DNA of 64,000 nucleotides. It comes from Zoroaster sp. YZ-2022. Taxonomy: Eukaryota > Echinodermata > Asteroidea > Forcipulatida > Zoroasteridae. This document shows positions 1-64,000 of this stretch, piece by piece. The position numbers were made by a program, and so were the translations under genes. Each line of letters starts with the position of its first letter. Positions within the stretch are counted from its first letter, which is position 1. The DNA is taken from assembly GCA_029582265.1 (NCBI GenBank), contig CM055816.1:86455314-86519313 (forward strand), in the 5' to 3' direction. Below the pieces are notes generated by a model that did no database searches, had not been told where the DNA came from, and saw only the letters and a list, made by a program, of their open reading frames with translations.

Positions 1-146
1 AACCAGACCAATTTCCCCCATACACAAAGTATGGTGGCTAAAAGAGGCCTCACAAATCAGGCAAACGTTCATACACCTATGTGAAAAAGTCGTTCAGAAC
101 ACAGCGCTGCAGAATATACATATATACCAGCAATTTTGGCTGAAAA
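1..146 (+). repeat. Dispersed repeat, copy 1
   Basis: This stretch is about 85% identical by eye to 62310-62452 in the same orientation. The two share the block around AAGTATGGTGGCTAA, the block GAGGCCTCACAAATC, and CCAGCAATTTTGGCTG. No terminal repeats or splice-bounded frame were recognised, so it is called only a dispersed repeat of unknown class. Confidence 0.6.
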
Positions 147-374
147 TATAAATTAAAAAAGAGGCAAAGCGCTTGGAGACCAGGAACCGTATACCTTTTC
201 TGGCATTGCATATTTTTACTCAAACTGTTTCTAACAACAGTTGTATGGTGTATAATATATATCAAGGTATTATATATGTGTGTTTTAAAACCAGTAAACG
301 CTTTGTATGTAGACACATCCATACTGCATAAGAATTAACACATACCGGTAATTCATTCAGCTTATTTCATCGTG

Positions 375-715
375 TTACAGGTTAGTGCTGGGACGGTTAA
401 CCTGTTATCCAATTTACTGACCGAAACTGCACTAATTTTTTGAAATTTGCTAACCGGCTGACCGAAACCAGCATTTAAATAAAAAATAATTACAACATTT
501 GGAAGAATTTGCTGACCATTTTTAATTTTTTTATTTAATTATTTTTTATATAGACAATCATTGCAGGAAGTTTAGTGATGCTTTTAGATATAAAATGTAT
601 ACACATTGTTCCATTTGTGTGGTAGTTAGGTGCCGATCTTTGGTTAACCGGTTAACCGACCATGAAAGTTTCGGTTAAACGGTTAGCGAACTAACCGGTA
701 ACTCCCTGTACTATC
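375..715. mobile_element. Possible MITE with imperfect GGTTAACC-rich ends
   Basis: The left end (GTGCTGGGACGGTTAACC) and the right end, read on the other strand, both carry runs of GGTTAACC, CTAACCG and GACCGAAACT, so the ends are imperfect inverted repeats around an AT-rich middle. The style resembles short hAT-type elements. No convincing target-site duplication was found, so the borders and class are uncertain. Confidence 0.4.
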
Positions 716-1204
716 ACAGGTGGGCTTATGTAAATATCAGTATGGATAAACAAAAGTAAAGGTGTATACTGGCTTTATGAGATAAATATGTAATAAACGG
801 TAATTGAAAACACTTTTCACCACTTAATTGATATACAAGGTGTTCACAGTGAGTCAGTGACATATATGAATGTGTATCAATGTATTCAAATGTGTAAATA
901 AATGTAGCATAACGGTAAATTTTAAACGTTATTATTTGAGTTATATTAAATGAATATAAGGTTGTGTTTGTTTTGTTTTTAAACACGGGACATAAAAAAA
1001 TGAACTGAGAGTTTAGTCTCGTCATTTTCCTTAAAAATCACAAGGGTAAATCAATATTTCAAAATTTGGCCTAAAAATTTACTTTTGTTCAAATGCATAA
1101 TAATTGTTGGAGAGATAAATAGAGTGTAGGGATCTCAAATTTTAACTCTGAATCGCCTGTCTTTCCAATTTTCTTCAGAAAATCAATATTGTATTAGTTC
1201 GTCT

Positions 1205-2235
1205 ACTGGTGTGTTCAATTGCAGGCGACTCGAGTTCGAATCCAAGCAGCGCCACATTTCTTTTCAATTTTATATGGTTGCGCAATCACTTTAAGTAGTA
1301 TTAAATTCAACTCCAAATACCAACATGATTGGTGGTGCAAGATGTTTGTAAAACTGTAGGCCACCGTGGTTCGAATCCAGTAGCTACACTTTTCTTTTAT
1401 TTTGTATGGTTGCGCAATCACGATTGTTTATTTAGTATTAAATTATATTCCAAATACCAACAGGATAAACCCTTTCTTCTATAATGTTTTCGCTTCACTT
1501 TTCTTCAGGCTCAGTTTTATTTTCTATTGTTGATGGCACAAAGGGCACATAGTTTGCCAAAGTGCCAACAAAACCAACAACAACAACAACAGGATAAACG
1601 GCGCAAGCTGTTAGCCTAGTGGTATGTCAACTACAGACGTTTCAAGCCTGGTACGTGTGGGTTCGAATCCTGCTGTCTCCAAGAAGGATCCCATTAGAAT
1701 CCCATTGGCGGTACTATTTTATTTTTTTATTAATTAATTAATTAATTTATTTTATTAATTACACAATCAGTTTTCATTTATAAATACTAATAAATTCAAC
1801 TCACAATACCTGTAGGATTGCTGGCGCAAGCCATTGCCAATATATTTCGATGCAAGCGACCCGGATTCAAATCGTACTGGCCCCACTGTTTCATTTTAAA
1901 ATAATTACGCAATCACGTTTTATTTATAAGCAGTATTAAATTTAACGCCATTTAACAAGCGGATTGATGGCGCAATCTATTGGAACTGTGTTGCGAAAAA
2001 CAGTGGCGCCATTAGTTTAGTTTTTATTACGCAATCATGTTTTATTTATAAGTATTATTAAATTCAACTACACATACCAAGAGGGAATCTTGGCGCAATA
2101 CGGTGGTGCTGGGTTTCTGTGCAGGCGATCTGGGTTCGAAACCCAGTGGTGACAATGTTTTAGTTTTGAATGATTACGCAATCAAGATTTATTTAAGTAG
2201 TTTTAAATTCAAATCCGAATACCAACAGGATAAAT
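1205..2235 (+). repeat. Array of tRNA-like units, element A left arm
   Basis: About six to seven degenerate units of roughly 150 bp follow one another. Each has a tRNA-like part with GGCGCAA near the start (A-box-like) and GGTTCGAAnCC (B-box and T-loop-like). Each is followed by an AT-rich spacer containing ATTACGCAATCA and TTATTTATAAGTAGTATTAA. B-box-like cores lie near 1231, 1368, 1661, 1868 and 2133. The last full unit has a good T arm, CTGGGTTCGAAACCCAG. An insertion at about 1478-1595 interrupts the third unit. None has the paired stems of a functional tRNA, so they are tRNA-like repeats rather than tRNA genes. Confidence 0.7.
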
Positions 2236-2543
2236 GGCGCAAGCCGTTAGTCCACTGGTCTGTCAATTGCGGCAGTTCCAGGCTGGTACGTCCGGGTTCG
2301 AATCCTGCTCCTGAAACACAGAGACATGGCAGCTGCTGGCTGCGGCAATGGCTTGGGGACCGCCATGTCTCTCCCCTGAAGGTTAGAGCGTGGAGGAAAT
2401 GTACGGACGGGGGAGAAAAGGAGGGACCGGGAGGGTAGCGACCTCCCAGAAGGGTGCTAAGGTGATCACCATGCCGGGGTGTCCCGGACTTTGAGTCATC
2501 CTAATACCTGGTCGACACTCTGACTAACTCTCCGCACTTTTTT
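2236..2543 (+). ncRNA. Pol III-type unit (SINE-like), copy 1
   Basis: The unit begins with a tRNA-like head: an A-box-like stretch (GGCGCAAGCCGTTAGT) and an exact B box GGTTCGAATCC at 2295-2305. A G+C-rich body follows, with an 11-bp inverted repeat (AGAGACATGGC with GCCATGTCTCT), the hairpin GGGAGG/CCTCCC and CCGGG/CCCGG. It ends in TTTTTT at 2538-2543, the form of a Pol III terminator. Four copies exist (2236, 12599 minus, 27343, 34099 minus), all pointing into a satellite array. It could be a SINE or a structured RNA gene; transcription is inferred, not shown. Confidence 0.6.
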
Positions 2544-2700
2544 ACAATATATATATACAATAATTTATGTTATTATATTTTTGAGAGAGAGTGCAGATCT
2601 CAATTTTTTTGCAATACTGGTTTTAAATTTGTATAGACAATTGATCTCAAAATTATATGGAACGAAGTCCTGGATCAGTAGTGTACAGTAGTGTACAGTA
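2544..2700 (+). repeat. Unique junction between arm and satellite
   Basis: An AT-rich stretch includes TATATGGAACGAAGTCCTG and a run near GGTTTTAAATTTGTATAGAC. The same sequence, reverse-complemented, sits at 33553-33634 beside the right arm of element B. It is absent from the other arm of each element. The element therefore has a polarity despite its inverted arms. Confidence 0.65.
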
Positions 2701-5700
2701 ACAAGTTTCAACATTTTCCTTGAGGTGAACAGTTGGAATATGCGAAGCTTAACAGAAATGAAGATCTATGTCTGCAGCATACAACTTTTACCTATAGTTC
2801 TTCATAAAATATTGATTTTTTAAAAAGTTGGAAAGATAGGCGACTCAAATTACCACAAATGTGTTCTAGGCACTCTGTTACTTCTCTCCAGCAAGTATTA
2901 ATCATTTTGAAAAAATGTCATTTTTAGGCCAAATTTGGAAAAAAAACGACAAGGGTTAAGCATTGTCGTTTTTTTCACCTCGAAAAAAAAACGTCTCCGA
3001 TTCGCTTCAAATTTACACAGAATGAACCAATGTGTCTGCAGAATACAGCCACCAAGTTACAGCCTGTTTGGAAAAGTTTAAAATTTTGAAATTTTACCTA
3101 TATTTGTTCATAAAATATGGATTTTCTTAAAAAGTTGGAAAGATAGGCGACTCAAATGACCACAAATGTGTTCTAGGCACTCTGTTACGTCTCTCCAGCA
3201 AGTATTAATCATTTTGAAAAAATGTCATTTTTAGGCCAAATTTGGAAAAACCGACAAGGGGTAAGCATTGTCGTTTTTTTCACCTCGAAAAAAAATTGTC
3301 TCCGATTTGCTTCAAAATTACACAGAATGAACCGATGTGTCTGCAGAATACAGCCACCAACTTACAGCCTGTTTGGACAAGTTAAAAATTTTGAAATTTT
3401 ACCTATATTTGTTCATAAAATATGGATTTTCTTAAAAAGTTGGAAAGATAGGCGACTCAAATTACCACAAATGTGTTCTAGGCACTATGTTACGTCTCTC
3501 CAGCAAGTATTAATCATTTTGAAAAAATGTCATTTTTAGGCCAAATTTGGAAAAACCGACAAGGGGTAAGCATTGTCGTTTTTTTCACCTCGAAAAAAAA
3601 TTGTCTCCGATTTGCTTCAAAATTACACAGAATGAACCGATGTGTCTGCAGAATACAGCCACCAACTTACAGCCTGTTTGGACAAGTTTAAAATTTTGAA
3701 ATTTTACCTATATTTGTTCATAAAATATGGATTTTCTTAAAAAGTTGGAAAGATAGGCGACTCAAATTACCACAAATGTGTTCTAGGCACTATGTTACGT
3801 CTCTCCAGCAAGTATTAATCATTTTGAAAAAATGAAATTTTTAGGCCAAATTTGGAAAAAACGACAAGGGTAACGCATTGTCGTTTTTTTTACCTCGAAA
3901 AAAAATTGTCTCCGATTCGCTTCAAATTTACACAGAATGAACCAATGTGTCTGCAGAATACAGCCACCAAGTTACAGCCTGTTTGGAAAAGTTTAAAATA
4001 TTGATTTTCTTAAAAAGTTGGAAAGATAGGCGACTCAAATGACCACAAATGTGTTCTAGACACTCTGTTACTTCTCTCCAGCAAGTATTAATCATTTTGA
4101 AAAAAAATCATTTTTAGGCCAAATTTGGAAAAAACGACTAGGGGTTAGCATTGTCGTTTTTTTTACCTCGAAAAAAAATTGTCTCCGATTCGCTTCAAAT
4201 TTAGACAGAATGAACCAATGTGTCTGCAGAATACAGCCACCGAGTTACAGCCTATTTGGACTAGTTTAAAATTTCGTAATTTTACCCATATTTTTCATAA
4301 AATATTGATTTTCTTAAAAAGTTGGAATGATAGGCTACTCAAATTACGAAAAATGGGTTCTAGGCACTCTATTACGTCTCTCCAGCAAGTATCAAGAATT
4401 TTGAAAAAATGTCATTTTTAGGCCAAATTTGGAAAAAACGACAAGGGGTAGGCATTGTCGTTTTTTTTACCTCGAAAAAGAATTGTCTCCGATTCGCTTC
4501 AAATTTACACAGAATGAACCAATGTGTCTGCAGAATACAGCCACCGAGTTACAGCCTATTTGGACTAGTTTAAAATTTCGTAATTTTACCCATATTTTTC
4601 ATAAAATATTGATTTTCTTAAAAAGTTGGAATGACTCAAATTACGAAAAATGGGTTCTAGGCACTCTATTACGTCTCTCCAGCAAGTATCAAGAATTTTG
4701 AAAAAATGTCATTTTTAGGCCAAATTTGGAAAAAACGACAAGGGGTAAGCATTGTCGTTTTTTTCACCTCGAAAAAAAATTGTCTCCGATTCGCTTCAAA
4801 TTTACACAGAATGAACCAATGTGTCTGCAGAATACAGCCACCGAGTTACAGCCTATTTGGACTAGTTTAAAATTTCGTAATTTTACCCATATTTTTCATA
4901 AAATATTGATTTTCTTAAAAAGTTGGAATGATAGGCGACTCAAATTACGAAAAATGGGTTCTAGGCACTCTATTACGTCTCTCCAGCAAGTATCAAGCAT
5001 TTTGAAAAAATGTCATTTTTAGGCCAAATTTGGAAAAAACCACAAGGGGTTAGCATTGTCGTTTTTTTTACCTCGAAAAAAAATTGTCTCCGATTCGCTT
5101 CAAATTTACACAGAATGAACCAATGTGTCTGCAGAATACAGCCACCGAGTTACAGCCTATTTGGACTAGTTTAAAATTTCGTAATTTTACCCATATTTTT
5201 CATAAAATATTGATTTTCTTAAAAAGTTGGAATGATAGGCGACTCAAATTACGAAAAATAGGTTCTAGGCACTCTATTACGTCTCTCCAGCAAGTATCAA
5301 GAATTTTGAAAAAATGTCATTTTTAGGCCAAATTTGGAAAAAACAACAAAGGGGTAAGCATTGTCGTTTTTTTTTCAGCTCGAACAAAAATTGTCTCCGA
5401 TTCGCTTCAAATTTACACAGAATGAACCAATGTGTCTGCAGAATACAGCCACCGAGTTACAGCCTATTTGGACTAGTTTAAAATTTCGTAATTTTACCCA
5501 TATTTTTCATAAAATATTGATTTTCTTAAAAAGTTGGAATGACTCAAATTACGAAAAATGGGTTCTAGGCACTCTATTACGTCTCTCCAGCAAGTATCAA
5601 GAATTTTGAAAAAATGTCATTTTTAGGCCAAATTTGGAAAAAAACGACAAGGGGTAAGCATTCTCGTTTTTTTTCAGCTCGAAAAAAAATTGTCTCCGAT

Positions 5701-8700
5701 TCGCTTCAAATTTACACAGAATGAACCAATGTGTCTGCAGAATACAGCCACCGAGTTACAGCCTATTTGGACTAGTTTAAAATTTCGTAATTTTACCCAT
5801 ATTTTTCATAAAATATTGATTTTCTTAAAAAGTTGGAATGATAGGCGACTCAAATTACGAAAAATGGGTTCTAGGCACTCTATTACGTCTCTCCAGCAAG
5901 TATCAAGCATTTTGAAAAAATGTCATTTTTAGGCCAAATTTGGAAAAAACCACAAGGGGTAAGCATTGTCGTTTTTTTCACCTCGAAAAAAAATTGTCTC
6001 CGATTCGCTTCAAATTTACACAGAATGAACCAATGTGTCTGCAGAATACAGCCACCGAGTTACAGCCTATTTGGACTAGTTTAAAATTTCGTAATTTTAG
6101 CCATATTTTTCATAAAATATTGATTTTCTTAAAAAGTTGGAATGACTCAAATTACGAAAAATGGGTTCTAGGCACTCTATTACGTCTCTCCAGCAAGTAT
6201 CAAGAATTTTGAAAAAATGTCATTTTTAGGCCAAATTTGGAAAAAAACGACAAGGGGTAAGCATTCTCGTTTTTTTTCAGCTCGAAAAAAAATTGTCTCC
6301 GATTCGCTTCAAATTTACACAGAATGAACCAATGTGTCTGCAGAATACAGCCACCGAGTTACAGCCTATTTGGACTAGTTTAAAATTTCGTAATTTTACC
6401 CATATTTTCATAAAATATTGATTTTCTTAAAAAGTTGGAATGATAGGCGACTCAAATTACGAAAAATGGGTTCTAGGCACTCTATTACGTCTCTCCAGCA
6501 AGTATCAAGCATTTTGAAAAAATGTCATTTTTAGGCCAAATTTGGAAAAAACCACAAGGGGTTAGCATTGTCGTTTTTTTTACCTCGAAAAAAAATTGTC
6601 TCCGATTCGCTTCAAATTTACACAGAATGAACCAATGTGTCTGCAGAATACAGCCACCGAGTTACAGCCTATTTGGACTAGTTTAAAATTTCGTAATTTT
6701 ACCCATATTTTTCATAAAATATTGATTTTCTTAAAAAGTTGGAATGATAGGCGACTCAAATTACGAAAAATGGGTTCTAGGCACTCTATTACGTCTCTCC
6801 AGCAAGTATCAAGAATTTTGAAAAAATGTCATTTTTAGGCCAAATTTGGAAAAAACGACAAGGGGTAAGCATTGTCGTTTTTTTTCAGCTCGAAAAAAAA
6901 TTGTCTCCGATTCGCTTCAAATTTACACAGAATGAACCAATGTGTCTGCAGAATACAGCCACCGAGTTACAGCCTATTTGGACTAGTTTAAAATTTCGTA
7001 ATTTTACCCATATTTTTCATAAAATATTGATTTTCTTAAAAAGTTGGAATGATAGGCTACTCAAATTACGAAAAATGGGTTCTAGGCACTCTATTACGTC
7101 TCTCCAGCAAGTATCAAGAATTTTGAAAAAATGTCATTTTTAGGCCAAATTTGGAAAAAACGACAAGGGGTAGGCATTGTCGTTTTTTTTACCTCGAAAA
7201 AGAATTGTCTCCGATTCGCTTCAAATTTACACAGAATGAACCAATGTGTCTGCAGAATACAGCCACCGAGTTACAGCCTATTTGGACTAGTTTAAAATTT
7301 CGTAATTTTACCCATATTTTTCATAAAATATTGATTTTCTTAAAAAGTTGGAATGATAGGCGACTCAAATTACGAAAAATGGGTTCTAGGCACTCTATTA
7401 CGTCTCTCCAGCAAGTATCAAGAATTTTGAAAAAATGTCATTTTTAGGCCAAATTTGGAAAAAACGACAAGGGGTAAGCATTGTCGTTTTTTTTACCTCG
7501 AAAAAAAATTGTCTCCGATTCGCTTCAAATTTACACAGAATGAACCAATGTGTCTGCAGAATACAGCCACCGAGTTACAGCCTATTTGGACTAGTTTAAA
7601 ATTTCGTAATTTTACCCATATTTTTTCATAAAATATTGATTTTCTTAAAAAGTTGGAATGATAGGCGACTCAAATTACGAAAAATGGGTTCTAGGCACTC
7701 TATTACGTCTCTCCAGCAAGTATCAAGAATTTTGAAAAAATGTCATTTTTAGGCCAAATTTGGAAAAAACGACAAGGGTTACCCCTTGTCGTTTTTTTTC
7801 AGCTCGAAAAAAAATTGTCTCCGATTCGCTTCAAATTTACACAGAATGAACCAATGTGTCTGCAGAATATAGCCACCGAGTTACAGCCTATTTGGACTAG
7901 TTTAAAATTTCGTAATTTTACCCATATTTTTCATAAAATATTGATTTTCTTAAAAAGTTGGATTGATAGGCGGCTCAAATTACGAAAAATGGGTTCTAGG
8001 CACTCTATTACGTCTCTCCAGCAAGTATCAAATATTTTGAAAAAATGTTATTTTTAGGCCAAATTTGGAAAAAACGACAAGGGGTAAGCATTGTCGTTTT
8101 TTTTCAGCTCGAAAAAAAATTGTCTCCGATTCGCTTCAAATTTACACAGAATGAACCAATGTGTCTGCAGAATACAGCCACCGAGTTACAGCCTATTTGG
8201 ACTAGTTTAAAATTTCGTAATTTTACCCATATTTTTCATAAAATATTGATTTTCTTAAAAAGTTGGAATGATAGGCGACTCAAATTACGAAAAATGGGTT
8301 CTAGGCACTCTATTACGTCTCTCCAGCAAGTATCAAGAATTTTCAAAAAAATGTCATTTTTAGGCCAAATTTGGAAAAAACGACAAGGGGTTGTTAGCAT
8401 TGTCGTTTTTTTTCAGCTCGAAAAAAAATTGTCTCCGATTCGCTTCAAATTTACACAGAATGAACCAATGTGTCTGCAGAATATAGCCACCGAGTTACAG
8501 CCTATTTGGACTAGTTTAAAATTTCGTAATTTTACCCATATTTTTCATAAAATATTGATTTTCTTAAAAAGTTGGATTGATAGGCGACTCAAATTACGAA
8601 AAATGGGTTCTAGGCACTCTATTACGTCTCTCCAGCAAGTATCAAGCATTTTAAAAAAATGTTATTTTTAGGCCAAATTTGGAAAAAACGACAAGGGGTA

Positions 8701-11700
8701 AGCATTGTCGTTTTTTTTTCAGCTCGAAAAAAAATTGTCTCCGATTCGCTTCAAATTTACACAGAATGAACCAATGTGTCTGCAGAATACAGCCACCGAG
8801 TTACAGCCTATTTGGACTAGTTTAAAATTTCGTAATTTTACCCATATTTTTCATAAAATATTGATTTTCTTAAAAAGTTGGAATGATAGGCGACTCAAAT
8901 TACGAAAAATGGGTTCTAGGCACTCTATTACGTCTCTCCAGCAAGTATCAAGCATTTTGAAAAAATGTCATTTTTAGGCCAAATTTGGAAAAAACGACAA
9001 GGGTTAGCATTGTCGTTTTTCAGCTCGAAAAAAGTGTCTCCGATTCGCTTCAAATTTACACAGAATGAACCAATGTGTCTGCAGAATATAGCCACCGAGT
9101 TACAGCCTATTTGGACTAGTTTAAAATTTCGTAATTTTACCCATATTTTTCATAAAATATTGATTTTCTTAAAAAGTTGGATTGATAGGCGACTCAAATT
9201 ACGAAAAATGGGTTCTAGGCACTCTATTACGTCTCTCCAGCAAGTATCAAATATTTTGAAAAAATTTCATTTTTAGGCCAAATTTGGAAAAAACGACAAG
9301 GGGTAAGCATTGTCGTTTTTTTTCAGCTCGAAAAAAAATTGTCTCCGATTCGCTTCAAATTTACACAGAATGAACCAATGTGTCTGCAGAATACAGCCAC
9401 CGAGTTACAGCCTATTTGGACTAGTTTAAAATTTCGTAATTTTACCCATATTTTTCATAAAATATTGATTTTCTTAAAAAGTTGGAATGATAGGCGACTC
9501 AAATTACGAAAAATGGGTTCTAGGCACTCTATTACGTCTCTCCAGCAAGTATCAAGAATTTTGAAAAAATGTCATTTTTAGGCCAAATTTGGAAAAAACG
9601 ACAAGGGGTAAGCATTGTCGTTTTTTTCACCTCGAAAAAATTATTCGATTAGCTTCAAATTTACACAGAATGAACCAATGTGTCTGCAGAATACAGCCAC
9701 CGAGTTACAGCCTATTTGGACTAGTTTAAAATTTCGTAATTTTACCCATATTTTCATAAAATATTGATTTTCTTAAAAAGTTGGAATGATAGGCGACTCA
9801 AATTACGAAAAATGGGTTCTAGGCACTCTATTACGTCTCTCCAGCAAGTATCAAGCATTTTGAAAAAATGTCATTTTTAGGCCAAATTTGGAAAAAACGA
9901 CAAGGGGTTGTTAGCATTGTCGTTTTTTTTCAGCTCGAAAAAAAATTGTCTCCGATTCGCTTCAAATTTACACAGAATGAACCAATGTGTCTGCAGAATA
10001 TAGCCACCGAGTTACAGCCTATTTGCACTAGTTTAAAATTTCGTAATTTTACCCATATTTTTCATAAAATATTGATTTTCTTAAAAAGTTGGATTGATAG
10101 GCGACTCAAATTACGAAAAATGGGTTCTAGGCACTCTATTACGTCTCTCCAGCAAGTATCAAGCATTTTGAAAAATGTTATTTAGGCCAAATTTTGGAAA
10201 AACGACAAGGGTAAGCATTCTCGTTTTTTTAGCCTCGAAAAAAATTGTCTCCGATTCGCTTCAAATTTACACAGAATGAACCAATGTGTCTGCAGAATAT
10301 AGCCACCGAGTTACAGCCTATTTGGACTAGTTTAAAATTTCGTAATTTTACCCATATTTTTCATAAAATATTGATTTTCTTAAAAAGTTGGATTGATAGG
10401 CGACTCAAATTACGAAAAATGGGTTCTAGGCACTCTATTACGTCTCTCCAGCAAGTATCAAATATTTTGAAAAAATGTCATTTTTAGGCCAAATTTGGAA
10501 AAAACGACAAGGGGTAGGCATTGTAGTTTTTTTGACCTCTTTAAATAGTGTCTCCGATTCGCTTCAAATTTACACAGAATGAACCAATGTGTCTGCAGAA
10601 TATAGCCACCGAGTTACAGCCTATTTGCACTAGTTTAAAATTTCGTAATTTTACCCATATTTTTCATAAAATATTGATTTTCTTAAAATGTTGGAATGAT
10701 AGGCGACTCAAATTACGAAAAATGGGTTCTAGGCACTCTATTACGTCTCTCCAGCAAGTATCAAGCATTTTGAAAAAATGTCATTTTTAGGCCAAATTTG
10801 GAAAAAACGACAAGGGGTTAGCATTGTCGTTTTTTTTCAGCTCGAAAAAAAATTGTCTCCGATTCGCTTCAAATTTACACAGAATGAACCAATGTGTCTG
10901 CAGAATATAGCCACCGAGCTACAGCCTATTTGGACTAGTTTAAAATTTCGTAATTTTACCCATATTTTTCATAAAATATTGATTTTCTTAAAAAGTTGGA
11001 TTGATAGGCGACTCAAATTACGAAAAATGGGTTCTAGGCACTCTATTACGTCTCTCCAGCAAGTATCAAATATTTTGAAAAAATGTCATTTTTAGGCCAA
11101 ATTTGGAAAAAACGACAAGGGGTAAGCATTGTCGATTTTTTTACCTCGAAAAAAAATTGTCTCCGATTCGCTTCAAATTTACACAGAATGAACCAATGTG
11201 TCTGCAGAATACAGCCACCGAGTTACAGCCTATTTGGACTAGTTTAAAATTTCGTAATTTTACCCATATTTTTCATAAAATATTGATTTCTCTAAAAAGT
11301 TGGAATGATAGGCGACTCAAATTACGAAAAATGGGTTCTAGGCACTCTATTACGTCTCTCCAGCAAGTATCAAGCATTTTGAAAAAATGTCATTTTTAGG
11401 CCAAATTTGGAAAAAACGACAAGGGGTTGTTAGCATTGTCGTTTTTTTTCAGCTCGAAAAAAAATTGTCTCCGATTCGCTTCAAATTTACACAGAATGAA
11501 CCAATGTGTCTGCAGAATATAGCCACCGAGTTACAGCATATTTGCACTAGTTTAAAATTTCGTAATTTTACCCATATTTTTCATAAAATATTGATTTTCT
11601 TAAAAAGTTGGATTGATAGGCGACTCAAATTACGAAAAATGGGTTCTAGGCACTCTATTACGTCTCTCCAGCAAGTATCAAGCATTTTGAAAAAATGTTA

Positions 11701-12285
11701 TTTTTAGGCCAAATTTGGAAAAAACGACAAGGGGTAAGCATTGTCTTTTTTTTTACCTCGAAAAAAAATTGTCTCCGATTCGCTTCAAATTTACACAGAA
11801 TGAACCAATGTGTCTGCAGAATACAGCCACCGAGCTACAGCCTATTTGGACTAGTTTAAAATTTCGTAATTTTACCCATATTTTTCATAAAATATTGATT
11901 TTCTTAAAAAGTTGGAATGATAGGCGACTCAAATTACGAAAAATGGGTTCTAGGCACTCTATTACGTCTCTCCAGCAAGTATCAAGCATTTTGAAAAAAT
12001 GTCATTTTTAGGCCAAATTTGGAAAAAACGACAAGGGGTAAGCATTGTCGTTTTTTTCACCTCGAAAAAAAATTGTCTCCGATTCGCTTCAAATTTACAC
12101 AGAATGAACCAATGTGTCTGCAGAATACAGCCACCGAGTTACAGCCTATTTGGACTAGTTTAAAATTTCGTAATTTTACCCATATTTTTCATAAAATATT
12201 GATTTTCTTAAAAAGTTGGAATGATAGGCGACTCAAATTACAAAAAATGGGTTCTAGGCACTCTATTAAGTCTCTCCAGGAAATT
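2700..12285 (+). repeat. Satellite array A, monomer about 303 bp, about 31 copies
   Basis: Head-to-tail monomers of 302-306 bp recur, each with the landmarks TTGTCTCCGATTCGCTTC, TGTCTGCAGAATACAGCC, ATAAAATATTGATTTTC, GGCACTCTATTACGTCTC and TTTTTAGGCCAAATTTGG. Monomers from about 4130 on are very alike. The leftmost four or five are more diverged (for example TACCACAAATGTGTTC where the core has TACGAAAAATGGGTTC), and one near 4000 has a deletion. Each monomer carries a frame of 80-105 codons that always stops at the TAG in TTTTTAGGCC. These frames repeat only because the monomers are homogenised; they are not annotated as genes. Confidence 0.95.
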
Positions 12286-12290
12286 ATTGT

Positions 12291-12599
12291 AAAAAAGTGC
12301 GGAGAGTTAGTCAGAGTGTCGACCAGGTATTAGGATGACTCAAAGTCCGAGACACCCCGGTATGGTGATCACCTTAGCACCCTTCTGGGAGGTCGCTACC
12401 CTCCCGGTCCCTCCTTTTCTCCCCCGTCCGTACATTTCCTCCACGCTCTAACCTTCAGGGGAGAGACATGGCGGTCCCCAAGCCATTGCCGCAGCCAGCA
12501 GCTGCCATGTCTCTGTGTTTCAGGAGCAGGATTCGAACCCGGACGTACCAACCTGGAACTCCCGCAATTGACAGACCAGTGGACTAACGGCTTGCGCCA
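12291..12599 (-). ncRNA. Pol III-type unit (SINE-like), copy 2, inverted
   Basis: This is the inverted partner of the unit at 2236-2543, nearly identical to it. On the minus strand it has the A-box-like head (complement of 12591-12598), the B box (complement of 12529-12539), the same G+C-rich body and a T6 run (complement of 12291-12296). The T-run end abuts the last satellite monomer, so this copy faces copy 1 across the array. Confidence 0.6.
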
Positions 12600-13830
12600 T
12601 TTATCCTGTTGGTATTTGGAGTTGAATTTAAAACTACTTAAATAAATCTTGATTGCGTAATCATTCAAAACTAAAACATTGTTGCCACTGGGTTTCGAAC
12701 CCAGGTCTCCTGCACCGAAACCCAGTACCACTGGATTGCGCCAAGATTCCTCTTGTTTCGTGTAGTTGAATTTAATACTACTTATAAATACAACGTGATT
12801 GCGTAATTATTTAAAACTAAAGTAATTGCGCCAAAGTGTTTCGAACCCGATGCTTTTTCGAACCCGGTTCGCCTGGACCGCAACACAGTGCCAACAGATT
12901 GCGCCACCAATCCTCTTGGTATGTGCAGTTGAATTCAATACTACTTATAAATAAAACGTGATTGCGTAATTATTTAAAACTAAAGCAATGGCGCTAAAGT
13001 GTTTTGAACCCGGTTCGCCTGGACCGCAGCACAGCGGTCACAGATTGCGCTACCAATCCTCTTGGTAAATGGCGAATTTAATACTACTTATAAATAAAAC
13101 GTGATTGCGTAATCATTCAAAACGAAAACACTGTCGCCACTGGGTTTCGAACCCAGGTCTCTTGCACCGAAACCCAGCACCACTGGATTGCGCCACGATT
13201 CCTCTTGGTATATGTGTATGAATTTAATACTACTTATAAATAAAACGTGATTGCGTAATTAATTAAAAATATAACATTGGTACAAGTCGGATTCGAACTC
13301 GGGTCGCTCGCATCGAAACTCAATACTGATTGATTGCTCCACCAATCCTTTTGATATTTAGGTCTGAATTTAATTCGATTTAGAATTGAATTTAATTCTA
13401 AACCGTGACAGAAAAACCACTTAAAATGGAAAAGAAATACGGCAGACCAGTGCTGGGATTCGCTTGTACCAAACTTTGTGGCCTTAACATTAGACCGTTG
13501 GTTCATCTGGGTTTCGAACCCAGATCTCCAGCACCGAAACCCCAGGAACTCTGGATTGCGCCACCAATCCTTTTGATGTTTGGAGTTGAATTTTAAATTA
13601 CTTAAAATAAATCATGATTGCGTAACCAATTAAAATGGAAAAAGAAATTGTCATTTCACTGCTGGGATTTGCACCAGGGTCGACTGTACCTATGTCTGGG
13701 TGCTTACCCATTAGACTGTTGCTTCATCTGTTAATTAGCAGGAATGCTTTTAGATTAATCGCAGCAATAAACATTGGTCAAAAAATTAAGTTTTAGGAGA
13801 AGGATTTGAACCCGAACGTATAGGATAGAT
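12600..13830 (-). repeat. Array of tRNA-like units, element A right arm
   Basis: About eight units lie on the minus strand, with B-box/T-loop cores (seen here as TTCGAACCC) near 12697, 12845, 12860, 13006, 13149, 13293, 13517 and 13806. Most spacings are 143-160 bp. Units at 12697, 13149 and 13517 keep a perfect T-arm stem (CTGGG with CCCAG). The spacers match those of the left arm. The outer units, beyond about 13350, have a different spacer and are more decayed. Confidence 0.7.
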
Positions 13831-14041
13831 TCTTCTGAACAGGTTTACTCTGAAACAGTAATTAAAAAATATATCAATTACATAAATTAGCAGATAATTA
13901 ATAAGGGCCAAATTGATTTAAATTAATCATTTAAATTAGTTAATTTTAATTACATAAAATTGTGATTGAGTCCATCCCAGGTTCCCTGCCCCGAAACCCA
14001 GCGACACCTTCTTGATTATGTATTATGCCACTACGCTTTAA
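13831..14041. other. Unassigned AT-rich spacer
   Basis: AT-rich sequence with repeated TTAAATTA-like words. No gene or transposon end was recognised. Confidence 0.5.
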
Positions 14042-14048
14042 TAATAAT

Positions 14049-14128
<80 letters not shown>
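14042..14128 (+). repeat. (AAC)n microsatellite
   Basis: About 28 uninterrupted AAC units, with short AAT units at each end. The poly-Thr, poly-Leu and poly-Val frames across it are artefacts of the repeat. Confidence 0.97.
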
Positions 14129-14129
<1 letters not shown>

Positions 14130-15359
14130 AATAAATAACCTGGCGAGCAGAGAAGCTTTGTCGGAGGAAGATGTTAGAATTTCTGGTCTATTGTCAAGAG
14201 TTGGAATTGGAGACTTTCCACGGTTTAAAACCTCGTTAGTAATTCTCCAAAATTCTTTAGAACCAAGAGAGATTTTGAACAATGAATGTATGCACATCCA
14301 GTGAGATGTAGACCATTTTGTCGTATGCTTAGACACTGCACAAGTGGCGGTTGGGTTCTACATTCTTTCCAAACTGACTTGATGTGAATTTGTATCAAAT
14401 ACCATTCAATGGAATACACTTATCAAGGTTTGGCCATAGTCCCCGCCCACCCTTATCCATGCTGGAAATCTCGGTCATGCCATCTGTATAAAAGCCAAGC
14501 ACCTGACCGACATAGTTACAATTGTCATATAGGCCAGAAAGATGGGGCTATAATTAGAGATGGCCAATCTTATGTTTACTTTTACGACAGCTTACTTTTA
14601 CTTATACGACAGCGCTAGTGTGATTGACATAATTTTTGGCCAATACTGAGATGATTTTGTCCATTGCAAAGGCGACAGAATTTTTTTAAAATTAAAATGA
14701 AAGACATTTTGTTTTACCCCAGTGAGGCTTTTGTGAATGCAAGACCTAAGGGGTCAAATAAAATACTTACAATATTTTACCAGTTCAGATAATAAGATGT
14801 GTATTATTTAGTTCAATTATGACATTACCTTTCTAACATGGAAATGGGTCGATTATCAACACCTGCTTGAAGCATCTTCTTAATATTTCAACCCACATAA
14901 CTGAATATTTCACAAGTTGGTTTATTACCATTGTACTTGATCTTAATAGATGTACACAATTATATTTTTTTTTTACAAATATGTAGTCTTCAGGGGGTTT
15001 AAAGGGAAGGTACAACATTGGTAATTATCAAATTTTAAAATGGATGAATTATTTAAAATATTTACTTGATGTGAGTATGGTTCTGGCATCAAGCACCCTG
15101 AGAAAGTATTGTCTGAAGTGTATTTATCTTAGAGAAAAACACAATTGACGTGTTTTTTTTTTTTTTCTTTTTTTTCTTTCTGAAAAACATGGGGACCTGG
15201 TGGGACGAAAGTTTCACAAGTTAGTTGTATGATTTCTTGAAACCCAGAGGGTTAGATAAACACATATATTTCCAAATACCAATGTTGTACATTTCGTTTA
15301 AATGAAACAAGGAATAAATAAACATGTTGGGAGTTACAGAATATTGTGTCGTTCATGTA
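14129..15359. other. No gene recognised
   Basis: Mixed AT-rich sequence without a splice-bounded frame or paired transposon ends that I could support. A T-rich tract lies near 15152-15180. Confidence 0.5.
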
Positions 15360-15776
15360 TTAACCCCTTGGGTATTTTTACTAGAAAGTATCCTGAATCC
15401 ACCAAAATCCACCAATTTTGTCACACACAAAATGCTGGTGTCCTGAATCCATCAGAATCCGCCAGTGTAGATATTGGACATATCCTGAATCCGCCAAAAT
15501 CCACCACTAAATTTTTGGTGGATTTTGGCGGATTCAGGATACCATGCTCACATGAAAATTTGTATAGTATGTTGCTGCATAGAATCCATCAAAATCTAAC
15601 ATATACAGTACATGTAACTATAATCCATCAACCAACATGACCAAGCAGTTAAAAACTATTGAAATCCTGAATCCATCAAAATCCGCCACATGTTCAATGT
15701 GGAGGTATCCTGAATCCGCCAAAATCCTCCAATACAGGGGGATGGATTTTGATGGATTCAGGGTGGTTAGGGTTAA
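15360..15776. mobile_element. TTAA-flanked MITE (TTAACCC family)
   Basis: TTAA stands at both ends (15360-15363 and 15773-15776). The left end reads TTAACCCC and the right end TTAGGGTTAA. Inside, CCTGAATCCrCCAAAATCC recurs in both orientations, giving several internal hairpins. TTAA target sites and ends beginning CCC fit piggyBac-type non-autonomous elements. Members of the same family appear at 41445, 59216, 61499 and 62535. Confidence 0.6.
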
Positions 15777-16067
15777 TGTGCAATTTTATGAAGGTTCTGT
15801 TTTGACAGTTTATTGTACACGCATTTCCTTTCTAAGGTAATTAAGAAACTGAAATAAACATTCAGAAAAGATGTCAAAAGATAACTGTGATTGCACATGA
15901 ATTGCTTACATTTTTATTACAGTTATGATTTTGATAATGTTATACCATTTGAGAATGATCTTGATTAAGATATGGTTAATTTTAAACTGTAAAATAAATG
16001 TTAAAGTTGTCTCCAAAATAACTAACACTGCTTCGTAGAAAAGAGAAATTAAGTAATTCTTAATAGT

Positions 16068-16286
16068 TTAACCCTTGGCCCAGTCAGCACGGCACCCACA
16101 GACACTCACTTGAGTATTTTTGATTGCATTGCCAATAGGTCAAACCACAGAGTCACACAGAGCTGTGTATGTACACTGTACTTGGTTTTGGTTTGACCTC
16201 CTTGAGTGCACTGCACAAAGTCAATGGGTTAAGAGAGACATACACATTTTGAGTGTCTTTGAGTGTTAAACCTATAGGAGGGTTAA
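16068..16286. mobile_element. TTAA-flanked MITE
   Basis: The element starts TTAACCCTTGGCCCAG and ends AGGAGGGTTAA, with TTAA at both borders. Its interior (GCACCCACAGACACTCACTT and GAGTGTCTTTGAGTGTTAAA) is shared with the longer copy at 40587-40959. Confidence 0.6.
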
Positions 16287-17039
16287 TGCAGTAAAAGAAA
16301 CAAAGAAAAACTTCACTCTGCAAATCAAAGTATGTACAGTCTTGGATATGGGTAATGCATGAGTCATTCATAGGTTTTTAGAGGAGAACAGGGTGATGAA
16401 AGAGTTTCAGGTTTCAACAAAATGACCAAAAATACTTTATCAAATGTCGGCCATCTTGGTTCTGTATACACAATTCTATGAGGGTCATAGTGAGGCTCAT
16501 GTCAAACATAGGCTGGTGCTTGACCTGCTCCACAGTGAGTATAACAATGTCTGTTTGGGTACTAGACTAGGCTCTCTGTGCAGTGGCTACCAACAAGAAA
16601 ACATTCTGTATCATAATCATAATGGCATCATCACCCCTAGCACCCCACTCAAACAATTAATTTGGATACTTTGATTCAGCAAACCAAACATTTTGACCAT
16701 TCCATCTGAAATTAGCCTTTAAAAAAAAAATTGCCAGGAGTGCTGTTTTTTACGAACAAGGGGTCACAAAATTGTTCACAACAGTGGTGATGTGATGAAG
16801 TGATTCATAGTTCAAATGCCAAAACAAAAATAGGAGCTAAAATCATATTTGATTTCACCATATGTTTATTATTATGTTGTTATAGCATACTGAATATATT
16901 ACAAAATCATCAAAAACAAATGCCCCTCCATCATAAGCTGCTGTTCATTAATAGTACAGTTTTAGAGTTTCAATATGATCAAGCTAATACAAACATTATA
17001 AATTTTACATTTAATTGATTTTATAATGTTTTGGTATTA
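16287..17039. other. No gene recognised
   Basis: No splice-bounded coding frame, RNA gene or transposon ends were recognised in this stretch. Confidence 0.5.
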
Positions 17040-17055
17040 ATTAACTCCATATAAA

Positions 17056-18400
17056 TTAACTTCCCGTTCTCCTGAGGACGATCAGAGCATACTGATCGAA
17101 ACGTCGAGATATAACCTCCAGTTCTTTCCAGAACTAATTACTACTCAATAGAGAATTTCACATGGTGTCACCGCAATTAGTCTTACTTAACTTCCCCATA
17201 CTTATACCTTCTAATTGGGCTGAGTTACCCTTATTAGAAGTCCTCGTCAAACAAGGGAGTTAAAAAATAAGTTGTTAAAATCTAAGGAAACTATTTTATT
17301 TAAATGTAGGCTTACTAAGTTTTAAGTAACATATATCAGGGATTAACCCTAACCCTCCAGGGTATTTTGGCTAGAAACCCTGCCAGACGCAACAGAGTGC
17401 ATCGTTTATCAAAGTGACTTGGCTGCCAAGTGCAACAAGATCCATCTGTTAACAAATCTCAAGGCCGAACTGCCTCAGAGTCTGTGGTCACCAAACGCAG
17501 CAGAATACAACTCTGGCATTGTTTAATGGGACCAGCTCTCAATAGAAACAGGCTTGGCTGCTTATGCACTGGTGTTGACAGCTGAATCACTCTGCTGCGT
17601 CTGGCAGGGTTAGGGTTAAAGCTGAATAAACAAATTATCAAAAGAAAATTACAGGTAAATTTTGCTCAGCAATCTTATTGCTAAGCATAATTTTTAAACA
17701 AGTTAACGATAAAAAATATCACATACTATGCATGGAGTTTGGTAGGTATCCTTTTTTTATGGCAAGTAAATGTATTTTCTTTTTTCAGTTTTTCAGTATT
17801 TTCAGTTTTCCGACTGGCATCTGCTGCCACGAGAGGTTTCATGGGGCGAGTATGTTTAACAACACCCATCATGACTAAAATCACTTGAAAACTTCCAGAA
17901 TATAGGGGCGTATTCACATGTTGTCACATGTGTTGCCTTTTCCCATTCCACATTCGCCAAATTTTGGTATTATTCGGAAAGTTTGGAAATAAACCATACA
18001 TGTATTTCACAACTTTTATTAATTCAAAACAAATAACCTTTTGTGTAAGAAAATTCACAATTTTCCTTGAAAACAAGTAGCCCAATTAGTTTTTGACCCG
18101 ACTCCCCAATGAAAAATGTCTGACAAAGCCAGAGAGAAGTATGCTTAATAAGCTTATGGGGCTTAATGCAGGTATTTTACGCACATGCAAGCTACTCAAT
18201 AAATCTGACTGGTTAACTGGGATTTTGGTTGGCTAATTGAGACCACATGATCATTTAAATAATAAGTAAAGAGTGTTTGCGGTGACACCATGTAGACATT
18301 CTCTTTTGAGTAGTAAATAGTTCTGAAAAGAACCGACTGGTTACAACTCAATGTTTCGATCAGTATGCTCTGATTCTCCTGAAGACGATCAGAGAATACT
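17056..18400. repeat. Inverted-repeat-bounded element of about 1.35 kb
   Basis: The sequence at 17056-17180 (CCTGAGGACGATCAGAGCAT through CATGGTGTCACCGC) recurs inverted at 18275-18400 (GCGGTGACACCATG through TGATTCTCCTGAAGACGATC). The arms are about 105 bp and imperfect. A TTAA-flanked MITE is nested at 17343-17619. No protein was recognised inside. Possible single exon-like stretches near 17800 could not be supported. Confidence 0.45.
17343..17619. mobile_element. TTAA-flanked MITE with long terminal inverted repeats
   Basis: The left end, TTAACCCTAACCCTCCAGGG, and the right end, GGCAGGGTTAGGGTTAA, are inverted. A second inverted pair (CCTGCCAGACGCAACAGAG with CTCTGCTGCGTCTGGCAGG) lies just inside. 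TTAA flanks both ends, the piggyBac-type target site. Confidence 0.65.
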
Positions 18401-18900
18401 GACCTTTTTCACCATGCAAAGTTACAAGTCTTACTTACATTTACAAGTCTTACTTACATATTACACTAGTAATTACCTGGTTAGAAGATAACCACTTAAT
18501 TATCTGAAAGCTAACTCGATGTGAAGTTGGTAAAGGTGACAATCAACCTGACAAATTATTCTCATTACAGAGAAAAATGTATGCAAAATTACATAAATTT
18601 GCCAGATTGAAACTTTTCTGCTCCAAGTGTATTCTGTCAAAGTTGTGAATGCTTTTTCACACTTTACATGACGCAGATTCTACATTGAGCTGAAATTCAT
18701 TATTGATTGGTTATTGTATATCTTGTTTCAAAGAAATTAAGCAAATAATTATGGAGAAGCAGTTTTGCCAACATTTCCAATGCTGTACCCTGCATATAAC
18801 CATAAATGTTCGTATGTTTTCAAGTCATAACTTTAAGGAATAACAAAATTCACTTCAACTTTGAGTCAGAAGTATAAATCTAGCATATTTGACAGAGCAT

Positions 18901-18906
18901 TTTATT
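18901..18906 (-). promoter_or_regulatory. Candidate polyadenylation signal AATAAA for the GGA gene
   Basis: Read on the minus strand this is AATAAA, 105 bp past the stop codon of the GGA terminal exon at 19011. Position and motif fit a poly(A) signal. The region is AT-rich, so a chance match is possible. Confidence 0.45.
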
Positions 18907-19010
18907 CTATTTTAATGCAAATTATACAATAATAGTATATGTGCAGCGTGTTATAGGAGTGATATTTCTATATATATATTAACAGATTTTACACAGATAT
19001 AGGATAACTG

Positions 19011-19100
19011 TTAAACAGTGAATTTATCTACCTCGCCAACATCAGTAATCGCTTGATCGTTGATTGTATACTGAATCTTGCATTTGAGTCGAACTTTCTC
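19011..19100 (-). CDS. GGA: GGA-family clathrin adaptor, terminal coding exon (end of GAE domain)
   Basis: The exon encodes 29 residues and a TAA stop: it starts EKVRLKCKIQYTIND and ends VGEVDKFTV. This matches the last beta strands of the gamma-adaptin-ear (GAE) domain of Golgi-localised, gamma-ear-containing, ARF-binding proteins, where the family has EKVRLryk... and ...GDVDQFP. The acceptor is TTTGATCCACAG followed by GAG (phase 0). GGA proteins bind ARF-GTP at the trans-Golgi network and sort acidic-dileucine cargo such as mannose-6-phosphate receptors into clathrin carriers; the ear recruits accessory proteins. The protein ends a few residues short of the vertebrate GGA C terminus. The next exon upstream is 19523-19633. 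Confidence 0.85.
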   Translation of the reverse strand, partial: EKVRLKCKIQYTINDQAITDVGEVDKFTV

Positions 19101-19161
19101 CTGTGGATCAAAGCAAAAAGAAATTCCAAATGAGTTTATCTCAACAGATTTGGATTCATAC

Positions 19162-19310
19162 CTTAAAAGGACAGTATCGTCACGATCAGAACAGACTTTC
19201 AACAGGGCATGGAATAGGTGTTCTAGTTTAAGATGAATACTTTGACTGAAAATTACTGTCTCATTTATGCAGCAGCAACGGTAATATAACCTTATCACCC
19301 TTATCAGGGT
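19162..19310. mobile_element. Kolobok/T2-like MITE, left part
   Basis: It starts TTAAAAGGACAGTATCGTCA and continues with TTTCAACAGGGCATGGAAT, as do the copies at 36226, 52078 and 58097. The right arm is missing or unrecognisable. It lies in the last GGA intron. Confidence 0.55.
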
Positions 19311-19522
19311 GGTAAAAATGACAGTGAAAACCAATCAAAGATGCCCCAGTGTGCACAGTCAACACAGTCAGTTGAATGGTTTTCATCACTATAGCTACTT
19401 GCCACTAAAGTTCAGCTATAGTAGGAGGGTTAATTTGATAACCTGATATTTACCAATGCTGTACCTTCCCTTTTAAAACAGCTACTCTACACTGTACTCA
19501 AGCATTTCTCAATATTACCTAC

Positions 19523-19633
19523 CTTCTGTGTGTTTGCTATGAGCATGACTTGAGTAATTGCTGCTGGGGGTAGAATGGAATTAAAAGCTGGTAGGTCCGT
19601 AGCTGATGGTGGCTGTAGATTAACTCTCACCAT
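19523..19633 (-). CDS. GGA: GGA-family clathrin adaptor, penultimate coding exon (GAE domain)
   Basis: The exon is exactly 37 codons, phase 0 at both ends. Acceptor TTATTCAG precedes ATGGTGAG, and donor GTAGGT follows CAGAAG. The peptide runs MVRVNLQPPSATDLPAF, then ILPPAAITQVMLIANTQK. The family signature here is KLQPPSGTELPAFNP followed by ITQVLLLANPQK. Joined to the next exon it gives ANTQK-EKVRLK, the same order as GGA ears and different from AP-1 gamma, which has LNPQK followed by LRMRIK. Upstream exons (VHS, GAT, hinge) were not found in the window. The flanking introns hold a Kolobok-like MITE (19162) and an old satellite monomer (19756). Confidence 0.88.
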
Positions 19634-19755
19634 CTGAATAAGAATCACACATAAGGGTAAATGAATCAAGTTTAGACTCTGCAGAGGAAGTTAACAAAAT
19701 GTTAACCCAGCAAGTTTTAGGCATAAAAAAAAAAATTTGATTCAAAGTACTAAAA

Positions 19756-19945
19756 TTGAGACCCCTGCACTCTATTACGTCTCTCCAGCAAGTATTAGGC
19801 ATTTGAAAAACAAAAAATTTAGGCACTTTTTGTTTTTTGACCTCGAAAAAAATGTCTCCAATCTGCTTCTAAATAACATGGATGATAGCCCTGTGTCTGC
19901 ATAACACAGCCAACTGATTTATAGCCTTCTTGGACAAGGATTTAA
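19756..19945 (+). repeat. Single diverged relic of the 303-bp satellite
   Basis: It contains GCACTCTATTACGTCTCTCC, AGCAAGTATTAGGCATTTG, TTTTTGACCTCGAAAAAAAT, GTCTCCAATCTGCTTC and GTGTCTGCATAACACAGCC, in the order of a satellite monomer but with many changes. It stands alone in a presumed GGA intron, without the arms. Confidence 0.8.
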
Positions 19946-20955
19946 CAACGACACAACGTAATAAAAGTGAAGGTCCAACATTGGTATTTGGGAATGTACC
20001 TTCACTTCAACCCTCTGGTATTCAAGAAATAATTTTAAAACTAACCCGTGAAAATTTCATCACAATAAGTGTTCACGTTTGCAGAAAAAATTCTTAAATC
20101 TTTTTATTAAAATTTTAGTCTGTGAGCTTGTGGAGTCCATACGCATTTTCGGGTACAATCTTTGAAACTCTTAGGATCTCCTATAATATATGTCAACAAA
20201 TACAAAGCTGTTTGATGCCATTTTTCCTATGCCCCTATGGCGGCCATATTGAATTTTAAAATGGCCGCCATATTTAGCATATTATGTGCATACTGTATGC
20301 ATGGAAAAGGTCAAAATATTACGAAACTGATATGGAGCTTCATTTTTCTACATTTATTAACTCTGGTAACACTATGAAATTCTTTCATATGATATTAAAG
20401 GTGTTGCAGGCATTTGAAAATTCAAATTTGTCACCATTTAAGGCATATTAGAGATACTTTTTGTATCGTTTCAGTCAACAGGGGCTATCAAGCACTGATC
20501 ATGAGTTAAAATAATTGTAAATGAATATTACATTTAAAACCATTGACAGATTAGCATACATGTATGGTGGATTTTTTATATTTGTAACAAGGATTAACCA
20601 AATAACCAAGGTAAGCATGTTGTTTTGTTATGAAATATATACATATAAATACATATATAAAAAGGAACACAAATCATGACCACTTACACAAGTGCCACTT
20701 GACAACCCAACTATCTTATTAATAATATAATACAAATATATAAGTATATGTTATTTATAACTAAATTATCTACCAACTATGGCATAACGGAAATTTACGA
20801 AAAGAGCAAAACGTTCACAATCAAAACAGAAAATGAAACAATTTTCACTTGAACGCTCGACTAAAACCAAAGAATACAAAAATAGTCTACTGACAACTAG
20901 AACAAATAGTCTACTGACTACACTAGTAGAACAAATAGTCTACTGACTACACTAG
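19946..20955. other. No gene recognised; short palindrome inside
   Basis: No coding exon was recognised. An 11-bp inverted repeat (ATGGCGGCCAT with ATGGCCGCCAT) lies at about 20237-20273. At 20880-20960 a short direct repeat (AACAAATAGTCTACTGAC) precedes the Penelope-like element. Confidence 0.5.
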
Positions 20956-20959
20956 TAGA

Positions 20960-22470
20960 ACAAAGTGAACAATTCATCACAAACCTTTCCAAAGCAAAAC
21001 TATCTCAAATTGAAAAAAAAAAAATGCTCTGGGTAAAGGTTTAAACTTTGTTCCAACTCCTGCTAAACCAACCCGTTCAACTCTTTTGAGTGAAATTGAC
21101 GAATAAGAATTGAATTCCTGATACATAACAAACCTTCCAAAACTCATCTGTTCAAACCACCATCCACTTGGAATCCAAAAACTACACAGAGTGCAACACT
21201 TGAAACTATTTGGAAGCCACAAAAAATAAACTTGCTCACATTCGTCTGAGAACTCGGAAAAAGAACATGAAAAACCCTGAACTATCAGCCCTCAAATATC
21301 TGAGGAACAACCCTGAAATCGTGATCAAATCATACGATAAAAGGAGAGGCACTGCATTATGAACCGCTCCGACTACCTACAGGTTGGATTATTACAAACA
21401 TCTTGAATCAGAGCAATACACCGAGTTCGATCAAGATATTACACAAGAAACCATCCTTTTAATTCATAATGTCCAAACCAAAATGCGAAACAACACACTC
21501 TCGACAAACACACTGTGGCATACTATCTCGATCCGAGCTCACAGGCATGTCACATTCCAACAGTACTTTCTACCGAGAATTCACAAAACCCCACCAACAG
21601 GCACACCCTTTGTTGGAAGATCATTTTCTACTCCCTGTAGTATCCGCATATGTCCGCATATGTCCGCAAAACAGCAGATATACTGAGGAAACTCGAAGGA
21701 ATAACATTTCCACAAAATGTGTCTTAATATCACAAGTATTGATGTTGTTAAAATGTACACAAATATCCGCAATAAACTGAGGCAATAAACTGTGTATGCA
21801 ATGCCATCGATCAAACCAACTATCCATAGTTTATCAACAAATACATCCGCAAATTTCTGGAAGTAATACTCAACAGAAATTGTTTCCAATTTGGAAATAA
21901 AATCGGTTGTGCAATTAGCTTAACAGCCAGTCCGGAAATTTGTGACATAACATTATACGATCTCGAAAATAAAATAGTACAACAGGCTGATCATATCCAA
22001 ACATGGTGGCATACTAGACACAAAAGTGTACACCAAACCTACGGAAACATACATGTACCAGTTTCTACACAGAACCCCATCACACCCCGCACCCCATGTG
22101 TTCAAAGCATTTATCTATTGAGAAACTCTGCGATATGCTAGAAACACCAACAATGAGGAAGATTTCACAGAAATACGTCAAAATTTCTCACAAAAAATTA
22201 TTAGCTGAGATAAACAACGTAACACATAAAGTGTCACTGGCTAACTAGCCAAACTGATTCACAAATTACCAAAAGATAAACAAAACAACGACTTATAATC
22301 CGTTCGTAAACCACAAAAGATGTGAAACAAGCAGGAAACAAACATTGGCCACTGATACAACAAAACCAACATACTCTCAGAAATATTTCCAAAACAACCA
22401 TTTGTTGCATTCAGAAAGGCTCAAAACATTCGGGAGAAACTAACTCACTCCCAGGGACCCCAGGGGTCAG
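20960..22470 (+). pseudogene. Degenerate Penelope-like retrotransposon (reverse transcriptase remnants)
   Basis: Three-frame reading gives blocks typical of Penelope-like elements, in the right order. These are LGKGLNFVPTPAKP near 21030, PPSTWNPK near 21160, LRNNPEIVIKSYDK near 21310, YFLPRIHKTP near 21570, DTKVYTKPTETYMYQF near 22020 and NKHWPLIQQN near 22330. In the family these mark the N-terminal conserved block, the IVI-PADKGG motif, the LPKIHK block of the RT fingers, the FLDT-VY block and the thumb. Frameshifts and stops separate them, and the YxDD catalytic box was not identified. No intact GIY-YIG endonuclease was seen downstream, though cysteine-bearing fragments near 22850 could be its decayed linker. 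The element is dead. Confidence 0.8.
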
Positions 22471-23541
22471 TTTGAGATTTCCATGTTACCATATAGAGCA
22501 TTTTCTCTACATTTTGATGGAAAAAGAAAATCCTGAAACGTTGTTGGTAACATTGTTTCACAATAAATTTGGGAGGTCACTTTTGAAAATTGGGTCCAAG
22601 TTTAGGGTTTTGCAGAGCCAGTCACATCTGGCTTTTTGAAAACCAGATGAAACACTTAATGATCTGCTCTCTTTATTAGAGGAACAAATCACATAAACAC
22701 AACGAAGGAACCCACTCATACAAAATGGACACATTACAACTGTTTGGAAAACATCAATTATCCAAAAATAAGATAGGAGACAATCCGGTTCTAACTTCTA
22801 TTGAACCAGTACTTGCAACTGATTGCCCGCAATTGATGAGGCATGAAAGCTTACAATGTAGCTATTGTATTGCTACCAAGGATCTGAAAAAATATCCCGT
22901 CTCTTCAACATATTTCCCCTTTTATGACCAAAAATAGGCCTACCTGTAAACAAAAGGTCAACTATTCCCACAAACTATATTGTCAAACTGACAAACAACG
23001 GAAATAGTCAGTTACGGACCCATATCATCTTGTATGAAAAATACAATTTGAAAAACAAATCAACAAAGATGTAGTGTCACTGAATGGGATTGCATGTACC
23101 ATTATTTTTCACTCAAATCTGATGTTTAAACAATTCTTTTAAACAAAAACTCCTGTGACAGCCACTGTTAGGCCACCTTTCACGTCAGCTTTTAGAAATA
23201 CCAATTTTAAGACACGAGAAATATTACAGGACACCGAAAAACTTACGAAAACCCACATGGCACAAACCCATTGTGACTCCCCCACAATACTCATGAACGA
23301 TCCAAAAGGCAAAACAAAAACACTGAGGAACCACACGAAATATAATTTCGTGGGCAAGCATCATCGGAACACAAAACTAAATAGTAAATGTCTGTGGCAA
23401 ATTTTATGCCAACAGTGTATGACTGTTAAGAATAATGTTATTTGTTCTACTTACGAAGATATTGTGACACAAAACCATGCAACAAAGACAGTTCAAGGAT
23501 GGGATTGCAACGACGCGTCGGGACATGAATCACGTAACCAT
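22471..23541. other. No gene recognised
   Basis: A 130-codon open frame at 23155-23547 has no recognisable domain and no splice context. Part of the stretch may be the unreadable 3' end of the Penelope-like element. Confidence 0.45.
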
Positions 23542-23738
23542 ACATAAGCCTTATCGCTAATAGCAGCCGCAAGGAATTGTGGGATGTCTGTGGGCGCAAC
23601 AGCGCCATTGCGTGCCGCGCGGACAAACAAAATATTATTCACGCAAAAGCTGCGCCAAACAGATGCCCCTTTTTGTATCACTGTATGCTTTGCGGCAGTT
23701 GCTTCAGTGCTCTTGATCTTTAGCGATAAGGCTTATGT
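23542..23738. mobile_element. MITE of 197 bp with 19-bp perfect terminal inverted repeats
   Basis: The left end ACATAAGCCTTATCGCTAA (23542-23560) and the right end TTAGCGATAAGGCTTATGT (23720-23738) are perfect reverse complements. The interior is G+C-richer than the surroundings. No clear target-site duplication was found, so the superfamily is not assigned. Confidence 0.75.
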
Positions 23739-25229
23739 GCACGGCACCGCACCGTGTGGTTTTCGGATACAGCACGAAGTGACTGTGTGTGATTTTCGGA
23801 TATAGCGCGAAGTGACACATGGCAGTGTCCCGGCTGCGAAATTAACACCAATTGAGAATCCTATTCCACAGTGGTAACAGGAAGGATTCCGAAAATGCGT
23901 GGTGCGTCAATTGGGAAAAAGTGTAGGCTTTTCGTTAATATTCGTTTCGTCATCTGCGTTTTAGTTCGAAAAATACCTCGAAAAAAACATCATTCCGGTG
24001 GTAGAAAAAAATGGCATCAAGTTGATTTGGATGCTTCATAGTTTGAAGAATAATTCATTAAATTTTCAAAGATTGTACACGAAGTTGCATATGGGGACTT
24101 TTTAAAGAAAATTCTTAATGCGTTTTCACTATTTTCTCGTTAAAAAACACAATGAAATTATCTGCAAAATTTATACGTTGGTTTCTGTACATATTTCTTG
24201 ACTTCTTGATCGTGAAGTACAGATGTATATACATTCATTATAATAATTTTAGAATGGGAAGAATAACTGACATAACCGGAATGAAGAATTTACTCTGTCA
24301 TGTCGAAGTCCACATCAACCGAATGTATTCAAAGCAAATTTGATAATTGGAACTCCCAGCGCTGGTGACACTAGCGATGAATCCTCCTGTCCCCGTTCCC
24401 AACTTCCTCCATCGTCTTACGGTTTCTGGTGGATACAATCAGGTGTATAACCAAAAAGGGCTTGACCCTTTCACGAGACGAATATGAGTTGCTTGTTATC
24501 CTGAATCCTACCCTCCCCGATCGACAATTAAGCTGAATGGAAATAGATGAATTGGTTTCCCATCCCTGTTAAAAATGCACGAAAAAGAAACAACATTCTG
24601 CTCATATAAAACATGCCAAACACCGCCACCGCCCCACCTGAAGCCTTCATCACCCCATTAACAACCCCATTTAAACCCCAAAGGTCCACTACTCAACCTC
24701 CCGGCCAAAGCTAAAATCTACTTCAGATATTGTAGTTCGAAAGGTAGGCCTATTATACGGGAGATATCCTGAGAGTGCCGTCCACTAGTGGGACACTCTC
24801 TGTGTTTGACGGCACGGCCTGTGTCACAATCACGCTGGTTGGAAATTCACGGAAAACTTCACCGGAACCGTCCCATATTATAGCGATGTCCAATGAATAC
24901 TGTGGTATGATTTATTTTGAAACAAATCAGATAATTATTGAATATGTTTGACATATTATTCTTTAAAAAAAACACAGACAAGAGATAGCAGTAACAATGG
25001 TAAAATCGTTTTACTATTTTACAAAAATTGAGGCTCGAGGATAGTTGTGTAGTTATTTGTTCTCAAAACAATTATCATATTTTTAATCGAAGAAGGCCCT
25101 TTTGCACAATCTATCTATATCAAATGTTACCTTGAGCAGAATACATTTTAGTTTATTACGCTTTAGTTAATATTGTTTTTCCCATGTTAATTATTTACGC
25201 GATTTTATTACATAACGTTGCACATGTGA
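23739..25229. other. No gene recognised; short direct repeat inside
   Basis: A direct repeat (TTTTCGGATA then GCGAAGTGAC, two copies) lies at about 23758-23816. The rest, including the C-rich stretch near 24630-24720 and the stretch near 24770-24880, shows no exon I can support. Confidence 0.5.
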
Positions 25230-27342
25230 GAGTGATTGGCGGCCCCAATTGATAGCATGTTGGGTTTCAGCTGCAGGGTGAAAGAGCATCAGTTCGAATC
25301 CTGCAGTTGTCTTTGTGGACCTCCGTTTTCTTTTTGCGTAATTACCATTCATAAATTTCAAATATATTAAATTGAACGCAACACGAATCGGTCGCGTAAG
25401 TCACTAGTGCACTGGTTTGATCAATCGCAAACAGTTCCACTTTTATGGAATCCTGCTCGTGACCTTTTTAATTTTTATTTGTTTGACCAATGGTTGTTGT
25501 CTTCATTGAATCTCCAATCATTCCTATTAAATATAAGATGAAGCAACAGTTTAATGGTTAAGGCGCAAGACCTTGGTACAGCTGACTCTGGTTCCAACAG
25601 TGTCATGACGCTTTTCTTTTTAATTTTCAATGGTTACACAATCACGATTTATTTAAGTAATTTAAAATACAACACCAGATTCCAACAACATAGGTGGCGC
25701 AAGCCGTTAGTACACTGGTTTGATATATTTAAAATAAAATAAATTAAGCAATCACATTTTATTTATAAGTAGTATTAACTTCATCACCATTTACCCAGAG
25801 GATTGGTGGCGCAATCTACTGCGTGGCGCAATCTACTGCGTGGCGCAATCTACTGGTGGCGCAATCTACTGCGGTCCAGGCGAACCGGGTTAAAAAAAGA
25901 ACCGGGCGCCATTTCTTTAATTTTAAATAATTACGCAATCCTGTTTTATTTATACTAGTATTAAATTCAATTACATGTACCAAGAGGAATCTTGGCGCAA
26001 TACAGTGGTACTGGGTTTTGGTGCAGGAGACCTGGGATCGAAACACAGTGGCAACAATGTTTTAGTTTTGAATGATTACGCAATCAAGATTTATTTAAGT
26101 AGTTTTAAATTCAACACCAGATACAAACAGGATAGTTGGTGCAAGCCGGTAGTACACTGGAAAGTTCAATCAGTACATTTCTAGGCTGGTACGTCTGGCA
26201 GTTCGAACCCCTATTAGAAAGTTCTTGTGTTTTATTTTGACCAATGCTTGTTGCTAGCAATAAATCTCCAATCATTCACATTACATGGCAGATAACCAAC
26301 GGTCTAATGTTAAGGCGCCAAAGTTTGGAACAAGAGAATCCCAGAACTGGTCCGCCGCATTTTTTTCCATTTTAAGTGGTTTTGCTTTCACGGTTTAGAA
26401 TTAAATTCAACTCTAAATCGAATTAAATTCAAACCTAAATATCAAAAGGATTGGTGTCGCAATCCATTAGTATTGAGTTTCAATGCAAGCGACCCGAGTT
26501 CGAATCCTACTTGTCCTAATGTTATATTTTTAATTAATTACGCAATCACGTTTTATTTATAAGTAGTATTAAATTCATACACATATACCAAGAGGAATCG
26601 TGGCGCAATTCAGTGGTACTGGGTTTCGGTGCAAGAGACCTGGGTTCGAAACCCAATGGCCACGGTGTTTTCGTTTTGAATGATTACGCAATCACGTTTT
26701 ATTAATAAGTAGTATTAAATTCAACGCCATTTAAACAGAGGATTAGTGGCGCAATCTGTTGGCACTGTGTTGCGGTTCAGGCGAACCGGGTTCGAAAAAG
26801 CACCGGGTTCGAAACACTTTGGCACCATTATTTTAGTATTAAATAATTACGCAATCACGTTTTATTTATAAGTAGTATTGAATTCAACTTCACGTAACAA
26901 GAGCAATCATAGCGCAATCCAGTGTTACTGGGTTTCGGTACAGGACAACTGGGTTCGAAACCAAGTGCCAACAATGTTTTCGTTTTGAATGATTACGCAA
27001 TCACGTTTTATTTATCAGTAGTATTAAATTCGTCATTTACCAAGAGGATTGGTAGCTCAATCTGTGACCGCTGTGGTACGGTCCAGGCGAACCGGGTTCG
27101 AAACACTTTGGCGCCATTGCTTTAGTTTTAAATAATTACGCAATCACGTTTTATTTATAAGTAGTATTGAATTGAACTGCACATACCAAGAGGAATCTTG
27201 GCGCAATCCAGTGGTACTGGGTTTCGGTGCAGGAGACCTGGGTTCGAAACCCAGTGGCCACAATGTTTTAGTTTTGAATGATTACGCAATCAAGATTTAT
27301 TTAAGTAGTTTTAAATTCAACCCAAATACCAACAGGATAAAT
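25230..27342 (+). repeat. Array of tRNA-like units, element B left arm
   Basis: About 13 degenerate units. B-box/T-loop cores are clear near 25290, 26035, 26200, 26500, 26647, 26790, 26807, 26955, 27105 and 27243, with spacing of 138-160 bp in the inner half. Units near 26647 and 27243 keep a strong T arm (CTGGGTTCGAAACCCA). Near 25806-25870 the start of one unit (TGGCGCAATCTACTG) is repeated four times. Spacers hold ATTACGCAATCACG and TTTATAAGTAGTATTAAATT. Confidence 0.7.
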
Positions 27343-27648
27343 GGCGCAAGCCGTTAGTCCACTGGTCTGTCAATTGCGGCAGTTCCAGGCTGGTACGTCC
27401 GGGTTCGAATCCTGCTCCTGAAACACAGAGACATGGCAGCTGCTGGCTGCGGCAATGGCTTGGGGACCGCCATGTCTCCCCTGAAGGTTAGAGCGTGGAG
27501 GAAATGTACGGACGGGGGAGAAAAGGAGGGACCGGGAGGGTAGCGACCTCCCAGAAGGGTGCTAAGGTGATCACCATGCCGGGGTGTCACGGACTTTGAG
27601 TCATCCTAATACCTGGTCGACACTCTGACTAACTCTCCGGACTTTTTT
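27343..27648 (+). ncRNA. Pol III-type unit (SINE-like), copy 3
   Basis: Almost identical to copies 1 and 2. It has GGCGCAAGCCGTTAGTCC at the start, the B box GGTTCGAATCC near 27402, the 11-bp inverted repeat around ACATGGC, and T6 at 27643-27648. It differs by a 2-bp contraction in CATGTCTCCCC and a few substitutions. It points into satellite array B. Confidence 0.6.

Positions 27649-27651
<3 letters not shown>

Positions 27652-27723
<72 letters not shown>
27652..27723 (+). repeat. (TA)n microsatellite
   Basis: About 36 TA units between the T-run of Pol III-type unit copy 3 and the first monomer of array B. Copy 1 has a short interrupted version of the same tract just after its T-run. Confidence 0.95.
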
Positions 27724-27728
<5 letters not shown>

Positions 27729-27729
27729 A

Positions 27730-30700
27730 TATTTCAAAATGCTTGATATTTGCTGGAGAGACGTAATAGAGTGCCTAGAACCCATTTGAGTCGCCTATCA
27801 TTCCAACTTTTTAAGAAAATCAATATTTTATGAAAAATGTGGGTAAAATTACGAAATTTTAAACTAGTCCAAATAGGCTGTAACTCGGTGGCTGTATTCT
27901 GCAGACACATTGGTTCATTCTGTGTAAATTTGAAGCGAATCGGAGACAAATTTTTTTTCGAGGTGAAAAAACGACAATGCTTACCTTGTGGTTTTTCCAA
28001 ATTTGCTAAAAAATGACATTTTTCAAAATGCTTGATACTTGCTGGAGAGACGTAATAGAGTGCCTAGAACCCATTTTTCGTAATTTGAGTCGCCTATCAT
28101 TCCAACTTTTTAAGAAAATCAATATTTTATGACAAATATGGGTAAAATTACGAAATTTTAAACTAGTCCAAATAGGCTGTAACTCGGTGGCTGTATTCTG
28201 CAGACACATTGGTTCATTCTGTGTAAATTTGAAGCGAATCGGAGACAATTTTTTTTTCGAGGTGAAAAAAAACGACAATGCTTACCCCTTGTCGTTTTTT
28301 CCAAATTTGGCCTAAAAATGACATTTTTTCAAAATGCTTGATACTTGCTGGAGAGACGTAATAGAGTGCCTAGAACCCATTTTTCGTAATTTGAGTCGCC
28401 TATCATTCCAACTTTTTAAGAAAATCAATATTTTATGAAACATATGGGTAAAATTACGAAATTTTAAACTAGTCCAAATAGGCTGTAACTCGGTGGCTGT
28501 ATTCTGCAGACACATTGGTTCATTCTGTGTAAATTTGAAGCGAATCGGAGACAAATTTGTTTCGAGGTGAAAAAAACGACAATGCTTACCCCTTGTGGTT
28601 TTTTCCAAATTTGGCCTAAAAATGACATTTTTTCAAAATGCTTGATACTTGCTGGAGAGACGTAATAGAGTGCCTAGAACCCATTTTTCGTAATTTGAGT
28701 CGCCTATCATTCCAACTTTTTAAGAAAATCAATATTTTATGAACAAATATGGGTAAAATTACGAAATTTTAAACTAGTCCAAATAGGCTGTAACTCGGTG
28801 GCTGTAATAGAGTGCCTAGAACCCATTTTTCGTAATTTGAGTCGCCTATCATTCCAACTTTTTAAGAAAATCAATATTTTATGAAAAATATGGCTAAAAT
28901 TACGAAATTTTAAACTAGTCCAAATAGGCTGTAACTCGGTGGCTGTATTCTGCAGACAAATTGGTTCATTCTGTGTAAATTTGAAGCGAATCGGAGACAA
29001 ACTTTTTTCGAGGTGAAAAAAAACGACAATGCTTACCCCTTGTCGTTTTTTCCAAATTTGGCCTAAAAATGACATTTTTTCAAAATGCTTGATACTTGCT
29101 GGAGAGACGTAATAGAGTGCCTAGAACCCATTTTTCGTAATTTGAGTCGCCTATCATTCCAACTTTTTAAGAAAATCAATATTTTATGAAACATATGGGT
29201 AAAATTACGAAATTTTAAACTAGTCCAAATAGGCTGTAACTCGGTGGCTGTATTCTGCAGACACATTGGTTCATTCTGTGTAAATTTGAAGCGAATCGGA
29301 GACAAATTTGTTTCGAGGTGAAAAAAACGACAATGCTTACCCCTTGTGGTTTTTTCCAAATTTGGCCTAAAAATGACATTTTTTCAAAATGCTTGATACT
29401 TGCTGGAGAGACGTAATAGAGTGCCTAGAACCCATTTTTCGTAATTTGAGTCGCCTATCATTCCAACTTTTTAAGAAAATCAATATTTTATGAACAAATA
29501 TGGGTAAAATTACGAAATTTTAAACTAGTCCAAATAGGCTGTAACTCGGTGGCTGTAATAGAGTGCCTAGAACCCATTTTTCGTAATTTGAGTCGCCTAT
29601 CATTCCAACTTTTTAAGAAAATCAATATTTTATGAAAAATATGGCTAAAATTACGAAATTTTAAACTAGTCCAAATAGGCTGTAACTCGGTGGCTGTATT
29701 CTGCAGACACATTGGTTCATTCTGTGTAAATTTGAAGCGAATCGGAGACAAACTTTTTTCGAGGTGAAAAAACGACAATGCTTACCCCTTCGTTTTTTTC
29801 CCAAATTTGGCCTAAAAATGACATTTTCAAAATGCTTGATACTTGCTGGTGAGACGTAATAGAGTGCCTAGAACCCATTTTTCGTAATTTGAGTCGCCTA
29901 TCATTCCAACTTTTTAAGAAAATCAATATTTTATGAAAAATATGGGTAAAATTACGAAATTTTAAACTAGTCCAAATAGGCTGTAACTCGGTGGCTGTAT
30001 TCTGCAGACACATTGGTTCATTCTGTGTAAATTTGAAGCGAATCGGAGACAAACTTTTTTCGAGGTGAAAAAAAACGACAATGCTTACCTTGTCGTTTTT
30101 CCAATTTGGCCTAAAAATGACATTTTTTCAAAATGCTTGATACTTGCTGGAGAGACGTAATAGAGTGCCTAGAACCCATTTTTCGTAATTTGAGTCGCCT
30201 ATCATTCCAACTTTTTAAGAAAATCAATATTTTATGAAACATATGGGTAAAATTACGAAATTTTAAACTAGTCCAAATAGGCTGTAACTCGGTGGCTGTA
30301 TTCTGCAGACACATTGGTTCATTCTGTGTAAATTTGAAGCGAATCGGAGACAATTTTTTTTTCGAGGTGAAAAAACGACAATGCTACCCTTTGTGGTTTT
30401 TTTCCCAAATTTGGGCCTAAAAATGACATTTTTCAAAATGCTTGATACTTGCTGGAGAGACGTAATAGAGTGCCTAGAACCCATTTTTCGTAATTTGAGT
30501 CGCCTATCATTCCAACTTTTAAGAAAATCAATATTTTATGAAAAATATGGGTAAAATTACGAAATTTTAAACTAGTCCAAATAGGCTGTAACTCGGTGGC
30601 TGTATTCTGCAGACAAATTGGTTCATTCTGTGTAAATATGTAGCGAATCCGAGACAAACTTTTTCGGGTGAAAAAAACGACAATGCTTACCCTTGTCGTT

Positions 30701-33552
30701 TTTTCCAAATTTGGCTCAAAATGACATTTTTTCAAAATGCTTGATACTTGCTGGAGAGACGTAATAGAGTGCCTAGAACCCATTTTTCGTAATTTGAGTC
30801 GCCTATCATTCCAACTTTAAGAAAATCAATATTTTATGAAAATATGGGTAAAATTACGAAATTTTAAACTAGTCCAAATAGGCTGTAACTCGGTGGCTGT
30901 ATTCTGCAGACACATTGGTTCATTCTGTGTAAATTTGAAGCGAATCGAGACAATTTGTTTCGAGGTGAAAAAACGACAATGCTTACCTTGTGGTTTTTTC
31001 CAAATTTATTTAAAATGACATTTTTTCAAAATGCTTGATACTTGCTGGAGAGACGTAATAGAGTGCCTAGAACCCATTTTCGTAATTTGAGTCGCCTATC
31101 ATTCCAACATTTTAAGAAAATCAATATTTTATGAAAAATTATGGTAAAATTACGAAATTTTAAACTAGTCCAAATAGGGTTGTAACTCGGTGGCTGTATT
31201 CTGCAGACAACATTGGTTCATTCTGTGTAAATTTGAAGCGAATCGGAGACATTTTTTTCGAGGTGAAAAAAACGACAATGCTTACCCCTTGTCGTTTTTT
31301 CCAAATTTGGCCTAAAAATGACATTTTTTCAAAATGCTTGATACTTGCTGGAGAGACGTAATAGAGTGCCTAGAACCCATTTTTCGTAATTTGAGTCGCC
31401 TATCATTCCAACTTTAAAAAAAAATCAATATTTTATGAAAAATATGGGTAAAATTACGAAATTTTAAACTAGTCCAAATAGGCTGTAACTCGGTGGCTGT
31501 ATTCTGCAGACACATTGGTTCATTCTGTGTAAATTTGAAGCGAATCGGAGACAATTTTTTTTCGAGGTGAAAAAAACGACAATGCTTACCCTTGTCGTTT
31601 TTTCCAAATTTTTTAAAAAATGACATTTTTCAAAATGCTTGATACTTGCTGGAGAGACGTAATAGAGTGCCTAGAACCCATTTTTCGTAATTTGAGTCGC
31701 CTATCATTCCAACTTTTTAAGAAAATCAATATTTTATGAAACATATGGGTATACGAAATTTTAAATAAACATAACTCGGTGGCTGTATTCTGCAGACATT
31801 TTAAAGATCGAGAACAAATTTGTTTCGAGGTGAAAAAAAACACAATAGGCCTAAAAATGACATTTTTTCAAAATGCTTGATACTCTGGATGGTGCCTAGA
31901 ACCCATTTTTCGTAATTTGACTGCAGACATTGGTTCAACTTTTAGAAAATCAATATTTTATGAAAATATGGCTAAGTACGAAATTTTAAACAGTCCAAAT
32001 TTCAGTGGCTGTGTATTCTGCAGACAAATTGGTTCATTCTGGAGTTTTTTTTCGAGGTGAAAAAAAAAAACGACAATGCCGTTGTCGTTTTTCCAAATTT
32101 GCTAAAAATGACATTTTCAAATGCTTGATACTTGCTGGAGAGACGTAATAAGGTGCCTAGAACCCATTTTTCGTAATTTGGTCGCCTATCATTCCAACTT
32201 TAAAAAAATCAATATTTTATGAAAAATATGGGTAAGAGTACGAATTTTAAACTAGTCCAAATAGGCTGTAACTCGGTGGCTGTATTCTGCAGACACATTG
32301 GTTCATTCTGTGTAAATTTGAAGCGAATCGGAGACAATTTTGTTTCGAGGTGAAAAACGACAATACTTTTGTGTCGTTTTCCAAATTTAACCCTAAAAAT
32401 GACATTTTTTTCAAAATGCTTGATACTTGCTGGAGAGACGTAATAGAGTGCCTAGAACCCATTTTTCGTAATTTGAGTCGCCTATCATTCCAACTTTTAA
32501 GAAAATCAATATTTTATGAAAAATATGGGTAAAATTACGAAATTTTAAACTAGTCCAAATAGGCTGTAACTCGGTGGCTGTATTCTGCAGACACATTGGT
32601 TCATTCTGTGTAAATTTGAAGCGAATCGGAGACAATTTTTTTTTCGAGGTGAAAAAAACGACAATGCTTACCCCTTGTCGTTTTTTCCAAATTTGGCCTA
32701 AAAATGACATTTTTTCAAAATGCTTGATACTTGCTGGAGAGACGTAATAGAGTGCCTAGAACCCATTTTTCGTAATTTGAGTCGCCTATCTTTCCAACTT
32801 TAAAAAAAAATCAATATTTTATGAAAAATATGGGTAAAATTACAAAATTTTAAACTAGTCCAAATAGGCTGTAACTCGGTGGCTGTATTCTGCAGACACA
32901 TTGGTTCATTCTGTGTAAATTTGAAGCGAATCGGAGACAAATTTGTTTCGAGGTGAAAAAAACGACAATGCTTACCCCTTGTGGTTTTTCAAGCAACAGC
33001 CTAAAAATGACATTTTTTCAAAATGCTTGATACTTGCTGGAGAGACGTAATAGAGTGCCTAGAACCCATTTTTCGTAATTTGAGTCGCCTATCTTTCCAA
33101 CTTTTTAAGAAAATCAATATTTTATGAACAAATATGGGTAAAATTACGAAATTTTAAACTAGTCCAAATAGGCTGTAACTCGGTGGCTGTATTCTGCAGA
33201 CACATTGGTTCATTCTGTGTAAATTTGAAGCGAATCGGAGACAATTTTTTTTCGAGGTGAAAAAAAACGACAATGCTTACCCCTTGTCTTTTTTTTTCCA
33301 AATTTGGCCTAAAAATGACATTTTTTCTAAATTCTTGATACTTGCTGGAGAGACGTAATAGAGTGCCTAGAACCCATTTTTCGTAATTTGAGTCGCCTAT
33401 CATTCCAACTTTTTAAGAAAATCAATATTTTATGAAAAATATGGGTAAAATTACGAAATTTTAAACTCGTCCAAATAGGCTGTAACTCGGTGGCTGTATT
33501 CTGCAGACACATAGGTTCATTCTGTGTAAATTTGAAGCGAATCAGAGACGTC
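27730..33552 (-). repeat. Satellite array B, monomer about 302 bp, about 19 copies
   Basis: Same satellite as array A, reverse-complemented (GAGACGTAATAGAGTGCC, GGCTGTATTCTGCAGACAC, GAAGCGAATCGGAGACAA). Monomers at 28800 and 29550 are fused halves, where GGTGGCTGT runs straight into AATAGAGTGCC. Together with neighbours they form a block of about 751 bp that is repeated (28312-29062 and 29063-29813). Between about 30360 and 32400 the monomers carry many small insertions and deletions, and several near 31740-32100 are badly shortened. Confidence 0.93.
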
Positions 33553-33634
33553 TTTTTTTACACTACCAATGCAGGACTTCGTTCCATGTAATTTAGACAG
33601 TTAAGTGTCTATAAAACCAAAAAAAAATTATTAT
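33553..33634 (-). repeat. Junction between satellite B and right arm
   Basis: Reverse-complemented, it matches the junction of element A (GGTTTTATAGACA and CATGGAACGAAGTCCTG). It is shorter than in A. It marks the same satellite end in both elements. Confidence 0.65.
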
Positions 33635-34099
33635 AAAAAAGTGCGGAGAGTTAGTCAGAGTGTCGACCAGGTATTCGGATGACTCAAAGTCCGGGCGAAC
33701 CGGCATGGTGATCACCTTAGCACCCTTCTGGGAGGTCACTACCCTCCCGGTCCCTCCTTATTCTCCCCCGCCCGTACATTTCCTCCACGCTCTAACCTTT
33801 AGGGGAGAGACATGGCGGTCCCCAAGCCATCGCCGCAGCCAGCAGCTGCTGGCATGTCTCTATGTGTCAGGAGCAGGATTCGAACCCGGACGTACCAGCC
33901 TGGAACTGCCGCAATTGACAGCCCAGTGGACTAACGGCTTGCGGCTTGCGGCTTGCGGCTTGCGGCTTGCGGCTTGCGGCTTGCGGCTTGCGGCTTGCGG
34001 CTTGCGGCTTGCGGCTTGCGGCTTGCGGCTTGCGGCTTGCGGCTTGCGGCTTGCGGCTTGCGGCTTGCGGCTTGCGGCTTGCGGCTTGCGGCTTGCGCC
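33635..34099 (-). ncRNA. Pol III-type unit (SINE-like), copy 4, with internal heptamer expansion
   Basis: Minus-strand copy with the B box (GGATTCGAACC on the plus strand, near 33886), the same G+C-rich body and T6 (complement of 33635-33640). The A-box region, which reads GGCTTGCG on the plus strand, has expanded into about 23 heptamers, pushing the natural start out to 34099. The expansion separates or multiplies the A box, so promoter function is doubtful in this copy. Confidence 0.55.
33936..34097 (+). repeat. (GGCTTGC)n heptanucleotide array, about 23 copies
   Basis: Perfect tandem heptamers arose from the A-box segment of the Pol III-type unit. The unexpanded copies read CTAACGGCTTGCGCC at this place. 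Repetitive leucine/alanine frames across it are artefacts. Confidence 0.97.
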
Positions 34100-34680
34100 A
34101 TTTATCCTGTTGGTATTTGGATAAGAATTTAATACTACTTAAATAAACCATTTTGATAAAATTAAAAAGAAATATGGCGTTGCCGGGGCTCGAACCCGTT
34201 TGAAATGCAATTAAACAGACCCATAGACTAACGGGTTGCGCCACCAATCCTTTTGGTATACTGAGGTGAATTTAATACTACTTAAACCATCATGATTGCG
34301 CAATCATGTAAAATGAAAAAAAAAAGTGGGGATGCCGGGGTTCGAACCCATGTAGACTGCAATTTAACAGACCAGTAGACTAACGGCTTGCGCCACCAAT
34401 CCTGTTGGTATACGGAGGTGAATTTAATACTACTTAAACCATCATGATTGCGCAATCATGTAAAATGAAGGGAAAAATGTGGTGATGCCGTGGTTCGAAC
34501 CCATGTTGACTGCAATTGGACAGACCATTAGACTAACGGCTTGCGCCACCAGTCCTATTGGTATTTGGAGTCAAATTTTAAACTACTTAAATTAATGTGT
34601 TTTTGCAACCATTTAAAATTTAAAATATTTGCGTCCATAGGATTCGAACCAGTGTCCCGAATTAACAAACACAGCATTAA
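34100..34680 (-). repeat. Array of tRNA-like units, element B right arm
   Basis: Four minus-strand units have cores near 34192, 34341, 34496 and 34640 (CTCGAACCC, TTCGAACCC, TTCGAACCC, TTCGAACC), spaced about 150 bp. The first three share GACTAACGGnTTGCGCCACC and spacers with ATGATTGCGCAATCATG, so they look like recent tandem copies of one unit. They differ from the units next to the satellite in element A. Confidence 0.7.
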
Positions 34681-34940
34681 TCCAAGTTTGTAATTGGAAG
34701 TGAAATTTAAACCATATTTCGTTTCCTAGATTCCTGTACAACAAAACCATAACCAGTGTTTTAATATCAATGTATTATGCTACAGGTCATGGCCTGAAGA
34801 GAGCGCTATTTATGCAACGGTAAATACCATGAATTCGTTTTTGTTTCGCACGAAAAATTATTTGTATGTTTACAATGATTCGATTTTACGTATCGACGTA
34901 CGTATATATACTTGTGCTTCCGAGTATGTGGGGTAAATCC
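34681..34940. other. Unassigned spacer
   Basis: Includes the short palindromic stretch ACGTATCGACGTACGTATAT near 34890. No gene recognised. Confidence 0.5.
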
Positions 34941-35021
34941 ACAGGCGGTGATTGGCAGGTTAATTCCCCACTAGTAAGCAGGAGGTCGCGGGCTCGAATC
35001 TCGCCCGAGTCGCCTGTGGCT
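34941..35021 (+). ncRNA. tRNA-Thr(AGT)-like sequence with acceptor stem and T-run
   Basis: A 9-bp perfect pairing (CCACAGGCG with CGCCTGTGG) closes the structure like an acceptor stem. The middle has CTAGTAA, the anticodon loop of tRNA-Thr(AGT). The T arm is GCGGG-CTCGAAT-CTCGC, and a T6 run follows. The anticodon stem is poorly paired and the D arm is unusual. It is more likely a tRNA pseudogene or SINE head than a working tRNA. Relatives lie at 44720-44800 (minus) and 44988 (plus). Confidence 0.5.
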
Positions 35022-35039
35022 TTTTTATTTTCAAATTTG

Positions 35040-35640
35040 GCTCATATACTGTTAATATTTATTTTTGGAAAAAGTTGGTTAGGCAGATGATTCAAATTGC
35101 AAACAATACGTTCCCAGGCACTTTATTTCGGTCTCGGACAAAAATAAACAATATTTTTAGCTAATTTTGAAAAGAAAAATGCAGTGTCCTCCGATTTATT
35201 TTTATCCAAGGTAAAACATGTCGATAAGGCTTACCCCTTTTAGTGTTCCCCAAAAAAAGCTGGCCCCAAATATTTGTTTTTTGGGTCACTATAGACAATG
35301 GGCAAGGGACATTTTTCATAAACAAGTTAACATTTTCATATTTTCTTTGAAAATCTAATCTTTTTGGAAAAAGTTGGAAAGACAGGCAATTCAAATTGCA
35401 AAAAGTTCCTGCCACTATATTTCAAAATTATGAAATTAAAACCAAACAATATTTTGAGGCAAAATGTTGACGAACAGCAAGGGGGTAAACCTTGTAATTT
35501 TTTTACCTTGCAAAAAATCCGATTTCCTTCTAAATAACATGGAATGTAGCCTTGGATCAGCAGAATATACCAATTGGTTAGTTTTCTTGGGCAAGGGAAA
35601 TCTTGAAAAATAAAATTATTTTCAAGTTTTCTTTGATAAA
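35040..35640 (+). repeat. Two old, diverged monomers of the 303-bp satellite
   Basis: The order of landmarks is that of the satellite, twice: TTTGGAAAAAGTTGG, AGGCAnnTnATTCAAATTGC, GCACTTTATTT or GCCACTATATTT, ACCTTGCAAAAAATCCGATT, and TCTTGGGCAAGG. Many substitutions separate it from both arrays. Orientation is opposite to the adjoining array B. No arms flank it. Confidence 0.7.
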
Positions 35641-35659
35641 CTTTTATTTAACTCGGTGC

Positions 35660-36225
35660 ATATACGTATTGCTCAACTATTAAAAGTTCTTATTGTATGT
35701 TTATAGTGTAAAATGTTTACCAACAATTAAAGAAGTGTCAATCTTTGGTTGGTGTCCACCTAAACAATAAACTTACAAGTATGAATAAATAGAAACAGAA
35801 ACAGAATACCATTCTCATTACTTTGACAATTTAAAATGCACTCAAAGTTCATTATTAGACTAAATATATACACCATATATAAGTACACAATGAATACTAT
35901 CACTGTCATTAATCAAGGAGAAAACCTTACTGTGAGTCATAAATTTAGATTTTTTGAAAATACAGGTGGCAGCAGACTTATTAATCTTTTTTGTTCTAGT
36001 ACATGGACAAAATAATAACAGAAAAAGGGACCGGTACGTTTCCTGCCATGTATAGAACTTAAGTCTACAGTAGTAATATAGTAATATTCTTCAGTTTAAG
36101 ATAAATCATGTGCATGTTCCATTGTATGACTATGTACACAGTGCACACGTTAACTAGTGTACTTCCCTCATTTGACTTGTCATCTGTCGAAGTGGTTGGA
36201 TCCATACAAAGCAAGTTCTGTTGAC
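35660..36225. other. No gene recognised
   Basis: AT-rich sequence with no supported exon or transposon end. Confidence 0.5.
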
Positions 36226-36483
36226 TAATAAAAGGGCCAATATTGTCACAATGAGAGCAAAAGTTTGACAGGGCATGGAATCGGCGTCTAGTTTTAGCTG
36301 AACTCGGCGACTGAAAATAATACCCCACGACCGTGTGCTTTCCTAACAGGACCCGATATGATCATACGCACTGTATTACCAATGCTGATGCATGGATATT
36401 ATTATTATTGCACTCACTGATAGGACACCAATTCCATCCCCTGTTGAAAGTTTGCTGCGATCGTAACGACACTGTCTCTTTAA
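36226..36483. mobile_element. Kolobok/T2-like MITE
   Basis: The ends resemble AAAGGGnCAnTATnGTCAC and its inverse (GTAACGACACTGTCTCTTTAA). Inside are GACAGGGCATGGAATCGG and the inverted CCATCCCCTGTTGAAAG. The right border is also the 8-bp target duplication of the hAT-like element that follows at 36484. Confidence 0.6.
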
Positions 36484-36871
36484 TTAATAAGCTTGGGCGA
36501 TAACACGATAATATTGAATATCGATCGCGATACCTTTTTTATTCGATTACAATATCAAGAACCTTTTTTTAAATTTTTCTTTTTTAAATCGCCATTGTGA
36601 GTCAAGTCAGAAATTCTATGGAAACAAAATTAGAATAATCTTTTCAGCTTTTGGAAGAAACAAACGCGAACTACTTAAGAAATACATACACGCTCTGCAA
36701 ACGAATTTGCATTTTATTGTGACACTTGTAGAGGGGTACATACCTGTGGTTATTGGCTCTAAAGCAATCATGCGTGAATGAAAAAATAATCGCGATGTTA
36801 TCGTAAACTGCGATATATGTTTGTCGATACATGTATATTGTGGATGAAAAAATCGATATCGCCCAAGCTTA
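36484..36871. mobile_element. hAT-like MITE with 8-bp target-site duplication
   Basis: Perfect 15-bp inverted repeats near the ends, TAAGCTTGGGCGATA (36488) and TATCGCCCAAGCTTA (36857-36871). CTCTTTAA occurs directly on both sides (36476-36483 and 36872-36879), an 8-bp duplication as hAT elements make. The interior is rich in CGATATCG-like words. The insertion struck the end of the MITE at 36226. Confidence 0.75.
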
Positions 36872-36942
36872 CTCTTTAAATCAGTATTGTATACATTGCA
36901 ACCGATCAGTCTAACCACCTGCGGTAAATGGTTGATAATATT

Positions 36943-37074
36943 CAGCGGCGTAGCCAGGACATTTTCAGTGGGGGAGAGGGGGGGCCATTGCTTTTCAGTG
37001 CGGCTTAGGGATATGTTTTTTTTTCCCTTTTCTTTTTTTGGAGCACTATCAGGCTTCCCGTGACTACGCCGCTG
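36943..37074. mobile_element. Short hAT-like MITE (CAGCGGCGTAG family)
   Basis: Ends CAGCGGCGTAGCCAGGA and GTGACTACGCCGCTG, with a G-rich and T-rich middle. The flanks ATAATATT and ATGATATG match at 6 of 8 positions, consistent with an old 8-bp duplication. Confidence 0.65.
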
Positions 37075-37451
37075 ATGATATGACAAAATAAATATATACA
37101 TATACTTTACCATGAATACATATACACAAAAATACATGTACACACCGGTATACCATTACATTCATAGGCACTTAGTTTAAGAAAACTACATGTTTGGCTT
37201 TATATTTAAGCATTATGTGGGTTTCATTTGAAACAAATGTCTGGTACACTACCTTAAGTCATTGACAAATGAATATTAATTTGAATTTCCCAGAACTGAC
37301 GCAGTGGATTCCATAGCAAGTATGGGGCAAGCTCTTGCACAACAGTAAACAATGGGTCCATATATCAACTATACTATCAATTGTGATATACTGATTGTTA
37401 CCATATTCTCCCAATATGCACGATTTTACTGAAGGAGCCTACTGGTATCCT

Positions 37452-37765
37452 CAGTGGCGTAAATCCGTGCTGAAAAGTGGGGGGGGGGGGGGGGGATGAT
37501 ATTGAATTTTTGTTTGAACGTCGCTCAACCCCATACCTCCCCAAACACTGCAAGAAAACATCACTCCATGTACCATTTCTCTATTTAAACAAACCAAATT
37601 TCCCCCCGTTTTTCAGGAATTATTCGCTTATTAGCTCATTTTGTTACGTCACGACAAATTCTGGGGGGGGGGGTGGGGGGGTGGAGGGGTGATCCTATGG
37701 ACCATTCCCCGGGCCAAAAAGTGGGGGTTATCCCTCACCCCCCTTGGAAATTACGACCGTGGGTA
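37452..37765. mobile_element. Probable hAT-like MITE with poly-G tracts
   Basis: The left end CAGTGGCGTAAATCCG and the right end AATTACGACCGTGGGT are imperfect inverted repeats of the CAGYGGCGTA type. Two poly-G runs (near 37480 and 37663) and matching C-rich stretches lie inside. Borders are approximate. Confidence 0.45.
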
Positions 37766-38129
37766 TCCTCGTTTCTACCAAGCAGGATAGTTGACATCGA
37801 TCCTTTGAGTAACGAGACTTGCTGAATAGGACACTTACCAGCAACCTCATCCCCAAGGCTTACAAGCAGTACTATTGGTATGCCTTAGGAGCAATGCTGT
37901 ATGCCTGAACTTGCCCTGTACATGTACAAGCATGTGAAATCTGAGAAATATCGTTTCAAAATGCACTCGTCACTGTTGTGAGCCAGTATAACTAGACTAT
38001 TTTTGACTGAAGGGGCCGTCGATACCTATGGTACCCAGGCAATCATAGTACTCTATGTGACAACGACCCCCTGTAGCCTCATTAATACAAGTTTAAACAC
38101 TTGAAAATCTAATTTCATGAATATAAAAG
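37766..38129. other. No gene recognised
   Basis: No exon or transposon end was recognised. Confidence 0.5.
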
Positions 38130-38478
38130 CAGCGGCGTAGTCAGGAACCTTTTCAGTGGGAGGGGGAACATGGTTGTTGCTTTTCAATGGGGTAACGGGG
38201 TGCATTGTTTTTCAGTGGGGGAGCATTGCTTTTCAGTGGGGGAGCATTGCTTTTCAGTGGGGGGTCGGGGAGCATTGCTTTTCAGTGTGGGGGGACAGGG
38301 GAGCATTGCTTTTCAGTGGGGGCCCCAGGGGGTATGGGTTTTTCCCTTTTCTTTTGGGCTCTATCGGGATTTTTCGTGGGGGGACCTGCGGGGTGGGGCA
38401 CTGGAAATTTGTGGGGGGCCACTGGAAATTTATGGGGGGGGCACGGCACGGCCCCCCCCCCCCGTGACTACGCCGCTG
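38130..38478. mobile_element. hAT-like MITE (CAGCGGCGTAG family) with internal GGGGAGCATTGC repeats
   Basis: It starts CAGCGGCGTAGTCAGGA and ends GTGACTACGCCGCTG. The flanks TATAAAAG and CATAAAAG match at 7 of 8 positions, a near-perfect 8-bp duplication. Inside, GGGGGAGCATTGCTTTTCAGT is tandemly repeated with a period of 21-30 bp, making several overlapping but meaningless glycine-rich frames. Confidence 0.8.
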
Positions 38479-39639
38479 CATAAAAGTATGTTTGATCAAA
38501 ACTACAACCGAGCAAACCAGATGACTATAGCAATAGGCACTTGATAAATTTCAGACTGAAGCCTCCATGAAAGTCAAATTCAACACGTGGCCATAATGAC
38601 CAGGTCTCATCAATTGAGCATAATGACCAGGTTTGACTTATGACCTGCGTCCCCGCTGGTGGCCTTCTCATGCTGGTCTGACTTTTTTCTTTTTAAATTA
38701 GGACGGCTACAAAATATTCCAGATACAATGTATATACAGAAAAAACTGTTATAAAGTACACGAAGAGTTTCATAACAAAACGCTATATATCCATTTGGCT
38801 GAGAGGATATATTGCAGATATCACATTTTGCTAAAAACCGGGTTGGAACTTGTGTTTGCCTACCTGTGAACGATGTCTGAGTGGTGTTGGTGCAAAAGTT
38901 TTAAATATGGCGTTTATCGCGTTTTGCTATGAAACTCTTCACACGGTACTTCAATAATCCAAACGTGTGCAGTATTTGTATTTAATGACAAGAAGACAGG
39001 AGGACCCTTCATTAACAATAAACACAACATAACTAGCAAGTAGCATGAGTGTTCCTATCACTGGAAAAGGCACTAAGGTCAGATTTCGTTTTAAGAATTA
39101 TGAGAAAATTAAAAATTAAAAACAAAATGCATGTAGGCCGTGAAACAGTGTAAAACATGGAATACACACACGTTCAAATCTGAGCTTTATAATTATATAA
39201 TAAAATAAATTTCACAGCTTATTCTAAGGCACTGCCACTCGTTTACAAGCCAGCCATGTTGTCAGGTTCCCAAAAGGCACATTGAAGTTTACTAAGAAGT
39301 TGGCCATACATCACAGGCACCAGACTATTTTTTGGATATAATCAATTATCAATGTCATAGACTTGTGCGTGTGTGTAATAACCAAGACGGACATCTTTGT
39401 ATGGTACCTTAAGGACATGGTTAAGATTAATGTCGGCAACCACATCACATTTTTTTTACATGAGCCTCATCCCAAAAATTATACACATGTGTGTAATACA
39501 ATAACCATTAATTTAATTTAGAATTAAAAAATAAAAATTAACTAACTTTCAAAAATATCATACAAATATAAAACATTTTTAATGTACCCTACTAATCTTT
39601 ATGGCAAATAAAATACCAAAGGTAATTTACAGTTGACTG
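38479..39639. other. No gene recognised
   Basis: An open stretch on the minus strand near 39240-39320 ends in a stop and reads YGQLLSKLQCAFWEPDN, but the acceptor is weak and no family was recognised. It is not called. Confidence 0.45.
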
Positions 39640-40290
39640 AAGGTTCGTCGGAGGATAAGGATGAGGATGATGAGGATGATGAGGATGATAAGGAGGATGA
39701 GGAAGATGAGGAAGATGAGGAAGATGAGGAGGATGAGGATGAGGAGGATGAGGAGGATGATGAGGATGATGAGGATGATGAGGATGAGGAGGATGAGGAG
39801 GATGAGGAGGATGAGGAGGATGAGGAGGATGAGGAGGATGAGGAGGATGAGGAGGATGAGGAGGATGAGGAGGATGAGGATGAGGAGGAGGATGAGGAGG
39901 ATGAGGAGGATGAGGAGGAGGAGGAGGATGAGGAGGATGAGGAGGATGAGGAGGATTAGACGGAGGAGGATTAGACGGAGGATTAGATGGAGGATGAGGC
40001 GAGGAGGACGAGGCGAGGAGGACGAGGCGAGGAGGAGGCGAGGAGGAGGCGGGGAGGAGGACGAGGGGAGAAGGAGAAGATGGAGGAGAAGAGGACGAAG
40101 GAGTAGAAGAGGACGAAGTAGTAGAAGAGGACGAAGGAGAAGACGAGGATGAGGAGAAGAGGATGAGGAGAAGAAGACGAGGATGAGGAGAAGAAGACGA
40201 GGATGAGGACGAGGATGGGATAATGAGGACGAGGATGAGATAATGAGAAGACGGCGAGGGGAGGAGGAGGAGGAGGAGGAGGAGGAGGAG
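39640..40290 (+). repeat. GA-rich low-complexity tract (GAGGATGAG and GAGGACGAG repeats)
   Basis: About 650 bp of plus-strand purine-rich repeats: GAT-interrupted GAGGATGAG units to about 39960, then GAGGACGAGGCGAG units, then (GGA)n. Every frame on both strands is open for long distances (Glu/Asp, Arg/Met, Pro/His, Leu/Ile). These are compositional, not genes. Confidence 0.9.
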
Positions 40291-40586
40291 CAGCAGCATG
40301 TATAGAATCCAAAATTTAGAGGTGCCCTAGTGTGTTGGCCCCGACCAAATTCCACGACTCAAACCTCACATGTAGTGCCCCCCCCCCTCCTCCCCCCCAA
40401 TTCAAAGTATCGATCAACGCCCATGGTGTACACTCATTCTAAGTAGAGCTATTATTCTTTGGTATATTCAAGTAAAAGTTCATTTATATAACTATATACA
40501 ATCTAGAAATTAATCTTGAAAAGAAACAGAGAAATATATACATGAAGTTATTAAGAAAGTCCAAATCAAGCATGTTCACCACCACT

Positions 40587-40959
40587 TTAACCCTCCTATG
40601 CCCAGGCTGAAATTTGGCCCAGCAAGCACCGCACCCACAGACAGTCACTTGAGTATTTTTGGTTGCATTGCCAATTGTTCACACATGTGTATTTTTCTTT
40701 ATATGAGTGCTGGAGTTAGTGGCAAAGTCAACCACACTTGTGTATGTCCTACATAAGTTATATGCAGAGTCACACAGAGCTGTGTATGTACTGCATAAGT
40801 TAGCAGCAGACTCGTATACAGTTGAGTGGTTTTGGTTTGACCTCCTACCATAACCACATGTCCTTGCATTTATTTGAGTGCACTGCACAAAGTCAATGGG
40901 TTGGGAGTTACATACAAATTTGGAGTGTCTTTGATTGTTAAACCTATTGGACGGTTTAA
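40587..40959. mobile_element. TTAA-flanked MITE
   Basis: Starts TTAACCCTCCTATGCC and ends GGACGGTTTAA, with TTAA at both borders. The interior matches the shorter copy at 16068-16286. Confidence 0.6.
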
Positions 40960-41151
40960 TGAATCAAATTATTAATTTTAAGTCTTATGACTGTGGTAAA
41001 TTATTTCATTTTGGCACTAAGAAGAGGGTAAAATGGTAAATATTTTTAAAACACAAACATATATCTTACACGAGTGGCAATTATAACACTACACCATTCA
41101 AGACACACACTCCGAATTTCCACTACAAAAAATAACAATCCCAAACATATA

Positions 41152-41418
41152 TACTACTCAAAACAATTTAGGGAACACCGGATTTTTAACATCAAATAGG
41201 TTTGAAATGTTCCATGAACCTGGATTTTCATTTGCAACCCCCTCTCTCTTTCAGCAGTCATGTCATGAAATGTGTAATCACTACATGCATCCTTTATCAT
41301 CTGTTTTTATTGTGCAGTTGTTTCTCATCAATTCTGTGAAACATTGTGTTTATCTGAAACAAATGATCTTGCTTTAACTGAGATTATTCCGGTGTTCCCT
41401 AAATTCTTTTGAGTAGTA
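41152..41418. mobile_element. Tc1/mariner-like MITE, copy 1
   Basis: Terminal inverted repeats of about 29 bp: left TACTACTCAAAACAATTTAG then GGAACACCGGA; right TCCGGTGTTCCC to TTTTGAGTAGTA. TA is duplicated at both borders (41150-41151 and 41419-41420). The copy at 53070-53335 has the same interior, reversed. Confidence 0.8.
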
Positions 41419-41444
41419 TATGTACATTACGAATCTCTATTGCA

Positions 41445-41801
41445 TTAAGCCTAACTCCCTAGGCCCATTTGCTTACACATAACCTGAATCCTCCAAAATC
41501 CTTCAGTAGTAAAGCAAGCACATGACATGTATGCACACACGTGTTTCTTATCTGTGACACATGTACATGGCCAGGGACCCTCCCTGCATGCATGGAGCAA
41601 TAAACAGTGTCCACTGACCCAAGCACTGACCTTGCAATCACTACAACAAACCTGGATGTACATGTACCATGGAAAGGCAAGTATGCCTAATAACCTCAAT
41701 CCTCCAAAATCCTTCACTTTAGCAAAGAGCATGTAGCATGTAACCTCAATCCTTCACGTTAGCAAAGTGGATTTTGGAGGATTTGGGAAGGTTAGTGTTA
41801 A
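41445..41801. mobile_element. TTAA-flanked MITE (TTAACCC family)
   Basis: Starts TTAAGCCTAACTCCC and ends GGTTAGTGTTAA, with TTAA at both ends. Inside, CCTCCAAAATCCTTCA stands in both orientations. Its middle (GCACATGACATGTATGCACA, GAGCAATAAACAGTGTCCAC) is shared with 59441-59705 and, inverted, 61570-61780. Confidence 0.65.
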
Positions 41802-41905
41802 TATAATGAACCTACAGGTAGGTTCAATAAATTTGATTTGAATCTATTTTCAAACATATATTACAGGATAAGGTTCACCTATCAACTGAATTGGTCTGGG
41901 GGCCG

Positions 41906-42004
41906 TTACCTGGCGATTACCCAGCTGTAGTGTGACCACTGAAACCCTGGAGTGGTGAACGTCTCCAGAGTTGAGGTCGCCATTGAAAAAGATCTGTCCA
42001 GTAT
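41906..42004 (-). CDS. TMEM145: Candidate terminal exon of the TMEM145-like gene
   Basis: An acceptor (TACATGCAG) opens a phase-0 stretch of 32 codons and a TAA stop, beginning ILDRSFSMATSTLETFTT and ending SHYSWVIAR. The phase fits the two candidate exons upstream (48488 and 52855, both phase 0 throughout). The content (Ser/Thr-rich) resembles them. The same DNA is also open in another frame (GQIFFNGDLNSGDVHHSR), so the frame is not certain. Other exons may lie between this one and 48488. Assignment to TMEM145 rests on phase and strand only. Confidence 0.35.
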   Translation of the reverse strand: MLDRSFSMATSTLETFTTPGFQWSHYSWVIAR

Positions 42005-42009
42005 CTGCA

Positions 42010-42671
42010 TGTATTAACACTAATAAATTTATTTGCGCACATTATCCAGTGCTATGCATATGTCCTGTCAATAAGTTGCCGAGTTCTACTCTTTGTGTGA
42101 AGGGCGCCCTCACAAGGTCATGCACTGAGTGAATTGTTATCAAGGATTAATCCTCAAAAATACACATAGACTTCCCTCATTACACATCAGGAACATGCTT
42201 TGCTCAGCTGACCACTGTAGCAGGTGGTAGGTATTATTGATGCAAATTTAAGTACTTTCTCAGAGTTCCCTCCCACCTCAATTAAAAAATCAATATTAAT
42301 GATAATAATGAATAATAATAATAGTTATTGCTTGGTCCATTTACATTGTCTTGAAAACCTTACAAGAATTGCCTTCGAAATTTGTGAAACATTTGATACG
42401 CGCTCTTGATCGGATTTGCTGCGTTGTCATGGTAACCCTACAAGATGCTCCAAGAATCACTTGCATTACAACTAGTGTTTGTATTATCTTGCTGTTGTCA
42501 TGCTACCCTAACTAGGTTGTTCCATGAATCCATTATTCCTTATGAGGGAATTGTTGCTGCTTTCACTGTTCCGTACCTGAAACACAAACCAAAAAGAGAT
42601 ACATTTGTAAATATTGCCATGGCAACAATGTTTCTATGAGAATGCTTACACTATTTGAATCAACAAAGTAA
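42010..42671. other. Intronic or intergenic; no feature recognised
   Basis: No supported exon or transposon ends. Confidence 0.5.
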
Positions 42672-42989
42672 CTTGTGAACAACTTCACACTGAAAATCAG
42701 TTTTGCCTTGAAATAACAGTTCACCGTAATTTCACGGCAATTTCATGGTGTCTCTTCCTCTCAGATATTGGCAATAATGTTCACGGTGATTTCACAGCAA
42801 ATTCACAGCGCTCTCGAGAATTAATGAGCTGCCCCTAAACGTTCATGGCGTTTTCACAGCATTTTCATGGCGAAGGAATCCCAAGAGTATTTCATGGTGT
42901 TTTCACAGTATTGTGTCATTATGAAATTATTTCACAGTAAAACAGATTTTCAAGGCATTTTCAGGGTAACATAAAGTTAATCATAGTGT
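42672..42989. mobile_element. CACTA-like MITE, degraded copy
   Basis: Matches the intact copies at 48014 and 62924: TTGTGAACAACTTCAC at the left, TTAATCATAGTG at the right, and many TTCACGGCAATTTCA words inside. The outermost left end is changed. Confidence 0.65.
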
Positions 42990-43155
42990 TAACCAGAAAC
43001 CATGTTGAACACAACAGAATGAAACAAAAGATCTTTTGTTCTTGCTGATGGATCTTGTTGCACTCAGCAGCAAGATCTTACACTTGGACAACTGATTGAT
43101 GTTGTTGCATAGAGCAGATTGTCTAGCCAGTTATTTTAAAACGGGGTAGGGTAAA
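42990..43155. mobile_element. Probable TTAACC-type MITE fragment
   Basis: Begins GTTAACCAGAAACC and ends GGGTAGGGTAA. The interior AAGATCTTTTGTTC and GATCTTGTTGCACTCAGC resembles the element at 55253-55447. Confidence 0.4.
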
Positions 43156-43869
43156 CAAGAATAAAACAGGGAATTGCATTCAGATTTTTATTCCAATGTA
43201 GAATTTAGTAGAGTATGCTCTCTGAAATTCAAAACGGAAATAAGCAATCACAATTATAAATTATTTTCTTGAAAATGATATCACTTTCTAGGGATACAAA
43301 AGATACAAACCAGTTAAAGTTTTACATGAACATTATTTTGGTTATTTTGATTTATCAGTTCTATTTACAGAGAAAAAAAAATCAACAAAATAGTGAAGGA
43401 AAATATAATTTTATTTCAACATGAGAAAATGATATTCTATTTATTGTGAAAAATGAGAATACCATGCATGGTAACTAATAATAATATAATCCTCAGGGTC
43501 GTTTTTTACAAATGAGGTTAATGGACATCTTCTCTATGGTTATGGTGATTAAAAAAAAGGGGGGGGGGAATTGTCTTCTTTGTCCTACCCCTCCTCTGAC
43601 TGCATCAATGGATGCAAATCTTGTATATGTTTAGATCTGACGTAACTGATAGTTTTGGAGATCCTGGGCTCTTTCCCTGAATGATTTAGTTTATAAATGG
43701 ATCATAACTTACACTTTATTCCTATGGCAGCATATTATGAAAAAGAAATACAAAAATAGATGAGAAAAAACCGAACAACTTCAATGAGGTGTTCGGAAGT
43801 AATCCCGATCACCTATATGAACTACATATAGTGAAATCAAAGAAACAATATCAGTGAATGGATTGATGA
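43156..43869. other. No gene recognised
   Basis: AT-rich, with a short A/G-run near 43552-43570. No exon supported. Confidence 0.5.
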
Positions 43870-44475
43870 TTGATGGCTTGTCACAAAATGTCACGTCACA
43901 AAATTTCAAATTTGTCACATAAATGTCTCAAATGTCACAGAATTTTTGGCACCTTTTGCACAGAATGTCACATCAGTTTTGCCTTTGTCGCATTTGATTG
44001 GCATAGATTAAAACATCATGACCAGTTGACCGGTGATACTCATGTCTGTTTCATGAAAAATGGAACCACCACTAAAATGCAACATCAGATTACACTCTGT
44101 GTAAATCTACACTGAAGACTCGATAGTACAAAAGAAAAATCAGGAAAAAGTGAAAGATTGCCCAAAGTGCCTCTGAAGTATAATCCAACTAAAGATGTTG
44201 CATTGCCCACTAGCGCTCAAAATAGTGAACGGACCAATAGTAAGGCTATCACCTAGCAAAGTTCTTTGTCCAAGTTTCCGAGGTTTTCAAGGAAATTTTT
44301 CATTTTATTTGTTCAGTCATCTACATTTGGAGCTGGAATGTGCCAGAATGTCAGACAATTTTTAATACTTCTGTTTATGTTCCTTTTGTCACAAAATTGT
44401 CAAAATGTCACAGAATGTCACAGATTTTTGGTCAATGAAATTTTGTCACAAAATGTCACCATGTCACAGATGATC
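43870..44475. repeat. Region of recurring TGTCACAAAATGTCAC words
   Basis: Both ends (43880-43990 and 44385-44475) are dense in TGTCACA/AAATGTCAC words in the same orientation; the middle is unrelated. It may be the remains of a tandem repeat or of a transposon with repetitive ends. Confidence 0.4.
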
Positions 44476-44599
44476 CATTCTCTGCAATATTAAGGCCCCC
44501 AAAAATCCTGTTTCTGGTAATACGTCAGCTTCAAAATCGGTGCGGTGACGAGTTTTTGTTGTTGTTTTTGGGTTGTTGTTTTTTGCCAACCAGTGAAAT

Positions 44600-44800
44600 A
44601 CATATAGGTTGGTGAAATTCTTGTGTCGGGTGATAAACAACTGATTTAATTTTGCACTACACCGACGTGTGTGTAGCACTGTATACTCAGTGCTTTCCGA
44701 GTGTCTGTGGAACAAACTTCACAGGATTCGAACCCATGACCTCCTGCTTACTAGTGCAGACGTCTTAACCTCTCGACCACCGAGCTTACCCGATGACGAT
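44600..44800 (-). mobile_element. tRNA-Thr-derived SINE, minus-strand copy
   Basis: On the minus strand a tRNA-like head has A-box-like GGTGGTCGAGAGGTTAAG, the anticodon-loop-like CTAGTAA and the B box GGTTCGAATCC. A body follows with GCACTGAGTATACAGTGC and a 3' part ending TTCACCAACCTATA. The inverted partner is 44985-45157. Confidence 0.6.
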
Positions 44801-44984
44801 TGGCCGGCTAGAATCCTGTAGCAGCGGGTTACGCGATATATAGGTTGGTGAAAGCCTGTTGTAGTTTTTTGCAAAACACTTATTTATAGCATGCTAGTAC
44901 ATTGTCTATGCTAGTATACTGTCTACATGTTGCACATAAAATTAACTTTAAAAAAAGAGCAAGCAAACATTAATTTTAAGTACT

Positions 44985-45157
44985 AGCACTAGTAAGCAGG
45001 AGGTCGTGGGTTCGAATCCCGCCCGAGTCCCGCCTGTGTAGTTTTTCACAGAGACTCGGAAAGCACCGAGTATTCAGTGCTATACACATGTCGGTGTTAG
45101 GGCAAAATTAAATCAATTGTTTATTTCCCGACGCAAGAATTTCACCAACCTATAAAC
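44985..45157 (+). mobile_element. tRNA-Thr-derived SINE, plus-strand copy, 5'-truncated
   Basis: Begins in the anticodon arm (CACTAGTAAGCAGGAGG). It keeps the B box GGTTCGAATCC and the same body and 3' end (TTTCACCAACCTATA) as the minus copy at 44600-44800. The two form a loose inverted pair. Confidence 0.6.
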
Positions 45158-45325
45158 AATAATTTTGCAGAAATTATTTCGAAAGTCAGAAGCCATTATC
45201 AACAGAAGTTAATTATAACATCGATTAATGATGGCAAAAGGGGGTGATTAAAACCACAACAATTATGTTTGTTTATTTTAGCAGCTATTTAAAGATGTAT
45301 TGTGTAATTTTAAAGCATTTGTTAT

Positions 45326-45776
45326 GACATAAAACACAATAAAGGGGGCCACTACGCATCCGTCACGTTAGCAGTTTTTCCAATGGTTGTTATTTATTTT
45401 TAAGTACCTGAAACTGACCAAAAAATGTTTCAACATGTGAATGGACATGACATGCAGGCTTATACTAGAACTAATTTGAGTTTATTTATTTTATTTTAAA
45501 TTTGTTTAATTAATTTTTTTACCCTCAAATTTCCATAAAAATTGGACGGAAAAAGTTACCTCACTTTTCCGTCCATTTGTTGATGGAAATTTTATGGTAA
45601 TTAAAAAAATAATAGTAATAATCAACTCAAATTATCTTTAGGATAAGCATGCATGTCTATTCAAATGTTGAAATTCTTTTTGGGTGGTTTCAGATATTAC
45701 ATTTTTTTTTTACAACCATTAGAAAAACTGCTAACGTGACGGTAGGAAAGTGGCCCCCTTTATTGTGTTTTATGTC
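45326..45776. mobile_element. MITE of 451 bp with long inverted ends and TTAT duplication
   Basis: The left end GACATAAAACACAATAAAGG and the right end, inverted, match over about 60 bp and share GTCACGTTAGCAGTTTTT. TTAT flanks both sides (45322-45325 and 45777-45780). A second inverted repeat (GGACGGAAAAAGT with ACTTTTCCGTCC) sits at the centre. Superfamily not assigned. Confidence 0.75.
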
Positions 45777-45780
45777 TTAT

Positions 45781-46380
45781 CCTTTCCAAAAGTATAGAAA
45801 TCTTGAGATGAAAAAGAAATTTGTTTGCAAATTGTTTAAATAGCACGGGTTCGGGTGTACAGGTGATATATATTTAATTATTAAATTTAATAAATAATTT
45901 GTCTTGGAGACTACAAAAAGAGGAGGAATAAAATAGTTTCCTCAGTTCCAAACAAAACATTTTCTCCCAAAATGGCATCACCTCGGACAAAAATGTTCTA
46001 GTGGGACGATCGATACCATCATTAAAGCGAGTAAATTTCACATTACAAGTCAAACATTTTGAAGCACAAAGGAAACCATGTTATTCCATAAAAAATAAAA
46101 TAAAAAATAAATAAAAATGCAATGAAACATCAAAAAGCGAGAGAAAAAGAAAGAATGTGAAAAATGATAGATGATCATATCTATGACAACTACACACATT
46201 TTCCATGTTTGCCATGTTTGATATCAAACAGCTTTGGAATAAAGTGAAAAATTATCTACACGAACATACTGTTGCTATTACAACTACAAACATTCGTTCA
46301 CGTCTTTGCCATATTTTATCTAAAACAGCTTTGCAACCACTCGCACCAGCAAAAAAAAAAACACCATAAAATGGAAGGGA
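45781..46380. other. No gene recognised
   Basis: AT-rich intronic sequence; nothing supported. Confidence 0.5.
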
Positions 46381-46450
46381 TACATAACGATGATGGATAA
46401 ATGTATGCCTTACTATACTGGTTCTAAGCATAGATGTTCGAGCACCAGTA
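46381..46450 (-). pseudogene. Duplicated fragment of the exon-donor border at 48488
   Basis: The minus strand reads ATGCTTAGAACCAGTATA then GTAAGGCATAC, close to the 3' end of the exon at 48488-48604 (ATGTTTAGAACTAGTATG then GTAAGGCTATC). Similar fragments lie at 47860-47935 and 48364-48380. It is a partial local duplication, probably not spliced in. Confidence 0.5.
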
Positions 46451-46504
46451 AACAATCACCCGCAAAAAATGGAAATGATACATGCATGTAGCAGATGTCT
46501 ATTA

Positions 46505-46945
46505 CCTACATGTACATGAAGTGTGTGCCACTTGTGTACTAACCTAGTCCACGGCATAGCACCAGAAGTCTATTACCTACATGAAGTGTGCCACTCGTGT
46601 ACTAACCTAGTCCACGGCACAGTACCAAAAGTCTCTTACCTACATGAAGTGTGCCACTCGTGTACTAACCTAGTCCACGGCACAGTACCAAAAGTCTATT
46701 ACCTACATGAAGTGTGCCACTCGTGTACTAACCTAGTCCACGGCATAGTACCAGAAGTCTGTTACCTACATGAAGTGTGCCACTTGTGTACTAACCTAGT
46801 CCACGGCACAGTACCAGAAGTCTATTACCTACATGAAGTGTGTGCCACTTGTGTACTAACCTAGTCCACAGCATAGCACCAGAAGTATATTACCTACATG
46901 AAGTGTGCCACTTGTGTACCAACCTAGTCCATGGCATAATACTCC
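46505..46945 (+). repeat. Minisatellite, period 63 bp, about 7 copies
   Basis: Units contain TACCTACATGAAGTGTGCCA, TACTAACCTAGTCCACGGCA and AGTACCAnAAGTCT. The first and sixth units have an extra GTGT or TACATG. The following flank (46930-46990) recurs with one unit at 55890-56000. Confidence 0.95.
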
Positions 46946-46992
46946 AAGAACAATGGTTTTGGGCCATTCATGATGTACTGTTCCACAAAACT

Positions 46993-47385
46993 GTGGAGTG
47001 CCATGGCCGAGCAGTTTAGTGCATCGGATTTGTGTTCTGATGGCTGAATCGTCAGAATGTGGGTTCGAATCCCGACCGTGACCGTGATACTTGTGTCCTT
47101 GAGCAAGACACTTTACCATAATTGCTTCTTTCCACCCAGGAGTAAATGGGTACCTGTGAGGGCAGAGTTGGTCGTTGTGTTTGATTTGCCCATACGCGCC
47201 GAATTGGCAGTAATTGTGCTGTATACTCCCCACGGAGCTGAGATGGTTTCAGGGATGGTTTCAGGAATGATTTATGCACCTGATGAGTATGGGGGTAATG
47301 TACAGCACTGTGATACCTCGTGTAAGAGCGCTTTAAAAATGCCTTCATCGTTGTCGTCGTCGTCATCATTATTATTATAATAAAC
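46993..47385 (+). mobile_element. tRNA-derived SINE with conserved CTTGAGCAAGACACTT core, copy 1
   Basis: The head has A-box-like TGGCCGAGCAGTTTAG and the B box GGTTCGAATCCC. The core CCTTGAGCAAGACACTTTAC, CCACCCAGGAGTAAATGGGT and GGGAGCTGAGATGGTTTCAGG types follow, and the tail ends GCGCTTTAAAAATGCC then (ATT)n. The core resembles that of V-SINE-type elements. It lies in the sense direction opposite to the surrounding gene. Confidence 0.8.
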
Positions 47386-47460
47386 TGACACGCAATGTCT
47401 TAAAAAGAAGCAATGCAGTCTGGGAGACTAACCTGGTACGTGAGATAACTGTATCTCGTT

Positions 47461-47698
47461 CTATACATAACAGCAAAAGAAACATCACCCCTAAAAATAT
47501 TTATTATTTTCATTTTATAATTAATATAATTTGTTTAATGAAGAATATTATGAGTATGGAGTGTAACACGAACACAATGTGGCAAATTTGGTTGACCTCA
47601 AAATTCGTCATGCATGACGTCTGAGGACACATAAGCTAAACATGTTCTCAGACTTATCAAAATTTAGGGGGTGACGTTTCTTTTGCTGTTATGTATAG
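47461..47698. mobile_element. MITE with AACAGCAAAAGAAACRTC inverted ends, copy 1
   Basis: Left CTATACATAACAGCAAAAGA and right TTCTTTTGCTGTTATGTATAG are inverted over about 35 bp (through CATCACCCCTAAA). A related element at 52401-52632 shares the AACAGCAAAAGAAACGTC core of the ends. TA borders suggest a Tc1/mariner-type origin. Confidence 0.7.
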
Positions 47699-47859
47699 TT
47701 TAAAATTTTCGAGTTGAAATGCCTATCCCATGATGCCCCACGGCAAGCCGGGCAGGGGAAGCAAAACTTGTAACTAAGCTTGTTGTACGTTCGCGCATTT
47801 GGAGTACAATGCCGTGGTGTGGGTTACAGCAGGCTGGCACACTTCATGTAGGTATTACT

Positions 47860-47935
47860 TCTGTACATAGCTATGATGGCTAAATACATGTATGCCTTAC
47901 CATACTTCTTCTAACATACATGTACATGTAGACGC
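47860..47935 (-). pseudogene. Duplicated fragment of the exon-donor border at 48488
   Basis: The minus strand carries ATGTTAGAAGAAGTATG followed by GTAAGGCATAC, and the adjoining TTTAGCCATCATAGCT is shared with the intron of the exon at 48488. A partial duplication. Confidence 0.5.
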
Positions 47936-48013
47936 TACTGCACCAGGTGGAAAAATGCCAAACAATCGAAAAGATACACAGCTATGATGGCTAAATGGTG
48001 TGTGTACCTTACA

Positions 48014-48363
48014 CACTATGAACAACTTCACCCTGAAAATACCCTGAAAATCAGTTTTGCCTTGAAATAACAGTTGCCTGTAATTTCACTGCAATTTCAC
48101 GGTGTCTCTTTCTCTCAGATACTGACAATAATGTCCACGGTGATTTCATGGCAAATTCGTGGAGCTCTCGAGAATTAATGAGCTGCCCCAAAACTGCCAC
48201 GAGAAGTTCACGGCGTTTTCACAGCGTTTGCACGGCGAAGGAATCCCAAGAGTATTTCATGGCATTTTCACGGTGTTGTGTCGTCGCGAAATTGCCGTGA
48301 ACTATTTATTTCAAGGTAAAAACGGATTTTCAGGGCATTTTCAGGGAAAAGTTATTCATAGTG
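48014..48363. mobile_element. CACTA-like MITE, intact copy of 350 bp
   Basis: Starts CACTATGAACAACTTCACCC and ends AAAGTTATTCATAGTG. Inverted ends extend about 45 bp through CCCTGAAAATCAGTTTT. ACA is duplicated on both sides, a 3-bp duplication that with CACTA ends fits the CACTA (EnSpm) superfamily. Removing the element restores CCTTACATACTGGTTC, the duplicated exon-border fragment into which it jumped. The interior is full of TTCACGGyGwTTTCAC words. Confidence 0.75.
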
Positions 48364-48487
48364 ACATACTGGTTCTAAACATACATGGACAATGTAGATA
48401 ATAAAAACACCAGCAGAAAACACCCACCAAAAATGGAAATGATTCCTAGCTACACGTATGACGGCTAAATGTATGAGATAGCCTTAC

Positions 48488-48604
48488 CATACTAGTTCTA
48501 AACATAGATGACACATCTTTATTCTCTTTTTGTGTTGGTTCCGCTTGAAGAGAAGGTGTTTTAGTGTTGGTATTGAGTGAGTGTTGTTCTGCTTGACTTG
48601 AATT
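48488..48604 (-). CDS. TMEM145: Candidate tail exon of the TMEM145-like gene
   Basis: The acceptor is preceded by a good pyrimidine tract (TCTCCTTTCTTC ... TATTCTTTAG) and the donor is ATG followed by GTAAGG. The exon is exactly 39 codons, phase 0 at both ends. It reads NSSQAEQHSLNTNTKTPS and ends KENKDVSSMFRTSM. No known domain; a polar, Ser/Thr/Gln-rich cytoplasmic-tail-like peptide. It follows the Pro-rich exon at 52855 in phase. Fragments of its 3' border are duplicated at 46381 and 47860. The link to TMEM145 is inferred from strand, order and phase. Confidence 0.5.
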
Positions 48605-49042
48605 CTAAAGAATAGCATAATAAATGAAGAAAGGAGATCCATAGTTTAAAAAAAAAGTGTCTGACAGCAGTAGACTTGTACATCGGTTTCTGCTCGAGTC
48701 GGATGTCTCTGTGTCAGTGTTAATAATAAATAAACAATATTTAATTAGTACATGTATATAACACATTCCATATAATGTCTCAATTGAGCTTTACATATTG
48801 CCCCTGGTCATTGGGCCAATATCATCCCTGTAATCTTTCTCAGCTCCCTGTGGAGTATGCAGCATGGGTTATACCGTAACACTTCAGAGACTTTTTCAAA
48901 CACAAGTCTAGCCTTTTAGTCAAGGCGAACGCAGAAACCCCCCAAAAGACCATGCATGCGAGTGACAAAGCCAACAGCGCCTTTACCAGTCCGTTCTGTG
49001 GTCTGATTTTTATCTTTGTATTTTTCTACCAAATTGGTAATT
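48605..49042. other. Intron; SINE fragment inside
   Basis: About 48805-48875 on the minus strand resembles the 3' region of the tRNA-Leu SINE (CATACTCCACAGGGAGCTGAG). The rest shows nothing supported. Confidence 0.45.
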
Positions 49043-49307
49043 TACGGAGGAGGGCCAAAGTCATGGTACAGCCAAGCCTTTGAGAAGCCTGGCCAGGCCT
49101 GGGGTACCTGGCCTCCTAATCTGTCTTTTGTGAGTCCTAATCCTGCAACAATACAGTACCTGCCAATCAACATAACCTGGGCTTCTGGAGGGCCTAGCCC
49201 AGGCAAGTAGAGCTCATTATATAGGCCAATAGGCAGGGGAAAAGCCTGGGCCTGGCTGGTCTTCTCAAAGGCTTGGCTGTACCATGACTTTGGACCTTGT
49301 CCCTTAG
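49043..49307. mobile_element. MITE, GGGCCAAAGTCATGG family, copy 1
   Basis: Ends GAGGGCCAAAGTCATGGTAC and, inverted, GTACCATGACTTTGG, continuing through CAGCCAAGCCTTTGAGAAG on both arms (about 45 bp). Other copies: 55625-55882 and 57835-58084. Confidence 0.75.
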
Positions 49308-49580
49308 TTAATGCAAAATGCATCAGGTAACTCATTTGTTATATCATATTATTGAAATATAGAAGAACCCAAAATTTTGCTTACGGTCATTGGTTTGAAT
49401 AAATTTGCATGCATAAACTTAATATTCATATTGTTAGAGGTTTATGAATAATTCAGTAGTAGTGTCCACAGAACAAACTACCTACATGTGAACTGCACTG
49501 GCTATTTTGTTTCCATGTCCGAGTCACAAATGCTCGAGTCTCAGTCCAAGGGTTGAACCAAAGTCTGAGTCATTACACAC
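49308..49580. other. Intron; nothing recognised
   Basis: No supported feature. Confidence 0.5.
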
Positions 49581-49825
49581 TAGGGCTGTGCCGGGTATCC
49601 GGATACCCAACTGAAACGGTCATTACACGGTTCCATTTTTCGGTTCCTATTAACCGTAAACGAATTTTTAAAATTCGGACTTAACATTTGAGCGGTGCAA
49701 ACAGAAATATGTGACCACTGAGCAATGCACTTGTTTTCAACAAAAATGAACATGGGTATCCGAGTATCCGTAGTTTCCTGATTTCGGGTATCCGGTTCCA
49801 AAATATCTGAAAACGCACAGCCCTA
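49581..49825. mobile_element. hAT-like MITE (TAGGGCTGTGC ends)
   Basis: Perfect 11-bp ends TAGGGCTGTGC and GCACAGCCCTA. The interior has GGGTATCCGGATACCC and inverted GGGTATCCGGTTCC. The flanks TTACACAC and TTGCGCAC match at 6 of 8 positions, fitting an old hAT 8-bp duplication. Confidence 0.8.
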
Positions 49826-49837
49826 TTGCGCACAGTG

Positions 49838-49930
49838 ACTCAAGTCCGAGTCATGGGCACAGTGACTCAAGTCCGAGTCATTGCCCACAGTGACTCAAGT
49901 CTGAGTCACTAAAAATGTGACTCAAGTCTG
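49838..49930 (+). repeat. Short tandem repeat, period about 27 bp
   Basis: Three to four units of CACAGTGACTCAAGTCCGAG with TCATGGG or TCATTGC between. It directly follows the hAT-like MITE, and similar CGAGTCAC words lie just before it. Confidence 0.8.
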
Positions 49931-50399
49931 CCTTGTGTCAGAGTCACCAATCATACAAGTCTGTAATGTTTGCACTAATAAGTACAATGTAAGCAACTCA
50001 TCATGCATATAAAGTTGGTGTAAAGCATCTCAAAACTGGTAACTTTTCTGTTCCATTTGGAATATTCTTTTTAATAACACAGTGTGTTCCTGAAAGGAAC
50101 ATTCAGTGTTACCAATGGGTATGGCAGCTGTGAGCTACTGGTGTTCCCAGTGTGTGTACATGTCAATGAAATGTTCCCAATGGTACGCTCCTTTTGAGAA
50201 CACAAAGCACTCCCAACTGCAATCCCACCCAAATGGAATGCCACCATGTTCACAGTGACAACAGCATGGATTCTTGATGGGAACAGGACGTGTTCCCAAT
50301 TCCAAGCATTCCCAAGTTATGAGATGCTCCTTAAGTGATCTTGCTAGCATGCAACATAATCATGAAGTGTAATCAATTTACAACAGATACATATAAATA

Positions 50400-50610
50400 T
50401 GTACATTATGGTCGTATCAGTGCAACAACGTCGTATCTCCGAGTTACGACGTTTTTGCACAAAACCAGTTTGTGTCAGTGCAAAAAGGTCGTATGTAACA
50501 AGTTCCCGGATGAATGCACAAAAACAATGGCTGGGATACGACGTTTTTGCACAAACATTTTTTAATGTATGCAAATTCATGCATATTGACAATGAGCTGT
50601 ACATACGACC
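50400..50610. repeat. Clustered ACGACGTTTTTGCACAAA motifs, both orientations
   Basis: Motifs such as TACGACGTTTTTGCACAAA (two plus-strand copies near 50445 and 50537) and TCAGTGCAAAAAGGTCGTAT / CAGTGCAACAACGTCGTATC recur. They may be the arms of a small palindromic element. The overlapping 152-codon frame at 50399 is not supported as coding. Confidence 0.4.
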
Positions 50611-51383
50611 TTATTGCATTGCGTACACACGACGATATATAGTGTGTATTTTACAATGTTCAAGTGGCAACTACATTGAGCAATTATCATGGGTGCAATT
50701 ATACAAGTGTGAGTTACATAAACATGAGTGCAGCTTTCAATGTCAGTATACATATACACGTATACAATATAACGCTGTTGATGAAAAAACAGCAAAATGC
50801 ATTCAGAATGTTCATATTTCATTCCAAAATGGAATTTTTGTCTTTCAGGGGTTGTGACTGGCAAAAGTAAGCAATCCTGAAAAATGGGTAGCGGGCCTGG
50901 ATCTCCCTTTGGTCTAGAGGGAAAAATTGAACCTCTTGGATGTTTAATTTAGGAGAATTCACAGACTCTCCACATCCCCACAAACAAGAAACTAGACAAT
51001 TGGACACAATAAAGGCTACTTCTTTCTTTCCTTGGTGGCTACTTCTCTTCTTTCAAGAAAATTATGAGGCAAAGGGAGATTTGTAAAAAAAATCCTGAAA
51101 TGAGGAAAAATCTTGCAAAATCACAGGCCTGGTCTTTGGATGACAATTCATTAAACCTAATTTGACTTTTAAAAGGGATTTCAATTAGTCATGAAATCAG
51201 GAAAAATCCTGAGAAATCACACGGCTGACTTTAGTATTGCTTTCTATGAACTAGCTTCCTGCGTAGGGTGCCTACACCTACACGTATGATGCCCTGCAGC
51301 AGGCCGGAAAGGGTAACAAAACTCAATACTGTAGTGTTTGTGTGTAAGTGGAGTTCAATGCCGTGGACTAGTTATGGCTAGTG
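50611..51383. other. Intron; nothing recognised
   Basis: No supported exon or transposon end. Confidence 0.5.
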
Positions 51384-51838
51384 TTGGTTCAAAACTGTGT
51401 TTGTATGTTTTGATACACGATCTGATGACGCTACGTGAACGCTACAATCACGAACTGCTATCAAACACAGTCTTGGGAACTTATGTATAATCTCCCCCCC
51501 GAAAACAGGGGGAAACCACTACGCATGTGTCAATTTGAAACGCTAGCGTGGCCCACATTTTTGGTGCGCACGCGCATAAACAACAACGGACTGCCGTGAA
51601 GTTGTCGATCAGTGAACACGGCAGTCCGTTGTTGTATATGCGCGTGCGCACCAAAAATGTGGGTCACGCTAGCATTTCAAATTGATGCATGCGTAGTAGT
51701 TTTCCCCCCGTTTTCGGGGGATATTATACAAAGTTCCCAAGACTGTGTATGATAGTGGTTTGTCTGTGTGGTAGCGGTGCGTTCTTGAAGCGCCGTGGGA
51801 TCGGGTATCAAAAACATACAAACTGAGTTTTGAACCAA
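51384..51838. mobile_element. Large palindromic element of 455 bp
   Basis: The outer ends TTGGTTCAAAACT and AGTTTTGAACCAA are inverted, and pairing continues inward with interruptions. Paired blocks include ACACAGTCTTGGGAACTT, GAAAACAGGGGGA, ATTTTTGGTGCGCACGCGCA and CAACAACGGACTGCCGTG with their inverse. The loop is about 20 bp near 51610. Nearly the whole element would fold on itself. No target duplication was found. Confidence 0.75.
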
Positions 51839-52077
51839 GATTAGGTTATGGCAGGCTGGCACACTTCATAGAATTCTGAAAGTACCAAAACTAGCATTTG
51901 ACTTTACAAACAAAATGCGGTGAACCGATGTACGGGCAACAGCTCACTAGGTTGCCCCAGTGACGTATCTGATGCAAATGGAAAATTCCAAGCTTGGAAG
52001 TTTGTTCTTGGGGGGGGGGGGGGGGGGAGCATTTCTACATAATAGAAAATCAAAACATTCCAAAGGCGGAACCAAAC

Positions 52078-52302
52078 TTAAAGGGACAGTACAATCATGA
52101 TCAGGGCAGACTTTCAACAGGGCATGGAATCGGTGTCCGAGGTTTAAGACGAACACATTGACTGAAAAGTACTGGGTCATTTATGCAGCAGCATAGGTAA
52201 TATAACCTTATCATGTGGGATATTATTTTCAGTCACTGAGTTAATCTATAACTAGCACTCTGATTCCATGCCCTGTTGATCGTGATGATAGTGTCCCTTT
52301 AA
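52078..52302. mobile_element. Kolobok/T2-like MITE
   Basis: TTAA stands at both ends, with TTAAAGGGACAGTACAATCA at the left and ATGATAGTGTCCCTTTAA at the right. Both arms contain the inverted CAACAGGGCATGGAATC. Ends of TTAAAGGRR type and a TTAA target resemble the T2/Kolobok group. Confidence 0.75.
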
Positions 52303-52310
52303 GACCAGGG

Positions 52311-52711
52311 GACCAATTTCATAGAGCTGCCGAGTTGCTAAGCACCGAAAAGTTTATGCTCAGCAAAAACGGGTTGCTGGCTAAATTGTCACGTAATGTG
52401 TACTGAACAGCAAAAGAAACGTCGTATGAATACAAGATATCAACAGGTATATTTTGTAACGTACACTTTGAAAACCATTCAAGTCGCATTCCATCCGCCT
52501 ATAGGATTTTCAGGCACAGTCATGATTCAGAATGATGTTAGACTGCATATTTCCCGAAAAAGATACATGTAAAACACTTGTGGTTGAGTTATGTCAACGA
52601 TTTAAAATCACGACGTTTCTTTTGCTGTTCAGTATATATTGTTTCTGGCAGGTTCTCAGCTCAATTTTGCTTAGATATATTCGCTCCTTAGGAGCATGAT
52701 GAAATTGGCCC
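52311..52711. mobile_element. MITE with GGGCCAATTTCAT ends, interrupted
   Basis: Left GGGACCAATTTCATAGAGCT and right ATGATGAAATTGGCCC are inverted. Both arms carry TGCTnAGCA/TTTGCTTAG-like words. Another MITE is nested at 52401-52632. Confidence 0.6.
52401..52632. mobile_element. Nested MITE with CTGAACAGCAAAAGAAACGTC ends
   Basis: Left TACTGAACAGCAAAAGAAAC and right GTTTCTTTTGCTGTTCAGTA are perfect inverted repeats bordered by TA. It interrupts the element at 52311-52711, so it is the younger insertion. Related to 47461-47698. Confidence 0.75.
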
Positions 52712-52854
52712 AATGGCAATGAAGGTAGAGGCATCCACGTGATTCAAGGCTACAATGAAACTCATGCTTAACTGTTAAAATGAACTTGGAGGCAACTGGT
52801 CATGCAAGCGAACTGAAAAGCCAGCGTGCAAATTTGAAGAGTTCTTCACCTTAC

Positions 52855-52995
52855 CGTATGGTTATTATCAACCCCACCATTCGCATATGGTGGATAACTT
52901 AATGAGTAGGGCGGAGCGGTTTGTTGGGGGTATCCCCAAGGATCCCGGGGTAATGGTGGGGGGTTGTCCGGGTACTGCACCGGTTGTCGGTTACC
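52855..52995 (-). CDS. TMEM145: Proline-rich exon, candidate tail of the TMEM145-like gene
   Basis: The acceptor TTTAATCCTTCAG and donor ACG followed by GTAAGG enclose exactly 47 codons, phase 0 at both ends. The peptide begins GNRQPVQYPDNPPPLPRD, continues WGYPQQTAPPYSLSYPPYA and ends GGVDNNHT. PPPLPR is an SH3-ligand-like motif and PPxY-like words (APPY, YPPY) occur. The exon upstream (56661-56900) ends in phase 0 at a GTACGT donor, so the joined reading is open. Composition and splice sites make it a convincing exon; membership of the TMEM145-like gene is inferred. Confidence 0.6.
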
Positions 52996-53069
52996 CTGAA
53001 GGATTAAATACATCATTACACTCATTGTACACTTTTGGTTGATTACAAAATAACTGAATTAAATACATA

Positions 53070-53335
53070 TACTACTCAAAACAATTTAGGGAACACCGGA
53101 ATAATCTCAGTTAAAGCAAGATCATTTATTTCAGATAAACACAATGTTTCACAGAATTGATGAGAAACAACTGCACAATGAAACAGATGATAAAGGATGC
53201 ATGTAGTGATTACACATTTCGTGACATGACTACTGAAAGAGAGAGGGGGTTGCAAATGAAAATCCCGGTTCAAGGAACATTTCAAACCTATTTGATGTTA
53301 AAAATCCGGTGTTCCCTAAATTGTTTTGAGTAGTA
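53070..53335. mobile_element. Tc1/mariner-like MITE, copy 2
   Basis: Same inverted ends as 41152-41418 (TACTACTCAAAACAATTTAG to TTGTTTTGAGTAGTA) with TA at both borders; the interior runs in the opposite direction. It has one base fewer and few differences, so the two insertions look recent. Confidence 0.8.
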
Positions 53336-53344
53336 TATATACAT

Positions 53345-53702
53345 GAGTGTCGCGGCCGAGCGGTCTAGCTTACCGGACTCAAGTTCTGGTGTTAGCAGCA
53401 GAATGTGGGTTCGAATCCCGGCCGTGACACTTGTGTCCTTGAGCAAGACACTTAATAACCATAATTGCTTCTCTCCACCCAGGGGTTAAATGGGTACCTG
53501 TGAGGGCAGAGTTGGTTGATCAGCCCTATATGCGCTGTAATGGCAGCAATTGAGCTGTATACTCCCCAGGGAGCTGAGATGGTTTCAGGAATGATTTATG
53601 AGCCTTATGAGCCTTATGAGCAGGGGTAATAATATAATGCGCCTTGAGCACCACTCAGTTGGTGGATACGTGCGCTATATAAGTCCACACATTATTATTA
53701 TA
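53345..53702 (+). mobile_element. tRNA-Leu-derived SINE with conserved core, copy 2
   Basis: The head reads TCGCGGCCGAGCGGTCTAG, ACTCAAGTTCTGG (anticodon arm of tRNA-Leu(CAA)) and GGTTCGAATCCCGG. The core CCTTGAGCAAGACACTTAAT, the CCACCCAGGGG block and a tail with GTGCGCTATATAAGTCC and (ATT)n follow. It stands directly beside the Tc1-like MITE. Confidence 0.85.
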
Positions 53703-53837
53703 TATGTAATCAAAAAACATAAGATTTGAGGCTTTGCATGGCTGAGTATTGGTATCGTTTTGGTTTGCGGTAACACCATGTGCTTATCTCAACTATCGCT
53801 AAGTGAGGTACAGGGTTCTGAAAATAACCTTTTAGGG

Positions 53838-54400
53838 CAACTTGTATCTCAATTGTTGCTAAATGAGATTATGATTCAGGGAGAACCAATATCAGGCAAC
53901 TTGTATATCTCAATTGTTACTAAATGAGATTATGATTTAGGGAGAACTAATATCAGGCAACTTGTATCTCAATTGTTGCTAAATGAGATTATGATTCAGG
54001 GAGAACCAATATCAGGCAACTTGTATCTCAATTGTTGCTAAATGAGATTATGATTCAGGGAGAACCAATATCAGGCAACTTGTATCTCAACTGTTACTAA
54101 ATGAGATTATGATTCAGGGAGAACCAATATCAGGCAACTTGTATCTCAACTGTTGCTAAATGAGATTATGATTCAGGGAGAACCAATATCAGGCAACTTG
54201 TATCTCAACTGTTGCTAAATGAGATTATGATTCAGGGAGAACCAATATCAGGCAACTTGTATCTCAACTGTTGCTAAATGAGATTATGATTCAGGGAGAA
54301 CCAATATCAGGCAACTCGTTTCTCAATTGTTGCTAAATGAGATTATGATTCAGGGAGAACCAATATCAGGCAACTCATTTCTCAACAATCGCTACTGTAT
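53838..54400 (+). repeat. Minisatellite, period 59 bp, about 9.4 copies
   Basis: Units CAGGCAACTTGTATCTCAAC, TGTTGCTAAATGAGATTATG, ATTCAGGGAGAACCAATAT. The last two units carry CTCGTT or CTCATT variants. Homogeneous, hence recently expanded. Confidence 0.95.
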
Positions 54401-54773
54401 GTAAGTGAGAGCATGGTTCAGCGAGAACCATGAGGACTTCTCTTTGTTTGAAAATGCGAAATGTCCACCCTGCTGGGCGCTCAAGGTGCGGAAACAAAGA
54501 AAAAAAAACATGAATATAAACAATATACAATGATAGCATAGGAGAAAAAAATATATATATATATAAAAAATAAAAATTAAAAAAATTAAACAAATAAAAA
54601 ATAAAAAATAAAAATGTATCACGGTCGTGATTTCCCAATTTTTTAAATGAGAATACATAGAAACAAATAAAAAGCATTTTCATTTTTTTTTTCTTGCAAC
54701 TGTAACAGCTTTCTTTCTGTACATATCTCTTGTTTCTTCAAACATTTTAATATTTCATGGGATTCATCATTTG

Positions 54774-55166
54774 GGACCCGGTCTGTGAAAATGAGTCGCA
54801 TGTCGCACCATGCGGTTGAGAGGGTGATTTTGTGTTTGAAAACCTGATTTGGGGTTGTCATGTTTGTTGACAGCATGAGGATCTAAATTTTCATAATATA
54901 CATGTATTTACAAATTAAAATCAATGATTTTTTGTGAGAAGGTCGTTTCATTTCTGTAATTTGTTTTCCTTTCGAACGCTTGTTTTCCTAAGAATTCAAT
55001 TGCATTAATTATGCAAATTATTGATTATTAAAAATGACATATCTCCATAATGCAATACGTCACACACCTCTAACATATACCAAATTAAAGCTGATGATGT
55101 ACTCTTTCCAGCCACATAGAAATCTCAAATTTGCGACTTGCGACTCATTTTCACAGAGTGGGTCAC
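54774..55166. mobile_element. MITE with GACCC-GTCTGTGAAAATGAGTCGC ends
   Basis: The left GACCCGGTCTGTGAAAATGA continues to GTCGCATGTCGC. The right, inverted, is GTGACCCACTCTGTGAAAAT continuing to GTCGCAAGTCGC. The interior is AT-rich. Borders approximate. Confidence 0.65.
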
Positions 55167-55252
55167 ATTTTACCGTATTATTTTAGGCCTTTGCTATTTA
55201 CCTTTGGCTGCAACCATTTTTACTGAACAAATTAATTTTTTCATTATTGTTG

Positions 55253-55447
55253 TTAATCCTAACCCACTACAGGAATTTCACAGATACCTTGCTGAATGCA
55301 AAGCACATGGAACAGCAGAAAAGTGTGCAGGCTGCTCAATGCAACAAGATCCACCAGCTAGAACAATGGTTCTTTTGTTCTCTGCTGAGGGCAACAAGAT
55401 ACAACAACTTTTTACATCTTATAGATTGCATTGAGCATGGTTAGGGT
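55253..55447. mobile_element. Probable TTAACC-type MITE
   Basis: Begins TTAATCCTAACCC and ends GGTTAGGGTAA. Internal CAACAAGATCCACCAGC and GGGCAACAAGATAC recur. Shares words with 17343 and 42990. Confidence 0.5.
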
Positions 55448-55624
55448 AAAAATGAAACCAAGGATTTCTCATACGCGCTTTCTGAGCACTCTAGCTTGTA
55501 AGCAACATCTAGTAAGCTAGTGAAGAAGACGAAGAAATGTCAAATTTGTGGGAGAAAAACAAAAGAAAGAAAAACGTACTGTATATTTTTAGTAAAAAGT
55601 AAAAACCTACATGTAGGTTAGGGT

Positions 55625-55882
55625 TGAGGGCCAAAGTCATGGTAAAGCCAAGCCTTTGAGAAGCCTGGCCAGGCCGAGGCTACCTGGCCTCCTAATTGTC
55701 TTTTGTGAGTTGTAATCCTGTAACAATACAGTACCTGCCAATCAACATAACCTGGGCTTCTGGAGGGCCTCGCCCAGGCAAGCAGAGCTCATTATATAGG
55801 CCAGTAGGCAGGGGAAAAGCCTGTGCCTGGCTGGGCTTCTCAAAAGCTTGGCTGTACCATGACTTTGGCCTTTGTCCCTTAG
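55625..55882. mobile_element. MITE, GGGCCAAAGTCATGG family, copy 2
   Basis: Same inverted ends (GGGCCAAAGTCATGGTA and TACCATGACTTTGGCC) and interior as 49043-49307, with few differences. Confidence 0.75.
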
Positions 55883-55889
55883 ATCAAAT

Positions 55890-56000
55890 AAGCTACATGA
55901 AGTATGCCACTCATACTAACCTAGTCCATGGCATACATGTACTTATAAGTACACCAAAAACAATGGATTTGGGCCATTCATGATGCACTGCTCCACAGAC
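55890..56000 (+). repeat. Copy of the 63-bp minisatellite unit plus flank
   Basis: CTACATGAAGTATGCCACTC, CTAACCTAGTCCATGGCAT and AACAATGGATTTGGGCCATT match 46880-46990. It is a dispersed single copy of the unit with its downstream flank. Confidence 0.7.
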
Positions 56001-56062
56001 TGATGTGCAAGGTCTTACCCAACATGTCAGAGAACTGTTTCTCGCACTCGCACCTTAGCATT

Positions 56063-56573
56063 TGTGACCCGCTTCATCGAAATGAGGAATGTCCCCCAAA
56101 TTTCATATTTTGAGATATGGATATCAATTTAACCAGTTCGCGTCGGAGGCCGTGTATACACGCAATTTTTTTTTGGACAGCAGATCGGAGAGCGTCTAAA
56201 CACACCACAGGATTCTCGGGAATATTTGTATAGATTCCTGGTCGACGTGGCAATGAGCCATAAGCATACGGTGGAAGACGCGGTCTCCCCGGTCACGCTC
56301 TGGTGAGCACCATTGGTCGTGTTTGTGCGGTAAGAATAAACCCGCCACGGGGTTCGGAAAAACTTTTTTATTCCCGGTGCGAACTGGTTAAAGAGAATTT
56401 AATGGGCTTTCTGATGATACCAAACATTCATTTTTGGTTCATTTCACTCCTGTGTTAGGATGTGATTATTGATAATGCAATAATGCAGTCATGCATGTTT
56501 TGTGAACTTTGGAAGTCCGTTACATGGAAACGTGTGTTGGGGGACATTCCTCGTTTCGATGGAGCGGGTCACA
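56063..56573. mobile_element. MITE with TGTGACCCGCTYCATCGAAA ends, interrupted
   Basis: Left TGTGACCCGCTTCATCGAAA continuing to GAGGAATGTCCCCCAA is inverted at the right (to 56573). A piggyBac-like MITE is nested at 56129-56391. A truncated relative lies at 61344-61440. The right end is within 90 bp of the TMEM145-like exon at 56661, so it lies in the following intron. Confidence 0.75.
56129..56391. mobile_element. Nested piggyBac-like MITE (TTAACCAGTTCGCG), copy 1
   Basis: TTAA at both ends, with ends TTAACCAGTTCGCGTCGG and GTGCGAACTGGTTAA. The interior has CCGTGTATACACGCAATTTT. TTAA targets and CC-starting ends fit piggyBac-type elements. Copy 2 is nested at 58155-58416. Confidence 0.75.
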
Positions 56574-56660
56574 TTTATGTTTACCCCAGGAAGTATATCA
56601 AAATTCTGACTGATTTTGACCCTTGTAGTAGTAGGAGGGTTAATAGATATATTAACGTAC

Positions 56661-56900
56661 CCCATCAACTCTGTATGATGAGAATGCTTTAGAGGGCTCT
56701 CTGTCAGACGAGGCAACTGCAAACATCTCGGTAAAATTTGGCATCCTCTCATTGCCTAGGACATTTGTGTTATAATCATGATGCGTGAAGCCATCTACGT
56801 TGTTGGCCATGGCTCCGGTTGGTTCCGTCACGACACCAATTTGGGACGTCCGTACGTGATATGGGAAGTTTTGATTGGCAGCTGAGGGCCGGGTCATAAT
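56661..56900 (-). CDS. TMEM145: TMEM145-like protein, exon with conserved C-terminal block
   Basis: Acceptor ACGATACAG precedes ATTATGACC. The peptide starts IMTRPSAANQNFPYHVRTSQ, the hallmark cytoplasmic block after the last transmembrane helix of TMEM145, and includes ERMPNFTEMFAVASS, which also matches the family (PNFTELF). It is 80 codons long, phase 0, if the GTACGT after GATGGG is used as donor. Without splicing the frame ends two codons later (stop at 56652-56654). A 25-bp piece of this exon (GGCTTCATGCATCATGATTA) is repeated just upstream, at about 56935-56960. TMEM145 and GPR180 form a small seven-transmembrane family of poorly known function. Confidence 0.85.
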
Positions 56901-57175
56901 CTGTATCGTGAGATGATGTTGAAGATGTTTCTGTTATAATCATGATGCATGAAGCCATATACTGGGCTACAAGCATTCAAGTAAGAAGATTAATTTTGCT
57001 TTGCGCCTTACATACCTGACCACAAGATTCTCACAAATCAGTCCATCAATCGATCAATCAATCAACTTGAGATGTCAAGTTCTCACTGATCAATCAATTG
57101 CTGCTTGTGATGTCACAAACACTCAAATATCAATAAACTAATTGATCACTTGACGTATCAAGTATTCACCGATCG

Positions 57176-57177
<2 letters not shown>

Positions 57178-57262
<85 letters not shown>
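57178..57262 (+). repeat. (TCAA)n microsatellite
   Basis: About 21 TCAA units. The wider region 57045-57500 is studded with CAATCAATC and CCAGCCAG words. Confidence 0.95.
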
Positions 57263-57264
<2 letters not shown>

Positions 57265-57563
57265 CCAACCAATATATCAATTGCTGCTTGAGATGTCACA
57301 AGTGCTCACCAATCAATAATGTAGTTTATCAATAGCTGCTCGACATATCAAGTTATATCACCAATCAATTACTCCGTCAGTCAATCAATCAATCAACAAA
57401 TCTATCAATTGCCGTTTGTGATGTCACAACCAAGTAATTATCAATCGCTGTTTGACAAACCAACCAACCAGCCAGCCAGCCAGCCAACCAGCCAGCCGAT
57501 AAATTGCTGCTTCAGATGTCATACATGATTGACAATCAATAAATTAATCAAACAATTACTTAC

Positions 57564-57684
57564 CAAGAACACAAGCTGAGCAACGAAAGCTATGAGCAGC
57601 TCAATAATGTTCATCACTTTCTCTCGCCACCATTTCGGGAATACAAACGTCGCAATAAGGATCATTATTGGAATTGACAAAAAC
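57564..57684 (-). CDS. TMEM145: TMEM145-like protein, transmembrane exon
   Basis: Exon of 121 bp: one base finishing the TGG codon of the previous exon, then 40 codons, FLSIPIMILIATFVFPKW through WREKVMNIIELLIAFVAQ and LVFL. It covers a transmembrane helix, the FPKWWREKV loop (family: IPKWAREKIVN) and the start of the last helix. Acceptor TTGAAG, donor GTAAGT; the upstream pyrimidine tract is weak. Phase matches both neighbours (60012 and 56900). Confidence 0.88.
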
Positions 57685-57834
57685 CTTCAACCAAACAAGA
57701 AATCAAGTCAAATAAAATATTTAATTTAACAAAAAAAATAACATGGAGCGGTAATCGCATCACAAACTTTGCTGCACAAAACTGCCATTACAATGTGCAC
57801 AAAATATGGCCAGTATAAGTTCCATATCTATTTT

Positions 57835-58084
57835 AAGGGAGGAGGACCAAAGTCATGGTACAGCCAAGCCTTTGAGAAGCCCGGCTAGGCCCAGGCTACC
57901 TGGCCTCCTAATATGTCTTGTGAGTGGGCTAGGCCCTCCAGAAGCCCAGGTTATGTTGATTGGCAGGTGCTATATTGATACAGGATTAGGACTCAAAAAA
58001 GACAGATTAGGAGGCCAGGTAGCCTGGGCCTGGCCAGGCTTCTCAAAGGCTTGGCTGTACCATGACTTTGGCCCTCCTCCCTAA
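57835..58084. mobile_element. MITE, GGGCCAAAGTCATGG family, copy 3
   Basis: Ends TTAAGGGAGGAGGACCAAAG and, inverted, CTTTGGCCCTCCTCCCTAA. The interior is inverted relative to copies 1 and 2. Confidence 0.75.
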
Positions 58085-58096
58085 GGAAAATCAGCT

Positions 58097-58543
58097 TTAA
58101 AGGGCCAGTATCGTCACGCTCAACAGGGCATGGAATCAGAGTGCTAGTTTTAGATTAACCAGTTCGCGTCAGAGGCCGTGTATACACGCAATTTTTTTTT
58201 GCACCACGGATCGGAGAGCGTCTATACACGCCAGAGGAAACTCCGGAATATTTGTATGCATGCTCGGTTGACGTGGCAACGAGCCGAGTGTACAGTGACA
58301 TGCTCGGTAGACGTGGCCACGCGCTGTGGAAGCTTCCATTAACGTGTTTGTGTGGGGAAAAGAAACCCGCACAGGGGCCCAGAAAAACTTTTTGATTCCC
58401 GACGCGAACTGGTTAACTCAGTGACTGAAAATAATATTCCACATGATAAGGTAATTTTCATTCTCTGTGTTCATGTTAAAGTAGGACACCAATTCCATGC
58501 CCTGTTGAAAGTCTGCTGTCATCATGAAGATATAGTCCCTTAA
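58097..58543. mobile_element. Kolobok/T2-like MITE, interrupted
   Basis: TTAA at both ends, TTAAAGGGCCAGTATCGTCA to ATAGTCCCTTAA. Its arms carry CAACAGGGCATGGAATCAG and its inverse. A piggyBac-like MITE sits inside at 58155-58416. Confidence 0.75.
58155..58416. mobile_element. Nested piggyBac-like MITE, copy 2
   Basis: TTAACCAGTTCGCGTCAGAG to CGACGCGAACTGGTTAA with TTAA at each border. Removing it (with one TTAA) rejoins the host arm ...TTTTAGATTAACTCAGTGAC, matching the other Kolobok-like copies. Internal palindromes include CGTGTATACACGC. Confidence 0.8.
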
Positions 58544-58852
58544 ATTGATAATACATTTATTTCAATGCTGTCCTTGGAAATAGAAATATACATTGCTTGT
58601 AATAGGTTGAAATACAGTATTACAGGTACATTAAATATATATGAAATTATTACACAAAGGACAACATTTAGGTTTGGGTGAAGCAAAATATGTACTTGCC
58701 CACACAAAGCACACATAGGGATTTTTTTAGGCCATCCTCATATGATTCCTGAAACCATCTCAGCTCCTTTGTGGAGTATACAGCTCAATTGCAGCAGTTT
58801 TGGCACAACAAGATGCAATAAGTAGTTTCTGTTACAGTACACACCGCTATCA
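58544..58852. other. Intron; SINE fragment inside
   Basis: 58738-58800 on the minus strand is the 3' region of the tRNA-Leu SINE (GAGCTGTATACTCCACAAAG, GGAGCTGAGATGGTTTCAGG). Otherwise nothing recognised. Confidence 0.55.
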
Positions 58853-58903
58853 CACTATGAACAACTTCACCTTGAAAATACCCTGAAAATCCATTTTGCC
58901 AAC
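58853..58903. mobile_element. CACTA-like MITE, left-end fragment
   Basis: CACTATGAACAACTTCACCT through CCCTGAAAATCCATTTTGCC matches the left end of 48014-48363. The rest is missing. Confidence 0.7.
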
Positions 58904-59220
58904 TTAATTCGGGACTGATCTATGGCAAATTAGGGACGAATTGTCCTGTTTTACCCAAGGTATAATGGTTATAACATTGTGTCTGATCCCTCTTTCTTAA
59001 ACAATCAAGACGTTCTTTCGGACTTTTGATGGAGACCGCAGGGTCGTCAGTGAGTTGACAGTTGGGCTGGCCTACTATAATATGCAGTGCCCGCTTATGG
59101 CAGTTCCTGTGAAAGCGGTTTATTGTTTGGTTTATTTAAAAAACATTCAGAAATTTGCGGTCTAATGACTGAATTGCATTTTAAATTTACAATTATAAAA
59201 ACATCAAAAACATCAAACCC

Positions 59221-59440
59221 TAACTCCCTAGGCCCATTTGCTTACACATAACCTGAATCCTTCCTAACTCCCTAGGCTCATTTGCTTACACATAACCTGA
59301 ATCCTTCCTAACTCCCTAGGCCCATTTGCTTACACATAACCTGAATCCTTCCTAACTCCCTAGGCCCATTTGCTTACACATAACCTGAATACTTCCTAAC
59401 TCCTTAGGCCCATTTGCTTACACATAACCTGAATCCTCCA
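59221..59440 (+). repeat. Tandem repeat, period 44 bp, 5 copies
   Basis: Units TAACTCCCTAGGCCCATTTG, CTTACACATAACCTGAATCC, TTCC start at 59221, 59265, 59309, 59353 and 59397. The unit is the end of the TTAACCC-type MITE (compare 41445-41490), amplified in place. Confidence 0.95.
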
Positions 59441-59705
59441 AAATCCTTCAGTAGTAAAGCAAGCACATGACATGTATGCACACATGTGTTTCTAATCTGT
59501 GATACATGTACATGGCCAGGGACACTCACTGCATGCATGGAGCAATAAACAGTGTCCACTGACCCAAGCACTGACCTTGCAATCACCACAACAAACATGG
59601 ACGTACAGGTACCATGGAAAGGCAAGTATGTCTAATAACCTCAATCCTCCAAAATCCTTCACTTTAGCAAAGAGGATTTTGGAGGATTTGGGAAGGTTAG
59701 GGATA
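59441..59705. mobile_element. TTAACCC-family MITE body
   Basis: Matches 41500-41801 over CCTCCAAAATCCTTCAGTAG, GGAGCAATAAACAGTGTCCA and GGAGGATTTGGGAAGGTTAG. Its left end has become the 44-bp tandem repeat at 59221. Confidence 0.65.
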
Positions 59706-59783
59706 AAAAAAAAACATTTAAACAAAATTATAAGTGAGACAACAAAAAATTAAATCACAAAAAGTGAAAATGTGCATACAATG

Positions 59784-59976
59784 CAGAGCTGCCAACTCTT
59801 CCGGATTCTGCGGAAGACTTCGCGTATTTGATGGTAATTTACTTACTTAAAATATATGCAAGGAGGCCTCTCCTTTTGGTGCAAAAAGAGAGGCCTCCTT
59901 GCATATATTTTAAGTAAGTAAATTACCGTCAAATACGCGAAGTCTTCCGCAGAATCCGGAAGAGTTGGCAGCTCTG
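59784..59976. mobile_element. Near-perfect hairpin MITE of 193 bp
   Basis: Starts CAGAGCTGCCAACTCTTCCG and ends CGGAAGAGTTGGCAGCTCTG. The two arms, about 88 bp each, are almost perfectly complementary down to a loop of about 15 bp near 59880. ACAATG is duplicated on both flanks. It ends 35 bp from the donor of the TMEM145-like exon at 60012. Confidence 0.9.
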
Positions 59977-60011
59977 ACAATGTGACAGAGACCAGATTGC
60001 CAGCTTCTTAC

Positions 60012-60184
60012 CATAGTGTGTAGAAGAAAAAGAAAGGGACGTAGAATAATCCTTTCTCTGGATAGTGTTTCAATGTGAAGAAGATAGCATAGATGAACCA
60101 TAACCAGCATATACCACGAATTCCAATCAGACCAAATCCTGCTGGGCTCTCATATAGGTACAACACCTCACCTGGATCAAACAC
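60012..60184 (-). CDS. TMEM145: TMEM145-like protein, transmembrane exon
   Basis: Exon of 173 bp, from acceptor TACCGCCCTCAG to donor ATG|GTAAGA. It reads VFDPGEVLYLYESPAGFG, then LIGIRGICWLWFIYAIFF, TLKHYPEKGLFYVPFFFF and YTLW (the Trp codon is split). The family has [20 protein letters not shown], a transmembrane helix, FPEKQPFYVPFF and YTLWF. This is the strongest match to TMEM145 in the window. The acceptor and first codons are repeated four more times just upstream (60185-60860). Confidence 0.93.
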
Positions 60185-60860
60185 CTGAGGGCGGTATTTA
60201 CAATGAAAAACAATTATAGAAATGTGTTTGCGGTTCCCCCTGTATCCCAGCAGTACGTTGGACTCTGATATAGGTACAGAACCTCACCTGGATCAAACAC
60301 CTGAGGGCGGTATTTACAATGAAAAACAATGATTGAAATGTGTTTGAGGTTTCCCCTGTATCCCTGCAGTACATGTAGGTTGGACTCCGATACATGTATG
60401 TAGGTACAGCACCTCACCTGGACCAAACACCTGAGGGCGGTATTTACAATTTACAATTTACAATGAGAAACAATTATAGAAATGTGTTTGTGGTTCCCCT
60501 GTATCCCTGCAGTAGGTTGGGCTCTTAGTCCTGATCCGAAATGATGGCTTTGAGTACAGTTATGGCTAGATCACTGTTTCTTCCTACATGTATTTCAGCA
60601 TTACTACTGCAGCCAATAGCTATAACCGTGGCCAAAAAATGCTTAATTCGGACATGGCCTTATAGGCTTTTGTTATAGCTACAGCACCTCACATGGATCA
60701 AACACCTGAGGGCGGTATTTACAATTTACAATGAAAAGCAATTATAGAAATGTGTTTGCGGTTCCTCCTGTATCTCGGCAGTAGGTTGGGCTCTGATATA
60801 GGTACAGAACCTCACCTGGATCAAACACCTGAGGGCGATATTTACAATGAAAAACAATTA
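60185..60860 (-). repeat. Tandem duplications of the exon acceptor and first codons
   Basis: Four further copies of a unit of about 120 bp have their acceptor-like CCGCCCTCAG at 60301, 60431, 60706 and 60829 (minus strand). Copies 1 and 2 still encode VFDPGEVLYLYQSPT-like and VFDPGEVLYLY-like starts, then run off into unrelated sequence. Unrelated DNA of about 150 bp separates copies 2 and 3. They are partial exon copies and probably pseudo-exons or decoy acceptors. Confidence 0.8.
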
Positions 60861-61132
60861 TCCATACAATAAGTTAGGCTCTCATATGAGACCAGATCAT
60901 ACAACAAATGCTGCACAAGCTTGCTCGCTTGTCTTAATTTGCATTTTGGAAATCCTGCAAGCTTGTCAAACGCTGACCGTAGTTGCTTGTTCGCTAGCTT
61001 GTCCTCAAGCTTGCCTTAATTTGCATATAAGGAACCTTGCAAGCTTGCTGGCATTCTTGCTGGCATTCTTGCTGGCATTCTTGCTGGCAACCTTGCCAGC
61101 AAGCTCCAAGAAATTTCTGTAAGGGAACTTAC
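60861..61132. repeat. Intron with 12-bp tandem repeat
   Basis: At 61042-61105 the word TTGCTGGCATTC is repeated about five times, followed by its inverse (TTGCCAGCAAG). Upstream, GCAAGCTTG words recur at 60915-61045. Confidence 0.7.
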
Positions 61133-61226
61133 CACAAGTTGGTATATAAAGAGAACTACATACAGCATTGTATAGATACACATAAGAACTGCTATCTTGA
61201 CGCTACCAGAATGACTAATACGCCCT
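61133..61226 (-). CDS. TMEM145: TMEM145-like protein, transmembrane exon
   Basis: Exon of 94 bp: acceptor TTTTCCTCCCACAG, donor GTG|GTAAGT. The first base completes the Arg codon begun in the previous exon; then GRISHSGSVKIAVLMCIY and TMLYVVLFIYQLV. The family has GRxSHAGSVKLSV followed by a hydrophobic helix. It ends in phase 0 and joins VFDPG at 60184. Confidence 0.9.
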
Positions 61227-61343
61227 CTGTGGGAGGAAAAAGAAGAAAGAGGAGTAATAAACTTGAATAAGATGTGAAGGACTGCATGATTAACTGTCAG
61301 GAGAACTGAATGCTGTAATGAATGCCTTCATTAATCTGGACTA

Positions 61344-61440
61344 TGTGACCCGCTCCATCGAAATGAGGAATGTCCCCAACATATGTTTCCGTGTAATGGA
61401 CTTCCAAAGTTCACAAAACATGTATGACTGCATTGCAACA
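61344..61440. mobile_element. TGTGACCCGCTCCATCGAAA MITE, truncated copy
   Basis: ATGTGACCCGCTCCATCGAA, GAGGAATGTCCCCAACATAT and TGGACTTCCAAAGTTCAC match the inverted right end of 56063-56573. The other end is lost. Confidence 0.65.
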
Positions 61441-61498
61441 CCTTTCACTGAAAATTTCATTGAAGCTTTACTGTATGTATTAGTGTATATCTTAAAAT

Positions 61499-61780
61499 TA
61501 ACCCAAACCTTCCCAAATCCTCCAAAATCCTCTTTGCTAAAGTGAAGGATTTTGAAGGATTGACATTACATGCTACATGCTCTTTGCTAAAGTGAAGGAT
61601 TTTGGAGGATTGAGGTTATTAGGAATATTTGCCTTTCCATGGTACATGTACATCCATGTTTGTTGTATTGATTGCAAGGTCAGTGCTTGGGTCAGTGGAC
61701 ACTGTTTATTGCTCCATGCATGCAGGGACGGTCCCTGGCCATGTACATGTATCACAGATTAGAAACACATGTGTGCATAC
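61499..61780. mobile_element. TTAACCC-family MITE, inverted and truncated
   Basis: Starts TTAACCCAAACCTTCCCAAA and repeats AAGTGAAGGATTTTGGAGGA. It then reads the body of the 41445 element in reverse (GGACACTGTTTATTGCTCCA) and stops abruptly at about 61780, where a Tc1-like fragment begins. Confidence 0.6.
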
Positions 61781-61857
61781 ACTGTGTTTATCTGAAATAA
61801 ATGATCTTGCTTTAACTGAGATTATTCCGGTGTTCCCTAAATTGTTTTGAGTGGTAT
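61781..61857. mobile_element. Tc1/mariner-like MITE, right-end fragment
   Basis: TGTGTTTATCTGAAATAAAT through GGTGTTCCCTAAATTGTTTT and GAGTGGTATA is the right end of the 41152-41418 element. It is joined directly to the truncated MITE at 61499. In the window order of 41152-41801 the two families are also neighbours. Confidence 0.75.
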
Positions 61858-61919
61858 ATTTTTTAAAGCTTTTTTCAGCAAATTTTCAATTACTGAAAAA
61901 GGCAGGTGGAACTACCTAC

Positions 61920-62193
61920 CTTGTAATGGTATAACCCTTTCCCATGAGGATCAGCATAAGCAGAAATATACCATTTCCTAGTGCTTGAAGTGCCAAAGCG
62001 GTCATTTTAATGTTTGTGAGGGATGTTCCATTATAAGCGTAGTCCACATAATATATGATGAAGAATACCATGGCAACCGCTGTTAATGGGAAAATTAGAC
62101 TTTCAGTAAGAGCCAGTTGCATGATTGGCAAATGAAGCAATATTGACAGCGGCCAGTACTTGCGGGATAGGAGATCTTTCCATAAATTGTTTT
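61920..62193 (-). CDS. TMEM145: TMEM145-like protein, transmembrane exon
   Basis: Reads NNLWKDLLSRKYWPLSIL, then ALTESLIFPLTAVAMVFF, IIYYVDYAYNGTSLTNIK and GIFLLMLILMGKGYTITR. Two hydrophobic helices and the ILLGKGxTxTR signature fit the family. The donor, AAG|GTAGGT, splits the Arg codon and fits the exon at 61226. The acceptor ATTATAACAG at 62194 is the only one in correct phase with the exon at 63443, but its pyrimidine tract is poor. The first 25 or so residues look longer than in the vertebrate protein, so the 5' border is uncertain. Confidence 0.8.
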
Positions 62194-62309
62194 CTGTTAT
62201 AATTATGCTAGACTAGAGCAGGGTCTTCGTCCTTGGGTTACGGTTATGGTTTATTTTTTAATTTATTTATTTTGCCAACAGGGAATTACGTGATACATTG
62301 TATACGCGG

Positions 62310-62452
62310 GGACCAAATTTCCCATATATACAAAGTATGGTGGCTAAGAGAGGCCTCACAAATCGGACAAACGTTCATACACCTATGTGAAAAAGTCATT
62401 TAAAGCACAGCACGGCAGAATTCCAATTGATCCAGCAATTTTGGCTGCAATT
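62310..62452 (+). repeat. Dispersed repeat, copy 2
   Basis: Matches 1-146 (TACAAAGTATGGTGGCTAAG, ACAAACGTTCATACACCTAT). It lies in an intron of the TMEM145-like gene. Confidence 0.6.
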
Positions 62453-62534
62453 GGACATCGTTTAATAGGAAAAAAAGAAAGAAACCAGAGCCTTTTTTTT
62501 GTTGGCCTTATACATGTAAGTGCCTATTTTTTCA

Positions 62535-62891
62535 TTAACCCTAACCCCTTAGGTATTCTGGCTAGGAACCTTCCTGAACCCTAAACCCCTATAAGTATTC
62601 TGGCTAGGAACTTTCTTTAACCCTAACCCCCTAGGTAATCTGGCTAGGAACCTTCCCGAATCCTCCAAATCCTCCAGTGCACTTTTGGAAACATGCCATT
62701 ATCTTTAAAATACACCATGCATTTTTGTTGATCTTTCATATTCAGCACTTATGGCCTGTACTTCTTGCCAGGTAGTACATGTAATATTGCCTCATTTGAA
62801 AAGGTGATAGTACCAGTTTCCAACAGTGCTGAATTTTTCCAAAAAAGTGCCCCTTGGATGATTTTGATGGATTTGGGGTGGTTAGGGTTAA
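62535..62891. mobile_element. TTAACCC-family MITE with tandem ends
   Basis: TTAACCCTAACCCCTTAGG at the left and GGTTAGGGTTAA at the right, with TTAA at both borders. The left end is repeated about three times (TAACCCC..AGGTATTCTGGCTAGGAA, period about 46 bp), much as at 59221. Confidence 0.65.
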
Positions 62892-62923
62892 ACAAATATT
62901 CTGGAATACTTTGGAACATATAT

Positions 62924-63273
62924 CACTATGAATAACTTCACCCTGAAAATGCCCTGAAAATCTGTTTTACCGTGAAATAAATAGTTCACAGCAATTTCAT
63001 GACGACACAACACTGTGAAAACGCCATGAAATACTCTTGGAATTTCTTCACAGTGAAAATGCCGTGAAAAGGACATGAACTTCTTAATGGCAGTTTTGGG
63101 GCAGCTCATTAATTCTCAAGATCTCCGTGAATTTGCCCTGAAATCACTGTGAACATTATTGCCAATATCTGAGAGGAAAAGACACCATGAAATTGCCGTG
63201 AAATCATGGTGAACTATTATTTCACGGCAAAACAGATTTTCAGGGCATTTTCATGGTAAAGGTATTCATAGTG
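62924..63273. mobile_element. CACTA-like MITE, intact copy of 350 bp
   Basis: Starts CACTATGAATAACTTCACCC and ends AAAGGTATTCATAGTG. TAT is duplicated on both flanks (3 bp). The interior is made of CGTGAAATnGCCGTGAA-type words. Same length as 48014-48363, interior inverted. Confidence 0.8.
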
Positions 63274-63442
63274 TATGTCCATCATTCATATATACATATA
63301 TGTTCTCCACCTTACTAAACAGGTAAGATTGCATTATTGGTTATAATGAACGAGAAAAGTGGCAGTTGGGTTTGACATTCTACCCCGAAATACATGTAGA
63401 TATATTTATTAAAATAAATAAGAGTTTGATGTTTCATCTCAC

Positions 63443-63511
63443 CATAACAAAACGTCACTACCATGAACATTTTGTATGTTGTGTGCAGCAACTGACGATT
63501 ATGTAATCCAT
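63443..63511 (-). CDS. TMEM145: TMEM145-like protein, most upstream exon seen
   Basis: Exon of 69 bp: acceptor CCACCATTTCAG, donor ATG|GTGAGA. It carries two bases finishing a codon, then GLHNRQLLHTTYKMFMVV and TFCY, then one base. The LH-RQLLHTTYKMFM motif matches the segment before the second transmembrane helix of the family. The N-terminal extracellular part of the protein must lie beyond 64000. Confidence 0.82.
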
Positions 63512-64000
63512 CTGAAATGGTGGCAAAAAAGTAAAACAGGTTTAAGAATAAATAAGACTTGAAGATATATCTTTTAAAAAATAGATTTTTAAATGTTGAA
63601 TAGCTATTTTTCTGGGGTTATAAGCTTCAATTTGATACATTGAAAGAAAAAATCTTGTCAAGGATTAGTACCACTAAATTAAAACTGAAATTAATAAAAT
63701 GGTGGCCCACTGTTTTAAACCTCAGCTTGCACGAGGGCGTGTGCAGTCTTCCAATTGGCCAGCGGGGCTGTCAATCAGAATCAAGGGTATTTTAAATATC
63801 TTTTATACAGTTTCCTACATTCAAATTTTTTTCTTTTTTTCGTGTAATAACTCTTTATTGGGGGTCTCTTGAGCCAAACACAGGCGGTACATGTATACTG
63901 TATCTTTTTTAAAGATTATTATTATTGTGTTTTCCAAATATGGTTTGCCTCAATAGAAGTTTTTGGAAAGTTTATGTGCTTTAAGCTATGCACTGACAGG
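63512..64000. other. Intron; nothing recognised
   Basis: No further exon was recognised up to the end of the window. Confidence 0.5.

Follow-up and report, generated by a model that had tools for sequence, protein, structure and literature searches.

The window, a 64,000-bp stretch of the sea star Zoroaster sp. YZ-2022 (C1:86455314-86519313), raises the question of what carries a satellite that is enclosed by inverted arms twice within 34 kb. A sequence-only reading had proposed that the satellite travels in a mobile or amplifying structure with Pol III-type borders. The anatomical part of that proposal, in which two satellite arrays each lie between inverted arms, proved correct in layout and position when examined with TRF and nhmmer. 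The features to which we refer below are the following.

1054..1194, minus strand: diverged satellite piece outside arm X (nhmmer)
1205..2545, plus strand: older outer arm X, with B-box-bearing units and the inner 311-bp unit (matches the right arm of the older C1:88.02 Mb element at 94% over 560 bp)
2786..12284, plus strand: satellite array S1, ~304-bp monomers, the first four of type a and the rest mostly of type b (TRF, nhmmer)
12289..13740, minus strand: young A arm, with its units and the inner 311-bp unit (nhmmer, comparison with other copies)
13741..23074, minus strand: A-side body of a young transposon copy (aligned to C21, C18, C9, C15 and other copies)
19740..19939, plus strand: diverged satellite piece within the A-side body (nhmmer)
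23543..23737, no strand assigned: MITE-like stretch where A body meets B body, delimited by the inverted pair CATAAGCCTTATCGCTA
23725..25562, plus strand: B-side body, stopping ~680 bp before the transposon's B-end (aligned to other copies)
25563..27650, plus strand: young B arm, with its units and the inner 311-bp unit (nhmmer, comparison with other copies)
27731..33559, minus strand: satellite array S2, ~304-bp monomers, mostly of type b (TRF, nhmmer)
33634..34660, minus strand: older outer arm Y (together with the flank outside it, matches the left arm of the older C1:88.02 Mb element at 79% over 1,230 bp)
35052..35591, plus strand: diverged satellite pieces outside arm Y (nhmmer)
2233-2545 (+), 12289-12601 (-), 27340-27650 (+), 33634-33945 (-): inner 311-bp unit, four sites (nhmmer)
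1210-2231 (+), 12603-13693 (-), 25563-27338 (+), 34104-34659 (-): ~146-bp units (nhmmer)

Both arrays consist of long monomers in head-to-tail tandem order and are thus satellite DNA. TRF detects periods of 304 to 306 bp across 2786-12279 and 27732-33549, and nhmmer with one monomer returns a plus-strand array at 2786-12284 and a minus-strand array at 27731-33559. Within S2, the segment at 28358-29999 has a higher-order period of 446 bp, made of a full monomer and a partial one. Two main subfamilies are found among 145 monomers (a, 90; b, 46), of which a prevails in other copies and b in both arrays of the window.

The arms of S1 match each other in inverted orientation over 466 nt at 97% (2084-2549 versus 12285-12750). 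An inner unit of 311 bp is present in each arm, and a T6 run follows it in all four. The four arms are of two types, namely, the young A and B arms (12289-13740 and 25563-27650) and the older arms (1205-2545 and 33634-34660). Arms X and Y and both arms of the element at C1:88.02 Mb have in common a junction segment that is absent from the four A and B junctions compared. In arm Y, the unit adjoining the inner unit contains an expansion of CGGCTTG to 23 copies (33935-34097).

To place the satellite in its genomic setting, we searched the window's own 1.0-Gb assembly (616 contigs). A monomer search gave 405 matches, and the 150 listed map to at least 27 or so places besides the window. Among 12 further arrays, taken as the best matches to one monomer and hence biased towards young copies, nine have both arms (C20:6.97, C20:7.59, C21:8.19, C15:28.24, C9:4.68, C21:2.50, the second array of C18:19.07, C5:44.99 and C1:88.02) and three have one (the first array of C18:19.07, C21:13.56 and C22:12.49). 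At C5:44.99, the middle of the array is known from monomer-search matches alone. C20:6.97 and C20:7.59 form one inverted segmental duplication, 98.8% identical over 20 kb, that includes the element and its flanks (L009-L010, L024-L025). At C18:19.06 Mb (L019-L021), the arms are hybrids of A-type outer and B-type inner units, with a further, one-armed array inside the same insertion.

The pairing of arms is also seen at the junctions between inner unit and satellite. Of 631 junction matches, 150 were listed and 56 of these reach the inner unit; they form 18 inward-facing pairs 1.2 to 7.5 kb apart and no outward-facing pair within 15 kb, and 20 are unpaired. The inner unit itself gave 1315 candidates, the best 40 of which were scored and are all 98 to 100% identical. 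The sequence-only reading had raised against itself the prospect that satellite arrays elsewhere lack arms, or that arms usually occur without satellite, in which case S1 and S2 would be a single local duplication. The further arrays, nine with both arms and three with one, did not bear this out. The proximity of S1 and S2 (within 34 kb) is what a local duplication would have in its favor; but other contigs carry the same anatomy amid other flanks and target duplications, and we assign this explanation next to no probability, since the dispersed copies refute it. The structure is an element family.

Likeness between the fetched copies extends far beyond the arms. On the B side it ends at one point, ...GTTTTGCCATATAAGGGCCG, after which the sequence is locus specific; on the A side, the inverted counterpart CGGCCCTTCCATGGCAAAACAGCC opens the copies at C21:8171606, C18:19042299 (with one changed base) and C5:45014409. 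The cassette is thus enclosed by a transposon with short inverted ends, CGGCCCTT..ATGGCAAAACAGCC, and its inverted terminal repeats measure ~53 bp and are 82 to 85% alike between the two ends. Both ends are intact in three copies.

C21:8171606: 22,819 bp, target duplication CGCT/CGCT
C18:19042299: 38,647 bp, target duplication ACCA/ACCA
C5:45014409: 32,818 bp, target duplication AGCA/AGCA

The shared ends and target duplications anticipated for a mobile element therefore exist, as short inverted ends and exact 4-bp duplications in three copies, and the inverted terminal repeats together with duplications of constant length identify a class II transposon. The suggestion that the arms serve as the ends used in transposition did not survive this comparison, since copies are still alike beyond them: in the 22.8-kb copy, the real ends lie ~2.5 kb beyond the outermost B unit and, on the A side, ~13 kb beyond the outermost unit. 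A LINE-like element, fixed at one end and ragged at the other, was considered and dropped once the inverted A-end and the duplications were found. A fourth both-ended copy (C21:2.49) has a changed A-end, and its flanks agree in three of four bases; in the fetched sequence of six copies (C15, C9, C20 twice, C21:13.56 and C22), the A-end was not found. Compared with the 22.8-kb reference, five of the fetched copies differ outside the cassette by 0.3 to 0.8% substitutions, as measured in alignments over 1 kb. In the last 400 bp of the B side (L014:5941-6340), direct repeats ~70 bp apart are 77% alike. A Penelope-like insert, nested in the fourth copy named above (at C21:2.51 Mb, L030:1003-3928), carries reverse transcriptase and GIY-YIG pieces and occurs in part as two inverted copies; a Penelope origin was set aside, as these pieces sit in a stretch of one copy that is absent from the window.

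Those last 400 bp also served as the query in a survey of B-ends across the assembly. The best 40 of 152 candidates were scored; all 40 are 99 to 100% identical, and they are spread over 19 contigs. Nearly identical copies on many contigs define a young, recently spread family. A listed inner-unit or satellite match lies within 12 kb on the inner side of 23 of these 40 B-ends and on the outer side of one. For the other 17, 80 bases were read at 4.44 to 4.52 kb inside the end: six fall in the inner unit (one by 23 bases), two in the satellite, seven have no match, one is partly masked with B body, and one is a compact copy without the cassette there. In that compact copy (L052, C1:83141279-83141358), gene-side sequence, which belongs near the A-end, lies 4.4 kb from the B-end. 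Altogether, the cassette is found inside 31 of the 40 scored B-ends (best 40 of 152; one rests on the 23-base match).

The transposon holds a DUF7869 reading frame of 515 amino acids with three invariant Asp residues. The predicted fold of its product resembles RNase H-like (DDE-type) recombinase cores, with the model alike to Mos1, Metnase and integrase cores, which makes the protein a candidate transposase; a plain Foldseek search of the model against the PDB was not significant, as none of its 396 matches at E<=10 reached E<=0.001. Among named relatives, the best is a protein of the sea urchin Diadema setosum with 50% identity; the brittle star Amphiura filiformis and several insects have others. 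DUF7869 has no functional name in Pfam, and the echinoderm and insect proteins are listed as uncharacterised. From this transposon family, DUF7869 proteins gain a role that can be tested.

We propose, with a probability of about 0.8, that a large class II transposon holds the structure as an internal cassette, in the order arm, satellite and inverted arm. The DUF7869 protein, as the candidate enzyme, would cut the outer ends and insert the whole 23-39 kb unit, carrying satellite and arms with it. Recombination of inverted arms and tandem monomers inside the unit would vary the length of the array, flip the orientation of the satellite and create hybrid arms. Recombination between inverted arms and within arrays is suggested by the hybrid C18 arms and by reversed b monomers, a few of which adjoin the B arm in C21:8.19 and C15. 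The central claim of the sequence-only reading, that the satellite travels in a mobile, amplifying structure, is in this way upheld by dispersed copies, shared ends and target duplications. Against the proposal count the one-armed arrays (3 of 12), the seven of 40 B-ends without a match at the probe point, the one partly masked there and the one of the compact copy, the lack of similarity between the older arms and either transposon body, the changed A-end and incomplete flank agreement of the fourth copy together with the six fetched copies without an A-end, and the lack of a Foldseek match in the PDB at E<=0.001.

A further explanation, which can hold together with the proposal, deals with where the cassette came from: an older foldback-like mobile or amplifying element may have entered the DUF7869 transposon once and been carried by it since. 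Arms X and Y and those at C1:88.02 Mb, which have no similarity to the A or B body, enclose satellite without a detectable body of either kind. The outer units of the older arms diverge by 14 to 30% from those of A and B, and the inner unit is still 92 to 95% alike; in addition, one copy has gene-side sequence 4.4 kb from its B-end and no cassette there. Ends or target duplications of the cassette's own were, however, not found, and the compact copy may be a deletion. We hold this origin as a tentative possibility, somewhat short of an even chance.

How the window came to contain two cases is a separate matter, since the two do not amount to two complete copies. The preferred reading takes them as halves of one young copy, permuted and lying within an older one. 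On its right S1 is bordered by the young A arm, and on its left S2 is bordered by the young B arm; the copy lacks the gene region and both transposon ends. The four monomers adjoining X have the same subfamily and orientation as in the C1:88.02 element. We lean, at slightly better than even odds, towards a young copy that was opened within its satellite and now sits inside an older arm-satellite-arm element, in the satellite of the latter. Most simply, an excised circle or permuted fragment would have recombined via satellite homology, after which the joined ends and the gene were lost. Two observations argue against nesting: no a-type (older) monomers remain next to Y, and b, not a, adjoins the A arm in S1. 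Two neighboring truncated tandem copies, one without its B-end and the other without its A-end and gene, could instead have had their arms swapped via satellite recombination, with neither circle nor nesting. This less likely course gains from the joint, where the A and B bodies meet with other inserted sequence and deletions between them, and from the hybrid arms of C18, which show that arms do recombine; its cost is that both outer arms must be replaced by older ones that match the two arms of one element. We regard as improbable that the cassette is a working part and no passenger, in which case inverted unit arrays would drive the growth and flipping of the satellite and excised circles would re-enter via satellite homology. 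If so, the transposon would have a second, homology-based route of spread and would seed satellite arrays genome-wide, and the permuted copy in the window would be a trace of that route.

Several known systems resemble parts of the proposed transposon. The foldback elements of sea urchin and Drosophila have long inverted repeats of tandem units as their termini; inverted repeats of tandem units are common to both, but here the termini are short ends far beyond the arms. Helitrons are not known to have terminal inverted repeats or a target duplication, and both are present here. Satellites can grow from arrays inside transposons, for which a review gives Helitrons and Helentrons as the common example (PMC12628747). 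These are likewise transposons that hold and spread tandem arrays, whereas the carrier described here has inverted ends and target duplications and its satellite lies between long inverted arrays. Closest is Tetris, a foldback transposon of Drosophila virilis alongside which sea-urchin and Drosophila foldback elements are named; it has 220-bp tandem units in its terminal inverted repeats that also form satellite-like arrays, it makes 8-10 bp target duplications, and its complete copies are without conserved open reading frames (PMC4079207). The likeness covers a DNA transposon, inverted repeats of tandem units, satellite-like array growth and many rearranged copies. In Tetris, however, the arms are terminal, whereas the present family has internal inverted arrays, 4-bp duplications and a gene, and its satellite, lying between the arms, is a different sequence. 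A foldback transposon of the Tetris type is thus not what we find, as homology continues past the arms to short ends and the duplications are of 4 bp, not 8-10. In Sola2 transposons, 4-bp target duplications, AT-rich in some families (AWWT and similar), accompany short terminal inverted repeats (PMC3627910). In duplication length and short inverted ends the present family is like Sola2; its duplications are CGCT, ACCA and AGCA in place of AT-rich ones.

A literature search of titles and abstract openings, with subscription journals mostly outside its coverage, did not find a satellite inside internal inverted arrays of such a transposon. How satellites move between chromosomes is an old question, to which this young family shows one possible answer. 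Its ends and target duplications are defined and it has a candidate transposase, so dispersal, array growth and inversion can be traced from copy to copy.

There remains the nature of the arms, which had been described as tRNA-like and of Pol III type. One part of that description stood: across 5,908 nt of arm sequence, the B-box-like motif GTTCGAA occurs 25 times in sense and three times in antisense, against a mean of 0.41 after shuffling, and the T6 run is present. No tRNA match, fold or covariation accompanies it. ARAGORN found no tRNA in the arms, the Rfam tRNA model matched neither of the arms of S2 at E<=10 nor any window arm at E<=1, a consensus fold sought in 19 arm units was not found, and T-arm pairs and covariation are no higher than in shuffles. 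In 36 units from three loci (the window, C15 and the left arm at C1:88), the spacer is more conserved than the tRNA-like half (0.85 versus 0.77). Functional tRNA genes in the arms were rejected on the ARAGORN, Rfam, fold and T-arm results. The idea that functional Pol III genes, tRNA-like or SINE-like, make up the arms and flank the satellite in arrays has on its side the strong sense enrichment of GTTCGAA and the T6 run after the inner unit; the same negative results and the spacer conservation weigh against it, and we consider it quite unlikely. The case for a Pol III or tRNA-like nature is weak, and B-box-bearing tandem units is the apt name.

The spacer, as the best conserved part of the unit, contains a near-palindrome, TGATTRCGCAATCA, and, for example in the window at 27193-27338, TGATTACGCAATCA / TGATTGCGCAATCA; in this 146-bp unit spacer, we take the latter to recall a C/EBP-type site. 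A search of viral contigs with one 23-base inner-unit pattern gave no matches. Elsewhere in the window, ARAGORN identifies a tRNA-Leu(caa) at 53349-53430, a site that Rfam scores below threshold as tRNA-Sec, and further tandem repeats lie at 46513-46942 (period 63), 53836-54375 (59) and 59219-59437 (44 bp).
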